DNA of 64,000 nt from Forficula auricularia. Its lineage: Eukaryota > Arthropoda > Insecta > Dermaptera > Forficulidae. Both the position numbers and the translations under genes were made by a program. Below are positions 1 through 64,000 of this stretch, piece after piece (position 1 is the first letter of the stretch; every line of letters begins with the position of its first letter). The stretch spans positions 1,054,001-1,118,000 of the forward strand of contig JALMQS010000890.1 of NCBI GenBank assembly GCA_024734495.1, given 5' to 3'. The notes below the pieces were generated by a model. That model was not told the origin of the DNA, did no database searches, and worked only from the letters and a program-made list of their open reading frames with translations.

Positions 1-1995
1 TTGTGAAAAATTTAGATTTTGTAATATTCTAAAAGAAATCTCATCTTATTTAATTACCTTCGATCAATATTTTAGTAGCTAGAGAGAATTTGAATATCAA
101 AATTAAATACTTTTTTCCTGAGAAAATTAGTCATTATTTTACAAAAATAAAAACGGTTTTACATAAAGGGTTCACTTAGTATGAACTCAGCCGGCTGACC
201 CCCCCGTCCCCCTAGGAAAACTCCATACCTAAGACAATTATAACGACTTTTATTAATAGGTTCTTTAAATTTCTAACACAAAAAGTTTATATGAGTAGAA
301 TGTCTAAAATCAATAGTTTTCGAGATAATAGGAATGTAAATACGATATTTTTCAATACAAATATTATAAATATCAAAATTTGGAAATTGGTTAATGAGTC
401 TGATTTCAATAATAATTTTCACCTTTATACACCCTTTAGCTAAAACCGTTTTTACAGAAAAAATTCTTAAACATTGAAAATCCTTACTAGTTACTTAAAT
501 ATAGATCAGAGCTAATTATACATAAAAACTTTATTTTAGGAAATTGAATTATCAAAATGTTTCTTCGATAGAGTTTTTTTATATGTAGAATATTTAGGGC
601 ACTATAGCAGTATTTATCTAACTTTCCACTTTAATTTCACCATTAGTACCTAACCCTTTGAGGTACACAAATTTATAAAATCATCTTTATTAAAGAAGAT
701 TTAATTTTCAACTGAAAAGTTCATATGAGTCAAAAGTCTAAAATCAATATTTTACGAGTTAAAAGATATTTTACATAGAGTGAATGGACTTGAATCAATA
801 ACAAATATCTCTGATCGGGCAACGCACTTTCTCGATATAACAAACCAAAAGAATTATAAATTAGAAAGAAATCGATATTATTTTATCGATTTCATCTATC
901 TGGAGGTTCATTGTACCTTTTTAATATAAGAAAATAGTATTTTGATTAAGAATTTTGTAATTTAAAAGAAATTGTATGAAAAGATTCAATTTCTTCTCTC
1001 CGGGAGCGAATCAACTTGAAATACCAACAAGTTTTATTTTTTTTCTCATTAGATATTTATTCAAATTTAATGAAATTTCATATCTGTGTGTTAATAACTT
1101 TTATCTATTATTTAAAGTCATTTTTATTAAGATATTTGAATTTTAATAGGTAGTTTAATTGAAATCCAATTTGAAAAAACGCTAATAACTCCATTGAAAT
1201 TTTTTTTTTAAATATGAAACTAATAGATATTATAAAACAATTAATTATTAATAATTTAATTCTATTTTGAACGAAATCCGTTCAGTACTTTTTGAGAAAA
1301 AGGTCAAAAACCACCTGAGCCGTCTATGAAAGGCCGTTTTAGAAACATTTTAAAATTTCACCTCCATGTCACAGGTCAATGTTTCGTTTCATATGACTTT
1401 TTAACTTTTTCCAAAGACATCTCGTGCTTTCAAAAAACATCGTTTTTTGACGGTTCAGATGGTTTTTGACCATTTTCTCAAAAAGTACTTAATTGATTTC
1501 GTTCAAAATTGAATTGAATTATTAATAATTGATTGTTTTATCATATCTATTAATTTCATATTTTTGAAAAAAATTTCAACGGAGTTATTAGCGTTTTTTC
1601 AAATTGGACTTCAAATAAACTACCCTTTAAAATGCAAATTTTCTAATAATAATTATTTGATATAAAAGATAAATGGGAATACCCATAGATATGAAATTTC
1701 ATTAAATTTGAATAAATATCTAATGAGAAAAAAAGAAAACTTGTTGGTATTTCAAGTTGATTCGCTTCCGGAGAGAAGAAATTGAATCTTTTCATACAAT
1801 TTCTTTTAAACTACAAAATTCTTAATCAAAATACTATTTTCTTATATTAAAAAGGTACAATGAACCTCCAGATAGATGAAATCGATAAAATAAGATCGAT
1901 TTCATTCTCACTTATAATTCGTTTGGTCTTTTATATCGAGAGGATGTTAGAGACACATTATTTGTTAATGATTAATCAAGTCAATTCACTTTACA
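1..1995. repeat. Foldback element with very long inverted repeats, copy 1
   Basis: The left arm (about 1-1370) and right arm (about 1400-1995) are inverted copies meeting near 1390. For example, the stretch at 960-1075 returns reverse-complemented at 1700-1830. The left arm reaches further out than the right arm. Its outer part (120-780) has its counterpart in the right arm of copy 2 (9380-9972), so the right arm here is truncated. The short ORF in the right arm (1860-2054) is not a gene. No transposase is visible, so it is non-autonomous. The left terminus may lie outside the window. Confidence 0.8.
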
Positions 1996-2094
1996 ATATT
2001 GGAATATCTTTTAACATATTAAAATGTAATATATTTAAATATACGATAATGTAATGTAATAAAATAATTAAGAATACCATTATATTTGAATCAA

Positions 2095-2245
2095 TTCAAG
2101 CATCACTGGGCATGGCAAACCTCCGGGTCCTTCCAGCCCATAAAATCCCCTCTTCTTCTTTTCACGAAGGAGGGGCCAACCCAGGCCTTTAGGGGATGCA
2201 CCTCTTTGGAGTAACTCCTTCTCTCTCCAATTTATTAAAAAAATA
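2095..2245 (+). mobile_element. LINE 3'-end fragment (ORF2 tail and 3' UTR)
   Basis: This shares its sequence with 45425-45540, including a block that reads in frame as ...PAHKI..SSFH.GGANPGL followed by a stop, then a pyrimidine-rich 3' UTR. The longer copy at 45.3 kb places it at the C-terminal end of a LINE reverse transcriptase ORF. It is 5'-truncated and dead. Confidence 0.6.
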
Positions 2246-2644
2246 AAAATATTTATTTTTACGCAACCTCATTTTTAGCCGTTAGTGTTGGAATAAATAT
2301 ATAGAGCATAATTAAGCTGATTGCGCCCTTTGAGAGTTGTGCTCTTGTTGCCTGGCCGGCCCTAGCTGATAGATATTTATTAAGTGCAATTTCTCTAGAT
2401 TTCAGTCATTAAGTGATTAGATGGTTGCAACTCCCCCGGGGTACAATACAAAGAAAATCTGTGGCTTGATTAATATTCCTTTGTGTTATCTGAATAGACC
2501 GATTGGTTGAGGGTTAAAATGGAACGCAAACATAGCTAGCTTTAAATTATTGAATCGCTGTAATCGCCCCAAGTAAACCGTATATTATACATTTATAATC
2601 ATATCTATTAATACATTATCATTTTAAAAACTAATATTTGATTA
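2246..2644. other. No recognisable feature
   Basis: AT-rich sequence with no ORF of note. I see no repeat partner elsewhere in the window. Confidence 0.4.
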
Positions 2645-3216
2645 GTGTACACTAGGGTGGTCCTTATTTTGGTATTTTCGAATTTTTAACATGTGCCCCA
2701 GACCGATGTAAGTTTCCCATCTAAATCTAGGTGTTTTTGGCATTGAACGATCAATTTCTTATTGAGCCAAAGTAATGGTTCAAAAAATTTGAAACTCTCT
2801 AGACTTTATCCTTATATTAGTAGCTATCCTTCAGAATTTTTACCGATTTTTAACTATTACAATTTTCGAGTTTATAACTTACTAATACTGAGATATAACA
2901 GTATTTTATCTGGCTGTAACTTCAAAATTATAATATCTAAAAATCTGTGATAATTCGGAATGATAGCTACTATTATAAGCCTTCATAGTTTCAAATTTTT
3001 TGAATCATTACTTTGGCCGGAATAAAAATTGATCTTTCAGTGCCAAAAACCCCATGTTATTTAGATGGGAAACTTACATTTCTGTGGCGCGGAAGTTAAA
3101 ACGGATATAGAAACTTGAAACTGGGGATAGTTTTTTTTATTTATTTTGAACCATATGAGTCTCTGGCAGCATAAAAATTCGAAAATACCCAAGGTAAGGA
3201 CCACACTAGTGTACAC
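2645..3216. mobile_element. hAT-like MITE with 8-bp TSD
   Basis: The element occupies 2653-3208. It is flanked by a perfect 8-bp direct repeat GTGTACAC (2645-2652 and 3209-3216). The termini are TAGGGTGGTCC and the inverse of TAGTGTGGTCC, and homology between the arms runs about 40 bp inward. An inner inverted repeat (about 2768-2800 against 2985-3015) makes a long foldback. An 8-bp TSD with YAGNG-type ends is the hAT signature. There is no transposase, so it is non-autonomous. The ORFs inside and across it are chance. Confidence 0.75.
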
Positions 3217-3700
3217 ACAATAAAGAGAAATAAAGACAGGACACAAGAGCGTTGTTAATCCAGAATGGGAAAAAGGGAAAAAGTTCTGCCTTTCGTACAA
3301 AATAGTAAATATTGTCATGTTATTTGTAAAATATTAAGCAAAGAAAGGTAAAAATACAATTTTTTTTTTATAATAATTATTACCTAATTGTTTTTTCAGG
3401 ATACAGTCCAGTTAATAAATAATAATTTTGAATTCGACTAAAAATAATTAATTACAATTGATTCCTGTTTTCCACTATCAATCAATCTCGCGATTTAGCG
3501 AAGCTTTTGTTTCAACTTTTCTGTTATGTAATTATTACTAATTAGTGATGCGGGTCATTAATGCATATTAATAAACGCATTATGTGTCCAGTCACTCAAC
3601 TCTATAAATTTTTCTAATTTAATATTAACTTTAATTTAAAAAAAAATTTCCTTTTTGGATGTTTTTTTAATCATAATATTATTTAATTTACTTACAAAAA
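3217..3700. other. No recognisable feature
   Basis: AT-rich DNA with poly-A/T runs. No coding or repeat structure that I can support. Confidence 0.35.
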
Positions 3701-3704
3701 TATT

Positions 3705-3850
3705 AAGGGGCCGTCCATAAATTACGACACCCGAATTTAAGATTTTTAAACCCCTCCCCCTGTGTTACATTCTGACATTCTGTCACATTTTCATTGACCA
3801 TTCTCTCTGTATTGTGATGTCAAACTATCACCTTTATAGTTTATAATTTA
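3705..3850. repeat. MITE fragment (GGGGCCGTCC-ATAAATTACG end)
   Basis: The start at 3708 matches, in inverse orientation, the end of the segment at 47620-47745, which also ends in a C-rich tract next to an ATAAATTACG-like terminus. Only one end is visible here, so it is a fragment of a DNA-transposon-like repeat. Confidence 0.5.
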
Positions 3851-3894
3851 ATAATTGTAGAAATGGGTTTATTTATTTGAAATTTTTTTTAATT

Positions 3895-4242
3895 TTAGGT
3901 AGAGAGAGGTCATACCATCCTTGTTAAGGTTTTGACCAGGTTTCCTTAACAACTTATGGCAAATGCCGGGATGGCTAATGCTTCGTTTGCTCCTGGTATC
4001 GGGTTTTTGCGCGGAATTTTTAAATTACTTTTTGTCTTTTGATGGAAATCTATGGTCATGTTATTTGTTAATGAGCATACTTTCTATTTTTTTTCTTTTT
4101 TTTTGTAATTAATTTGTATTGATGTTTGTTAATGTATTGTAGCTTGTATTGATGTTTGGAGGACCTAGCCACCGAGGACTTGTGCCTCTAAGCAGGTCGA
4201 GGAATAAAGATTTATTTATTTATTTATTTATTTAATGTTTGT
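3895..4242 (+). mobile_element. LINE 3' UTR fragment ending in (TTTA)n
   Basis: Homologous to the minus-strand copies at 50785-51110 and 63420-63655. It ends at 4200-4240 in AATAAA followed by tandem TTTA units, which marks a non-LTR retrotransposon 3' terminus. The 50.8-kb copy continues upstream into an ORF2 C-terminus, identifying the family as a LINE. This copy is 5'-truncated and non-coding. Confidence 0.7.
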
Positions 4243-4342
4243 TGCTAAAAATTGCTTGCTTACAATTTTTTGTCTAGATTTATTTTACCAACATTTCTAG
4301 GTTGGTATAATAATAATAACATGAAATCTAAAAAATATATTT

Positions 4343-4482
4343 GAAAATGGAAACTTACATTGCTCTGGAGCAAAAAATTGAGATATGGACTTGAAACTTG
4401 GGAGATATTTTTTTAATTTATTTTGAACCATATGAACTTGGGGTAGCATAAAAATTCGAAAATACCCAAAATAAGGACCACC
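4343..4482. mobile_element. Truncated copy of the 2.65-kb hAT-like MITE
   Basis: This repeats the right part of the 2653-3208 element: the GGAAACTTACAT block, then the AAAATTCGAAAATACCC block, ending at GGACCACCC. The left half is missing. Confidence 0.7.
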
Positions 4483-4797
4483 CAAATGGACGCACCCTTT
4501 TTCAACAAGTGGACTTATTCGTTATTCAAAAAAATGTTCATAAGTACAAAAAAACTTCACCCACTAATACACATCATGCACTAAGTGGATTAATTAATTC
4601 CTCATTGTTAACGCATCTCGGGATTTGAATTTTACTGGATTTTAAGAAGCCCAAATTTATATCTTATATTTATTCAAGCATCACAACACTCTGAGGTATA
4701 TGAGTCAAACCATTGACCAGGATGTAGTTGTCGGTTGCCACAGGGTGCTTCTCCCATAAGAAATGAAAGAAATCTTTCTGTTTTTGGTTCTTAATGT

Positions 4798-4850
4798 TTT
4801 ATTCAGGAGACGTTTCGACAAGTATGCCTTGTCAAAATCAGTCTGTAGAG
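4798..4850 (-). ncRNA. Decayed hammerhead ribozyme
   Basis: Inverted partner of the 5.0-kb site. Stem II (GACAAG/CUUGUC) and GAA-ACGU-C are intact. However, the CUGAUGA box reads CUGAUUU, losing both G8 and A9, so it should be inactive. Confidence 0.65.
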
Positions 4851-5007
4851 TAGATACAAAAACAAGGAGCATGAGTATATGTAATATTAAAAATGACATT
4901 TTAACATAGAGTAGATAGGGAAAGGGTGGGGGATATGATCATTATTTTATTTTTTTTCATTGAAGGCCTTTCACCATCTTGATGAAAAACTCCTTGTTTT
5001 TGTATCT

Positions 5008-5062
5008 ACTTTATAGACTGATGATGACAAGGCATGCTTGTCGAAACGTCTCCTGAATAAAA
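5008..5062 (+). ncRNA. Hammerhead ribozyme, small Penelope type, intact core
   Basis: CUGAUGA at 5018-5024 is followed by one extra U, then a 6-bp stem II (GACAAG, loop GCAUG, CUUGUC), GAA at 5043-5045, the palindrome ACGU (helix III) and C at 5050 as the cleavage nucleotide (GUC). A short helix I can form between GA before the core and UC after it, with an outer UUUAU/AUAAA pairing. It should cleave just after 5050 if transcribed. Cleavage as a dimer is likely because helix III is only the self-complementary ACGU. Confidence 0.75.
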
Positions 5063-5192
5063 TACTAAGAACCAAAAACAGAAAGATTTCTTTCATTTCT
5101 TGTGGGAGATGTGCCCTGTGGCGGCCGACAACTAGATCCTGGTCAATGGTTTGACTCATATACCTCAGAGTGTTGTGATGCTAGAATATTTA

Positions 5193-5984
5193 AACGAGTC
5201 ATTGTCAGTTTAGTACAATTTTATCATACTGAAAAATAAATTATATTTAGTTTACGAACTAGAGGGATCTCACAAAAACATTAATAGGATCTCGTTTTAC
5301 TTTTGAACCCATCCCTAAAAATAAGTAATACGTAAAAAAGAGATTAGAAATCATGACAAGTAAATTCCAGCAACTACAGTTTGTAAACCACTGATTTAAT
5401 GCCGGAGTGTTTGCGGTTCCTTCAAACACCCAATCAATCTATTCGGGCAAAACAAAGCAACATTACTCAGACCATGGATTTTCTTTGTATTGTACATCAA
5501 AACCCCCTCCCCCTATTACTGAAATCTATTGAAAGATTACTTAATCACTCATTCATTAATTCTCTTTTCATCCGGTTGCTAATTTAATTACAAACGAGAG
5601 ATTCAAGTAAAGAAATTAATCCTTCCCTTTTGTACTTCTCTCTGTGTCTTTTATTAATTCGGCGGAATAGAGAGACATACTTGCAAAGCTGATGGTTTCG
5701 TATTATAGAGAGCGCTTCTGCTGGCCCAGATCTTTTGTCCCCTTGTACTGGCTGTTCTAATTACGCTCAATTGGTTTTAATTTCGAAATAATATTCAGAT
5801 ATAAAATATTATCAGTTGAATTGAGAATGTACGGAATACAAAACGTGACCCATTCAACATGTGGTCGATTAAAAGAAAAGTTCATTTTTTTTTTGTTAAA
5901 TTCTGGAATTATCGATTCTTTAAATATTTTTATTATTTAATAATATAATGTATTAGTAGAAATTGATTCAAAAATGTGAGTTTT
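5193..5984. other. No recognisable feature
   Basis: AT-rich sequence. The short ORF at 5399-5587 has no recognisable domain or coding signature. No repeats were identified. Confidence 0.35.
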
Positions 5985-6065
5985 AATGGGAATTAAGGAC
6001 AAGTTTTTGTGTGATTTATTTATTTTTTCACCAACTTTTCCGACTTCTCCAGGGTTTCAAATAGT
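5985..6065 (-). ncRNA. Hammerhead element relic (same family as 35.1 kb)
   Basis: The flank at 5985-6020 matches 35045-35080, and the following segment is a mutated form of the 35.1-kb hammerhead. The core reads CUGGAGA, and the GAA-ACGU part is disrupted. Probably inactive. Confidence 0.55.
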
Positions 6066-6119
6066 TACATCACACATTTATCTAAAATACATAATTTTTC
6101 TTTATCTCTGTTACCAATA

Positions 6120-6514
6120 AGGGAGAGACCCTAAATTACGTGAGGCGTTTAGTGGGGGAGGGGGGGGCGGGTCGAGCCGAATCTCACTCAATCTCACGTG
6201 GTGGAGAGGGGGTCTCGGAAAATATCACGTATTTTTTTCCGCAAGAAACAGAGTAAAATTCCGAGCAAACTGGCTTAAATTAAGTAATAATAATAGCAAT
6301 AATTCTAGTCTTAAATAGTCTTAAATAAAATTAATTAAGTAAATTATGTTTTTAAATAAAAACAACGCAATCAAGCACAGATTAACATATTTACACTAAA
6401 AAATCTCACGTGAGATTAGAGGGTGAAGGAGGGGGTAGAATCTCACATCTCACCAAGGGAGGAGGGGGTCGAAAAATCGCCAAAATTGCCTCACGTAATT
6501 TAGGGACGCTCCCT
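6120..6514. mobile_element. MITE with about 28-bp terminal inverted repeats
   Basis: The left end AGGGAGAGACCC-TAAATTACG and the right end, read inverted as AGGGAGCGTCCC-TAAATTACG, match over about 28 bp with few differences. CACGTGAG-like motifs recur inside, with G-rich runs near both ends (6150-6180, 6420-6470). There is no ORF. The superfamily is uncertain: flanks ACCAATA and AACAATA could be an imperfect 7-bp TSD. Confidence 0.65.
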
Positions 6515-6909
6515 AACAATAGAAATTAAAAAATTCAAAAAATTCGGTACCTTCAATCAGACAAACAGTTTGAAAAACAATACAAACAGAATCAGACAAC
6601 ACAGTTTTAGAACAATAGAATGGAAGCATTTTACTTATCCATTTTTACACATAGAAATATCAAATTCAAATAAAATCAGAATTCGGACTTTCATACAAAG
6701 AGTCAGAAAAATAGTAAGCTTTTAATAATAATTTTTCTCCACTTTTCAGCCATTTTTAGTTTACGAATAAAATAATGTAAAAAATTAATTCAATTGACTT
6801 CCCCCGACTGCCTGGTGAATTTTTCCTGGCGACTGGACCAATGGAAATTCCTATTTTGCTATTAAAGATTCAAATATAATATTTTTTATTTTCACATTTA
6901 TATTCTATA
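6515..6909. other. No recognisable feature
   Basis: AT-rich spacer. No gene or repeat structure that I can support. Confidence 0.35.
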
Positions 6910-7044
6910 GAATATAATGTGTTGAAGGAGACAATAAAAGAATGTGTCTTCTGTGAATTATAAATTTTATTTATTTAATGTCTCCTTCAATATATAAAAA
7001 TTCTGGTACTCCTGGCAGAAAAATTTTCAATTGAATATAATGTG
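6910..7044. mobile_element. Short hammerhead-family element with perfect 12-bp TSD, ribozyme lost
   Basis: Element 6922-7032 is flanked by GAATATAATGTG (6910-6921 and 7033-7044). It begins GAAGGAGACAATAAAAGA and carries the inverse of that block near its right end, followed by the full 3' terminus CTGG-TACTCC-TGGCAG...TTTCAATT. It matches 25237-25452 and 54755-55015 but lacks the central part with the ribozyme. Left arm truncated, right arm complete. Confidence 0.8.
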
Positions 7045-7899
7045 AATTATTGAGATGGCCTACTTGGCTCCTGACTCTTTGAGAGCTTGTATCTAAGAGA
7101 TGAAAAAAAAATTAATTTCATTATGTAATTGGATGGATGGAATCAATGCCCTTAATAGTTTGAAACCAGAAGTAGGACATAAAACCGGATAGTGTGGTCC
7201 CCAGAGACCAAAAAGTGACCAAAAATAAATAAATAAATGTATTTAGGGTTAATACAAAATAAAAACAGATATGACATTTTGATATAGCCGTGACGATATA
7301 CCATGGTATATTCTCTATAGTCTATATCATGTAAGGAAAAAGATACACCGCCTAAAGAAAATATATTTAGAATATTTGCAGATAAAAGATCAGCGGCAAG
7401 AAGAATAATGGTTTGGTCTTATAATGTCACTTTTCAGAGCAACGACATTGGCTCGCATTTTCATGTGATTTTAAATTCGTAGCTATCGACCATTTTTTAG
7501 AATACATTTGTCTCTTATTGCTTTTTATTATATAATAGTAAATTTATTTATTCAATACTAATAAGATAATATTTGTTTTCCGAGTCTTGAGACCCTGGAA
7601 CGAGAGTTTCTTACCACGAGTACTGTTTTCGTATATTTTATTTAACTATATTATTAAATTTGAGTAAATGAAAAGATTAATTTATTCCACAATTATAGAC
7701 CACCAGTGGTGAATTCATAATAATTAATAATCTGAAATAAAATCATATTCCAAAAAGCTTCTCTCAATTAGAATATTAAAAATAAGAAAGAGATATTATT
7801 TTATCGATTTCATTTATCTGGAGATGTGAATACTTTGCTTTTATAAAATTTGTATTAACCCTATTAATTATTTATTTAAAACTAATAATATGATATTTG
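7045..7899. other. No recognisable feature
   Basis: AT-rich DNA. No supported gene, and no clear repeat partner apart from weak resemblance to the adjoining foldback element near 7780-7830. Confidence 0.35.
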
Positions 7900-9972
7900 T
7901 TCTGCTTTCTGAATCATATATCGTACATTGAAATATATTAAATTATAATGTAAAAAGATATCTGTACGAGAGAGCAGTATTTTTCTAAATTTCCACACAA
8001 ATTTCACCAAAAGTATCTAACCCTTTGAGGTAGACCTTTATTAATGAAGATTTAATATCTAATAGAAAAGTAAATATGATTGATATGTGCAAAATCAATA
8101 GTTTACGAGTTAAAAGATATTGCAATATTGTAGAGTGAATGAACTTGAATCAATAAGAAATGTGTCTCTGATTGGGCGACACATTCTCTCTAGATAACAG
8201 ACGAAATAATTAAAATTGAGAAAGAAATCGATCTTATTTTTTTCGATTTCATCTATCTGGAGGTTCACTGTACCTTTTTAATATAAGAAAATAGCATTAG
8301 GATTAAGAATTTTGTTATTTAAAAGAAATTGTATGAAAAGATTCAATTTCTTCTCTACGGGAGCGAATCAACTAGAAATGGCAAAATCTTTTATTTTTTT
8401 TCTCATTAGATATTTATTCAAATCTATTGAAATTTCATACCTGCGTGTTATTTTCATTTATCTTTTAAATCAAATAATTTTATTAGGAAATTTGAATTTT
8501 AAAGGGTAGTTTATTTGAAGTCTAATTTGAAAAAACGCTAATAACTCAGTTGAATTTTTTTTATAAATATGAAATTAATATATAATGTAAAACAATTAAT
8601 TATTAATAATATAATTCAATTTTCAACGAAATCGATTCAGTACTTTTTGAGAAAATCGTCAAAAACCCCGAAAACCGTCTATGAAAGTCCGTTTTAGAAA
8701 CATTTTTAGAATTCACCACCATGTCACAAGTCAATGTTTTGTTTCATATGACTTTTTCAATTTTTTTAAAGAGATCGCGTGCTTTCAAAAAACATCCTTT
8801 TTTAGACGGCTCAGATGGTTTTTGACCATTTTCTCAAAAAGTACTCAATCGATTTCGTTGAAAATTGAATTAAATTATTAATAATAAATTGTTTTATAAG
8901 ATCTATCAATTTCATATTTTTTAAAAAAAATTTCAACGGAGTTATTAGCATTTTTTCAAATTGGACTTCAAATAAACTACCTTTTAAAGTGCAAATTTTC
9001 TATTAATAATTATTTGATATAAAAAATAAATAAGAATAACAAACAGATATGAAATTTCAATAGACTAGAATAAATATCTAATGAGAAAAAATAAAACTTT
9101 TTCCCATTTCTAGTTGATTCCCTCCCGGAGAGAAGAAATTGAATTTTTTCATTCAATTTCTTTAAACTACAAAATTCAATCAAAATGCTATTTTCTTATA
9201 TTAAAAAGATACAATGAATCTCCGGATAGTTGAAATAGATCAAATAAGATCGATTTATTTCTAATTTCTAATTCTTTTGGTCTGTGTATCGGGAGAATGC
9301 GTCGCCCGATCAGAGACATTTATTATGATTCAAGTCCATTCGCACTTCATAAAATATTCGAATTTCTTTTAACTCGTAAACTATTGATTTTAGACTTTTC
9401 ACTATGAACTTTTCTGTTGGAAATTAAATCTTCTTTAATAACGATCATTATATAAATTTGTGTACCTGTAGGGTTAGCTACTGATGGTGAAATTTGAGTG
9501 GAACGTTAGATAAATATTGCTCTAGTGCCCTAAAATATTCTATATATAAAAAACTCTACAGAAGAAACATTTTGATAATTTAATTTGCCAAAAGAAAGCT
9601 TATATATATTATAATTAGCTTTGGTCAATATTTAAGTAATTAGTAACGATTTTCATTGTTTAAGAATTTTTTCTGTCAAAACGATTTTAGCTAAAATGTG
9701 TCCCATAGTATCAAGGTGGATCAGTGTCATTAACCAAATTCAAAATTATGTGAATCAAAATATAATCTCGCGAAGTCATTGGGCTATAATATTTTTATTG
9801 AAAAATATTTACATTAACTCGTAAGCCATTGATTTTAGACATTTCTTTTATAAATTTAAAGTACTTTAATAGAGATCCGTGGCTTAGTTAGGAAGTTTTC
9901 CTAGGGGGCGTGAGGGTAGCCAGCTACTAAGGGAACCCTTTATCTAAAACCGTTTTTATTTTTGTAAAAAAT
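7900..9972. repeat. Foldback element, copy 2
   Basis: The arms meet near 8740. The left arm (about 7900-8735) and right arm (about 8745-9972) are inverted copies of each other and match copy 1 (1-1995). The right arm is complete out to about 9972, where a SINE abuts it. Comparing the copies gives arms of roughly 1.2-1.3 kb. ORFs at 8312-8509 and 8681-8881 are shadows. No transposase is present. Confidence 0.8.
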
Positions 9973-9975
9973 AAG

Positions 9976-10085
9976 GGATCAGTAGCTTAGTAAATATAGG
10001 AGCTAAAGCTCTTATGACAAAGCATTGCAGTACACAAAGATCCCGGGTCCGAGCCCCGGCTGATCCTTTTGTCTGTAATAAAAAT
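9976..10085 (+). mobile_element. tRNA-derived SINE, copy A
   Basis: A 91-nt tRNA-like head (9976-10066) has a 7-bp acceptor stem (GGATCAG with CTGATCC), an A-box-like TAGCTTAGTAAATATAGG and a B-box-like GGTCCGAGCC. The tail TTTTGTCTGTAATAAAA follows. An inverted second copy lies at 12328-12421. The D and anticodon arms do not fold convincingly, so I read it as a SINE head rather than a working tRNA. Confidence 0.7.
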
Positions 10086-10119
10086 AATATTTTCTTCGTT
10101 CTCTAAATAAAATAAAATA

Positions 10120-10312
10120 TTTCATGGATATGAAATTTCAATAAATTTGATTGGATGTGTGATGAGGAAAAAAATAAACCCTTTTCTCATTACTAGACGA
10201 CTCGCTGCTCCAGTGAACGAATTGAATATTTTATAACATTTCATTTAAACTACAAAATTCTTAATTGAGATTCTATTTTCTTATATTATAATGATTACGT
10301 GTACCTTCACAT
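10120..10312. repeat. Fragment of the foldback element (third copy)
   Basis: Resembles the right-arm segment at 1690-1870: the GAAATTTCA, TAATGAG-like, AAACTACAAAATTCTTAAT and TTTCTTATATTA blocks occur in order with many substitutions. Apparently an older insertion or separated piece of copy 2. Confidence 0.6.
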
Positions 10313-11134
10313 AGTTTATATAATATAAAATGCTTAAAAGCTTTTTTAGAGGCACAAGCTGTAATTGAAACAAGGGTTAAATTTAAGCTTTGTAAAGTTG
10401 GAGGATTCAGTGTTTTTTTTCCTCATTTGCATTGTCTTGAAAAGGCAAGCTGGCTCAATTCTACCTATATGGTTTCAAAGCCTTTTTTTATAGAATCTCT
10501 TCGTTTTTGATTAATTTCGTTTGTTCTACGATTTGACTCCCTTTTAATGAATCATTCATTGAATCTCTTGACTTTTGTTCCCAATAATATTAATGAACTA
10601 ATTTCTCTTTAGTTTAACAAAATAACAAAGTCTAATTGGAAAGTTGAAACCATTCAAAGGATACGTATATTATAGAATTCAATCTTATAAAAATTCTTCG
10701 AATTTGATTTAACTTAATGTTTGTAAATTAGGCCCGCTGGTTTATTGGGACCTACCCCTCTGCTTACCCCTTACCTGCCACTTGAGTTAATTTATGTATA
10801 ACTTTATTGAGAGTTGAGAGTGATGTAACAGAGAGACCGACAACATTCAAATAATTCCAATTACAAAGTTCATTTCAATCCACGAATTATTCAAGTTTCA
10901 AATTTTCTATTGGATGAATAGAGAAGCTAATTTAATTATTCAGGTATTACAATTAAATTATTGCTTTTGTGATTAAACATGAGAGTATTATTTTCAATTA
11001 TGTAAAATGAATAAAGTAATGGAATGAAATCTGAAGGAATTTTACATTTAAATAATAAAAAAAATTAATTCCTTTTCAAGTCGGTATTATTGCAAACTTT
11101 GTAATCATTAATATGATCCGAATCCTCAAAAGCA
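10313..11134. other. No recognisable feature
   Basis: AT-rich sequence without supported gene or repeat structure. Confidence 0.35.
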
Positions 11135-11870
11135 TCATGGAAAACGCTGGATATCTATAAATCTAAGAGTTTTGTAAAAAAGAAGTCCAAGTAAACAAAA
11201 TTTCCTACAGAATGAGATAGGAATCAAGTTTCTAAGATGAGTAGTTTTCATTTTATGAAGGAAAAACTGCGGTTTTTTGAAACATTGGATCATTTCCTGT
11301 CATGAAAAATGCTGGATATCTATAAATCTAAGAGTTTTAACAAAAAAGTAGTCCAAGTAAACGTTTAAGTGAACAAAATTTCCTACAGAATGAGATTAGA
11401 ATGAAGTTTCTAGGATGATGGATTTTCATTTTATGAAGGAAAAACTGCAATTTTTTGAAACATTGGATCATTTTCTGTCATGAAAAATGCTAGATATCTA
11501 TAAATCTAAGAGTTTTAACAAAAAAGTAGTCCAAGTAAACGTTTAAGTGAACAAAATTTACTACAGAATGAGATAGGAATCAAGTTTCTACGATGAGTGA
11601 TTTTCATTTTATGAAGGAAAAACTGCGATTTTTTGAAACAATGGATCATTTCCTTTCATGGATATCTATAAATCTAAGAATTTTAACAAAAAAGTGATCC
11701 AAGCAAACGTTTAAGTAAATAAAATTTTCTACAGAATGAAATAGGAATCAAGTTTCTTGGATGAATGTTTTTCATTTTATGAAGGAAAATCTGCGATTTT
11801 TTGCAAAAAATTCTAGTTTTTCAAAACTTGAACCTCATTGCGGAACTGGTTACCATTATCCAATTAAGAT
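11135..11870 (+). repeat. Minisatellite, about four units of 165-178 bp
   Basis: The landmark GGATATCTATAAATCTAAGA recurs near 11149, 11313, 11490 (as TAGATATC) and 11660. Each unit continues with AGTCCAAGTAAAC, CTACAGAATGAGA, AAGTTTCTA and TTTTATGAAGGAAAAACTG. Related units appear at 48360-48860, where two are inverted and one direct. It lies within a larger dispersed element. Confidence 0.8.
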
Positions 11871-11975
11871 AAAACTTTGTTTAAATTGTAGTAAATTTAA
11901 CTTAGTTTAAGAATATATAGAGTAGTCTTTGTCGAAAACGTTCCTTCATGGTAAAAATGGGAACGAAGTCGAAAA

Positions 11976-12290
11976 AGGTAATTAGTAGAGATTGTGGTGT
12001 TGGTGCAAGGTGAAACATCTTTAATAAAGATAAGAGTAAATAAATATGATATTTAATATTGATTTACATATGAGTTAAGGATTCTTGGTCACTTATTTCA
12101 CATTAAAATTAAAAAATTAAAAGATGTAAATTTTTTTTCTTTCAATATATATATTTCGGGCTATCGACCCATCTTCAGGAAGTACAGAAAATAACGTTTT
12201 TTTTAATTTTTTAATTTTAATGTTAAGTAAGTGACCAAGAATCCTTAACTCATAGTAAATCAATATTAAATATAATAAATTCAAATTTAG
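11976..12290. mobile_element. Hammerhead element (AUAU class) with 3' box and foldback arms
   Basis: Arms at about 12062-12120 and 12215-12278 are inverted copies. A minus-strand hammerhead lies between them (12139-12184). The left outer end carries the family 3' box (GTGGTGTTGGTGC...GGTGAAACAT, 11990-12013). The element interrupts a dispersed sequence that continues after 12690, judged by the uninterrupted relative at 48960-49020. Confidence 0.65.
12139..12184 (-). ncRNA. Hammerhead ribozyme, intact core, AUAU helix III
   Basis: On the minus strand: CUGAAGA (plus 12172-12178), extra U, stem II GGGU/GCCC with loop CGAUA, GAA (plus 12155-12157), then the palindromic run AUAUAUAU, U as cleavage nucleotide and GAAAG. 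The GAA of GAAAG can pair with UUC before the core (helix I). Position 7 is unconstrained in hammerheads, so CUGAAGA is a full match. Confidence 0.7.
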
Positions 12291-12665
12291 GGAACGAAGA
12301 AAAGATTATTTTTATTACAGACAAAAGGATCAGCCGGGGCTCGAACCCGGGATCTTTGCATATGTACTGCAATGCTTTGTCATAAGAGGTTTACCTCCTA
12401 TATCCACTAAGCTACTGATCCCCGAACTCAAACTAATACCTTTTGTCTATATGAATTATGGAATTTCTTTTTTAATCCTCTCCTCGTTCATTTTTCGCAG
12501 CGTAGGCCTTGATTCATTAATTAAACAATTAATTATTCCAGCGCCTCCCAATCGATCGCAGACCCCAAAGATCGAAAATAATTTTCTCTTCACCCGGGGC
12601 GCGACCACAACGAGGCCGTGTAAAGACAATTAATAACAAATTCAAATTTAGGGAACGAAGAAAAT
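12291..12665 (-). mobile_element. tRNA-derived SINE, copy B, with flanking direct repeat
   Basis: The minus-strand tRNA-like head (plus 12328-12421) has acceptor GGATCAG/CTGATCC, an A-box-like GCTTAGTGGATATAGGAGG, the B-box GGTTCGAGCC, and a GCATTGC...GCA variable-arm-like hairpin. The tail matches copy A. The block AAATTCAAATTTAGGGAACG occurs at 12277 and again at 12640, so the segment may be a SINE plus duplicated flank or a SINE dimer. The GC-richer part at 12470-12630, with a 60-codon ORF, is unidentified. Confidence 0.6.
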
Positions 12666-12689
12666 ATAATATTTATTTACTCTTAACTT

Positions 12690-13075
12690 TATCGAAAAAA
12701 GTGCGAGTTTTTTGGATAGGTATTCAAAAGTGATCCGGGAGCTGTTTTTGGATCCCCATGAAAAATCGAACCACTGGACCAATTTTCTATTTTTTTTATC
12801 GACGCGAAATTTTGTCCTCTTTAATTTATTGTTGGACGGTTATTTACAAAATATGGGCCGTTTCCGAGTTATAAGCAAAATAAAGTAAAACAATTGAAAA
12901 AGTCCGAAAATTTCGAGGTTTTTCGGCCACCAAAAGTTTTCCCCAACACTTTTGAAGTCGCAAACTTAGATTTGGCATACCCACACCATACCAAATGATC
13001 CTAGAAAAAAATCTTCCCGCAATTAATGGGCGCTGAACCACTTTTTGGATCCTTTATTTACTTGGGCTATAAGGC
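12690..13075. repeat. Dispersed repeat segment related to 48960-49290
   Basis: It shares ordered blocks with 48.96-49.29 kb: AAAAAAGTGCGAGTTTT versus AAAATTACGAGTTTT, ATTCAAAAGTGATCC versus ATTCAAAAGTAATCC, then GGGAGCTG/GGGGCTG. Together with the minisatellite it belongs to one larger element. ORFs here are not supported. Confidence 0.5.
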
Positions 13076-13159
13076 TAAGAATGCAAAATAGTGTGATTTT
13101 TTTAAGGCAAAACCATTTTCAAAAACATTATTTTTTCTAATGTATCACTCCGTCTATTT

Positions 13160-13262
13160 TATTATACTTTTACAAGCGTGCCTTATGCACGTATTCGTAG
13201 CTCGGCCATCCGGACTGGTTGCCCTGACAGAGAGCGTCTCTGATACCCAAAAGTTGAGACCC
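13160..13262. repeat. GC-rich hairpin repeat related to 22005-22085
   Basis: The order GCGTGCC..., GTAGCTCGGCC, CCGGACTGGTTGCCCTG, GCGTC matches 22025-22075 with substitutions. The 22-kb copy has a clear GCGTGCC/GGCACGC hairpin. Possibly the end of a rolling-circle or other DNA transposon, but no CTRR terminus is evident. Confidence 0.45.
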
Positions 13263-13386
13263 TAGATTAAAATTTTAAAATTAAAAAAAAAACGACAACA
13301 AATGTATTAAAAAAATAAAATAATTTTCTTTTGAATTCAGTCTACGAAGTTATCAAATACAAAAAAATAAATTTTTTGAAATCTTA

Positions 13387-13622
13387 TCTACTCTTATTAA
13401 ACGAGCAAAATTGTTTATATATTTGTTTGTATCTTGGTTCTATTTTGAAAACGGCTCTACCAATTTTGATGAAATTCACTGGTTAGGGGGTTTAATTTGA
13501 AAACGGCTCTCAAATAAAAATCGACCTTTTTATCAGAATTTTAAATTAAAAATAATTTTAAAATAAAGCTTTTAACTGAAGGAAAAAGTTACCCAGCATC
13601 GCTCGGTGCCTCCAGGTACTAT
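13387..13622 (+). mobile_element. Short non-autonomous Helitron 1
   Basis: Starts TCTACTCTTATTAAACGAGC, followed by GAAAACGGCTCTACC and TTTTGATGAAAT, a 5' arrangement common to arthropod Helitrons. Ends with the CAGCATCGCTCGG hairpin remnant, TGCCTCCAGG and TACTAT (a mutated CTRR). Only 236 bp. No Rep/helicase. Confidence 0.75.
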
Positions 13623-13679
13623 ACTATTAAATCAACAATTTTTATATATATTTATATATAAGTAAATTACATAAAAGAA

Positions 13680-13860
13680 TCTTCAAATGTTTATTGAAAT
13701 ACCAAACGATTCGGGAGTACTCTATTTCCTCCTTTATCAATGGAATTTAATTAGAAAAAAGAAAAAAAGTTGCTTTATTAAGTAAAATATAAAGCAACAT
13801 AAGCAATTATTCTCTTGGAACGTTTGATATTTCAATAAACGCTTGAATATTGTTTTTCAT
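13680..13860. repeat. Decayed hammerhead inverted dimer
   Basis: The left piece (13697-13748, minus) has the shape of the 27.8-kb site. The UGGUAUUU segment pairs with AAAUUCCA, helix I around a mutated core (UUGAUAA), and GAA-UCGU replaces GAA-ACGU. The right piece repeats GAACGTTTGATATTTCAATAAACG (13818-13842, interrupted here) in the opposite direction. Inactive. Confidence 0.55.
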
Positions 13861-14085
13861 AAAAGATTTGTATTGATTTATATTAAAAAAATCAATAACC
13901 TATTTTTAATAAATTTATATACTTACCAGTAGATATAGTTTCTCGAAAATTACTCTAACGATTTCAATGAAAATCACGGATTAGTGAGTTTTTTGGGTCA
14001 ACAAATCTACCTGTAGAATTTAGGGTATCGTCTTAGGATGACTCTAATTTGAATAGTTTTTTCTTAATTAAATTGATTATAATAA

Positions 14086-15358
14086 TTAGTACCTGGAGCC
14101 ACCGAGCGATGCTCGGCAAATAAATTCTGATAAAAACCACCCCGTCACTGCACACCGCCCCGGCACTCCACCCCCTGGACCCCACATCCATACCAGCCCC
14201 GCTACGCCCCTGGACCCTCGCCACGTCCCCTGGACAACCACCCCCATTCCGATCCCGCGTAACGCACCCCCGCTATTCCCCCTGGACCCCGAACCCGCCA
14301 CTCCACCAACCCCGCACCCCACCTCCTGCACCACCCATCCCCACCCCGTTTTTCCATTTCTAATTTTCTAGTGGCCCACAGCATTATGTATATATAGGTA
14401 TATAAATAAATTCCGTATAATTATTTTTTTAATTAAATAACAATTTATCGAGTTTTATAATAATCAATTAAATTGGCAAATTCTAATAAATAATCATATT
14501 TCTTATTAACTCTTTGTGGGATTTAATACTTGAATTTATAATCAATTAAATTCGAATTATTTTAAATGAATTTATGTATACATTGTATTTGAGCTTCGAC
14601 TTCGGAGATTACTTCTCCACCATCGACTGTCCTTGATAATCTTTTTAGTAATTGTTTTTAATAAGAGGGAAAAACTAATTAAATAAAAAAACCTCTTTTC
14701 CGATTTAATCATTTATTACCAATTAGTTCTTCCTAATCGTCAAATTCAATCAATCAGTTAAATTTTTTTTTTTTTTTTTTATAAATTTTATTAAACCAAT
14801 TATTTTACATGAATTTATGCATACATTGTATTTTGAGCTTCGATTCCGGAGATTACTTCTCCACCATCGACTGTCCTTGATTCATCTTTAGTCCTTGTTT
14901 TTAATAAGAGGAAAAATCTAATTAGATAAAAAAAACCTCTTTTCCGATAATTATTTCAATTCCATTATTCCCCAATCAAGTCGATTGGTCAATTATCATC
15001 TCTCTTCCTCTCTTTCTCATCCAATCAATTAAATTGTTTAATTTTAATATATATATATTAATATTTGCTATAACCTATTAGTGGGTTTTAAAATTAAAAA
15101 ACAAATAAATAAAAGATAATTGAAAAAAATGTAAAAAAAACTTTTTTATTCAGATTTTCATCTATCAATAATTACTTTAATTAAGAAAAGATCAATTAAG
15201 ATGAAATTTGTCGAGGTCCAGGCCTAGCCAGATCGTTTTCTCATCCTCAAAACTTGTTAATAGAGTTGGTTTCATCAAAATCGTTAGAGCAGTTTTCAAA
15301 ATAGAACTAAGATACAAATATATATATAAACAGTTTTTGCTCGTTTAATAAGAGTAGA
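14086..15358 (-). mobile_element. Non-autonomous Helitron 2 with C/G-rich segment and internal tandem duplication
   Basis: The 5' end is at 15358 (minus reading TCTACTCTTATTAAACGAGC), followed by a GAAAACTGCTCTAACG block. The 3' end is at 14086: hairpin CCGAGC-AUC-GCUCGG, TGGCTCCAGG, TACTAA (CTRR). Near the 3' end, 14140-14345 is strikingly C-rich on the plus strand. A 240-bp module (CGGAGATTACTTCTCCACC...) occurs twice in tandem (14560-14770 and 14800-15030) and once in Helitron 6 (61060-61270). The GC-rich ORFs are compositional artefacts. Confidence 0.8.
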
Positions 15359-15984
15359 TTAACAAATGAGTGTGTCAATAAAAATGTATAATTAATTGTT
15401 TTTTTTTCAATTTTATTATATTAATTAATTGTTTTTAATTTGTTAAATTTTAAAAGCCACTAATAGCTCATTACAAATAATATTATATTTTAAAATTAGG
15501 AAATTTATTATTAATTAAAGAATTAACTGAAATGATTATCAATTATCGGAGATCTTGTTAGGATCAAGGATATCAAGATGCCAAAGAGGTTTTTTATTTT
15601 TTTATTTGTTTATAATAATTTTTAGAGGTGATTTCATTTGAAGACGAAGTGGTAAAACTCACTGATGAATTAATGCAAAGGGGAGTCTAAGGATAATGAA
15701 AACTACGAATTCTTAATAAAATAATTTATTGGAAAGTTATTTTTGTCCTCTTAAAAAATCAGACTCTTTGTTCAGGTTTCAAAAGAGTCGCCGAAGGAAT
15801 CTCCGTTCACTTGCGTAAAATTAGCTTTTGAATTATTTTCGACCTTATTTCCTTTAGGAAAAATTATTTTATCTTTTGAAAAAATCTTCAGTGTTTTCCA
15901 GTATAAGAGCCTCGCCTGTGTGTTCTAAGTTATTCATTCTAATCGAACGCTCTGAATTGCGGGTTGCATCATTAGGTGTTAAAT
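15359..15984. other. No recognisable feature
   Basis: AT-rich spacer between a Helitron and the outer part of the 16-kb hammerhead arm. No gene seen. Confidence 0.35.
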
Positions 15985-16382
15985 ATTAAAATCTTATCAT
16001 TATTATTGTTCAGTTCCATAATCAGTATTAGATATAACAAGTCAGAAGAAAAAAGGAAACAATTAAACACCGTTTTAAATTATACGACCAATCTCAACGT
16101 TTCACTAATTTATTGTAAGCTTCATCAGGCTCTATACAAAAAATAAATACAATTGAATCACTCACAATCATTAAAATTAACCCAGACATTATATATTTAC
16201 CTTGATTAAATTATTTTCATACAGTTTGTCATTCAATTTTTTCTTGTTATTTAGAATACATATACGAGCCCCGTCCCATCTCAATTGGCCTACCAATATT
16301 TTTTCTTTTTAAATAAAATTATGCTAATTCACGGTAAATTTAATTTAAATATTTATTTTTATTATCATTTGAACAAAAGTTT
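15985..16382 (-). mobile_element. Left arm of a hammerhead element split by the LTR retrotransposon
   Basis: 16085-16382 plus 19011-19060 is the inverted counterpart of 21560-21830. The paralogous arm is uninterrupted, so the LTR element at 16383-19010 inserted into this arm. The outer part (about 15985-16085) matches 21790-21860 less well. Confidence 0.7.
16085..16140 (-). ncRNA. Hammerhead ribozyme, intact core but weak stem II
   Basis: Minus strand: CUGAUGA (plus 16122-16128), extra A, GCU...AGU (three pairs including G-U), GAA (16101-16103), ACGU palindrome, U. Core residues are present. Stem II is short and helix I unclear, so activity is doubtful. Confidence 0.6.
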
Positions 16383-16866
16383 TGTACTGGCTGAAAAATC
16401 GCCAGTTAACACTTTTGCCCTTACAGGCAAAAATAAATAAATAAACAACAATACACAATCACACGATAACAATAATATTAACGGCAACACGGCACACGTT
16501 ATACGAACACACGATAACAGACCCGAGCAAGTCTTTTATTACTTGACGAAGCGGCATCCATATATCATCTGTTTCTCCAAAACGAAAGCAGAGTATAAAC
16601 ACTCTTCACTTCACTTGGCACCTTGCCAGCTCGACAACCATATGTGTTCGGTACGCGTTATAATAAAACGAAACGATAATAGATCCGAGCAAGCCTACTA
16701 TATTACTTGACAAATCGAAATCCATATATCATCTGACTGCCACATGTTCATTAGTCAACACTCACTCCTATAGCCTCCACGTCATGGAGTCGTTCCTGCT
16801 CGAATAGTTCACTGTTCAGACACTAGGCTCCCGGGATGTAACCGCGGCACTTTTATTTTGGTTACA
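16383..16866 (-). repeat. 3' LTR of the non-autonomous LTR retrotransposon
   Basis: 484 bp. On the element's strand it begins TGTAACC (plus 16866) and ends TACA-type CA (plus 16383), matching the other LTR apart from about 310 bp missing from its U5-side half. It contains a twofold internal repeat built on ATCCGAGCAAG...CATATATCATCTG. It is preceded on the element strand by a G-run, the polypurine tract (plus 16871-16880). The flanking TSD is GTTT (16379-16382). Confidence 0.85.
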
Positions 16867-16938
16867 TATCCCCCCCAGCGGGAAAGTTCCGGGAGCTCGG
16901 GAAGGTTCTGGGTCGAGAACACCTTCCTCCGATAGTTT

Positions 16939-18120
16939 TTATATACCCGGATCAAAAGGGAAAGGATGTGGATAGGGTAAGCTAAACGTGAAAAAGGGGC
17001 ACGGGACATAAATGGGAAGTGGCACTGGGACTGGAAAATTTAAATTGTATTTTTCTCCATTTTGTACTTCCGTTGTCTCATCCTCTCTAGAATATATTTC
17101 TTCAGCTGTTTCTAGAGGCTGATCAATTACAGTTTCAGGGCTTACTTCAGTTGTCACTGTGTCAGATTCCTCTTCTTCTTCAACGGATTGAATATTTGGT
17201 TTTTTATCAATCAGTTCTTCATCGAAGTCTCCATTAACATTATCCAAAGAAATATTTTCAACCTCCCTTATTTGATTTTGATCAATCTCATCAGGATCAT
17301 CCGGATCACTATCTTCATGAATATTATCACCAGGTTCTTCTTGTTCAATTTCATCATGATCACTCTCAAAATTGACAATTTCACCAGGTACTTCATCATC
17401 TTCATTAAGATCATCATCATTGACATCTTCATCAACATCATCATTAACCACTTCATCAACGTCATCAAGGACATCTTCACTCTTAATTAAAATCACAGAT
17501 TTTGATTCAACTTCTTCAGGTTTTTCCCAATGTTCAACTTCTGAGTATTCAATTTCTGAATAGTCTTCAACTTCTTCAAAGTGTTCCACTTCTCCAAAAT
17601 GTTCAACATTTTCATATAGTTGAACTTGTTTATCTACTTCTAAATCTTCCCGTTTTATTAATGGGTCCGGGACGGTACGAGACGGTATGGTAGGAGATGA
17701 ATAAAAGGAGAAGCACGGGACGATATGATGATAAGGAATGGGACCTGGCGATACGGTAGAAGACGAGAAATCGGTACTAGGGATGGCAGAAGGAAGAACT
17801 CCTGTGTGTGGCACTCCTACACGTTTTACCAACGCTTTATACTTGTTTATTATGGCGTCGATGATATCGGTGAAGGCCACCCACGTCATCGGGATCTCAA
17901 CTTTTTCTTTGGGATCAGAAGTGCGGCAATTACACCTGCGAATGCCCTTCTGGACCTCCCCAAATTGAGATTCCAACCCTGGTAACATCTCTAGGATAAT
18001 TTTAAAATCTTCTACCTGAGAAGGGGTCAGCTGTGTGCATTCCTCGTAAAGGAACCGAACATGGTCGAATAAATCATCTCGTTCGGCCACTAGTTCTTCC
18101 ACGAATCGCTCGGTCGCCAT
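16939..18120 (-). CDS. Gag-like acidic protein of the LTR element (unassigned)
   Basis: A 393-residue ORF fills almost the whole internal region of the LTR element, starting 97 bp inside the 5' LTR and stopping 72 bp before the 3' LTR. That is the position of gag. Residues 1-110 are ordinary and helix-prone (start MATERFVEELVAERDD), with a CNC pair near residue 84. Residues from about 150 to 350 are extremely rich in Glu and Asp. The last 35 are proline-rich and aromatic (VPVPLPIYVPCPFF). I see no zinc knuckle, protease or RT motif. No signal peptide or membrane segment is evident. I cannot place it in a known gag family. It may be a particle protein or an element-specific protein. The frame is intact, which suggests a fairly recent insertion. 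Confidence 0.65.
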   Translation of the reverse strand: MATERFVEELVAERDDLFDHVRFLYEECTQLTPSQVEDFKIILEMLPGLESQFGEVQKGIRRCNCRTSDPKEKVEIPMTWVAFTDIIDAIINKYKALVKRVGVPHTGVLPSAIPSTDFSSSTVSPGPIPYHHIVPCFSFYSSPTIPSRTVPDPLIKREDLEVDKQVQLYENVEHFGEVEHFEEVEDYSEIEYSEVEHWEKPEEVESKSVILIKSEDVLDDVDEVVNDDVDEDVNDDDLNEDDEVPGEIVNFESDHDEIEQEEPGDNIHEDSDPDDPDEIDQNQIREVENISLDNVNGDFDEELIDKKPNIQSVEEEEESDTVTTEVSPETVIDQPLETAEEIYSREDETTEVQNGEKYNLNFPVPVPLPIYVPCPFFTFSLPYPHPFPFDPGI

Positions 18121-18196
18121 ATTGTTCTTTCCTTATAATCGGTAGTCACAAAATCACAAATGATTAATTAAGATACGGAACGTAAACCAAAAATAG

Positions 18197-18216
18197 GGTC
18201 CTTTGGTCGGGCGCCA
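18197..18216 (-). other. Primer-binding site of the LTR element
   Basis: On the element strand TGGCGCCCGACCAAAGG starts one base after the 5' LTR ends (..CAGCACA). TGGCGCCCGA is shared with PBSs that pair with lysine tRNA. Family assignment is by recognition only. Confidence 0.7.
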
Positions 18217-18217
18217 T

Positions 18218-19010
18218 TGTGCTGGGTGGAAAGTTCGCCAGTTAACACTTTGCCCATTCAGGCAAAAATAAATAAAATATTAAATGTTTGTTGTTTGAAA
18301 TATTATTTTATTTCAAACGGGTTTTGTATATATGTATAACAATGTGTTAACAATCTTTGTATATTAAATAACAAGGTGTTTAACAATCTTTGGTTTTACT
18401 TATTAAATACAGTTATATAAATTTAAACTTTAACAACAGATAATTATATTATCAAAACAATATTTGTATTTGAATTAGGCAATTGGCCATTTCTATAAAT
18501 AAATAACTTAAATATTTAATGATATTTAAGATAAGAGATATATATATTTATATATATAAATTATTGTTGAATTATCTTTCCACGATAACAACAATACTCA
18601 AACACACGAACAACAATAATATTAACGGCAACACGGCACACGTTTTACGAACACACGATAACAGACCCGAGCAAGTCTTTTATTACTTGACGAAGCGGCA
18701 TCCATATATCATCTGTTTCTCCAAAACGAAAGCAGAGTATAAACACTCTTCACTTCACTTGGCACCTTGCCAGCTCGACAACCATATGTGTTCGGTACGC
18801 GTTATAATAAAACGAAACGATAATAGATCCGAGCAAGCCTACTATATTACTTGACAAATCGAAATCCATATATCATCTGACTGCCACATGTTCATTAGTC
18901 ATCACTCACTCCTATAGCCTCCACGTCATGGAGTCGTTCCTGCTCGAATAGTTCACTGTTCAGACACTAGGCTCCCGGGATGTAACCGCGGCACTTTTAT
19001 TTTGGTTACA
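18218..19010 (-). repeat. 5' LTR of the non-autonomous LTR retrotransposon
   Basis: 793 bp, beginning TGTAACC at 19010 and ending ..CAGCACA at 18218. Nearly identical to the 3' LTR between 18595 and 19010. An AT-rich block of about 310 bp (18272-18590) is absent from the 3' LTR, so either an insertion here or a deletion there. The ORF at 18519-18854 lies wholly in the LTR and is not a gene. Confidence 0.85.
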
Positions 19011-19077
19011 GTTTAAACAATTTAAAACATTTTATTGTACATTTAACTTAAAATTATTTTTTAATTGTTAAAAACAT

Positions 19078-20445
19078 ATCTATATAATAAAAATTAATTT
19101 CCTTTTCTTTGTAAGCGCAGATCTCTCAAATGCCTGGACCGATTTGGCTAATGTTTTTTTTTAAATGTTTGTAATAGTCCAATTCAGGTTAATACGGAAA
19201 AAAATTGGAAAAGTTGCCCGGAAAATTGGAAAATTCTGGAAAAACTAAAAAGAGTTCAGGTTAGCCAACATAGCTTGCCAAACAATAAAAGAACTAAACT
19301 AGCAAAAAAAAAACTGCAACAAAGATTTAAAAAAATATCTATTTTTTAACCGACTTCAAAAAAGGAGGAGGTTCTCTATTCGACTGAATTTTTTTTTTTT
19401 TTTTGTGCCTATGTTACCTCTATATCTCAGCCAATTGTGAACCGATTTTGAAAAATTTTCTTGCATTGGGTCCAGTCTAGCTTCCGATTGGTCATATTTT
19501 TTTCATAGGTATTAGACCTTTTTGTTAGGTTTGTTCAGGCCTAACTCTTTGTTTATGAACCGATTTCGATGATTCTTTTTTTATTGGAAAGGGTGTATTT
19601 TAGGATGGTGCCATATTAATTTGGTCAAGTTCTGATGATATGATCACTATTAATAACATCACTAAAAAGAGAAAAATAAAAATAATTTTTAAGAAAAAAA
19701 TAAAACCGACTTCAAAAAATTAAATGCAACAAATAAAATACACTAAAAGGTATAAAATAATTATTATCTTATTTAGTTACAACTAAACGACGAAATATTA
19801 ACATGAAATTACTTTTTGAAGTCGGTGCCAAACAAACTGTACCTATAAGCAAGCATATCCTCCAAACGTACTAAGTAAGATCCGTCGAGTGCGATTCATG
19901 AAAGGTATATGTTTGTCACCGACTTCAAAAAGTAATTTCATGTTAATATTTCGTCGTTTAGTTGTAACTAAATAAGATAATAATTATTTTATACCTTTTA
20001 GTGTATTTTATTTGTTGCATTTAATTTTTTGAAGTTGGTTTTATTTTTTTCTTAAAAATTATTTTTATTTTCCTCTTTTTAGTGATGTTATTAATAGTGA
20101 TCATATCTTTAGAACTTTCCCAAATTAATATGACACCATCCCTAAGATACCCCCTTTTCAATAAAAAAAGGAACATCGAAATCGGTTCATAAACAAAGAA
20201 GTTAGGCCTAAACAAACCTAACAAAAAAGGTCTAATACCTATGAAAAAAATATGACCAATCGAAAGGTAGACTGAACCCAATGCGAATTTTTTTTTCAAA
20301 ATCGGTTCACAATTGGCGGAGATATGAAGTAACATAGACACAAAAAAAAAATTGAGTCGAATAGAGAACCTCTTCCTTTTTTGAAGTCGGTTAAAAATAA
20401 AAAAGTTCGAGCCAAGCTTTTGATTATATATATATAGATGAAAAA
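19078..20445. mobile_element. Foldback element with CCGACTTCAAAAAA arms, copy 1
   Basis: Both outer ends read inward as TCTATATA (19088 region on plus, 20440 on minus). Arms from about 19345 and 20400 are inverted copies beginning AACCGACTTCAAAAAAGGAG, and they include a T-tract and a second GACTTCAAAAAG motif near the middle (19820, 19922). The centre is near 19870. A second copy is at 52197-52935. The ORF at 20021-20341 is a shadow. The superfamily is unclear: the TC start is Helitron-like but the symmetry is not. Confidence 0.65.
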
Positions 20446-20995
20446 TATTTAATTTAAAATAAAATATGTTATTTAAAAATAATTTTTCTTAAAAATACCC
20501 TTGGGAATCTCACCTCATCCTTTTTCTATTGTATTTAAGACCCTCAGCCATTTCAAAAGAACTAAGCCTTTTGGCTTTTGTATTCGAGCTCATTCATTCA
20601 TTTCAATATTATTTATTTATTTCAAAGTTAATTATAAAGGATTATTGAAACTATACTAACTAAAGTAACTGAAAGGAATTCATTAGCTTTTGGAATTTCT
20701 ATAAAAATATATTTTAAAGATTAAAACCAAAAATTCAATTAGCCCGTAGAATTCTTTAAAGAAAACAAAATCATTTGAAAACCCATTTTTATATTGTTTT
20801 GAAATCTAGCAAATTTCAGCCTATTGAAATTATTAAAAACCTATTTTGAGCCTAATTAAACCTGAATTTTCTATAATCTAATAATAAACTTTAAAAGTTT
20901 ATTATTTTTAATTTTTTAATAGGATAATTCTCCCCAAATGACGATTTTTACCTTATTTATTGAATTTTTACAAGACAAAAACTTTATTTTAATTT
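20446..20995. other. No recognisable feature
   Basis: AT-rich sequence with no supported gene or repeat. Confidence 0.35.
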
Positions 20996-21140
20996 AAGTT
21001 GAAAGGTTCTTTTTGCCGAATAATTGAGTAGCAGAAGGGGACAATAAAATATTGTCTTCTGCTGGAAAAATAAATTTTTTAAATTCATTCATAAAGAGAT
21101 ATACTTTGTCCTCTTCATCAATCTATTACAATTAATTCAC
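20996..21140. mobile_element. Truncated hammerhead-family element (GGAGACAATAAAAG type)
   Basis: Contains the inverted 3' terminus (GCCGA...GAGTAGCAGAAGG) and the GGACAATAAAATATTG and GTCTTCTGCTGG blocks seen at 25.24 and 54.75 kb, then a decayed minus-strand ribozyme (GATGAAGAGGACAAAG, 21090-21115). Degenerate. Confidence 0.55.
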
Positions 21141-21184
21141 AAGAGTTGATATATGAAAGTGCTCTTTACACGTGTATAAAACAT

Positions 21185-21264
21185 CAATAAAACAGCCACG
21201 TGGGGGTCCAGGGGCGAAGCCCCCTGGCTAGCAAACGCCCGCCGAAGGCGGGCCTTGAAGCTAG
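21185..21264 (+). mobile_element. Helitron 3' terminus with two hairpins and CTAG
   Basis: Hairpin CAGGGGC-GAA-GCCCCCTG followed by GCTAG, then a second hairpin CCCGCC-GAA-GGCGGG followed 8 bases later by CTAG at 21261-21264 and then TTTTT. A GC hairpin a few bases before CTAG is the Helitron 3' hallmark. The 5' end was not located. The minus-strand ORF across it is not supported. Confidence 0.65.
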
Positions 21265-21401
21265 TTTTTATATAAAAAATAGTTCTTTGCTTTTCACGAT
21301 TTTTTTTTTTTTTTTTAAGAATCTTTGAATATGTGAAATAATCAAGTAGGCTTTGCCTTTTTCCAACAAAAGAAAGTTTGTTTTGTTTATTTTTAGTAAA
21401 A

Positions 21402-21560
21402 ATGACTCGTGGAAAGGTTGTTGATGAAAAAATTCGCTCAATTATTATCAATTTATTTAAAAAGGGAAAATCACACGCGTAAATTGGCGATCTAGTTAAT
21501 TTATCAAAGTTTACTGTCAGAAATATTATTCGAGTTTATAAAACAACGGGTACAAGTTAA
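21402..21560 (+). pseudogene. Tc1-like transposase N-terminal DNA-binding domain, broken
   Basis: Starts MTRGKVVDEKIRSIIINLF, meets an in-frame stop at 21480-21482 where Tc1 proteins have the alpha-helical turn, and continues IGDLVNLSKFTVRNIIRVYK to a stop at 21558. The pattern (RGK, LFKKGKS, IGDLVNLSKFTV, RVYKTTG) is the first helix-turn-helix of Tc1-family transposases, about 50 residues. The catalytic part is absent. The fragment lies just inside the right hammerhead arm. Confidence 0.65.
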
Positions 21561-21870
21561 ATGTTACAATAAAATGTTTTAAATTGTTTAAAATGTTGTT
21601 CCAAATGATAATAAAAATAAATATTTAAATTGAATTTACCGTGAATTAGCATAATTTTATTTAAAAAGAAAAAATATTGGTGGGCCAATTGAGATGGGAC
21701 GGGGCTCGTATAACAATCAGAATACATTTACTTATATTTTTTGTATAGAGCCTGAATAAGCTACAATAAATAATCGAAACGTTGTGATTGGTCGTATGAT
21801 TTAAGACTGTGATTAATTGTTTACTTTTTCCTCTTATTTGTTATATCTAATTAAAATCTTATGTTTTTGA
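21560..21870 (+). mobile_element. Right arm of hammerhead element; empty site for the LTR insertion
   Basis: Inverted counterpart of 16085-16382 joined to 19011-19060. Around 21590-21620 the sequence passes straight through the point where the LTR element sits in the left arm, with a single copy of the target sequence. It contains a decayed ribozyme at 21741-21800. Confidence 0.7.
21741..21800 (+). ncRNA. Decayed hammerhead ribozyme
   Basis: The core box reads CUGAAUA (G8 lost), followed by an eroded stem II and GAA-ACGU-U. Partner of the 16.1-kb site. Expected inactive. Confidence 0.6.
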
Positions 21871-22004
21871 ATATCACTAAAATACAGCTTTAGAAGCGGT
21901 TGAGATATGGTCATTCCAAAGCTAAACTCATGTGGATGGCCACATCAGCTTATTTAAAGATTGTAAGGTAGTCTTTCGATTATATTAATATTAATAACGA
22001 GCTT

Positions 22005-22085
22005 TTCGTGCGTGCCTTTGGCACGCCCTCGAAGCTCGGCCCTCCGGGCTGGTGCCCTGGCGGGCAGCGTCACGGTCCAAAAATT
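22005..22085. repeat. GC-rich hairpin repeat
   Basis: Contains the hairpin GCGTGCC-TTTGGCACGC, then GAAGCTCGGCCCTCCGGGCTGG. Related to 13160-13262. Function and family unknown. Confidence 0.45.
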
Positions 22086-22512
22086 TTATTCCTCTTAAAA
22101 AACCACACTCCAAATGTATACCCGTAAACTACCGAAAATACATCGTCTCTTAAAAGTTTCGCATCTTTAATTTTTGAGTGGCGAGGGGGGGGGGGAGGAA
22201 CAATTATCAATATATTTAATGTTTCTTAATTTAAAAAGAATTGGAGTCTTTCATTTCAAAATTCGAATATATATATTTCAAATTTGCCTGGTTAATGAAA
22301 AAATCGATTGGAGCCATCAGTTTAAAATCAGAGCTGAGAATTATATTTCAAATTTGCCTCGTTAATTAATATATATTTAATGTTTCTTAATTTAAAATCT
22401 ATTGGTGTTTTTTCATTTTCATTCGAGTTCAAATGAATACAATATTATCTAGACACAAAGTCTAAATCAAAAATATATAGTTTTAGTAAAAGAAATCAAG
22501 ATATAAATATTA
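22086..22512. other. No recognisable feature
   Basis: AT-rich with a G-run at 22186-22197. A short duplicated piece (TATATTTAATGTTTCTTAATTT, split here) occurs at 22210 and 22372. No gene supported. Confidence 0.35.
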
Positions 22513-22610
22513 ATGTGACATTGGTCTAGTGGTTAGAGCAGATGACCATAGTTCAAGAGTTCGTCGGTTCGATTCTAGGCAAGAGGGTAATTTTTTTAGA
22601 GAGATTTCTC
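22513..22610 (+). mobile_element. tRNA-derived SINE head, second family
   Basis: TGGTCTAGTGGTTAGAGCA is a strong A box and D-arm, and GGTTCGATTC, 45 bp later, is a strong B box. The acceptor ends do not pair as in a tRNA, and the sequence continues into a short body with AGAGATTTCTCT. Best read as a SINE head. Confidence 0.7.
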
Positions 22611-22700
22611 TAAGCGTTGTTACAAATTAATCTAGATGAATATATTAATAATAATTCTTTATTACCTATTTTAGCTATACATCATACAATCCAATAAATA

Positions 22701-23280
22701 CAGGGTGTTTCAAAAAATGTACTAACACTTTGACTGTCTCTAACATGCTGCCTTTTGTGTTGAGTCGTCTGCGCTGGAAATGCTACATTCCAACACTAAT
22801 CCATGCTCTAAACGAAGACGATCCTGATCGGAGAGTTCAATTCCTGTGAATAATACCTGATAAAATGTACAGAAGATGCAGGGTTTCCACAGAAAATTGT
22901 CTGGAGCGATGAGGCCTCCTTTACCAGTAACCTAGTAAATTAAATGGCTCCACTAATCGCCATAATAGGACGTACTGGGGTCCTGTAAATACTCATGTAA
23001 CAGTTGAACACCATTTAAACTTACCAGTGGTAGCAGTGTGGTGTGTCCGCATTGGCCACCATAGGATTCCAAAAGACCTGTTTCGTGACGTTTCGCCAAT
23101 CCTTTGGTTCGCGTTATCAGCGTTATCTGGACAATGATGGTCATCAATTTAAACGTTTGCGAACATTTTTCTTCAATTACATTTGTCTTCTGTACTTGAA
23201 GCCTTTCAATTTCTCTCTATGTTAATGAATCGTGGTTTCATCGTCATTCGAACTGTTAGTACATTTTTTTAGACACCCTG
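22701..23280 (+). mobile_element. Decayed Tc1/mariner-superfamily element with TIRs and TA target
   Basis: TIRs of about 27 bp start CAGGGTGTTTCAAAAAATG on the left and, inverted, CAGGGTGTCTAAAAAAATG on the right. TA dinucleotides flank both (22699-22700, 23281-23282). The plus strand still shows scattered transposase motifs with stops between them: AGFPQKIVWSDEASFTSN near 22885-22930 (first catalytic Asp), then RTYWGPV-like and an AVWC segment. Internally deleted (580 bp against about 1.3 kb for a full element) and inactive. Confidence 0.75.
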
Positions 23281-23282
23281 TA

Positions 23283-24005
23283 TATGGAATTTGTATAAAA
23301 CAATACAGTCATTTATAAAATACAAGAAGATAAAGAGCAATAATACAGTTAACAATATAGTATTATTTTGATATTATTATTTTATAGAGAAAATCCTCTT
23401 CAAAAATAAACTACAACCATAAATACTACATAATTAAAATTCTTTATATAAGCAATTTCAAGTGATGATATTTATAATTAGAAAAATTGTTATACTATTT
23501 TACCCCTTCAATTTCAAAACTTTATAATTATATATCGTGGGCAAAATCAGTAAAATACACTGAAATTAAAATTGTGCAAAAATACCGTAATTCTGGTGGA
23601 GATACCGGAAACGGATTGTTCTCTCTGTCAGGATAATCTCTTTGAGGTGATAAATTCCAACAACCTCTCCTTAAATTCATGGATTCTTGTGACATTCTTT
23701 ATCTCACTTTATTATACTCCGACAAACCCTTATAAAATAGAGTTTTAAATTTTTTATTCGATTTAGAAATATCTATCTTGAAATTCTCCCCACTTCTCAA
23801 ATTATAACAGCCACCCACATTTGTATATATTTCAATTTCTTTTTTAGATATTCAGTTGCAAAATTGTTTCTTATTTTAAAGATAATAATTAGTGAATTAT
23901 AAAAGATAATCTCCTTTATATTTAGAAATTTAAGAGTATTTCTTCTTCTTATAACGCTTTCTCTTACGAAGCCTAGCGATCCATATGGAAAGCATCTTGT
24001 TTGAT
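23283..24005. other. No recognisable feature
   Basis: AT-rich. No supported ORF or repeat. Confidence 0.35.
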
Positions 24006-24262
24006 AACTTTTAAGGAGTTAGGTGTTGGATCTAGGTGAAGTGAAACATTTTAATATAATAATAAAACTTGAGCAAGATGCTCACCCCCGAAATATATCG
24101 AATTCAAAACTCACCTACCTCGCATCTTGCTCAAGTTTTATTATTATATGTTTCTTTGACTCCTGATGATGGGCTCACCCCGAAATATACCGAATTCAAA
24201 ACCCAATTTTGTTTTTTGTGAAACCTACCTCGCATCTTGCTCAAGTTTTATTATTACATCTT
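24006..24262. mobile_element. Hammerhead element (AUAU class), inverted pieces with 3' box
   Basis: The 3' box AAGGAGTTAGGTGTTGGATC...GTGAAACATTTTA is at 24010-24052. The blocks TTGAGCAAGATG and CCCCGAAATATATCGAATTC follow, then the inverse orientation (CATCTTGCTCAAGTTTTATT) and an intact plus-strand ribozyme at 24163. The CGCATCTTGCTCAAGTTTTA block appears twice (24121, 24231). Rearranged head-to-head dimer. Confidence 0.65.
24154..24205 (+). ncRNA. Hammerhead ribozyme, intact core, AUAU helix III
   Basis: CUGAUGA (24163-24169), extra U, stem II GGG/CCC with loop CUCAC, GAA (24182-24184), AUAU, A. Upstream UUUGACUC can pair with the downstream GAAUUCAAA block (helix I with a bulge). The neighbour at 24085-24105 keeps only the 3' half (CCC-GAA-AUAUAU-C-GA). 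Confidence 0.68.
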
Positions 24263-24835
24263 GTTTGAGATTACAACCCGAAAGATGTCAACCGACGAGC
24301 ATCCGAACCATCTCCACAGGTCCTTCAGCCATGAGTTTTGGCGCCTGACAACCGATCTTTCACCCTCAATAATTAATCAGGCGGAGAATTTGGTATCGGT
24401 TACCCCACCAAATATGACCTAGATATTAGGTTTTTCTTTAACAGTAGCTCAGTGTCTTTCTGTATGCAGATGTTCGTCAATTTTTCGATTCAGGTAATCT
24501 TTAGAATCCTTCGGTTTGTGTACAATTTAAAGGGCTCTAGTTTTTTCTCTAAGGAAGAATCCAACGACTAGGCCTTACATCCATAAAGAAGAACGGAAAA
24601 CACATAGCACCCGATCAAATCTTGTGAAGAATTGTTTCATACTGCGGAACGTCTTTTCGAGCCTGTTCTATTCTATATCTTATTTCCTCTCAAAATTTCA
24701 AGTGGTAATTTGTGTATCCAGATATCTGGATGACTATACTTGTTCGATATCGCGATTATTCACTTCAATTGGTGTAGTTTTTGCGTTTTGGAGAATATCA
24801 TCACTTTTATTTTAAATTAAAGAACATTTTTCAAA
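24263..24835 (-). pseudogene. Decayed LINE reverse-transcriptase ORF, C-terminal part
   Basis: The minus-strand translation from about 24830 down shows a LINE C-terminal order with many stops: SRYLDTQIT-like, then MKQFFTRFDR near 24620, then a CVF.SSLWM stretch, and eroded sequence to about 24290. This is the YLG..I / R....F...F.R / CYVFS.LLYG region of endonuclease-RT LINEs. Dead copy. Confidence 0.5.
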
Positions 24836-25236
24836 ATTTATCAGGCAACGTTGATTTAAATTTAAACCGGTATACAATCCCTACTGTCCAGCATATGTTG
24901 TAGCTTTGCCTTGATCCTTGCTAGAGAATTTAACATGGTATTAATACTATTATTATTTCAAAAACAAATTCTATTAACAAGTTTTGAGGATGAGAAAGCG
25001 GTCTGGCTAGGTCTGAACTCGACAAATTTAATCTTAATTGATCTTTTCTTAATTAAAGCAATTATTGATAGATGAAAAACTCAATAAAAAAGTTTGTTTA
25101 CATTTTTTTCTACTATCTTTTATTTTTAATTGGTTTTTTAATTTTAAAACCCACTAATGGGTTATAGCAAATATTAATATATAATATATTAAAATTAGGA
25201 ATTTTTTGTTTGTTTTTAATTAACAGGTGTCTAAAT

Positions 25237-25452
25237 TGAAGGAGACAATAAAAGAGTGTGTCTTCTGCTGGAATTATAAATTTTATTTATTTATAACGAG
25301 ACTATAGTTTCGAGGGCTTTGCCTCTTCATCAGTCTATTACAATGTATTCACAGGAATTAATTTATGAATGAAAGGTTAACATTTTTCACTCTTTTATTG
25401 TCTCCTTCAATATATAAAAATTCTGCTACTCTCGGCAAAAACTTTCAATTTA
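25237..25452. mobile_element. Hammerhead element nested in Helitron 3, perfect 12-bp TSD
   Basis: 216 bp, flanked by AGGTGTCTAAAT (25225-25236 and 25453-25464). The left arm starts GAAGGAGACAATAAAAGAG, and the inverse of that block is at 25388-25413, followed by the complete 3' end CTGCTACTCTCGGCAAAAAC-TTTCAATTTA. The left arm is truncated at that block. The minus-strand ribozyme sits between the arms. The perfect TSD shows insertion as one unit. Confidence 0.85.
25290..25342 (-). ncRNA. Hammerhead ribozyme, intact core, 8-nt palindromic helix III
   Basis: Minus strand: CUGAUGA (plus 25327-25333), extra A, stem II GAGG/CCUC with loop CAAAGC, GAA (25309-25311), ACUAUAGU (perfect self-complement, 25301-25308), C. 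The cleavage triplet is GUC. Inner helix I can be GA/UC with AUA/UAU beyond. An 8-nt palindrome cannot form a hairpin with a useful loop but pairs perfectly between two molecules. Confidence 0.75.
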
Positions 25453-26343
25453 AGGTGTCTAAATCATAACAAAACAGGTGTGTTTACAAATAAAGTGGTT
25501 GAAGTGGCTTTATTTTTATATAGCTTGTAAACACATCTTATTTATTTTTATGTTTTTATTTCAGATCCTATACGATTATTTTTTTTTATTGTTATTTTCC
25601 TATTTAATTTTTTATAATGTTTATCAATATGAACGAATTTAGGAAAATTGGTGTACGAGTAAACATATATACACATAATATATATGTGGACCATTAGAAA
25701 GCTAGAAATGCAAAAACTAGTTGCGGGGTGGGGTGGATGTGGAGGTGCAGGAGGTTGGGTGCAGTTGTGTGGGATCCGGGGGTGGGAGGCACGGTTGGGG
25801 TGGGGTGTAGTGGGGGTGTAGTGGTGGAGGCGAGGTGTATGGTTTCGGGAGGGGAGGGGGTCAGGTGTTACCATGCATCGCTCGGTGGCTTCAGGTACTC
25901 TTATCTTATATTATTAAATGAGAAATTCTTGTATATAAATTAATATATATATCCAATCGGGTTCTCCAAAACGGCTCTAACGATTTCACTAAAAATTGGT
26001 GTACTTATCAAGTCTTTGAAATTTGAAACTTAAGCTATCTAGAGGCTACAAGAAGTACCACAAGATTTTGGCTAAAATAGAAGCACCGAAACTTGATGTT
26101 TACGTACGTAAGAATGTAACGCAGGGGGCGTTACGCAACCATAAATCTCAGAGCTACGAAATTCGAAACTTAAGCTCGATATAGGCTAGAAGGAGTACAG
26201 CAAGCTTTTGATTGAAATCAGAACACCGGAAGTGGACATTTACATGAAAGATTTTTCATTTTTTTGATTTTCTCAAAAACCTTACTAACAATAATTAACA
26301 GGAATAGCAGAGAATTGACAAAAATTAAAAACAGAGTTTTTAT

Positions 26344-26397
26344 TGAATGGGCCAAACGTTTCGTCGATTAATTTCGACTTCCTCAGTGGCTCATTCT
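26344..26397 (-). ncRNA. Hammerhead ribozyme, intact core, long helix I
   Basis: Minus strand: helix I GAAUGAGCCA with UGGCCCAUUC (10 positions, one A/C mismatch), CUGAGGA (plus 26380-26386), extra A, stem II GUCG/CGAC with loop AAAUUAAU, GAA (26360-26362), ACGU palindrome, U. Every required element is present. Confidence 0.82.
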
Positions 26398-26697
26398 ATC
26401 ACTCTTTATCAAAAGACAATTCCACGAAACATCTTTAATCTTTTTTATTATTTTAACTACAATACATTGTTGGCTTAGGTCCTCAATTGCTCAACAATCT
26501 TGAACTTTTTTACACTTGAACAACATATTTTTTTTGTGAGAATTTTGATTTAAAAGTTTTTAATTGTTCAGGTGTAAAAAAGTTCAAGATTGTTGAGCAA
26601 TTGAGGCCTAAGCCAACAATGTATTGTAGTTAAAATAATAAAAAAGATTAAAGGATGTTTCGTCGCGTAGTGGAATTGTCTTTTGACAAAGAGTGAT

Positions 26698-26751
26698 AGA
26701 ATGAGCCACTGAGGAAGTCGAAATTAATCGACGAAACGTCTGGCCCATTCA
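26698..26751 (+). ncRNA. Hammerhead ribozyme, intact core, long helix I
   Basis: Plus-strand twin of the 26.37-kb site: helix I 26699-26708 with 26741-26750, CUGAGGA (26709-26715), extra A, GUCG/CGAC stem II, GAA (26733-26735), ACGU, C at 26740 (GUC triplet). Predicted cleavage after 26740. Confidence 0.84.
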
Positions 26752-27069
26752 ATAAAAACTCTGTTTTTAATTTTTGTCCAATTCCCTGCTATTCCTGTTA
26801 ATTAATGCTTTTTATGGATACGAGTGATTTACCTTACTAACAATTTTTTTCAAAAATTGGTGTACTTATCAAGTGTCATGAGTTATTAGTCGTGTATAGA
26901 TTTTAATCCGATTTAAATAAAGGAAGGTGTTGTAAATTAGGAGTGTTGTAAAATAAATATTTTAATCATATATCGTCTTCGGTAAGTCGCAGAGGTTTGA
27001 AATTTGAAACTTAAGCTATTTAGAGGCAAAAAGTTACTGAGCATCGGTCGGTGCTCCAGGTACTGATTA

Positions 27070-27444
27070 TTTAATTGTCGTGTGTCTGTTTGTGGTGGTG
27101 GATGAGGTGGGAGAATGAATCGCTTTCAAGGGTGCCCAGCAAGGAAGGGCTTGGGCCCCCACGTGATTCTCTCTCTCTGAGGAGGGTGGTTGTTCTCGTG
27201 GTGGTTCGGGGGGCGTCGTTCGTGCTCGGAAGGGAGGCGTCGGCGTCGCCACTTGCTCGGCGCCTGGCTCACCACTCAGTCGGCCCCTAGCTCTCTGCTC
27301 GGCAGTGGCGGATGACACCCTTATTACCCACGACACCCACTTCACGTACGCGATGCCCTGAATTATTCCCTAGCCCTTGCCTTTCTACTATATTCCCACC
27401 AGGGGCTTCCATTTTTCTTAAATTCCCTAAGCGCTGTTTTGACC
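27070..27444 (+). promoter_or_regulatory. CpG-rich promoter / 5' UTR of host gene
   Basis: This GC- and CpG-rich island stands out sharply from the surrounding AT-rich DNA. It contains a CT-repeat (27167-27180) and many CpGs (27205-27300), and runs straight into an ATG with good context. I see no clear TATA box, as usual for CpG-type promoters. The transcription start cannot be placed. A Helitron ends immediately upstream, at 27066. Two minus-strand and several plus-strand ORFs here have no recognisable product. Confidence 0.5.
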
Positions 27445-27654
27445 ATGTCCGAGTCTGACCAGGGGAGTGACACTCCGACGACGACACCTGCAGATTCCAT
27501 CAAGCCCACCGAGAATGCCGTTGTCACTCCCGCGTCGCCCTCGAGCGCGACAACTTCCGCGCCCAAACAGACCCAGGCCAAAATCGCAGCCAATGTCAAG
27601 AAAGTCGTCACCATCATCTCGCCACAGACTGAGGCTCACGGAGCTGATTTCAAA
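27445..27654 (+). CDS. First coding exon of an unidentified host gene
   Basis: The ATG at 27445 is in a favourable context (GACC ATG T). Seventy codons run to 27654, followed by GTCAGT, a plausible splice donor, giving a phase-0 intron. The peptide starts MSESDQGSDTPTTT, is low-complexity and rich in Ser, Thr, Pro and Ala to about residue 45, then becomes basic and ordered (KIAANVKKVVTIISP, residues 46-60) and ends HGADFK. Codon use is strongly G/C-ending, unlike any transposon ORF nearby. No signal peptide is evident. I do not recognise the protein. Reading continues to a stop at 27682 if unspliced, which is unlikely. No second exon was found downstream, implying an intron longer than 36 kb or exons too short to see. 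Confidence 0.6.
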
Positions 27655-27739
27655 GTCAGTCACTTTTTAATCATTATTCATTAATAACTACCCTTACAAA
27701 CTAAATAAATAAATAATGAATAAACATATATTTCTTTTA

Positions 27740-27872
27740 TAAAAACAATATTCAAACGTTTATTGAAATACCAAACGTTTCGGTAGAAATTTTCCCTTTA
27801 TCAATGGAATTTGAAAAAAATATAGTTGGCCTAAAAAAGGAAACGATAAGCAACTTTAAATAAATAAATATT
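27740..27872 (-). mobile_element. Decayed hammerhead element
   Basis: Same family as 13.7 kb. On the minus strand, AAAUUCCA pairs with UGGUAUUU around a mutated core (UUGAUAA), and GAA-ACGU-U is intact. G8 is lost, so it should be inactive. The rest of the element is eroded. Confidence 0.55.
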
Positions 27873-27889
27873 TTGAATTTAGACCATAA

Positions 27890-28475
27890 TACAGAGTAGG
27901 GTATAAAGATCTACCACATTTTGAAGAGGTATAAAAAATAAAAAAAATCAACTAGAAAAAACTGAATATATTTTTGAAAAGAACATAAAATACATTTTTT
28001 TTAAATGTGTTATAAACATTATATCAGAGGAAAAAGGGGGAGGAGTCAAAAGTGAAAATTCTAGCCCTTTCGAACAATCCAAACCAAAATTTTAAACATA
28101 TTCTGTGGACCCCAAAAGGATAGAAATGCAAAAACTAACCACCCAAAATGGGAGGGAGGGTCAAAAGTGAAAATTTAGCCCTTTCAACCAAACTATGTAT
28201 ACAAAATTTGGTTAGTTTTTGCATTTCTAACCTTCTGGAGGTCCACAGAATATGTATATAAAATTTGGTTGAGTTTGGTCTAAAAAGCTAGAATTTTCAT
28301 TTTTGACCCCCCCCCTTTTTTTTTGTCTGATAATGTTTAAAACACATTAAAAAAAAATTATTTTATGTTCTTTTCAAAAATATATTCAGTGTTTTTCTAG
28401 TTAATTTTTTTCATTTTTTATACCTCTTCAAAATGTGGTAGATCTTTATGGCCCACTCTGTACAAATTGACTTGG
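27890..28475. mobile_element. Foldback MITE with ACAGAGT-GGGCCATAAAG ends
   Basis: Left end CAGAGTAGGGTATAAAGATC (27892) and right end, inverted, CAGAGTGGGCCATAAAGATC. Arms of over 100 bp continue ACCACATTTTGAAGAGG. TA lies outside both ends. Inner blocks (GGTCAAAAGTGAAAATTCTAG, split here; CCACCCAAAATGGGAGGG) recur inverted. Tc1/mariner-type target and ends are likely. Relatives: 50341-51811 and, in part, 36640-36870. Confidence 0.75.
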
Positions 28476-28484
28476 TGATAAAAT

Positions 28485-28700
28485 TATCTTTAATAAAAAT
28501 TACTTAAGAGTTGAAATTTTAGATAAATCACACATAATTTTAATTTTTTAAATCGGAACTGGTGTTCATCTGCTCATACTTGAGAACGATCCTAGAATAA
28601 GTCGATCGAAACGTCGTATTTTATTGTATTCTTTATTCGTGTTTAATTAATAATTATAATTAAAATTAAGTGTGATTTTTCTAAAATTTCAATTCTTAAT
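28485..28700 (+). mobile_element. Decayed hammerhead element
   Basis: At 28575-28620: a broken core (CUUGAGA), then GAUC...GAUC stem II and GAA-ACGU-C. An AAAATTTCAA block (28513) recurs inverted at 28682, suggesting a dimer. The box before stem II is disrupted, so it is likely inactive. Confidence 0.5.
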
Positions 28701-28939
28701 AAAATTAATCACAAAAATATAAACTTCAAGAGCATTTATTTTTTTTACTAAATTCGGCTCTTTATCTTAAATTTTTGTATTAGAAAAGTCAAAATTTTAT
28801 CCCAGGTAAGTTGAATGACTAGCTAGCAAGGATAATGATACATTGGGTATAAATTTAATTTTATAAATTTTCGGGTTTATTTAGTCATACAAATTAAACA
28901 TAGTAATTTTAATTAATTATCACTAATTATTTAATAGAT

Positions 28940-28992
28940 TTACAAGACAGTTTCGATCGCCACTGGTAGACCATCTTCAGTATTACTGGAAA
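28940..28992 (-). ncRNA. Hammerhead ribozyme, intact core
   Basis: Minus strand: CUGAAGA (plus 28974-28980), extra U, stem II GGUC/GAUC with a 10-nt loop, GAA (28952-28954), then AC...GU enclosing UGUCUU, and A. The only helix III here is 2 bp, unlike its palindromic relatives. Helix I is not obvious, so confidence is moderate. Confidence 0.55.
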
Positions 28993-29282
28993 ATGAAACA
29001 TTTTATAAGATTTTTTCTATTATATACAATCATATAAAATAAAAACAATACAATTTCATATTTATACATACAATTTCGTTCAAGATTTGAAATTTGTCAC
29101 TCTACATATAACTGGGTATAAATAAATAATGAATATTTAAATGTGATTTTGTTGATTTTCCAAAAATAATTCCTTCAAAATTTCACATCACAAGAGGATA
29201 TTTCTTCAACAAGTTATTAAGTTAATTTTTTGTAAATAATATAACAGGTATATCAAGGTAATTATTTGATATGTTTAATTGC

Positions 29283-29350
29283 AGGTCAGAAAAACTCATC
29301 CACTTGGGAGTTGAACCCATGTGCCAACTTGAAATCTTAAATCATTCACA
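29283..29350 (-). repeat. tRNA-like SINE remnant
   Basis: Minus strand: GGTTCAACTCCC B-box-like sequence after GGCACATG. The A box is eroded. A related GGCACTTGGGTTCGATTCCC is at 51840-51862. Confidence 0.4.
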
Positions 29351-29384
29351 GAGTCCTAACAATAAATTATTTTTCAATGTTTTA

Positions 29385-29645
29385 CTTTACCATACAGTGT
29401 ATGATCAATTAGTGTAATCGTGCATGGAAAATGTGGTTTTTTTGCTTCCTTTTTTCGAAATATCTCAAAAACGGCTGAAACTATTTTAATTTAAAAAATT
29501 GTCCGAAACCAGGGCATTTCGGTTAAAAAAAGTAATCATGGAAAAAAATTACATTTTTCGAGATAATTACTGTTTAGCCAAAATGTCTGGTAACGTTATA
29601 GTGCGTGCGTTACCAAATTTTTTAATTAACTTTATCTCTCTTGCT
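29385..29645 (+). repeat. CTTTACCATACA repeat, partial copy
   Basis: Starts ACTTTACCATACAGTGTATG and follows the order GTAATCGTGCATG, TTTTTTCGAAATATCTCAAAA-like, CGAGATAAT, AAAATGTCTG, GCGTTACCAAATTTTT shared with 36260-36560. Non-coding dispersed DNA repeat. Confidence 0.6.
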
Positions 29646-29793
29646 TTATTGAAACCATAATAATTATAAAATAAAAAAAAAAAAATTGTACTCTTGAATA
29701 AACTGACCAAAAGTAAATATTTTCTAAAATTTAATTAGTATTTTTTGTTTTGTTCTGACGAGATAAAATCAATAATCCCTGCAAAGGCTTCAT

Positions 29794-30092
29794 TTGCACA
29801 AAATTCGCAATTTTCCTAAGATTCAACTCCCTTACTCGCTTAAATTGGATACCAACCGAACAAGGGCATTCGCCAATTCGTTTATCCCTATGACAGCTAG
29901 AGAATGGAACTCTCTTTATCTGACCGTCTTCCCAGTAACTTCTAACCTTCAATCTTTTAAGACCCACATCCCAGGATACCTTCAATTCCTACTCAATCCC
30001 TAAATCTCTTCATATTTTCCCGATATAATGGTCCACCGCCGACTACAGAGGTTATACCTTTTTGGTGCAACTTCTTCTTGTATCAATATCAT
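29794..30092 (+). pseudogene. LINE ORF2 C-terminus and 3' UTR
   Basis: The frame 29794-30003 ends a LINE reverse transcriptase: ...RAFANSFIPMTAREWNSLYL.. then VFPVTSNLQSFKTHI and a short tail. The F-x-R-x-x-x-x-W-N-S-L and N-L-Q-x-F-K pattern is typical of Jockey/CR1-type LINE ends. The 3' UTR continues to about 30092. Same family as 45.3 and 2.1 kb. 5'-truncated. Confidence 0.7.
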
Positions 30093-30275
30093 TATATATA
30101 TATATAAAGTGGATTAAGCGCCTTTTAACCTCGGGAGGGGGGGGGTTTCCCGCTTGCTGGTCCCCTAAGGGCGGTACTAGGCTTGATACTCACCTGTACT
30201 TATATAGTATATATGTTAGAAGAAAATTAATTATCTAGGTTCTAGAATCAAGCCAACTGAGCAAACAGGAAGTTT

Positions 30276-30730
30276 CTATTGAAGACATATGTATGGAGCA
30301 TAGCCATGTACGGGTGTGAAACCTGGACAATTGGAAAAGCGGAGAGAAAGAGATTGGAGGCTTTCGAAATGTGGTGCTACAGAAGAATGATGAATATCAA
30401 ATGGATGGATAAAATTACAAATGAAGAAGTTCTTGGAAGAATCGGAGAAAGAAGAACCTTGTGGAAGAGTCTGAAGAAGAGAAGAGGTCAGATGATGGGG
30501 CACACACTGAGACATGGGGGACTGCTTAGGGATATCTTGGAGGGGGAGGTGGGAAAGAAAAGGGGAAGGGGAAGAACCAGATTAGAATATTTCAACCAAA
30601 TAATTGGGGATATGGGATGCCAGACATTTAGAGAGGTTAAACAGCTGGCGGGGGACAGAGTCGAGTGGAGACGGATTGTTGCATCAAACCAGTCTTAGGA
30701 CTGTATACTCAATGATGATGATGATGAGCA
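30276..30730 (+). pseudogene. LINE (RTE-like) ORF2 C-terminus with GAT-repeat tail
   Basis: About 139 codons of uninterrupted frame: YGCETWTIGKAERKRLEAF, then MWCYRRMMNIKWMDKITNEEVL near residues 30-52, and GHTLRHGGLLRDILEG near 74-90, to a stop at 30696-30698. This is the thumb/C-terminal part of endonuclease-RT LINEs. After the stop comes TGTATACTCAATGATGATG, a short tandem-repeat tail as in RTE elements rather than poly-A. No disabling mutations in the surviving part, so a young but 5'-truncated insertion. Confidence 0.72.
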
Positions 30731-31446
30731 GATAGCAATCTGAGATTTAGATTCAACTTCCAAGGAGATGTGCCCTTCTGGTACGAAATTAAACATATCA
30801 AATATCCACCTGAATTGAATGACTAAACTCTATTTCGCTCCATCACAATTTCAACCTGCAGCTTTAGATAAATATCTTCAATTTCCTATCATTAAACTGG
30901 ATTAGATTATAAAAGTGAAATCTTTACCATAAAGAGTTTTTTCAAGTATTGTAATCGTGCATTAAAAAAAGTAGTACAATTAATCGTTCATATCTCGTAT
31001 ACGGTAAGTTGCAGAGCTTTGGGATTTGAAACTTAATCTATTTAAAGGCTTGAAATAGTACCACATGATTTTGGCTAAAATCAAAGATCCGGAAGTTTAC
31101 TTGAAGATTTTTGCTATTTTGGTATTTCTTAAAACGGCTTAAGAGAAAAACAAATTAAGGAATTTGAATGCAAAAAATTGGTATGATAATTCAAATAAGG
31201 GTGAAACTAATGTGAAAATCGTATGGTGTCCACACCAGTTGATTCCTTTGAAATTTGAGATTCTTCTATTGTAAATATCATATTTCTTAGATTTTTGTAG
31301 GAAAATTTCATTTTTAAAATTAATTTTTAACCACCCTCTCTTTCGGGTTATTATCTATCAATTTCACATGGTGTGCCATTGTCGAAAGATTGTATATATA
31401 AATTCTAAGTTTTACTTTTATATAAACTAAATTACTTGAAACACTT
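30731..31446. repeat. AT-rich DNA with a fragment shared with Helitron 4
   Basis: 30985-31110 repeats the Helitron 4 inner block (CGGTAAGTTGCAGAG, TTTGAAACTTAATCTAT, GTACCACA, GATTTTGGCTAAAAT). The remainder shows no supported feature. Confidence 0.4.
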
Positions 31447-31448
31447 TA

Positions 31449-31966
31449 CAGGGGTCAGCACTCGAAGTGTTACCAATTAAAAATGGTGTCATTTTATTAA
31501 TTTTCATTTTTTTTATTTAAAAACTTCAGTATATCGTAAAAACATTTCAAATTTTAAGAAAAATATATTGTATTGTTTGATGTAGCCACTTTTAGCGCGG
31601 ATAATAGCATCGAGTATGTCCAGGAAAGCTTCACACGCTGCACGAATGTGGTCTGATGGTATTTTGAGAAGAGCAATCTCTAAGTCGTTGACCGTCTGAT
31701 ATTTTTTAGTTAGTACTTTAACCTCAAGAATGGACCATATGGAAAAATCCATTGAGTCCGGGGAATATGCAGGCCATTGTTGGGAAGAAATGAAGCTGGG
31801 AGCTTTTTCTTGTAAAAAACGTTGGGTTTCATGGACTTTATGGGATCGTGCCGAGTCTTGTTGAAACGTCCAAAGGTTTTTAACAAATTGTTTACGTGCC
31901 CAAGGTACGAAAACATCGTTTAAAATCTTTTCACGGTAGATGGTAACACTTCGAGTGCCGATCCCG
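31449..31966 (-). mobile_element. Internally deleted mariner-like element (maT/DD37D-like)
   Basis: TIRs of about 25 bp (CAGGGGTCAGCACTCGAAG at left; CGGGATCGGCACTCGAAG inverted at right) with TA on both sides (31447-31448, 31967-31968). Between them lies only the C-terminal transposase part, directly abutting the right TIR, so the 5' two-thirds is gone. 518 bp. Confidence 0.82.
31513..31935 (-). pseudogene. mariner-family transposase, C-terminal fragment
   Basis: One open minus-strand frame. From the right TIR it reads YREKILNDVFVPWARKQ, then WTFQQDSARSHK with the second catalytic Asp, WPAYSPDSMDFSIWSILE with the third, and ends AACEAFLDILDAIIRAKSGYI. Thirty-five residues separate the two Asp. 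The family motif SPDLNPMD is shortened to SPDSMD, so the ancestral spacing would be 37, as in the DD37D (maT) group. The N-terminal DNA-binding region and first Asp are missing. Confidence 0.75.
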
Positions 31967-31968
31967 TA

Positions 31969-32999
31969 GAATTAATTGAAGTAATTCGCGTTGAAGTTAT
32001 GCAACCGATATCAGCGACGTACATCATATATACCCTACTCCTTTGGTTAGGATAATTTTTTGATACCAGTAGGTCTGAAAATACCTTCATTCATTATCAT
32101 GGAATTGTGTATAATGCAAAATTTCGTAGAAAACGTTCATAGGACAGGGCCGGACTTTGAATCCTACAAACTACGCGTCCTCATAAGCCGCCAAACCAGG
32201 AAAAATATTTTTATTGTTTTTTATTTGAAAAAATATTACTATTCACTCCATCAATAAGGTGAAATGGATAGGGATGTAATAATAAGGGTTTTTGTCAAAC
32301 ATTCTCTTTATAACATGAATTTTTGACAAACTACAGAAACAAGAAGTTTAGCCAATAATTCAAAACCCCGAGTTTAAATTTTAACCCTACATTAAGCCTC
32401 CTAAGGTAGTTCTTATTTAGGACTTGGGGGCTCAAAGTAGATTCTATTTCCATGTTAAATTAGGTCCGACTTTGGACAGCAAAATGGTACAAATTTTTCG
32501 TTTTACCATTTTGGATTTCAAAGTCGGTTCTGATAGGAATAAAAATTCAGAGCCTATTTTGGACCCCTATAACATATTGGATCATAATAAAAACATTAAA
32601 TAAATAAATAATATTAATAAATAATAATAATAATTATTATATTGTCTTTATTTTTTTTACATAGTTTCCGGGTTATTTACCCAAGGCAAAAATTTATTTA
32701 CAAAAGTTGTTATTTAGATATTTACAATTGAATGAATGTGAAGATGTAATTTATGGCTTTATGGATGGAAACCAAAATACATGACAATCACCCGGGTGGT
32801 TCACTAGAGACTTTTTGGAATGAAATATTTTTATCATCGAATAATTAGCATATGTTAATATGATATCCTTGTCGTGTTTGATTGATGCCAATAATAGATA
32901 ACTATAGATATTCTTTAAGGGAAACATACCAAAATACTTCTTTTGAAGAAAATTGCAATTATAATAATTAAAAGTATTTTGCCTAGCTCTCACTTTAAC
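31969..32999. other. No recognisable feature
   Basis: AT-rich DNA with a TAA-type simple repeat at about 32595-32640. ORFs at 32060 and 32751-32993 show no recognisable product. Confidence 0.35.
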
Positions 33000-33014
33000 C
33001 TATGTAGTAGAGTA

Positions 33015-33820
33015 GAAAAAAAACTGATATGGCCATTGGCCATCCACATGACTTTACCATACACCTGTGTCCTATCTTATAGTTAATATTGAATTAAAAA
33101 AATTTATAATTATTTACGAAAGAACCCCTCTTAATTTTGGACCCAATAGCAATTAATAATATCTCCATTTAATTATGAGACGATTCTATTAGAAATATAA
33201 ACTTTCTTCGATTTTTGCTTGACAATATTATTGACCCCCGCCCCACACTTAATTTCACATAGTGAGTCATTTTCATAAGGTTGTATAGGGTTCATGTGCA
33301 AAATTTAATCTTCCATTAAAGGCTCTAAAGCTTATATTGATAATTTTAATTTTTTGAATCCCCTCCCTTACAATTTTGGCCCCCGAAAAAATTAATAACT
33401 CTCTTTTCTCAGATTTTTTACTTTGGAAATCTTATAATTTTAATTTTTGGTTCGATTTCTATCAAAATCTACTTGCTCTTAATCTCAATGCACCAAAACT
33501 ACATGTCAAATTCGGTTTTGATATTTACTCTATTTATTGAGCTAGTGTGTTCACAAAAATTTGATAACGTACGCACGTACTAACTAACAGACATTTTGAT
33601 AAACCATTTAATATCTCAAAAAATACAATTTTTTCGATGTTCACTTATTAGGCCTTTTTTGTAGACCGAAATGCGATAGTTTGGCCCAATTTTTTTTAAT
33701 CATAATAGTTTCATCCGTTTTGAGATATTTTGAAAAAACGAATCAATAAAAAAACTTTTTTCATACACGATTACAATATTTGACCAAATACCCTGTTTGG
33801 TAAAGTAAAAAATTAACGCT
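33015..33820 (-). repeat. CTTTACCATACA repeat, near-complete copy
   Basis: Left end GACTTTACCATACACC (33050) and right end, inverted, CTTTACCAAACAGGGTA (33805). Inner blocks match, inverted, those of 36255-36890 and parallel 57466-58376. Probably a TIR-type DNA transposon remnant of about 0.75 kb. No transposase seen. Confidence 0.6.
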
Positions 33821-35039
33821 TTATTTATGAAACCACGTCATATTCGAACTATCCAACCTTTCCAACATATTTAAAAAACGTTAAAATGTAGCCCTATAAC
33901 CCCTGGTTTATAAACTTGTGGCAAATCTCTATTCACTACTGGTAAACTCCTATCTCTACATGATATTTCTCTCTTCCTTTTTCAACATTTTACTAAAAAA
34001 GATAACCATATAAAGCAAACGCAAAAAATAAAATATTTTATGTTGTCTGGATGCAAAGAAAGAAAAAAATGAGTATGAAATATCGAAGGGAAAAAGATAC
34101 TCTATCAATTTATAGTTTGTTTTATATTTACGAGTATATCCTATACAAGCCACGATCTACTTTATCCACCTTTCACGAATTAGTGGCTTATAAAAAATAT
34201 ATATCAAATATTTTTAAGATATGTCTCTTAAAGTTGAAATATACACACAGCTATAAATACCAAATGCTTATAAGTTATATTTTTTCTCATTTTCTGATAT
34301 ATAATCAAATTCAAGGTGGATTGGTTTTGGTAAATCTCAAATAGAAGGTATATTTAGATATTGACTGTTGTTTTAAGAGAGTTCGAGACAGCTTATCTAA
34401 CTGGTAGGTCTTTGAAAAAATCTTTTGTATTTCTGCAGAGTGACAACGTCTGTCTACTAAATTTTTTAATAAAAAAATTGTTAATAATGAGGTTAATTTC
34501 GAATACAAATCTTTCATTTGATAATATTAATAAAAAGAATATTGAGATAATTTTTTTCTCATTATAAAAACATTTAATTAACACAAAAACGATTTCAAGA
34601 CATAGAGATTGAATTCTACCCTAGTGCTTTTGTTCTATTCTGTTGGCTGCAAATAACTTTTTATTTTTACATTTATGAATAACTAATTAACTAGACTGTC
34701 AAATCTATTAAAAAATGTATCATTCGATTCATAAAAGTTTAATTATTGATCTGTATAAATTTGTTGAAAATGGTATAATTTGTATAGAAGTTATAGCCCT
34801 TTTAAAAGCTCGGTCCATTTACTTCCATGTTAAAAGGACAATTTTAAATAATTTATTTCTCGGTAATGAGATAGACGATCAACTTCAAATTTCGGGAATA
34901 AATATTTAATATATCAATGATTCTATAGTAAAAATTTGAGAATTTTCTAAATAAAAATGATAAATAGTCACGAACCACCTTAATTTAAAGCTTAATTTAA
35001 TATTATTATTATTAACATTTTAGTCCATAATCTGTAAGG
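33821..35039. other. No recognisable feature
   Basis: AT-rich. Several overlapping ORFs of 60-97 codons on both strands have low-complexity, AT-driven composition and no known motif. None is supported as a gene. Confidence 0.35.
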
Positions 35040-35140
35040 CTTATAATGGGAATTAAGGGCAAGTTTTTTGTGTGATTTTTTTATTTTTTAACGAACGTTT
35101 CGCCGACTTTGACGACTTCTTCAGGGTTTCAAAGGGTCAA
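35040..35140 (-). mobile_element. Hammerhead element fragment
   Basis: A single arm of the family also seen at 5985-6065 (shared AATGGGAATTAAGG and CAAGTTTTTTGTGTGATTT). Contains an intact minus-strand ribozyme. No TSD recognised. Confidence 0.6.
35084..35134 (-). ncRNA. Hammerhead ribozyme, intact core, ACGU helix III
   Basis: Minus strand: CUGAAGA (plus 35118-35124), extra A, stem II GUCG/CGGC with loop UCAAAGU, GAA (35099-35101), ACGU palindrome, U. Helix I flanks AAACC and CGUU pair only partly. Confidence 0.65.
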
Positions 35141-35279
35141 TGAAAGAACCTCGGTGTATATTAAAATTATTTTTAATTGCATTTACATTCAAAACTTTGT
35201 GGCCAGTGATACGTCTTGATGATGGTCTTAGTGGGTCTAACGTTGGTAAACATATAAATTAAGTTTTATTTCAATTTTA

Positions 35280-35396
35280 TTTTATTTTGGCTGAGATTAA
35301 AAATCGACCTTTTTACCTTTATTTAAAATTAAAAATAATATATCGATTTCAACTAAATCAAAAAATTACCGAGCATCTCTGGGTGTTCCAGGTTCT
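35280..35396 (+). mobile_element. Helitron 3'-end fragment
   Basis: Shares AAAATCGACCTTTTTA, AAAATTAAAAATAA and the terminal ACCGAGCATCTCTGGGTG-TTCCAGG with Helitron 1 (13510-13620). It ends TTCTAT, a mutated CTRR. The 5' part is missing. Confidence 0.6.
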
Positions 35397-35662
35397 ATTT
35401 GTGGAACACTTATTCACTTTGCGAGGAAAATAGTTTGGTAAACTTTAATCGAATCGTCGACAAAAGAAAATTAAATTTTTATTTTCATGATTTCCTCCCC
35501 ATTGATTGTATCTAATTTATAATAATTCAGTCACGCATTTATTTTATTAAAAATAAAATTTGTCATGTCTTGAAAACATCTCGTATCTACATACATTTTA
35601 TCCGATACGTATACATAAAAATATCAATGTTTTAAAAAAGTTTCTGATATCAGGCCATTTCA

Positions 35663-36058
35663 GCGCTGAACCCTGGTGTAACAACCCTGAATTAGAGGGT
35701 CTTTAAATTCAACATTAAACCTAATTATACAAAAACGATCAAGATAACGTACAACATCAAAGATCCTATTAGAAATGTTTAATTTAATGTCAAAAGAGGC
35801 TTGCTTGGCTTCATCCCCTGAGGAATCGAATCCAAGTGCTAAATCGTTAACCGGGCTATTGGATATCATTTGAGACAAAGCTCCCTTGACATTTAGGACC
35901 AGCTTAGAAATTCCAGCTGAAATGCACTGACCCTTTATCGAAAATTTTCTCTTGAGACTGATACAGTTTAAAACTTTTGACATTAAATCAAACCAATAAG
36001 ATCTTTGATATGCCATGTGTAAATTATTTTTCGTAAAATTATATATGTATATATTCAT
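35663..36058 (-). CDS. Unidentified 132-codon ORF
   Basis: Starts at 36058 and ends at 35663. After an AT-biased N-terminus (MNIYIYNFTKNNL) the rest has a more ordinary amino-acid mix (KGQCISAGISKLVLNVKGAL, residues 43-62; ALGFDSSGDEAKQASFDIKL, 73-92; ending GCYTRVQR), and GC content is slightly above the neighbours. I recognise no family, and no splice sites or partner exons are clear. It could be a transposon remnant, a diverged exon or chance. Listed because the composition is better than that of other ORFs of its size. Confidence 0.25.
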
Positions 36059-36229
36059 TATTTTATAGTTTAATCACTTATTACTCTATTAAGCATCTAA
36101 TTCTGAAACTGTTTTCTATTGATTATAGATATGGCTCATTCAATTCAGTGAAAATCAATGGTTTTTTTTATTAAATTTATAATAATCAACTACACTAATG
36201 ATTTGGATTGACTCGAAATAAATATACCG

Positions 36230-36887
36230 GATGTGTCATCTGTTTACTTTTACTTTTTTTTACTTTACCATACAGGGTATAGTCAAGTATTGTAATCGTG
36301 CATGAAAAAAGTGCTTTGTTCCTTCGTTTTTTCGAAATATCTCAAAAACGGCTTAAACTATTTTGATTTAAAAAATTGGGCGAAACCATGGAATTTCGCT
36401 CTACAAAAAAGCTTTAATAAGTGAGCATCGAAAAAATTATGTTTTTCGAGATAATAATTGTTTTGTCAAAATGTCTGTTTGTCAGGTTGCCTGGTTGTTA
36501 GTCTGTGCGTTACCAAATTTTTGTGGACGAGCTAGCTCAAAAACTAGTGTGAATATCGAAACCAAATTTCACACGTAATTTTGGTCCATTGAGATTAAGA
36601 GCTGATTAGATTTTGGTGCATATCGACCCAAAATTAAGGGGGTTGGAGGGGGCGTTAAAAATTAAAAATCTAGGCCATTTGAGCAAACTCAACCAAATTT
36701 TATATACATAATCAGTGGGACCCCAGAAGTCTAAAAATTCAAAAATTAACCGCCCAAAAGGGAGGGGTTGTATGGTCAAAATTGAAAATATAGGCTCTTG
36801 TACCAAACTCAACAAAATTTTGTATATATAATCAGTGGGCTCCCAGGAGTTTAAAAACGGAAAAACTAACCCCTGCCCTACATGAAT
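36230..36887 (+). repeat. CTTTACCATACA repeat, left part, split by the PLE
   Basis: From TTTACTTTACCATACAGGGT (36260) through GTAATCGTGCATGAAAA, GCGTTACCAAATTTTTGTGG and the AATTTCACACG block, then the AAAATTCTAGCCC-type block shared with the foldback MITEs. It resumes at 43198 and ends GTATGGTAAAG (43253). The PLE dimer inserted here. Confidence 0.65.
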
Positions 36888-37032
36888 ATAAATAATTTTA
36901 GATAGAGTACTATGATGTTTTATTATTCAATATTTGTTCTTAAATGAGGCTAATTAAAACCATGAGAACAGTTAGAATGTTCTCGTAAGGAGAAAAGACT
37001 TAAAAAAACAAAATCTTTTATGTCCTTATCAA

Positions 37033-37100
37033 TCTTTTTATTTTAAAACTGGGAGACAGTTTCGGCCGACACTCTCAAGCCATCATCAGTCTAAAAAGTA
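37033..37100 (-). ncRNA. Hammerhead ribozyme of the left PLE copy
   Basis: Minus-strand equivalent of the 43.04-kb site: CUGAUGA (plus 37083-37089), extra U, GGCU/GGCC stem II, GAA (37061-37063), helix III ACUG/CAGU with its own loop, U. Identical to its partner in all core positions. Confidence 0.82.
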
Positions 37101-37800
37101 CAAATACATAAACCTTACAATTGCAAATACAAATCAAGAAACAAATATATATAAAGATCAGTTCACTCACCCTCAGTTTTCAATAGTACATTGGTAATAT
37201 TATTTTTATTTTTACATTTTCTTTGCAATTCAGCAAAATTCCAACATCTGTTGTTATAGATGAGAGTAACAAATGCAATTCTATAAAATTGAAAAAATAT
37301 ATAAAGACATTTTTTCTTTTTCTTTGTCATATTATTTAAAATTAGGTTCATTATTTGAAATGCTCTCTCACCTTGATTACCAATCACACATTTGTTTTTA
37401 TTATAGCACAAAATTCTTTTAAAATACAATTGTAACATTCAATTATTTACATTCACAATATTCTCCCGTGTCAAATCTTAGGACAAATTATAATTTTTCA
37501 CTCTTTGATCAATTCAATTACATTCTATATAAAACTTTTCTATTTTTAATATAAAAATAAAAATAGTGTATGACGTTATACCAGCTGCCAACACAATTAA
37601 ATTAAAACCCCAGTCTTCAAAAACAAAAATTCATACAAAACAAGATATACAACATTAACAATTTTCAACAAAGGTACTATAATTATACAGTTACCATCAA
37701 ACAGCAGAGAGCAAAACCTCAGGAAAAGTCAACACACTACACCGCTCCCAAAAAATCACACTCAGGAAACAACCAACTTATTTTTATGAACATATACAAT

Positions 37801-38934
37801 TCAGCTTATTAGTTTGCTTATTAGGTCGCTATAGTATCGGACATTGTTCTCAGTGTCTACTTTAAAGTTGACTACTTTGTCTCTATTCCTCAGAATGTGT
37901 AGGGATTCTTTCATCTTACGTATGAAATCATCCCTCTCCCTGCACAATATAGAGACATCATTAAAATCAAACTCATGATTTGAGTCAATTGCGTGAATGG
38001 CCAATGCAGATATTAATTTGCCCTTTACTACCGATTTGTCATGTTCAATGACCCTTGTCCTTAGCATTCTCTTTGTTTCTCCTATGTATGTTCTATCACA
38101 GTCTTTGCATTTTATCTCATATACGACATTGTTTTCATTATAAACATCCTTGACAGTTGGAACCCGATACAAAGATAACAGGGGTTTTACAGGGCGTTTA
38201 GCCAGCATTACACCTGCCACCCTAAACATTCTCACTATCATATCGGTTAATATTGGTACGTATGTTAACGACCCCATGAATCTCAATGGATTTTCTTGTA
38301 TTTTTCTTTTTTTCCACTCTTTAACATAGTATCTTCTTCTTAGATTTTCCACCAACTCTCTCGGATAACCATTCTGTACACATTTAATGGTGAAATCATT
38401 CAAATTTTTTTGAAGAAAAGAAGAATGAGATATCCGCCATATTCTATTTATTTCACCATATATGATAGATATTTTTTGTGCTAAAGGATGATATGAGTTA
38501 TACTTAATCATCCTATTGGATTTGGATGGTTTTGTATATAAATCCGTAATAATTTCATGCCCTGATTTAATTAGTAAGGTATCCAAGAAAGGTAGCTGAC
38601 TATTATTTTCGACTTCTGCATTAAACTTTATATTGCTATTATAGCCGTTGAGTAATTCCAACGTTACAGGGATAAGTTCACGTTTCATAGCTGAGACCGA
38701 ATCATCCACATATATATAGTAAAAGGGCAAATTTAGTGGGGCTATGATCCTATCAAACACATCATCCATCACCACATTTGCGATCAAGGGCGACAAAATA
38801 GCTCCCATTGGGAGTCCTTTAACCTGTGTGTAGATTATGCTATCATAAGTAAAATAATTCTCTCTCAAACACATGGCCAAACCTTCCATAAACATATCCT
38901 TATCCAAATGTGTACATTCTTTATGTCTTCCCAC
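37801..38934 (-). CDS. PLE polyprotein, C-terminal part (RT palm to GIY-YIG), left copy
   Basis: 377 codons in one frame. It begins just after a lesion, with THLDKDMFMEGLAM at residues 8-21. It keeps the RT G-box VKGLPMGAILSP (39-50), the catalytic YVDD (near 75), LPFLDTLLIK (near 113), the KEWKKRKIQENPL linker, and the full GIY-YIG endonuclease (VYEIKCKDCDRTYIGETKR near 272-290, then RVIEH). Here the linker frame is continuous, with a run of 7 A residues. Together with the N-terminal piece at 39766-40002 it represents one PLE protein broken by lesions between about 38935 and 39765. The internal segment is recognisable but frameshifted. Confidence 0.85.
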   Translation of the reverse strand: MGRHKECTHLDKDMFMEGLAMCLRENYFTYDSIIYTQVKGLPMGAILSPLIANVVMDDVFDRIIAPLNLPFYYIYVDDSVSAMKRELIPVTLELLNGYNSNIKFNAEVENNSQLPFLDTLLIKSGHEIITDLYTKPSKSNRMIKYNSYHPLAQKISIIYGEINRIWRISHSSFLQKNLNDFTIKCVQNGYPRELVENLRRRYYVKEWKKRKIQENPLRFMGSLTYVPILTDMIVRMFRVAGVMLAKRPVKPLLSLYRVPTVKDVYNENNVVYEIKCKDCDRTYIGETKRMLRTRVIEHDKSVVKGKLISALAIHAIDSNHEFDFNDVSILCRERDDFIRKMKESLHILRNRDKVVNFKVDTENNVRYYSDLISKLIS

Positions 38935-39765
38935 CTGCAGTCCAAGATATTTAACGCCAAATTAACTTCAATCGATCCAAACATATCTTCCACGTCAAAT
39001 GAGACAACACTTCATTTCCTGTTAATTTTGTCATTTCTATCTTTGAGATTAGATCAAAAGAATTTATTATTCTTTGCTGTTCGTTGTAATAGCCTTCAAA
39101 ATTCTAGAAAAAAACTTGCTTAAGCCATTGATAGAGAACCCACAGATGACACAATTATCCTCAAAAGGCATTTCAGATTTGTGGGCTTTTACCAAGGCAT
39201 ACATTTTAGATGGTGTTGGTGTACTAGATTTCATATTGTTGTAAGCTTTCTTATCAATAATCTTCTAAAGACAAAAGTTGTCCCAGATATTTATTAACTT
39301 TTTTCTGTAACGACGCCAAGATGTCAAACCTGCAACTTGAAACTTATCATTGTTAGTTAACAACTGTTTCACTTTACAATGGTACTCATGTCTATTCATT
39401 ACAACTGTTATATTTGACGGTCTGATAGTAAGATCTGTATTTCTTCTATATTATCATGTATGTATTTTTGCGTAACTTATATCCTAGCACACCGCTTCTA
39501 TGGTTGGAGAAAAATTATGTAAATAGTCGTTCAATAAATTGTTCATCCTAGATCGCTTGGTCTCTTTCCATTTCGGCCGTATGTTCTCAATTGTTCTCAT
39601 TCACAAACCAAATCAAAAATCTATTGTTAGGAGACTACTCACTAGAAACATATGAAAATTTATTTCCATAACTTAAAATCTTTGTACTTTTGCGCACATT
39701 AACACAACATTAACCACATCTGATATATTTCAACATCGTCATACTCTCGTTTTGTCTAACATCAT
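38935..39765 (-). pseudogene. Frameshifted middle of the left PLE ORF
   Basis: The nucleotide sequence follows the right copy (40325-41215) but carries several small indels and substitutions that break the frame, covering the region before the RT palm. Examples are at 39265, where the right copy has TCTTTAGAG, and around 39410-39480. The left copy therefore cannot make a full protein. Confidence 0.8.
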
Positions 39766-40002
39766 CTAAATTAAACCTTTTAAAATCTTTATCTTGTTCT
39801 TAACTCGCTGTATATCTCTGCTATACTGTCTTTCATAATAAATCTCAAAAAACGACTGTAAAGAATTATATAAATGCGGGTTCGTATTACTTTCAATTCT
39901 CGACCACAATCGCCCTATCGACACATATATGTATTCTTCCTCCAAATGTGCCTCACCTATCTCTGAACTCAACATGGTTATCTTCAATCTATCCAATTGC
40001 AT
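39766..40002 (-). pseudogene. PLE polyprotein, N-terminal part, left copy
   Basis: Seventy-five codons identical to the N-terminus of the right copy (MQLDRLKITMLSSEIG..), then a frame change at KILK. 5' end of the broken left ORF. Confidence 0.82.
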
Positions 40003-40086
40003 ACTGAAAACTTGTGAATATTTAATGTTTGTTATGTTTGTTATGCGGTCCCAATAACAAACATTAAATATTCACAAGTTTTCAGT
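40003..40086. repeat. Palindrome centre of the PLE dimer
   Basis: Arms ACTTGTGAATATTTAATG and its inverse flank a spacer of about 18 bases (TTTGTTATGCGGTCCC) that has no inverted partner. There is no separate promoter or long 5' UTR here: the two copies are joined at or close to their 5' truncation point, just upstream of the ATGs. Confidence 0.8.
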
Positions 40087-41841
40087 ATGCAATTGGATAG
40101 ATTGAAGATAACCATGTTGAGTTCAGAGATAGGTGAGGCACATTTGGAGGAAGAATACATATATGTGTCGATAGGGCGATTGTGGTCGAGAATTGAAAGT
40201 AATACGAACCCACATTTATATAATTCTTTACAGTCGTTTTTTGAGATTTATTATGAAAGACAGTATAGCAGAGATATACAGCGAGTTAAGAACAAGATAA
40301 AGATTTTAAAAAGGTTTAATTTAGATGATGTTAGACAAAACGAGAGTAATGACGATGTTGAGAATATTATATCAGATGTGGTTAATGTCTCGTCGTTGGT
40401 GTTGCCTCAGAAAGTGACAAAGATTTTAAGTTATGGAAATAAATTTTCATATGTTTCTAGTGAAGTCAAGTCTCCCAACAATAGATTTTTGAATTTGGTT
40501 TGTGAAATGGAGAAACAATTGAGAAATATACAACCGGAAATGGAAAGAAACCAAACAAGATCTAGGATGAACAATTTATTGAACAACTATTTACATAATT
40601 TTTCTCCAACCATAGAAGACCGGCGGCTGTCTAGGGATATAAGTTACGCAAAAAAATACATACATGATAATATAGAAGAAATACAAGTCTTACTATCAGA
40701 CAAGTCAAATATAACAGTTGTAATGAATAGACATGAGTACCATTGTAAAGTGAAACAGTTGTTAACTAACAATGATAAGTTTCAAGTTGCAGGTTTGACA
40801 TCTTTGGCGTCGTTACAGAAAAAAGTTAATAAATATCTGGGACAACTTTTGTCTTTAGAGATTATTGATAAGAAAGCTTACAACAATATGAAATCTAGTA
40901 CACCAACACCATCTAAAATGTATGCCTTGGTAAAAGCCCACAAATCTGAAATGCCTTTGAGGATAATTGTGTCATCTGTGGGTTCTCCTATCAATGGCTT
41001 AAGCAAGTTTTTTTCTAGAATTTTGAAGGCCATTACAACGAACAGCAATAGAATAATAAATTCTTTTGATCTAATCTCAAAGATAGAAATGACAAAATTA
41101 ACAGGAAATGAAGTGTTGGTCTCATTTGACGTGGAAGATATGTTTGGATCGATTGAAGTTAATTTGGCGTTAAATATCTTGGACAGCAGGTGGGAAGACA
41201 TAAAAATGTACACACATTTGGATAAGGATATGTTTATGGAAGGTTTGGCCATGTGTTTGAGAGAGAATTATTTTACTTATGATAGCATAATCTACACACA
41301 GGTTAAAGGACTCCCAATGGGAGCTATTTTGTCGCCCTTGATCGCAAATGTGGTGATGGATGATGTGTTTGATAGGATCATAGCCCCACTAAATTTGCCC
41401 TTTTACTATATATATGTGGATGATTCGGTCTCAGCTATGAAACGTGAACTTATCCCTGTAACGTTGGAATTACTCAACGGCTATAATAGCAATATAAAGT
41501 TTAATGCAGAAGTCGAAAATAATAGTCAGCTACCTTTCTTGGATACCTTACTAATTAAATCAGGGCATGAAATTATTACGGATTTATATACAAAACCATC
41601 CAAATCCAATAGGATGATTAAGTATAACTCATATCATCCTTTAGCACAAAAAATATCTATCATATATGGTGAAATAAATAGAATATGGCGGATATCTCAT
41701 TCTTCTTTTCTTCAAAAAAATTTGAATGATTTCACCATTAAATGTGTACAGAATGGTTATCCGAGAGAGTTGGTGGAAAATCTAAGAAGAAGATACTATG
41801 TTAAAGAGTGGAAAAAAGAAAAATACAAGAAAATCCATTGA
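40087..41841 (+). CDS. PLE reverse transcriptase part, right copy (frameshifted before the endonuclease)
   Basis: 584 codons. PLE reverse transcriptases use a nicked-target 3' end to copy element RNA. Visible motifs: KAHKSEMPLRIIVSS (near 283), SFDVEDMFGSI (346), YTQVKGLPMGAILSPLIANV (402-421), the catalytic YVDD (442), LPFLDTLLIK (481), TDLYTKPSK (495). The order fits Penelope-type RT. The N-terminal 270 residues are helix-rich and charged. The frame ends early at EWKKEKYKKIH because a run of A (41812-41817) has six bases where the left copy has seven. The rest of the protein continues in another frame at 41808-42323. Start: first ATG, 84 bp from the mirrored ATG. Confidence 0.88.
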   Translation: MQLDRLKITMLSSEIGEAHLEEEYIYVSIGRLWSRIESNTNPHLYNSLQSFFEIYYERQYSRDIQRVKNKIKILKRFNLDDVRQNESNDDVENIISDVVNVSSLVLPQKVTKILSYGNKFSYVSSEVKSPNNRFLNLVCEMEKQLRNIQPEMERNQTRSRMNNLLNNYLHNFSPTIEDRRLSRDISYAKKYIHDNIEEIQVLLSDKSNITVVMNRHEYHCKVKQLLTNNDKFQVAGLTSLASLQKKVNKYLGQLLSLEIIDKKAYNNMKSSTPTPSKMYALVKAHKSEMPLRIIVSSVGSPINGLSKFFSRILKAITTNSNRIINSFDLISKIEMTKLTGNEVLVSFDVEDMFGSIEVNLALNILDSRWEDIKMYTHLDKDMFMEGLAMCLRENYFTYDSIIYTQVKGLPMGAILSPLIANVVMDDVFDRIIAPLNLPFYYIYVDDSVSAMKRELIPVTLELLNGYNSNIKFNAEVENNSQLPFLDTLLIKSGHEIITDLYTKPSKSNRMIKYNSYHPLAQKISIIYGEINRIWRISHSSFLQKNLNDFTIKCVQNGYPRELVENLRRRYYVKEWKKEKYKKIH

Positions 41842-42323
41842 GATTCATGGGGTCGTTAACATACGTACCAATATTAACCGATATGATAGTGAGAATGTTT
41901 AGGGTGGCAGGTGTAATGCTGGCTAAACGCCCTGTAAAACCCCTGTTATCTTTGTATCGGGTTCCAACTGTCAAGGATGTTTATAATGAAAACAATGTCG
42001 TATATGAGATAAAATGCAAAGACTGTGATAGAACATACATAGGAGAAACAAAGAGAATGCTAAGGACAAGGGTCATTGAACATGACAAATCGGTAGTAAA
42101 GGGCAAATTAATATCTGCATTGGCCATTCACGCAATTGACTCAAATCATGAGTTTGATTTTAATGATGTCTCTATATTGTGCAGGGAGAGGGATGATTTC
42201 ATACGTAAGATGAAAGAATCCCTACACATTCTGAGGAATAGAGACAAAGTAGTCAACTTTAAAGTAGACACTGAGAACAATGTCCGATACTATAGCGACC
42301 TAATAAGCAAACTAATAAGCTGA
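41808..42323 (+). CDS. PLE GIY-YIG endonuclease part, right copy
   Basis: 171 codons in the frame following the single-base deletion. A GIY-YIG nuclease nicks target DNA for PLE retrotransposition. VYEIKCKDCDRTYIGETKR (about residues 66-84) is the GIY and YIG pair, with the two Cys typical of Penelope endonucleases. TRVIEH (89-94) supplies the conserved Arg and His, and a later His-containing segment (ALAIHAIDSNHEFDF) and the Glu of MKESLHI complete the usual pattern. Catalytic residues look intact. Total from the RT start to this stop is about 745 residue positions, normal for Penelope. Confidence 0.87.
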   Translation: MEKRKIQENPLRFMGSLTYVPILTDMIVRMFRVAGVMLAKRPVKPLLSLYRVPTVKDVYNENNVVYEIKCKDCDRTYIGETKRMLRTRVIEHDKSVVKGKLISALAIHAIDSNHEFDFNDVSILCRERDDFIRKMKESLHILRNRDKVVNFKVDTENNVRYYSDLISKLIS

Positions 42324-43023
42324 ATTGTATATGTTCATAAAAATAAGTTGGTTGTTTCCTGAGTGTGATTTTTTGGGAGCGGTGTAGTGTGTTGACTTTT
42401 CCTGAGGTTTTGCTCTCTGCTGTTTGATGGTAACTGTATAATTATAGTACCTTTGTTGAAAATTGTTAATGTTGTATATCTTGTTTTGTATGAATTTTTG
42501 TTTTTGAAGACTGGGGTTTTAATTTAATTGTGTTGGCAGCTGGTATAACGTCATACACTATTTTTATTTTTATATTAAAAATAGAAAAGTTTTATATAGA
42601 ATGAAATTGAATTGATCAAAGAGTGAAAAATTATAATTTGTCCTAAGATTTGACACGGGAGAATATTGTGAATGTAAATAATTGAATGTTACAATTGTAT
42701 TTTAAAAGAATTTTGTGCTATAATAAAAACAAATGTGTGATTGGTAATCAAGGTGAGAGAGCATTTCAAATAATGAACCTAATTTTAAATAATATGACAA
42801 AGAAAAAGAAAAAATGTCTTTATATATTTTTTCAATTTTATAGAATTGCATTTGTTACTCTCATCTATAACAACAGATGTTGGAATTTTGCTGAATTGCA
42901 AAGAAAATGTAAAAATAAAAATAATATTACCAATGTACTATTGAAAACTGAGGGTGAGTGAACTGATCTTTATATATATTTGTTTCTTGATTTGTATTTG
43001 CAATTGTAAGGTTTATGTATTTG

Positions 43024-43095
43024 TACTTTTTAGACTGATGATGGCTTGAGAGTGTCGGCCGAAACTGTCTCCCAGTTTTAAAATAAAAAGATTGA
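43024..43095 (+). ncRNA. Hammerhead ribozyme of the right PLE copy
   Basis: CUGAUGA at 43035-43041, extra U, stem II GGCU/GGCC with loop UGAGAGUGUC, GAA (43061-43063), then a real helix III hairpin ACUG-UCUCC-CAGU, U at 43077 as cleavage nucleotide. Helix I: UAGA with UUUA next to the core and CUUUUUA with UAAAAAG beyond an internal loop. All hammerhead requirements are met. It lies about 710 bp after the ORF. Confidence 0.86.
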
Positions 43096-43197
43096 TAAGG
43101 ACATAAAAGATTTTGTTTTTTTAAGTCTTTTCTCCTTACGAGAACATTCTAACTGTTCTCATGGTTTTGATTAGCCTCATTTAAGAACAAATATTGA

Positions 43198-43275
43198 ATA
43201 AATAATTTTATTAAATATTAAATAGAAGTGAGGGGCCAGGTTGTATGGTAAAGTCAAATGGATGGACACATCAGA
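43198..43275. repeat. CTTTACCATACA repeat, right part
   Basis: Continuation of 36230-36887 after the PLE: the TSD copy, AAATATTAAATAGAAG, GGTTGTATGGTAAAGTC and GGATGGACACATC, as in the outer end of 33015-33820. Confidence 0.6.
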
Positions 43276-43612
43276 ACACGTCACCTTATTTTTATTTAGG
43301 AAATCCACTGGTAAAATTTTCATTTGACGTTAAATTTTTCTCTAGATATTATTTTAGAACAAAAGTTTTAATATAAAAATGTACCCCATGAATATTGTTT
43401 ATTTTCAATCCCATAAATAAATATTCGACCTCCTCCCAAAATAATAACATGTTTAATAAGATTTAACTTTAGTAAAGATTTGTACTATTGAGTTATTATT
43501 CTTATTCCTGCATCTACAAATACAGTAGAAATTGGAGTCTAAAAATATTCTATCACAGAAATTTTTGTTTCATTTTGAAATCATCGATTTTTATTTTATT
43601 TTTCAAACAAGC
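43276..43612. other. No recognisable feature
   Basis: AT-rich spacer with no supported gene. Confidence 0.35.
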
Positions 43613-44499
43613 TTTATAACTAAGGTTCGGAATTTGCATATAATGCATGTTTTTCCCTTGATTGCTATCCTTCTAATCTTTTGTATCTCAGCGTTTTAGG
43701 GTATCAGGACCCACCCAGAGAAATCTTATTTTTAATATAAATCCATATTTTGGAGTTTAAGTGCATATTTCGCATATTTAGCGATTTATGCTATTATTTC
43801 CATTTTTGTGTGATTTTTATCCCTCGTTTGTTGCCAAATCAGAAGAATAATTGAAAAAAATTTTATAGGGTAGGCCGCAGGTTTCAAACCTTTTCTTGAG
43901 ACCCCCACCCCCACCCCCACTCACTGTCAAACAAATCGAGAAAATTTAAGGAAATAATTAAAATATATTTAATTTAAAATAATATTTTTTATGAAAATTA
44001 TTCTAAAAAAATAAAAAATAAATATTAAATTTCCTTTAAAAATAAACATTAATTTTATTTTAGATAATTTTCATGGTTGTTTAAAATTTTCTTAAATTTT
44101 TAAAGAAAAATAAAACACGCATTTGTTCTATTATGCTAAAAAAATAATTTCTTTAAATTTATTTTCGTTAACATTAATTTTAAACTGTTTGTAGGAGTTT
44201 ATCAAATATTTCTATGTGATCTTAACCCATAAATAATGTAGTTAATATTTTTACTTTTCATGAGTTTAATTTGCGTTTCAGGAAATTTCAACTAAATCAG
44301 CACGAAAAAAATGGCTGAAAAATAAGCCACTGATTTCTTATTTTACCCGTTCCTTGAGCACTAGATATTATGGGTTAATAATGCATATTTTAAGTGCATT
44401 TTTCCTTTTAAAATGCATATTTTTAGTGCATATTTCGGCCTTTTTAAATAATTATTTTGCTGTTTTTTAGTGCATTTCGATCCGGACCCTATTTATAAC
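43613..44499. mobile_element. hAT-like non-autonomous element A
   Basis: Element 43621-44491 is flanked by TTTATAAC (43613-43620, 44492-44499). Ends TAAGGTTCGGA and, inverted, TAGGGTCCGGA. Subterminal regions carry repeated GCATATTT-type motifs (43630-43800 and 44385-44470), which may be transposase-binding sites. No transposase ORF. 871 bp. Confidence 0.82.
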
Positions 44500-45285
44500 A
44501 CACTATTTAATTAATTTTTTATTTTATTCTTCAATACACTGATAAGTAAATTTGCTGATTTTATAAAAATTCTAAATCAAACCAAATAGAAGTATTTTTA
44601 CAGACCAAAATAGAATGAGTCCACTTATTTACCTTTGCGTTATTTATTTATTAACTCTTTCTTTGTGAAGAAGCGTCATGTGATACGCAAAAAAGAAATT
44701 TATTTCTGAAATCAATAATAGGAAATCTATAAGAATCACATAAAATATTTAAGTCTTTTTATAATTAGAAATATTTTATTTGTTAATTCTCATAGAGTTT
44801 TTTTAAAGAGAAATTTAAAGAGAAATTTAATTTACTTAAATATAATCGGGTATTTGAACCCATTAGAAATAACAGATAAAACATTTATAATTCTAAAAAG
44901 ACTGATCTCAACAAAAACACTTGTGTAAAAAAAGGCCAAGTTCGATTAACAAAATCCGTTTGCCAAAAAAAGTAGTGAGATCTAATGTGCTGCCAAGTTT
45001 AACATCATCAATTTCTTAAATGAGTCTAGAATATATTAGTAACTTCAATTAAAACGCATGTTTTTCATTTCACATGTCCCTCTATATTTTTTATTGATTT
45101 CACATTTTTAGTTGAAATTATTTTCCTAAAACTTGGATTTTACGCATTAAATTATTATTATTTTTGTTTGATAGGGCCTCCACCACTCCCCTCTTATTAA
45201 GATCCCATGATATGGTAACTAGTAATTCGGGACATATATAATAATTTTTTCCAGTGATATTATAATATAACGCTCAGCACTCCTT
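44500..45285. other. No recognisable feature
   Basis: AT-rich sequence without supported genes. Short duplicated AGAGAAATTTAA at 44810. Confidence 0.35.
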
Positions 45286-45545
45286 CGCTGTCAAATTGGA
45301 TAAAAGTCGAACAAGTGCTTTCGCAAACTCTTTTATCCCTATGACTCCAGAGACTGGAACTCGCTCCCTGCCACCATCTTTCCCGCGACTTATAACCTTC
45401 AGCTATTTAAGACCCGTACCACAGATACCTTCGACCCCTGCCCAGCCCATAAAATTATTTCTTCTTCTTTTCACGATGGAGGGGCCAACCCAGGCCTTTA
45501 GGGGTTGCACCTTTTTGGTGTAAATCCTTCTCTCATCATTTTCAT
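45286..45545 (+). pseudogene. LINE ORF2 C-terminus and 3' UTR, frameshifted
   Basis: LDKSRTSAFANSFIPMT matches the 29.8-kb copy. A frame change follows, after which TYNLQLFKTR-like and PAHKI..SSFHDGGANPGL are read, and a stop at about 45502. The 3' UTR matches 2150-2245. Dead 5'-truncated copy. Confidence 0.68.
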
Positions 45546-45834
45546 AAAAAAAATTTTTAACAAACATCACAAAATATTATATATTTTAAAAAATTCTATA
45601 ATTTAATTTAATGTGCAGCTATAACTAACATTTTATTATTGTATTTGCACAAAAAAGGTCCACTGTAGAAGGAATATTGTACAAAATTTCCGAAATATTC
45701 CCTTTCGAGAATCTATATAGGCACTATATAGTTACTATATAGTTTGAAACATTGTGCAACTAGGGTTTGGATAGATTAAAAAAAACACCATTTAAAATTA
45801 AAAAACTGCTGAAAAATAAGCCTTTCTTTAATTA

Positions 45835-47551
45835 CTTATAACTAGAGACCGGATTCCTATGCAATTGCATATTTTGTTTGCCGCCACGTACGACACAGGG
45901 GATCAATGATCTATCCGAATCATGCATCTAGGATACTGTGGGTTAAATTTTATACTGGATATTTTTGCATATTTGAGTAATATTGCATAAAATTGCATAT
46001 TTGAAGGATATTGCATAAAATTGCATATTTCGCGCCAAATACGAGGTTTTAAAAGTAATTTTTCGGTGAAAGAATGAAAAAAAAGATTAAATATAAAACA
46101 GGTGAGAACACTATTTGAATTCGAAAATGCGTCAACGACAAGAAGTTTAGTGTTGGACTACGAAGTAGGAATTTGGATCACAAAGGATCCAAACAAACTA
46201 CAAAACAACAATCCACTCATTTTTCTTATTATTCAGTTGTGCTAGATACTATATTCTACACGAAAATGATGAAAAGTTTGCAATATTTTCCTTCCAAAGT
46301 AAAAAGTGGGGGGTTTAAGTTCTTTTAAATTCACCCCCAGTACGTCTTTGGATGTGAACCGCGCCTTTTCATCATATAAATTTTAAGTGACCATAGACAT
46401 AATATTCTGAAGATAATTTAGAAAAATACTTGTAAACATAAATTATTCACAATTACAATCAAATTTTATTATTTTTGAAATACTTTGTTAATTATTTAAT
46501 TATTTTTTATTTATTTTTAATGGCCTTCGGGAACTATAGCCCATTTTGGCCATTGAGTCTTCGTGTGTGTGTGTAGAAGTGTATGTAAATTAGTGTAGGG
46601 ATCGGATTATAGGCGATCAAATATTTCCATTATTTTATTAGTTTATTATTTGTACATCAATAAGGAGAGCTTGTTAATATAAAAAAATAAAAAGCAATAC
46701 AACACAATCGTGTCTGTGAAATAAAATTACCTCCCCCCCCTCCCAGTATTTTTGAAACATTATTATATTTATTATGTTGATTTTATTCAAATGCACCTAA
46801 TATTTACTTGAGTTTAAAAATTTTCTAATATATTAGTTGAAATGAGAATTTTGTCCAAAGTTTTACGCTATAAAAGTACATATTTGACACTTGGTGTCTA
46901 TAGCTTACATTATCATTTTATTTCTGTCATAGCACTCCTTTAAATATGTATATACTCTTTTTGTCTTTAATTTTAATTTTTTAGTGCATAGAAAATTTAT
47001 TTTGCCATTTTTTACTGCATAAATTTGCATATTTCCCCCCTATTAATTATGAAATTATACAAATAGTACTTTACGTTTCGATCTTTCATGCTATTCTGAG
47101 GCTTACATAAATAATTAGAGATATTTTTTCTGTTATTTATCATGGATTAAATTATCTGAGTGCATTTAGAAAAATTCGTTTTGTTGTTTCAGCAATATTA
47201 AGGATTGAACCAAGCAGATAACCTCATTGATTTCTATTTATGTATCAAAAACACTGCTACTCTCGGAAAAACAAAATCTTTTCAATTAAAAATTGATTCA
47301 GTATTAAAGGATTTTGAAATTTTTCTATTTATTTGTACAGAAAATAAAGATATATAATATTTCAAATCAAATAGGCAATAGAAATAGAACAGTAGTGCAT
47401 AGAAAATTTATTATGCCATTTTTTACTGGATAAATTTGCATATTTCCCCCTATTCTGCATATTACTTGCATATTTAAGCATTTTTACCTGCATATTTTAT
47501 GGCATATTTTGGCAGTTTTTACTGCATAAATATCCGGTCTCTACTTATAAC
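45835..47551. mobile_element. hAT-like non-autonomous element B
   Basis: Element 45843-47543 (1,701 bp) is flanked by CTTATAAC (45835-45842, 47544-47551). Ends TAGAGACCGGAT both ways. TGCATATTT-type motifs cluster near both ends (45870-46030, 47005-47035, 47440-47530), as in element A. A hammerhead-family 3' end (CTGCTACTCTCGG, 47250) lies inside, suggesting a nested fragment. No transposase ORF. Confidence 0.84.
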
Positions 47552-47619
47552 TTATAAGAATCCTCAGCATCACCTTGAATTAAGATATTGTATTTTAAGT
47601 TTAATTTTTTTTAATTTGT

Positions 47620-47745
47620 CTTTTGTGACATCACATTTTTTAAGATCCCTGGACCCCCGCTGTTACATTTTGTCACAAATCTGAGATGCCCCCTCCCCCC
47701 CCCCCTTAATGTGTGACGTAATTTATGAGTGGCCCCTTAGTTACT
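47620..47745. repeat. MITE fragment with C-run
   Basis: GACATCACATTTTTTAAGATCC, interrupted here, leads to a long C-run (47691-47705) and ends CGTAATTTATGAGTGGCCCCTTAG (47718-47741), the inverse of the 3705-kb-type terminus at 3705-3730. DNA-transposon remnant. Confidence 0.5.
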
Positions 47746-48290
47746 TTAATCACATGTGTTCAAAATTGTCTTTTTTCCATCTAATAATTTTAGGGAAGCG
47801 CCGAAATCCACAGCATCCATGCATATCGCCACTGAAATAGAAATATAGATATATTATATAAAAAAATAATAATAAAAAATATAACGGATAGTTGTAAGAT
47901 AAATCAAGAAGACAGAGGGTTTTTTCTATATTTTCTTTTGAGTCATTGTTTCCTCTTCTTCCCACTCAACAGGAGAAATTGTTTTTGTTCTTTTTTTACC
48001 CTATGGCTACGTTTATCATTTGACAAGTCAATTTGTTATGCCACACAAACTAGTTTAAATGAATTCGCCTCAATTGAATTATTATACACTTATTTATTAC
48101 TCGTTACGCTTGACGAACACATCCTAGACTACTGGAGTTATATTTATTCAAAATTTTCAATTTTTTCGGGGAGAAGGCATTTGTAGTAAGAAATTTTTAA
48201 AACACATATTTTTGAACTCTGATTGTGGGTTTAAATTAAGGAGGGTCCTTTCGCTCCAATTGAGTCAAAATAAGTGTAGTATTAGTATAT
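47746..48290. other. No recognisable feature
   Basis: AT-rich. ORFs at 47750-47965 and 47938-48186 have no recognisable product. Confidence 0.35.
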
Positions 48291-49290
48291 CTAATATTTA
48301 ATAAAGTTTCATCTTAATTGGATAATGCTAACATGAGGTTGAAGTTTTTGGAAAAAATCCGAGTTTTTCCTACATAAAATAAAAACCACTCATCCTAGAA
48401 ACTTGATTCCTATCTCATTGTCTAGGAAATTTTGTTGACTTGAACGTTTACTTGGACCACTTTTTGAGTACAATTTATAGATATCTAGCATTTTCCATGA
48501 TAGGAAATGATACATTGTTTAAAAAATCGCAGTTTTTCCTTCATAAAATTAAAACCACTCATCTTAAAAACTTGATTTCTATATCATTGTCAAGGAAATT
48601 TTATTTACTTGAACATTTACTTGGACCACATTTTTGATAAACCTTTTTATAGATATTCTACATTTTCCGGTCAGGATATGATTTGAATCCTCAAAAGCGT
48701 CATGGAAAATGCTGGATACCTATAAATCTAAGAGTTATATCAAAAAAGTGGTCCAAGCAAATGTTCGTCAATAAAACTTCCTAGACAATGAGATAGGAAT
48801 AAAATTTCTAGAATGAGTGGATTTCATTTTATGAAGGAAAAACTACGATTATTTGAAAAAAATTGCATTTTATCTAATTAGAATGAAACGTTATTTAAAT
48901 TGTGGCAAATTTAATCTAGTTTAAAACTGCATAGAGTCGTATTTGTCGAAAACCTGCTCCTTAATGGTCAAAATGGGGAAAAATCGAAAAAATTACGAGT
49001 TTTATGGATATTCAAAAGTAATCCCGGGGGCTGTTATTTGACAGACACTAGTACCGGTTTTACTCAACCTAAATAGATGAAATTTAAAGAAATTTAATTT
49101 ATTTAATTGATATCTTTTTGATTTGATAAGCCGTTTTAGAGTTATTCAAGAAAAACTGAAAAAACTCCAAAAATGTCTAATTTTGAGGCGCGTAGAAAAA
49201 TTTCCAGAACACAGATTTGGGGGGGAAACTTAGGGAAGTAATATTGGAGTACCAATAAAGGTATTCCCAGCAATAAAATCTTTACCGGGA
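48291..49290. repeat. Minisatellite-bearing element, second copy
   Basis: 48360-48650 holds two units related, inverted, to the 11.1-kb minisatellite (TAGATATC, CATTTTCC, AAAACCACTCAT, AACTTGATT, GGACCACTTTTT). 48670-48860 holds one direct unit. 48890-49290 matches 11860-11975 joined to 12690-13075, without the hammerhead/SINE insertions found there. The element is older than those insertions. Confidence 0.65.
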
Positions 49291-50340
49291 ATTATTTCCT
49301 GTTTATGCCATTTTTTCACGTAATTTGCCTAGGCTAAATGACTTGATATCGAAATTTTAAAATTTTATCCGCTTAATTTTTTATTTTCTGGATTTCAACT
49401 TTTGTATTTTTTTTTTTTTTTTTTTTGAGGGGGTGGAGAATACTTTTATTCCCACAATTTTTAACTTTCTATGACTCTAAAAATTTCGAAATTTTTTAAT
49501 ATTTTAAATTGGTGTTGTTATTGTCCATGATGAATATTTTTCTTTGTGGCTGGTTTTTGGGTACTTCGAGTTCATTATTTCTGTTGCTACGTTTCGTAGT
49601 ATATTTTTCTGCTTTCTCAGGCAATATTAGAACTTAACCTCCTCGTAAAAATTAATATATACTAGTATATCAATATACCGTATGTCGATTTATTATTTTA
49701 CTTCTAAAAGTAGTTAAATACCAAAAATGAAATTTAAGCCCATTAAATAAAAAATAGTATGCCATTTCAAGGGATATAGGCATCATAAAAAAGTCAAATA
49801 AATATTTTAGCTAATCTTTTTATAGATATAGCGTCGATTAAAAATTTAATTTTCATAAACAATTTTATATTAAACATTTATAATATTTATCACTTAAATC
49901 GCTACTATTTTATAACTAATATAGAACACTATATATTTTCCCAAGCCCTTTTACAGTAATAAAATGAAAATAAGTAAATAAATAAAAAACATGTTTCAAT
50001 TTTCATTAAAATACCAGAAGACAGGACACGACGTATCATAATCAGTAGAGTTAATAGATAGAGACCAAGTTGCCCTGAGACCTTAAACAGGTTTGTTGCT
50101 CCCCTCAAGAAAAATGTTGTTTTCAATTAACTTCTAAGCTGTTCACGAAAAAATAAAAGAAAATTCCCTTCTGCGATGGCTACCATATTTCACGGCTAGA
50201 AGATTTGAAGAAAGGGGCAAAAAGTCACCTGACATGGATTAATAGTTAATTTTCTTTTATACTCTAATATTTATTAAGTAAGAAAATCACAAGAGAATGT
50301 CAACTATTAGATCAGAGATAGAAAAGATTATTTTTAATTA
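49291..50340. other. No recognisable feature
   Basis: AT-rich with a T-run near 49410. The ORF at 49929-50126 shows no motif. Nothing supported. Confidence 0.35.
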
Positions 50341-50737
50341 TACTGGGTGGGCCATAAAGATCTACTACATTTTGAAGAGGAATAAAATATTAAAAAAATT
50401 TAACTAGAAAAAAAAAAACTGAATACATTTTTGAAAAGAACATAATTTTTTTTTAAATATATTTTAAACATTATATCAGGCAAAAAAAAAGGGGGGGGGG
50501 GGCGGTCAAAAATAGAAATTCTAGCCCTTGGACCAAATTCAACCAAATTTTGTATACATATTCTGTGGACCCCCAGAAGGCTAGAAATGCAAAAACTAAC
50601 CACCCAAAATGGGAGAGGGAGGGTCACAAATGAGAATTCTAGCCCTTTCTACCAAACTCAACCAAATTTTGTATAGTTAATAGAGTAAAGGGTGTGTAGT
50701 TTCACAGTGAATGAAATAAAACTCAAAGAGGTTTATA

Positions 50738-50783
50738 CAAACTCAATATATTTCGGATTATTAGTTCATCATCAGGAGTTTAC
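50738..50783 (-). ncRNA. Hammerhead ribozyme, core intact, stem II weakened
   Basis: Minus strand: helix I AAACUC/GAGUUU (6 bp), CUGAUGA (plus 50769-50775), extra U, GAAC...AUCC (two mismatches), GAA (50752-50754), AUAUAU, U. Helix I and core are excellent. Stem II has eroded from a likely GGAU/AUCC. Confidence 0.65.
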
Positions 50784-51410
50784 AAGTTAATATTAACTAG
50801 GTCCTCCAAACATCAATACAATCTAGCTACAATACATTAATAAACATCAATACAAATTAATTACAACAATAACAAATAATAAACAAGTAAAAAAAAAAAG
50901 AAGAAAAAAAAAAAAATAGAAATGTATGCTCATTAACAAATAACATGACCATAGATTTCCATCAAAAGACAAAAAGTAATTTAAAAATTCCGCGCAAAAA
51001 CCCGATATCAGGAGCAAGCGACGCATTAGCCATCCCGGCATTTGCCATAAGCTGTTAAGGAAACCTGGTCAAAACCTTAACAAGGATGGTATGACCTCTC
51101 TCTACCTCACCTAATCTCTGCTTGTGATAACTAAATAAAATTTTGCACAACTCTAGGACATTAGGACTTGACAAAATTTATAATTGATTTAATCATAGCG
51201 GGCAGAGGACTATAATCCCAAGTAGTAACAGACAGACTGTTCCACAAATCAATGCCAGATCCTACAAATGAATGTAAACCGATATTTTTCAAGAATCTTG
51301 GCTTACGAATCTTTTTTCTATGATCAGCTCTACCTAAATAACTTGGTTCCTGAAATCTATTCGTTATTTCCTCCCAAATCCTAAAACCCTTATAGGCTTT
51401 GAAAATTTAT
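50784..51410 (-). pseudogene. LINE 3' end: ORF2 C-terminus and 3' UTR
   Basis: The minus-strand frame 51400-51161 is open for 79 codons: KAYKGFRIWEEITNRFQEP, GRADHRKKIRKPRFLKNIGL, then HSFVGSGIDLWNSLS and a stop at 51161. The LWNSL motif and the preceding basic stretch are the usual end of Jockey/CR1-like LINE ORF2. The 3' UTR continues to about 50785 and matches 3895-4200 and 63420-63655, but lacks their terminal TTTA repeat. Confidence 0.7.
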
Positions 51411-51829
51411 TAAATTATTTCATTCACTGTGAAACTACACACCCTTTACTCTATTAACTAACATCATGTTTCACCTAAAACCTACACCACTTTCCATAAG
51501 TAAAATTTTGTATACATAGTTACGTCGAAAGAGCTAGAATTTTCATTTTTGACCCTCCCCACCATTTTGGGTGGTTAGTTTTTGCATTTCTAGCCTTCTC
51601 CACAGAATATGTATACAAAATTTGTTTGAGTTTTGTCGAAAGGACTAGAATTTTCAATTTTGCCCCTCCCCCCCCTTTGTTTTTGCCTTATATAATGTTT
51701 AAAATATATTAAAAAAATCATTTTATGTTCTTTTCAAAAATGCATTCAGTTTTTTTTCTAGTTTTTTTATACCTCTTCAAAATGTGGTAGATCTTTATGT
51801 CCCACCCTGTATTTCAGAAGGTTTTTTTT

Positions 51830-51870
51830 CAACCCTTCGGGAATCGAACCCAAGTGCCAATAATACCAAT
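51830..51870 (-). repeat. tRNA-like B-box remnant
   Basis: Minus strand GGCACTTGGGTTCGATTCCC resembles a T-arm with B box, similar to 29.3 kb. No A box identified. SINE remnant at best. Confidence 0.35.
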
Positions 51871-51959
51871 CCGGGCCATATTTTTCAAACTGCAATAACT
51901 TTTTAATGATTAATCGTAGACCTTTGATATATATAATTTTTTTTAATAATAAATTTACT

Positions 51960-52135
51960 TTATTTTGAAATTAGACGTTACAGGAGAAATTCTCCCTTTA
52001 TCAATAGAAATTTTTTAAAAATTGAAAAAAGAAAAAAAATTGTTTTCGATAATGTTTCGAAAACAACTTCTTTTTTCATTTTTTTAAAACATTTCTATTG
52101 ATAAAGCGAGAATTTCTCTCAAGGGTTTAGGAGTT
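51960..52135. repeat. Palindrome with decayed hammerhead halves
   Basis: Inverted arms AATAGAAATTTTTTAAAA.. and TTTTTAAAACATTTCTATT around 52050. GATAAAGGGAGAATTTCTCC and the inverse (GATAAAGCGAGAATTTCTCT) recall stem II of the 27.8-kb family, but core boxes are lost. Confidence 0.45.
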
Positions 52136-52196
52136 AGATGAGATTTTTAAGTGGATATTCGTAATTTTTTTTTCTGGAGAAAATAAAATGTATTTT

Positions 52197-52935
52197 TAAC
52201 CGACTTCAAAAAAGGAGGAGGTTCTCTATTCGACTGAATTTTTTTTTTTTTTTTTTTTTTTTGTGCCTATGTTACCTCATATCTCCGCCAATTGTCAACC
52301 GATTTTGAAATTTTTTTTGCATTGGGTCCAGTCTAGCTTCCGATTGGTCCCATTTTTTTCGATTTTTTTTCATAGGTATTAGACCTTTTTTATTAGGTTT
52401 GTTTAGACCTAACCTCTTTGTTTATGAACCGATTTCGATGGTTCTTTTTTTATCCGAAAGGGGGTGTCTTAGGGATGGTGTCATATTAATTTGGTCAAGT
52501 TCTGATGATATGATCACTATTAATAACATCACTAAAAAGAGAAAAATAAAAATAATTTTTAAGAAAAAAATAAAAACCGACTTCAAAAAATTAAATGCAA
52601 CAAATAAAATACACTAAAAGGTATAAAATAATTATTATCTTATTTAGTTACAACTAAACGACGAAATATTAACATGAAATTACTTTTTGAAGTCGGTACC
52701 AAACAAACTATTCCTATAAGCGAGCGTACCCGCCAAACGTACTAAGTAAGATCCGTCGAGTGCGATTCATAAAAGGTATATGTTTGGCACCGACTTCAAA
52801 AAGTAATTTCGTGTTAATATTTCGTCGTTTAGTTGTAACTAAATAAGATAATAATTATTTTATACCTTTTAGTGTATTTTATTTGTTGCATTTAATTTTT
52901 TGAAGTCGGTTTTTATTTTTTTCTTAAAAATTATT
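52197..52935. mobile_element. Foldback element with CCGACTTCAAAAAA arms, copy 2
   Basis: Matches 19350-20045: AACCGACTTCAAAAAAGGAG start, T-run, the AAACGACGAAATATTAACATG block and its inverse, central GACTTCAAAAAG motifs. The right arm ends early at 52935 after CTTAAAAATTATT. The ORF at 52399-52617 is a shadow of the same sequence. Confidence 0.7.
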
Positions 52936-53580
52936 CAACAATATTTGGGATTTAGATTAAAGGGATGGCCTATTTAATATTCTAAGGAATTTCAGCGAAA
53001 TCGGTAGCATAGTTCAATTTTTAGTTTTTTCTATTCAAAAAAATTATTTGCTCATTTCATTGGCTTGATTTTTCTGACTTTACATTTTTCTGTACTATGT
53101 AAATGCGCTAAATAATTAAAATTTGTCATTCCAATTTATCTAATAGATGAATCTTGCGATATTCTTAGAAAATTTAAATCTATTTCTATCGGCAACGTGA
53201 ACTCTCTCATTTCTATTATTTATGTTGATGACAAACTACTTATTTAACTTATTTATTTTAGAAATAAATAACTAAATAATGTTTTTGTCTTTGAAAACAC
53301 GGTGCAAATTATATACGAATTCTAATTATAAACCACATATTAAAATAATAGCAAGTTTTAATAAGCTATTTAAAATATGGAATCATTTTTTAATACATCA
53401 TTAAATAATTAACAATTTTTTTAAATTCTTGCTTCAAAATCGAATGATAAAGCCATTATAAACAAATAAGGAAACATCAATGAGGTTGTCCTTTCAGTTA
53501 TAAAGAGAAACAAAGAGGTTGTCCTCCGCTTGATGCAAATACACATACCGACATATATACCAAATATTTATTATTTATTT
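52936..53580. other. No recognisable feature
   Basis: AT-rich spacer. No gene supported. Confidence 0.35.
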
Positions 53581-53582
53581 GT

Positions 53583-53632
53583 TTGAGACTATAGTTTCGA
53601 AGCTTGGCCTTCATTATCAGTCTTTTTTAATT
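53583..53632 (-). ncRNA. Decayed hammerhead (ACUAUAGU class)
   Basis: Minus strand: core CUGAUAA (G8 to A), extra U, stem II GAAG/CUUC, GAA, ACUAUAGU, C. Everything but the catalytic G8 is kept. Isolated copy. Confidence 0.6.
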
Positions 53633-53936
53633 ATAAATATTATTTTTCATGGAGGTTAGTATCCCGTCGATATTGAAATTTTTTTGTTCTTTACTTAGCC
53701 GAAAGCCAGTTAGTATAAGAAGAAATAAAAACTTTTCCATGTCCTTTCTTTATATATAAATACGAATAATCATTTCTGGTATTTTTAGTAAATTGAATTT
53801 TTTCAATTATCTATAAACAAGAAAATATTTTAATATTTTAAATTAATTTTGATTGATTTTATTCTATAATGTGTAATATCTATACTTATTATAATCAGAC
53901 GTGATTTTTTTAATTTTAAAACCCACTAATTACACT

Positions 53937-54580
53937 GCTAGACAAAAATTAAAAAAAAATTTTTAACAGTAACGCTAATAATGGATTCTAGTCGTGTTCT
54001 TTATGCTGATTATCATGCAATTTCCTAATTTTTTACCACCGGTCAGAATTTTGAGATATTATTGGTCGACGACGAAAAAGGCCATTTTGTCCTATTTTCG
54101 AGTCCCATTAGATATTAAACAACACTATTTGAAATCAAAATATTTTGTTGACGTAATAGAAAACGGCTTCCTATTTGATTTTCAAATTACCACTTGTTTG
54201 TAGCTCAATTAGAACTAGAGTTATAACTAAAAAAACTAAGACCAAATGGTTTTAACTACGTTTATTATTCTTATAATCACGTAGTTTTAGTTTTATAGTT
54301 GTAACTAGAGTTATAATTGAGGTGAAAACAAGTGGTAATTTAAAAATCAAAGAGAAAGCTGTTTTCTATTACGTCAACAAAATATTTTGATTTCAAATCT
54401 TGATGTTTAATATCTAATGGAACTCGAAAATATGTCAAATTGCCGTTTTGACCGATAAAATCTCAAAACTCTGACCTGTTGTAAAAAATCGGGAAATTGC
54501 ATGATAATCAGCATATAGAACTCGTCTGGAATCAATTTTTAGGTTTACGGTTAAAAAATTTTCTCGACTAGTTTAATAGT
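53937..54580. mobile_element. Foldback element with arms of about 300 bp
   Basis: Left arm 53937-54230, right arm 54290-54580, inverted, centre near 54262. Ends CTAGACAAAAATT and, inverted, CTAGTCGAGAAAATT. Blocks such as GCTGATTATCATGCAATTTCC and AAAATATTTTGTTGACGTAATAGAAAA (both split across arms) recur inverted. No ORF of interest: 53994-54203 is chance. Confidence 0.7.
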
Positions 54581-54739
54581 TCATAACAAATAAAATTGAT
54601 TAAAATTTAAATTATTATTATTTCAAAACGGAGTCCAGGGGAGTACGGAATTACGGATAGTAAAAGTAGCTTCAACAAAATATAAAATACACTTAAATGT
54701 ATATATAACCATACAAAATAGTAATCAGCAAATTTTAGT

Positions 54740-55018
54740 TTATGTATTTATATTTGTAGGAGACAATAAAAGAGTGTCTGCTGGAATTATAAATTTTTAA
54801 TTTATTTATAACGAGACTAGTTTCGAGAGCTTTGCCCTCTTTATCAGTCTATTACAATTTATTCACGGGAATTAATGTATGAATGGTAGCAATAGGGCAA
54901 ACTAGTCTCGTTATAAATAAATTAAAAATTTATAATTCCAGCACAAGACACTCTTTTATTGGCTCCTTCAATTTATAAAAGTTGTGCTACTCTTGGCAAA
55001 AAACTTTCAATGCAAGTA
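54740..55018. mobile_element. Hammerhead element of the GGAGACAATAAAAG family
   Basis: Left arm begins TAGGAGACAATAAAAGAGTG. The right arm ends with the complete 3' terminus GTGCTACTCTTGGCAAAAAA-CTTTCAAT. Inverted repeats of about 60 bp (GAGACTAGTTTCG.. with CTAGTCTC) surround a G8-mutant ribozyme. The TSD is unclear (TATTTATAT on both sides). Confidence 0.68.
54808..54856 (-). ncRNA. Decayed hammerhead, palindromic ACUAGU helix III
   Basis: Minus strand: CUGAUAA (G8 to A), extra A, GAG...CUC stem II, GAA, ACUAGU, C. Helix III is two bases shorter than in the 25.3-kb relative yet still a perfect palindrome. Confidence 0.6.
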
Positions 55019-55159
55019 TATTTATATACCTACATAAGAATTCATTTTTAGGTAAAGAAAATTATGTGTATGCTACATAGGGGTCATGAGAATTTTAGAA
55101 AGGCTTAGGTGGGAAATGGTACAAAAAAGGTTAGGAAACACTGGTGTAGACAATTAAAT

Positions 55160-55445
55160 ATCCTAAATCTGGGCTGTCCAACCCCTGGTCCGCGGGCCGC
55201 ATGCGGCCCAGCACTGCATGTGTGGCCCAACATAAGATCATGAACTTTCTTAAAACTTTGAGATTTATATGAAGAAATATATTTATTCCCTTTTTCGAAA
55301 TATAATGTACATTTCTACAATAGGTGAGGCTTTTTTCAAGAATAAAATTCACTAAAAGCAAAATTATGAGCTCAACTATATTAGTAAGATAAAATAAATA
55401 ATGAAGTTTCGAATATTTAAAAATTATGCTTCCTCTCATATTTTC
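55160..55445. mobile_element. hAT-like repeat fragment (GGGCTGTCCAACC end)
   Basis: TGGGCTGTCCAACCCCTGG and the GCGGGCCGCATGCGGCCC hairpin start a hAT-type repeat. The same end recurs at 55725 (CAGGGCTGTCCAACCCCTG) and, inverted, at 56831 (CAGGGGTGTCCAACCTTTT). The ORF across it is a shadow. Confidence 0.6.
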
Positions 55446-55724
55446 ATTTTCTAAAATATTTATTATTTCAGTAATTTATATCCTATGACACTAAACAAGT
55501 CTATAATTATATCATTCTAGTACAAGGAGACAAGGAATTGGGGTTTCCTAGAACAATCACAATTAATTGATAATTTCTCTCCTGGGCTAAAACTTGCCAG
55601 GACTGGTCTTTTAGATCTTTGCACGTTCTTACATGTCAATAGATAATGGATAGTCAGGGATTATTAAATCCGTGACCCTTTTAAAAAATAAATTATCATT
55701 CTTTCATCCCATTTGATTTAAAAC

Positions 55725-56097
55725 CAGGGCTGTCCAACCCCTGTCCCAATATAAAGTCATAACATTTCTTAAAACATTGAGATTTATATGTAGATACTGG
55801 AAAACACACAACAATTTGGCCTGATAATTTTTTTGCTCTAAAATAAAAAATCTGATAATCTAGTGTGAAGTTTTTGAAAAATAAAAGTGCTAATTTTAAA
55901 TTTTAAATCTGTAACTAGATTTCAAGATATCAAAAAAAATCATCATTTTGTTCTAATTTCGACTCAATTTTCATTAGAAATAAATTTTCTACTTGCAAAC
56001 TTTCTGATTGAATGTTCTAGGACAACAATCAAATACCGATCTGAAATAAAAATTGAAAATGGTCTCTTTATTAGAATTTTATATTAATTATCTAGCC
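55725..56097. mobile_element. hAT-like repeat fragment, second piece
   Basis: Starts CAGGGCTGTCCAACCCCTG at 55725 and shares ACATTTCTTAAAACATTGAG and GATTTATATG with the 55.2-kb piece. It runs into AT-rich sequence up to the nested hammerhead element. The opposite end is probably 56690-56831. Confidence 0.5.
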
Positions 56098-56106
56098 AAG
56101 AAAATA

Positions 56107-56404
56107 GGATTATTGGATAAAAATATTTGGTAGGTTTCACATTAAGATATAAAAAATAAAACGAATTTATTTTTGGAGAATCTTTAATTCGATATGTATA
56201 TTTCAGTATATATGTTTCAGTTACTTTCTGTTTGCTCCTAAAGATGGGTTAGTCACCCGAAATATATATATATCGAGATTAAAGATTCTCCAAAAATAAA
56301 TTCGTTTTATTTTTTATATCTTAATGTGAAACCTACCAAGTATTTTTGTCCAATAATTTTAAAAAATGTTTCACCAAGTACCAACACCAAATTCCTTAAA
56401 AACT
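56107..56404. mobile_element. Hammerhead inverted dimer, 9-bp TSD
   Basis: Flanked by AAGAAAATA (56098-56106, 56405-56413). Arms share AAGATATAAAAAATAAAACG and more. The right arm carries the full 3' box (minus reading AAGGAATTTGGTGTTGGTAC..GGTGAAACAT) next to the TSD. The left arm starts inside, at GGATTATTGG. Same family as 57808-58136. Confidence 0.8.
56229..56280 (+). ncRNA. Decayed hammerhead, long AU helix III
   Basis: CUC, then CUAAAGA (G5 to A), U, GGGUUAGUCACCC stem-loop, GAA, AUAUAUAUAUAU palindrome, C, GAG pairing with CUC. Only G5 is lost. Confidence 0.6.
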
Positions 56405-56425
56405 AAGAAAATATGAGTTTTTATT

Positions 56426-56600
56426 CGAACTCCTGAAGTTGGGCTAATAACCCGAAATATATATCGAGTGAATCAAACTCAAAATAAACATACATTTGTT
56501 TTAATATTTTCTTTTTATGAAACTTAACCTAGACAATTCTCTCCATAAGTTATTTATAATGTTTCTCCTAGAACCGACACCTAAATCCTTAAAAAATACT
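56426..56600 (+). mobile_element. Hammerhead element, single arm with 3' box
   Basis: Ribozyme at 56426-56472 (core CUGAAGU, A9 lost; GGG/CCC stem; AUAUAUAU; C; ACUC/GAGU helix I). Element sequence follows and ends at the 3' box (minus reading AAGGATTTAGGTGTCGG) at 56555-56590. Confidence 0.6.
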
Positions 56601-56689
56601 AATACTTAATATCGCTTTTTGTAAGTATATAGGTATGTAATTACATATACGAGAATCTATTTTCAAGTATAAAATTGACGAAAAGTAAA

Positions 56690-56831
56690 ATTAGAAGATC
56701 ACTATGTGCTAAAAAAATAAAGTTCTTATTTTTACATTATTAATTATAACAAATATCAATAGAATACTAATAATTTATTTGTTTTTTCTTCAAATGTGGC
56801 CCGTGTAAGCTAAAAGGTTGGACACCCCTGC
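56690..56831. mobile_element. hAT-like repeat, inverted end
   Basis: Ends in the inverse of CAGGGGTGTCCAACC at 56831, preceded by AATGTGGCCCGTGTAAGC. Probably the right terminus belonging to 55160 or 55725. The 8 bases outside do not match those at either left end. Confidence 0.55.
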
Positions 56832-57465
56832 CTTATGGTATACCTATATTTTTTGTTTCGTTAGATCCAATCTTAAACGGTTATTACGTAGAATTTTCAA
56901 ATAAAATCAATTTTAATTTCTATTGTATGGTATATATAGCATGAATGAAGCTGGCCTTTGATCGATTAATTGAAAATAGATTTCAATTATGATAACCGCG
57001 CCATATTTACATTTTCACGGATCCATCTACAACAAAAGTGACTGGTTAATATTTGAGTATCCATTAGAATAATACCGATAGACATTCAATATTTATTTTT
57101 GCATAATTGCTCACCGACCCGATTCAATAGCAAAATCATTAGCATTTTTTAACTTTATTATTGGAGGGTCGGAGATATTAACGCCACCCCCTGCCTGCTC
57201 TCTTCCAGTTTATACCTGTAAACATTTTAATAGACGTTGCAAAAATCAGCTTGCAATTTGAAACATTTATTGACTCCGTGATGCAATTTTATGATAAAAT
57301 TAAAATGAGAATCGACCTTGACTAGAGACCTTGATTGTTCCTTTAGTTCTATGAAGATCCACTAATTCATTGATCAAAATATTCAAAAAAAAAAAATACA
57401 ATTACTACATATTTTAAGCTGCTGTTTTGTAACAAAATTTAAAATATTCAAAAATAAACTGATGT
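56832..57465. other. No recognisable feature
   Basis: AT-rich spacer. No gene supported. Confidence 0.35.
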
Positions 57466-57929
57466 GCCCATCTATATAAATTTACCATATACCTGCCCCT
57501 TCTCTTATATTTAATATTTTGATCCTATAAAGAAATAGTGACCCTTTTATAGTAAATTCCATTTTTCTTTTTTTTTCTTTTATAATTTTAATTTTTTAAA
57601 AACCTTCTCCCCTTAATTTTGGGTTCTGTATCAACCCAAATCTAATCAGTTTTTAATCTCAATTCAAAAAACTACATGTGAAATTTTGTTTTGATATTCA
57701 CACTACTTTTTGAGCTAGAGCATAAGACAAAATTTAGAAATTCATTAACATACGTACTAATGTAGGTACTAACAAACATTTTACAAAATTTGGTCATTAA
57801 CTTACGTTTTTAAGGAATTTGGTGTTGGTACTTGGTGAAATGTTTTTTAAAATTATTGGATAAAAAATACTTGGTAGGTTTCAAATTAAGATATAAAAAA
57901 TAAAACGAATTTATTTTGAGAATCTTTAA

Positions 57930-57982
57930 TCTCGATATAAAGTATATATTTCGGGTGACTAACCCATCTTCACGGAGCAACA
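57930..57982 (-). ncRNA. Decayed hammerhead
   Basis: Minus strand: an inserted G breaks the first box (CGUGAAGA). The rest (GGGUUAGUCACCC, GAA, AU-rich helix III with loop, AUC, GAG) is intact. Confidence 0.6.
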
Positions 57983-58008
57983 GAAAGTAACTCAACTGTT
58001 ACTTTCTG

Positions 58009-58062
58009 TTGCTCCTGAAGGTGGGTTAGCCACCCGAAATATATACTTTATATCGAGATTAA
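58009..58062 (+). ncRNA. Decayed hammerhead with hairpin helix III
   Basis: CUC, CUGAAGG (A9 to G), U, GGG...CCC stem, GAA, AUAUA-UACUU-UAUAU hairpin, C, GAG. Helix III here is a true hairpin, unlike the palindromic forms. A9 is lost. Confidence 0.6.
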
Positions 58063-58376
58063 AGACTCTCCAAAATAAATTCGTTTTATTTTTATATCTT
58101 AATGTGAAACCTACCAAGTATTTTTTATCACAATAACATTAACTTAAGTACTAATATACTAACAAACATTTTGATAAAATAATTATTATCTAGTAAAATA
58201 CACTTTTTTCGATTTTCACTTTATAAGGCATTTCTTAGACCAAAACGCCGTTTCGCTGAGTTTTTTTTATCAAAATTGAGGCGTTTTTTAGATATTTTGA
58301 AAAAACGAAGCAAAAAAATAAAACATTTTTCAAGCCCGATTACCATACTTGACCATATTCTATATAGTAAAGTAAA

Positions 58377-58720
58377 AATTGAAAATATTTATAAAATTCG
58401 ATACGCTAAAGTAAATTTTTGTGATTTAGTAAATTTTTTTGCTGAAAATGGTTTGGTCTAGAATCTGTAAAGAAAAAATTTCCGTTTACATTCACTGTTA
58501 TAGTTTAATATTAGAAATGTTTGTACTCATGTAACCTCGGACTCCCCCTTTACAATTGTGTAATACATCTAATATTTGAAAATTCCACAGAACCCCGCGG
58601 CCACAGGCGTAAGTGCCCACAATTGGTCTATTATGCGCCCCGAGTAATGAAAAAAAATGCTCAGCTTATTTTCCCCCAAACATGTGTTCCAAATTTCAGC
58701 TCATTAACTCGTTCAAAGAC
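58377..58720. other. No recognisable feature
   Basis: Mixed-composition sequence. The ORF at 58521-58733 has no known motif. Nothing supported. Confidence 0.3.
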
Positions 58721-58831
58721 ACTATTTAACTAACAGGAATTATTTAACGGGTTATAGTGGTGTTTTACAAAGTAGAAATAAAATTAAAAAATTAAAAAAT
58801 CTTTTAAATTATTTTGGAGATTTTTTTATTT

Positions 58832-58876
58832 ATCTCTATACATATTTCGGGCTATGAACCCTTCATCAGGAGGTTT
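58832..58876 (-). ncRNA. Hammerhead ribozyme, intact core
   Basis: Minus strand: CUC helix I, CUGAUGA (plus 58863-58869), extra A, GGGU/GCCC stem II with loop UCAUA, GAA (58846-58848), AUAUGUAU (self-complementary allowing U-G), A, GAG. Complete. Confidence 0.78.
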
Positions 58877-59542
58877 AACAGAAAACTGAATATAAAATTT
58901 TTTACATTGTATTGATATTATTATAGTACATAGCGAGTGGAGGGGGTGAGCCAATGGGCGTTGAAAGAATTGAGTGGTTGAATTTAAAGGTATGTGGAAG
59001 GGAGAAAATGGGTATTGAACAAATTGTCTGGTCAAAGTCAGGTACATTTCAAATAGGATGTCTTTGTTCGAAATTTATTTGTATAGGATTCTGGGAATAC
59101 CTATTAAAGGAATTTGTGTAAGTGTTTTAGACTATATAAATTTAGACAAAGAAGAGGATATAGAAAGTTAATTCGAAGATGAGAAAAGAGGAACAAATGT
59201 TTAGTAAAGAATGAATGAATTTCGGTTAAATTTGGTTTATTAATTTTAATTATTAAATTAATTAAATTAAATTAAATTTATATAGTCTAAAACCCTTACA
59301 CAAATTCCTTTAATAGGTATTCCCAGAATCCTATACAAATAAATTTCGAACAAAGACATCCTATTTGAAATGTACCTGACTTTGACCAGACAATTTGTTC
59401 AATACCCATTTTCTCCCTTCCACATACCTTTAAATTCAACCACTCAATTCTTTCAACGCCCATTGGCTCACCCCCTCCACTCGCCCTGTACTATAATAAT
59501 ATCAATACAATGTAAAAAAATTTTATATTCAGTTTTCTGTTA

Positions 59543-59592
59543 AACCTCCTGATGAAGGGTTCATACATAGCCCGAAATATGTATAGAGATAA
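59543..59592 (+). ncRNA. Hammerhead ribozyme, intact core
   Basis: CUC, CUGAUGA (59549-59555), extra A, GGGU/GCCC stem II with a 9-nt loop, GAA (59574-59576), AUAUGUAU, A, GAG. The loop is 4 nt longer than in its partner at 58.85 kb, otherwise the same. Confidence 0.78.
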
Positions 59593-59747
59593 ATAAAAAA
59601 ATCTCCAAAATAATTTAAAAGATTTTTTAATTTTTTTAATTTTATTTCCACTTTGTGAAACACCACTATAACCCGTTAAATAATTCCTCTGTTTAATATG
59701 TTTCACTATAAACCAACACCGCTTTCCCTAAACTTTACTATTTAACT

Positions 59748-60625
59748 GATTTATTGCTTTTTTCCACTGAAAGTCCAGAAGTCAGAAAGCTTAAAAACTA
59801 ATCACTTATTTGTTTTAGAATTTAAAAAAAATTCCACCACAATGAACTTTTTATAAGCTTATTTTAGTCTATTATCGTGAGCATCATAAATCAATAATTA
59901 GTCTTACAGAAGAAATAACTTATTTGAAATTAATATTTCAGACTAAGTAAATATTATTTCAAAACATAATTAAGCAAAAGAAATTGAATATTTTGGAAAA
60001 TTTAATTTCAAATTTAATTTTTCTGAAATATATCTTATTCATGATTATCCCTATCATAGTTAATGAATCAAAATTAATTTATTTTATTCAAGGGGTCTCG
60101 AACCGTGTGTTTTTAGTGAAAACTCGAGTTGAGACTCTTCTAACTATTTCAATATTTCCTCTTTTACTCAGCTTAAGTGAAAAAAAAAACAAAAAAAAAC
60201 AGAAAAACACGAAACTCCATTAGCCAGGCAAATATTCACCCTACTATGTTTATGTTTTTCATTAAATAAGATAAATAAATATATTATTTGTTTGAATTAA
60301 TAAACAGTTTAGCTATTTCCATTAATTTATTTATTTTAACTCATATTTTTTGTTAGGTTTTGAGTTTTGTATATTTTCAATTAAAATTTCGATTAATTTA
60401 TTTATTTATACAATAAAGTATGATTTTATTTTGCACTCAACTTGTTAAAATCCGTAATTATTTTGATATTTAAATTATAATTAGAATAGGTACATAAATA
60501 ATATTTAATCCACCATCTGTTTAAATTTATTTAATTATTTATTTCATAAGGCTTATTAAGGATACTAGTATATAACTAAGAGAAAAAGAACCATTACACT
60601 GGTAATACAATATAATATAATATAA
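59748..60625. other. No recognisable feature
   Basis: AT-rich DNA. The ORF at 59984-60223 ends in a Lys/Asn run and has no motif. A short TATAATATAA tandem lies at 60610. Confidence 0.35.
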
Positions 60626-60629
60626 TATT

Positions 60630-61526
60630 CTAGCGGACCGAGCGTTGCTCGGAAATTCTTTGCTTTAGTATAAGGCATATATTAATATTATTTTTAATTT
60701 TTAAAAGGGTTGATATTTAATTGTAGGCAGAATTAAATAAAATTAAAGTAAAATTTAATTTATTTTATTGGCAACGTTTTGACCCGCTCCGGCCATCATC
60801 AAGTTTGTGCTTAAAGATTTGAACTTCATTGCAATTAAAATTAATATAAATATATAAATACCCACTTAGTTTACCCTTTAAAACTTTTGAAGAAGGTGGT
60901 ACGATCCTCCAATTTGTTGAGTTTTTTAAGAGAATGAAATTGATGTTTTTAAATTCTTTATTCGGACTTTGAGGTTTTCATTAAACTTGGACTGCCTTTT
61001 ACATCAATTCCATCACTCCGTAGTCATTAGCAAATACCTATAATTAGTTTTTATTTTATTAAACCAATTATTTTACATTAATTAATGTATACATTGTATT
61101 TTTGCTTCGATTCCGGAGATTACTTCTCCACCATCGAGTGTCCTTATTCATCATTAGTCCTTGTTTTTAATAAGAGGAAAATCTAATTAGATAAAAAACC
61201 TCTTTTTCCGATAATTATTTCAATTCCATTATTCCCCAATCAAGTCAGATTGGTTTATCTCCATCCCTCCCTATAATTAGTTAAATTTTATATTTTTAAT
61301 ATACAAATTATTTTAATTAACAATTAGCAGGTTTTAAAATAAAAAAAACAACAATTAATTAATAAAAGGAAATTGAAAAAATAGAATTAATTATAAATTT
61401 TTATTGATAAACCCAACTGTGAATAATTACATTAATTAAAAAAATAATAATCAAATTAAAGTTACCCATAGATCGATTCTAGCCGAAAAAGCCATATACA
61501 AGAATTGTTCATTTAATAATAAAAGA
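60630..61526 (-). mobile_element. Non-autonomous Helitron 6
   Basis: The 5' end is at 61526 (minus TCTTTTATTATTAAATGAAC). The 3' end is at 60630: hairpin CCGAGC-AAC-GCUCGG, TCCG, CTAG. Carries the CGGAGATTACTTCTCCACC module found twice in Helitron 2, and a decayed hammerhead near 60.8 kb. Confidence 0.75.
60766..60822 (-). ncRNA. Decayed hammerhead
   Basis: Minus strand: CUUGAUGA (one extra U), extra U, GGCC...GGUC stem II, then CAAAACGUU where CGAAACGUU is expected (G12 lost). Inactive relic inside Helitron 6. Confidence 0.5.
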
Positions 61527-62085
61527 TAACAAAATAAAAGAAGTTTATTTATATTGACAATTTCCAAAAACTAAAACGTCATTTACTCCTGAAAATGGTT
61601 AACCAGTGGTTACCAAAAATGTATAGCTAATAAAGAACAATAATTAATAGTAATTTACTTAATTATTATTTTTTTGTGACTAGAAACCATCAAATTTTCA
61701 AGAATAAAATAAAACAATAAACCATTAATAAAATATATCATAATTCATAATAAAAAAATACAAACATACTACATAACCATAACAAACGGTTGTAGATATG
61801 GAACTGAACTTTGGCACAAAAGGTTCTATTAATACACTGCGCATTTCTGCCAAGTTTCAGTTTGATAACTGAAATCGTTCGATGATTAAATCACCAATTT
61901 CAAAACCTAACGACTCATAATCCCAGACAAGTTCAAATGTCAAACATCACGGACATAAGACGCGTCTTTAATTCACCGGATAAATCCCGATATACGTCCT
62001 AAATACGACTTAATTTGGAGTAAGTTTTATGTTTTTTGGGACCATTTTTTCATCCACAAAAACGACAAAAGTCGCTGAATCGTAT
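61527..62085. other. No recognisable feature
   Basis: Slightly less AT-rich around 61800-62050 but without an ORF or repeat partner that I can support. Confidence 0.3.
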
Positions 62086-62275
62086 TAGGAAACTGAGAAT
62101 CTGTTATCTGGTGGTCTAAATTGAAACTAGCCACTGTGGGCCAAAAATAAGCCACGCCTCTACCAAGTATCCAATGGGAAACTGAGAATTCCGATACGCT
62201 CTACCTGGTGGTCTAAATTGAAACTAGCCACTATGGGCCAAAAATTTACCTACCCCTACCAATGCTCCCAATAAC
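62086..62275 (+). repeat. Tandem duplication of about 95-100 bp
   Basis: GGAAACTGAGAAT...CTGGTGGTCTAAATTGAAACTAGCCACT.TGGGCCAAAAAT (shown in part) occurs at 62088-62145 and again at 62178-62250. Origin unknown. Confidence 0.7.
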
Positions 62276-63419
62276 TAAAAATATAGACCTCTAAACGACG
62301 ATTACTATGGGGAGTATCTTCTCTTAATAAACCTCAAACAAAAAATGAGTCTATTCTCAACTGTTAGATCATTTGGCTAAATTTATGTGTGATTGCATTT
62401 ATATGTAAAATAATATACAATGACCATATTCGAGGCTTTCAATCGACTAGAGAAAAGATAGCAATCTGCACTTGATGTTGGCCACCCTTGATCTATTCTA
62501 ATAATTCCGTTTGTGAGCCAAATACAAATGAACTCGAGATGATTAATATTCAAAAGAGCAATAGCAAAAAGTCTCTCTCTTTAATCTTGAGATCTTATTT
62601 GAAAAGATTTCCGCATTTTTTTTTAGAAACTTTTAATTTTTTGGTTAAGTACTTTTTGTCGTGCTGATAAGAATAATAAAGATTACAGACAATGGGGTAA
62701 TTGGCTTTTTATTTAGACAAGCTGGTTATTTTATTTTTCCTCCCAGGTGTCGGTGTGTTTGAATATGTGTGTGTGTGTATTTGAAAAAAGTGGGTGGAAT
62801 GATTTTAATCAGTGATGCTATTTTAATTTATCGCTGCTATACACATTTAGGTGTTAATGTTTATTAAATAAACCCCTTTAAGTGCCTTTTATTGATCTAG
62901 TCAGTTTTTTAATTAAACTTGTCTGTTTGTCTGTTCGAAATCCATTTTCAAATTTATCTTATGTTCGAAAAAAAATCAATTAAGTTGATAAGATGAAAAC
63001 TTAAGTGATTAAACGAGGCAGGAGGAATTATAGGAAAAAAGAAAAATAGAAGATTTTGTTTAAAAGAATATAGTAATAATAAACTGTGTTAAAAAGATAC
63101 ATTTTTCAAAGTAAGTATCTATATTCAGAAAAGGGCGGATCCAGGAATTTTTATGGGGGGGAGAATGTATATAAGGTGCCCGATGTATATAAGATCTACT
63201 TTTTATCTCTCTCGAAAGTGTGTCGCGATCGAATTGTCCAAGCGGGGGGGCAGAGACGCCGCCCCCCACCCCCCCCACACACACATAAAGAACTTTATTT
63301 TCAATTTTAAAAAATAATTTTTTTACATATTTATATTTAGATACAGATAGAAATTTTCCTCAACATCTAGATATAAAATAAATACAATTCTTTATAAAAG
63401 GATCGAAAAAATAAATAAA
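62276..63419. other. No recognisable feature
   Basis: AT-rich, with a GT-repeat near 62765 and a GC-rich stretch with C- and G-runs at 63240-63285. The two overlapping ORFs there (63060-63310) are low-complexity and unsupported. Confidence 0.35.
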
Positions 63420-63655
63420 TAATTATTTATTACTCGACCTGCTTAGAGGCACAAGTCCTGGGACATCACTACAATCTAACTACAACAAATTAACAAACAT
63501 CAATACAATCTAACCACAACAAATTAACAAACATCAATACAAATAAACTACAACAAATTTACAAAAAATAAACAAATACAAAAAAATAGAAATTTATGCT
63601 CATTAACAAATAACATGACCATAGATTTCCAACAAAAGACAAAAAGTAATTTAGA
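63420..63655 (-). mobile_element. LINE 3' UTR fragment
   Basis: Minus-strand copy of 3895-4240: the ATAAATAAATAATTATTTATT tail remnant (split), CGACCTGCTTAGAGGCACAAG, then a duplicated CATCAATACAATCTAAC block (63468, 63502), and TGCTCATTAACAAATAACATG. 5'-truncated. Confidence 0.68.
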
Positions 63656-63740
63656 TTAAGAGATGATTAGATTTGGGGTGATATCGAACCTAAAATTAAG
63701 GGTGAAAGAGCTCTTAAAAAATTAAAATTATAAAATTTTC
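63656..63740. repeat. Fragment of the CTTTACCATACA repeat
   Basis: GATTAAGAGATGATTAGATTT, split here, with ATATCGAACCTAAAATTAAGG resembles 36590-36640. Confidence 0.45.
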
Positions 63741-63771
63741 AAAGTACAAAAAAATGGAATTTAATATAAAA

Positions 63772-63955
63772 GGGTCCCGAAGGGTGAACCGCGATTGGAA
63801 TTAGGTGTACACCGTCTTTGGAATCATGTGGAATTAATTTGGAATTCATTAGATAATACTTACCCCTTGATCTATTGTCTTCTACTTCGAAATGAAAGTG
63901 GAAGTAGAAGTAGGTGTACAATATATTAGGGTGTGGTTCACCCCTCGAAGGGTCC
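63772..63955. mobile_element. Short MITE with CGAAGGGTGAACC ends
   Basis: Left GGGTCCCGAAGGGTGAACC and right, inverted, GGACCCTTCGAGGGGTGAACC. An inner TAGGTGTACA recurs inverted near 63912. 184 bp, no ORF. Confidence 0.55.
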
Positions 63956-64000
63956 TATTGGAAAATGGTAAGTACGGTGTTGCCGTAGAAATTGAAACTA

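What the first reader, a model, noticed from the sequence alone, without database searches (positions are those of the whole stretch)
25225..59747. Hammerhead elements insert as head-to-head inverted dimers with one complete and one truncated arm
Seen: elements at 26293-26830, 50676-51502, 56107-56404, 57808-58136, 58732-59736 and 25237-25452 have direct flanking repeats of 9-14 bp (ACCTTACTAACAAT, AAATTTTGTATA, AAGAAAATA, CATTAACTTA[C/A]GT, ACTATTTAACT, AGGTGTCTAAAT). In each, 5' ends meet at the centre, ribozymes point outward, and only one arm reaches the family 3' end next to the TSD. The short ribozyme-less element at 6922-7032 has the same one-arm-complete ends and a 12-bp TSD. The other arm stops at varied points. 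Inference: first-strand synthesis from the 3' end, then snap-back self-priming at the cDNA end gives this exact shape.
Basis: partly seen in the sequence, partly recalled or inferred. Interest (0 to 1): 0.93.

Follow-up and report, generated by a model that had tools for sequence, protein, structure and literature searches.

The report
Head-to-head Penelope-like retrotransposon dimers
The palindromic, ribozyme-bearing inserts are Penelope-like retrotransposons (an already described shape), and their fixed ends suggest that both sides of the cut chromosome start copying the element's RNA, rather than one copy folding back on itself.

Summary
Observation largely right; the inference fails on its own examples. 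The window (unnamed 1.06-Gb eukaryote) is rich in Penelope-like elements (PLEs): 13 hammerhead motifs against 0-2 in shuffles, and a 6.3-kb head-to-head dimer encoding RT with a weak GIY-YIG match. The seven listed inserts have 9-14-bp TSDs and one longer outer end. But the other arm does not stop at varied points: it ends 26-52 nt short in 21 dimers kept (17-26 in autonomous copies), in the E1 family at one site. This is the known PLE 'tail'. What varies is the inner (5') end. Snap-back needs the tailed arm to be the longer template; in E2, E6 and E7 it is the shorter, as in 14 of 32 unequal dimers. The 21 E1-family centres compared differ, so no master dimer is copied. Best reading: both cut target strands prime cDNA, one at site A (with tail), one at site B, and the cDNA 3' ends join head to head. 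The shape and a self-priming idea are in print (Arkhipova 2013); two start sites and two-strand extension were shown in vitro (Frangieh 2024). My searches found no paper joining these into two-ended priming.

The parts
26279..26844 (.). E1: TSD ACCTTACTAACAAT (26279-26292, 26831-26844); left arm 26293-26523 (-, no tail); right arm 26524-26803 (+); tail 26804-26830; motifs 26358-26386 (-) and 26709-26737 (+). Tail on the longer arm
50664..51514 (.). E2: TSD AAATTTTGTATA; left arm from 50676 (-) with motif 50750-50775, no tail, up to 51414 at most; short right arm 51415-51458 plus tail 51459-51502. Tail on the SHORT arm
56098..56413 (.). E3: TSD AAGAAAATA; insert 56107-56404; tail 56358-56404 on the longer (right) arm
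57795..58146 (.). E4: TSD CATTAACTTA; insert 57805-58136; tail 57805-57852 on the left arm; arms near equal (6-nt hinge)
58721..59747 (.). E5: TSD ACTATTTAACT; insert 58732-59736; tail 59689-59736 on the right arm; motifs 58844-58869 (-) and 59549-59578 (+)
25225..25464 (.). E6: TSD AGGTGTCTAAAT; long left arm from 25237 (-) with motif 25307-25333, no tail; short right arm 25388-25409 plus tail 25410-25452. Tail on the SHORT arm
6910..7044 (.). E7: TSD GAATATAATGTG; insert 6922-7032; left arm matches the E6 left arm over 56 nt; tail 6991-7032 on the right, shorter arm; no ribozyme
36888..43210 (.). Autonomous PLE as head-to-head dimer: TSD ATAAATAATTTTA; left arm (-) with tail 36901-36926, right arm (+) without tail, centre about 40039-40052; motifs 37059-37089 (-) and 43035-43065 (+)
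40018..41841 (+). Reverse-transcriptase reading frame of the right arm (607 aa stop to stop; RVT_1 E=1e-9); its N-terminus is cut off at the dimer centre
41805..42323 (+). C-terminal reading frame (172 aa) with a GIY-YIG match below the curated cut-off
4664..5249 (.). Further candidate dimer (tentative): TSD TTATATTTA; insert 4673-5240; outward motif 5018-5047 (+)
12045..12277 (.). Further candidate dimer with outward motif near 12153 (-); boundaries uncertain
54747..54979 (.). Further palindrome with an E6-like motif on the minus strand near 54804; no TSD settled

Best explanation
These are autonomous and short non-coding Penelope-like elements inserted by two-ended target-primed reverse transcription. 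The element endonuclease cuts both target strands about 10-15 bp apart (inferred from TSDs). Each exposed 3' end primes cDNA on element RNA, one at site A (giving the tail), the other at site B some 17-52 nt upstream, depending on the family. Usually one cDNA runs to the RNA 5' end and the other stops earlier or at the same place. The two cDNA 3' ends then meet and are joined, sometimes with a few bases of overlap; each strand serves as template for the other, and gap repair yields the TSD. Shown here: two fixed outer ends, different inner junctions, head-to-head polarity, TSDs, tail on either the longer or the shorter arm. Inferred: cutting of both strands, priming by both, joining of cDNA ends.
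For: Tail 26-52 nt, median 41, in 21 dimers kept. E1 family: the tail-less arm begins 0-8 nt before the AACAGG motif in 16 of 17 inserts bounded automatically, 11 in L027 (L039 is an allele of L025; the other 13 of 30 loci were not bounded there, and L037, L041, L047 and L049 were later bounded at or within about 10 nt of the same site). Autonomous family: hits end at query 350 with, 325-333 without tail, of 42 rows in a capped list. Tail on the shorter arm in 14 of 32 unequal dimers. The 21 E1-family centres compared differ (the most alike pair scores 16 of 40). In 17 of 19 unequal E1-family dimers the longer arm ends at reference -23 to +16. All 9 nearby pairs among 43 hits of a query without tail are head to head. 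Overlap of 3 nt or more at 7 of 21 junctions, against 12.6% (reshuffled ends) or 8.2% (random positions). In L028 the arms carry different subfamily variants, which a copied arm could not. Frangieh 2024 (PMC11167929; parts 1-2 of 4 and passages read): PLE protein cleaves and extends both target strands and starts at two adjacent sites that match the tail.
Against: By my reading the arms agree in subfamily in 12 of 13 informative E1-family dimers, and L050 shares a private variant in both arms, which snap-back would also give. Near-perfect palindromes at internal points (L031; the 3.1-kb arms of the autonomous copy) fit snap-back, or two polymerases on one broken RNA. Two of 29 E1-family loci are monomers with TSDs and four are unresolved; L027 has three arms. 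L041 and L049 start the right arm at the same base (92) though their left parts differ. L051 has tails on both arms. The E1-family query held the tail and 189 nt of the tailed arm, so its 13:6 split is biased. L026 and L034 count as 'tail on shorter' by only 21-23 nt. For 150748 the reference match crossed the tailed-arm boundary, but the reference is itself a palindrome; I assigned it by the motif. The overlap counts allow mismatches, the control does not.
Confidence: 0.68

Rival explanations
1. Snap-back self-priming (first reader; related to Arkhipova 2013, who proposed self-priming on an antisense template): the finished cDNA folds back and copies itself, and the second arm stops short.
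For: Head-to-head shape; near-perfect palindromes with 2-17-nt hinges; near-identical arms; tail on the longer arm in 18 of 32 unequal dimers; L038 has a 43-nt fold-back piece.
Against: Tail on the shorter arm in 14 of 32 unequal dimers, among them E2, E6 and E7; fixed tail-less end; L028 arms of different subfamily. Later central deletion of the palindrome could shorten a tailed arm, but would have to break at the axis nearly every time (17 of 19 longer arms end within 40 nt of one 5' site).
Confidence: 0.17
2. Two polymerases of one dimeric complex copy ONE RNA, started a few tens of nt (perhaps one footprint) apart, each primed from a different target strand. A narrower form of the best explanation.
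For: No double-tailed dimer among 23 E1-family dimers; arms agree in subfamily in 12 of 13 informative dimers (my reading); arms sometimes end together at internal points (L031; the autonomous copy), as two run-offs from one broken RNA would.
Against: L028 (different subfamilies); L051 (two tails); selection for the tailed arm.
Confidence: 0.3
3. A master head-to-head dimer is transcribed and copied whole.
For: Many copies share the shape and both outer ends; L041 and L049 share the start of the right arm.
Against: The 21 E1-family centres compared differ; arm lengths run from about 12 nt (L035) to about 370 nt.
Confidence: 0.03
4. Foldback or MITE-type DNA transposons with inverted termini.
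For: Inverted ends and TSDs; some palindromes in the window (749-2025, 7971-9523, 19343-20397) show no exact outward core and may be of this kind.
Against: One-sided tail, ribozyme motif, autonomous copy with RT, 5' ends varying from locus to locus.
Confidence: 0.02

Closest known systems
Penelope-like elements with inverted pLTRs (Arkhipova et al. 2013, PMC3846280; parts 1-4 of 5 read)
   Same: RT plus GIY-YIG polyprotein, TSD, head-to-head inverted repeats with palindromes at the junction, tail of 31 bp optionally on one of the inverted repeats; self-priming already proposed there
   Different: Here many dimers are bare head-to-head pairs without direct pLTRs and are short and non-coding; evidence that self-priming is not the general route
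PAc Penelope from Anolis in vitro (Frangieh et al. 2024, PMC11167929; parts 1-2 of 4 and passages read)
   Same: Two adjacent internal RT start sites that define the tail; cleavage and extension of both target strands; AT-rich targets; an AC-rich initiation region, as the ACC[AT]ACACC in tails of E2-E5 is AC-rich
   Different: In what I read, genomic head-to-head dimers are not discussed or explained by two-ended priming
L1 twin priming (recalled, no call)
   Same: Both target strands prime on element RNA, giving an inversion at insertion
   Different: In L1 the second primer lands inside the RNA and the segments do not overlap; here both start near the RNA 3' end and the arms overlap
Metazoan retrozymes (PMC7229834; passages read)
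   Same: Short non-coding repeats with type I hammerheads, suggested to depend on PLEs
   Different: Retrozymes are described as tandem repeats; these are head to head with a tail

Membership tests
Penelope-like element (autonomous copy 36901-43197) | Reverse-transcriptase domain | tested here: met
   RVT_1 E=1e-9, 38.9 bits against cut-off 29.6
Penelope-like element (autonomous copy 36901-43197) | GIY-YIG endonuclease domain | tested here: inconclusive
   E=7.7e-4, 20.2 bits against cut-off 22.6; 17.9 bits in relative P0001
Penelope-like element (autonomous copy 36901-43197) | Minimal hammerhead motif in the terminal repeat | tested here: met
   Core plus stem II in both arms; no Rfam hammerhead hit; cleavage not tested
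Penelope-like element (autonomous copy 36901-43197) | TSD and tail on one inverted repeat | tested here: met
   13-bp TSD; tail on the left arm only
Penelope-like element (autonomous copy 36901-43197) | Direct (tandem) pLTR arrangement in the family | tested here: met
   One copy, C22: two same-strand repeats 3,430 bp apart, the first preceded by the end of a coding unit (L053)
Penelope-like element (autonomous copy 36901-43197) | RT phylogeny within the PLE clade | not tested
   No tree built
Non-autonomous PLE (E1-E6) | Same ends: motif, fixed tail-less end, tail, TSD | tested here: met
   a fixed tail-less end across loci was tested in the E1 family and roughly in the E3 family from hit ends, not in E2, E5, E6
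Non-autonomous PLE (E1-E6) | Mobilised in trans by PLE protein | not testable with these tools
   needs an assay
Retrozyme | Head-to-tail multimers | tested here: not met
   9 of 9 E1-family pairs head to head; one tandem trio of the E6 family near 116055-116792 of the 264-kb stretch is the exception seen

The most novel reading that the evidence does not exclude
Penelope-like elements integrate by coupled two-ended TPRT: the two target ends each capture a polymerase on the same RNA, a few tens of nt apart (sites A and B), and the two cDNAs anneal head to head at their 3' ends, so that no separate second-strand primer is needed. The genomic tail asymmetry would be the fossil of that coupling.
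Probability: 0.38. Interest if true: 0.78.

Novelty: new member of a known kind. Interest (0 to 1): 0.52.

Why it matters
How Penelope-like elements, a separate retroelement class related to telomerase, complete integration is unresolved; self-priming has been the printed proposal for their head-to-head copies. A genome with many young copies gives a simple test from sequence alone (is the tailed arm always the longer?), and the answer here points to two-ended priming, which an existing in vitro system could check.

Tried and rejected
Rfam for hammerheads: nothing at gathering cut-off; at E up to 10, nine microRNA-model hits plus weak drz-agam-2-2 ribozyme and tmRNA hits, no hammerhead. The genome search with RF00008: no match, and no control genome rang either. 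Master-dimer copying: rejected, centres differ. 'Tail always on the shorter arm' (strict form of two polymerases on one RNA): rejected, 18 of 32 go the other way. 'Arms always from independent RNAs': not favoured, only L028 is clearly mixed. Two TSD calls of the automatic scan dropped as wrong or unclear on reading: 107327-107689 and 57938-58837. The (TA)n-flanked family at 21823, 103161, 113871 and 159063 of the 264-kb stretch has no decidable TSD or tail and was left out. Of the 58 motifs scanned many had no convincing dimer partner or TSD (best candidates with pair scores near 20) and were not used.

Dropped before the tail-length list: the entries just named, 23550 (offset 5), 15405 (14), 27407 (60), 204673 (54), 115943 (40), 215998 (31), N12045 (76, boundary unclear), the flank dimers in L025 (63) and L032 (40 against 5), L051 (two tails), L052 (17) and L054 (23). 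With them the range would be 5-76. Dropped before the unselected longer-or-shorter tally: hinge under 15 nt or no usable reference: 26116, 27407, 57983, 91894, 141014, E4, E5, the autonomous copy (tailed arm about 9 nt shorter, by eye), 108421, 159564, 107327, 15405, 204673, 211969, 23550, 115943, 215998, and the flank dimers of L025 and L032. E1 (L021) is in both sets and counted once. Left out of the 22 E1-family reaches: L027 (three arms).
Full report
WHAT IS THERE. The window lies in a 1.06-Gb assembly of an unnamed eukaryote. It holds 13 minimal hammerhead-type motifs (CTGANGA, stem II of at least 3 pairs, GAAA[C/T]) where 20 dinucleotide shuffles gave 0-2; with 200 kb of neighbouring sequence there are 58 against 0-2 in ten shuffles. 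Rfam's hammerhead families do not reach threshold; a review says that PLE hammerheads usually lack helix III (PMC6155905, passages).

The key to their identity is not in the finding: 36901-43197 is one dimer of two head-to-head arms of about 3.1 kb, with a 13-bp TSD, a reverse transcriptase (RVT_1, E=1e-9) and a weak GIY-YIG match. A database relative of 831 aa is 100% identical over the shared part and starts 72 residues further upstream. Both arms are thus cut at almost the same internal point. The coding frame in the window copy is interrupted. The arms differ mainly between about 38913 and 39768.

THE OUTER ENDS. In E1-E7 the unpaired outer extension is 27, 44, 47, 48, 48, 43 and 42 nt. 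In 21 dimers kept from many families in the 264 kb and in flanks of fetched loci it is 26-52 nt, median 41 (the rows dropped, with their values, are under Tried and rejected). E2-E5 and two related copies share a GTTTCAC..ACC[AT]ACACC motif there, with up to 3 mismatches allowed. In the E1 family, of 30 loci 17 were bounded automatically, with the AACAGG motif required within 60 nt of the TSD; 16 start 0-8 nt before the motif, L027 11 (two of the 17 are alleles). L037, L041, L047 and L049, bounded, start at or within about 10 nt of the same site. In the autonomous family the hits end at query 350 (with tail) or 325-333 (without); L052 and L054 give tails of 17 and 23 nt. In the E3 family the hits without the tail mostly end at query 98-111 of 145 (by my reading). 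So there are two fixed 3' ends, not one fixed and one ragged.

THE INNER ENDS. Of the 30 E1-family loci (29 distinct, L025 and L039 being the same insert), 23 are head-to-head dimers with a tail-less left arm (L035's is only about 12 nt), 2 are monomers with TSDs (L029, L043), 4 unresolved (L022, L036, L038, L048). Nineteen of the 23 have exact TSDs of 10-15 bp; L035 has 9; L027 and L033 imperfect ones by eye; L044 none found. Left-right cross-pairing of the 19 gave 2-8 bp in 339 of 342 pairs and 11, 15 and 23 in three. The reach of both arms could be set for 22 (not L027): the tailed arm is longer by 15 nt or more in 13, shorter in 6 (L023, L026, L034, L037, L041, L049), within 15 nt in 3 (the short left arm of L035). 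The query required a tailed arm of 189 nt, which favours the first class. In 17 of the 19 unequal ones the longer arm ends at reference -23 to +16, presumably the RNA 5' end, about 220 nt upstream of the ribozyme: the centre does not lie at the ribozyme.

In the unselected set (264 kb plus flanks of fetched loci) twelve unequal dimers could be assigned: tail on the shorter arm in 8 (E2, E6, E7, and 92551, 150748, 194293 of the 264-kb stretch, and one each in the flanks of L028 and L049), on the longer in 4 (E1, E3, 12077, 112057) (five of the eight, namely E7, 92551, 150748, 194293 and the L028 flank, were looked at again by eye). For 150748 the only reference match crossed the tailed-arm boundary, but that reference is itself a palindrome; the motif lies in the tail-less arm, and the tailed arm matches its relatives for only some tens of nt. 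The 264-kb coordinates minus 200,000 give window coordinates where positive. Two autonomous-family copies, L052 and L054, have the tail on the longer arm (found with a query that held the tail). Altogether 14 of 32 distinct loci (12 + 19 + 2, E1 once) have the tail on the shorter arm.

WHY THIS TELLS AGAINST SNAP-BACK. In snap-back the second arm is copied from the first, so it can be shorter at either end but cannot contain 3' sequence that its template lacks, nor can the template be the shorter arm at the centre. A tailed short arm facing a tail-less long arm needs a second, independent start on RNA. Self-priming on an antisense transcript (Arkhipova 2013) fails in the same way. Central deletion of a former perfect palindrome is the remaining escape, but would have to break at the axis in nearly every case.

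TWO RNAS OR ONE. By my reading, subfamily variants agree between arms in 12 of 13 informative E1-family dimers; L028 is mixed; L050 shares a private variant; L046, L031 and L024 have no arm difference over 253, 181 and 67 columns. L037 differs at ten columns, all by variants in its tail-less arm, which could mean another source or later mutation. This leans to one RNA, or RNAs of one source, without proving it. Junctions show an overlap of 3 nt or more in 7 of 21, gaps of up to 17 nt in others; 12.6% was expected for reshuffled ends, but the two counts are made differently. L041 and L049 start the right arm at the same base, though their left parts differ.

ORIENTATION GENOME-WIDE. A query from the ribozyme to near the tail-less end, without the tail, gave 43 hits (capped list) with 9 nearby pairs, all (-,+), that is head to head. 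In the 264 kb, nine neighbouring motif pairs of like sequence within 1 kb are also (-,+) (by my reading of which are alike). Exceptions seen: one tandem autonomous copy (C22, 3,430 bp apart; its first repeat follows a coding end, L053), one trio of E6-family motifs in tandem near 116055-116792 of the 264-kb stretch, one double-tailed dimer (L051), one three-armed insert (L027).

AGAINST WHAT IS KNOWN. The shape, with a TSD and a tail on one of the inverted repeats, is described as typical of Penelope in PMC3846280, which also calls head-to-head the most frequently observed inverted arrangement and proposes self-priming. PMC11167929 shows two adjacent RT start sites equal to the tail, and cleavage and extension of both target strands. 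In the parts read it does not connect this to head-to-head dimers. My nine answered paper searches showed no paper that does; their listings are limited to an open-licence library, and two papers I looked for (PMC8557442, Craig 2021; PMC4209133, Cervera and De la Pena 2014) are not held, so priority is not established.

VERDICT. The bolder reading, coupled two-ended priming from two sites on element RNA, is best supported here but rests on sequence alone.

Noticed in passing
window 749-2025, 7971-9523, 19343-20397, 52551-52935, 53955-54562: Further large palindromes (about 80-90% arm identity) without an exact outward hammerhead core; possibly foldback DNA elements.
   Followed up: no
window 38913-39768: The left arm of the autonomous dimer is nearly identical to the right arm outside this stretch but shows clustered small differences within it, which looks like assembly error in a palindrome.
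   Followed up: partly
264-kb stretch 21823, 103161, 113871, 159063 (L003, L011, L012, L016): A motif-bearing palindromic family that appears to sit beside TA repeats.
   Followed up: no
264-kb stretch 116055-116792 (L012): Three E6-family motifs on the same strand at 354-356-bp spacing, a head-to-tail array.
   Followed up: no
L026, L040, L048: E1-family arms interrupted by further inserts, the one in L026 palindromic: nested insertion.
   Followed up: partly
L033, L035, L029, L044: E1-family arms reaching furthest 5' begin with a run of T, possibly the RNA 5' end or untemplated bases on the cDNA.
   Followed up: partly
window 11189-11803: A 178-bp tandem repeat, 3.5 copies.
   Followed up: no
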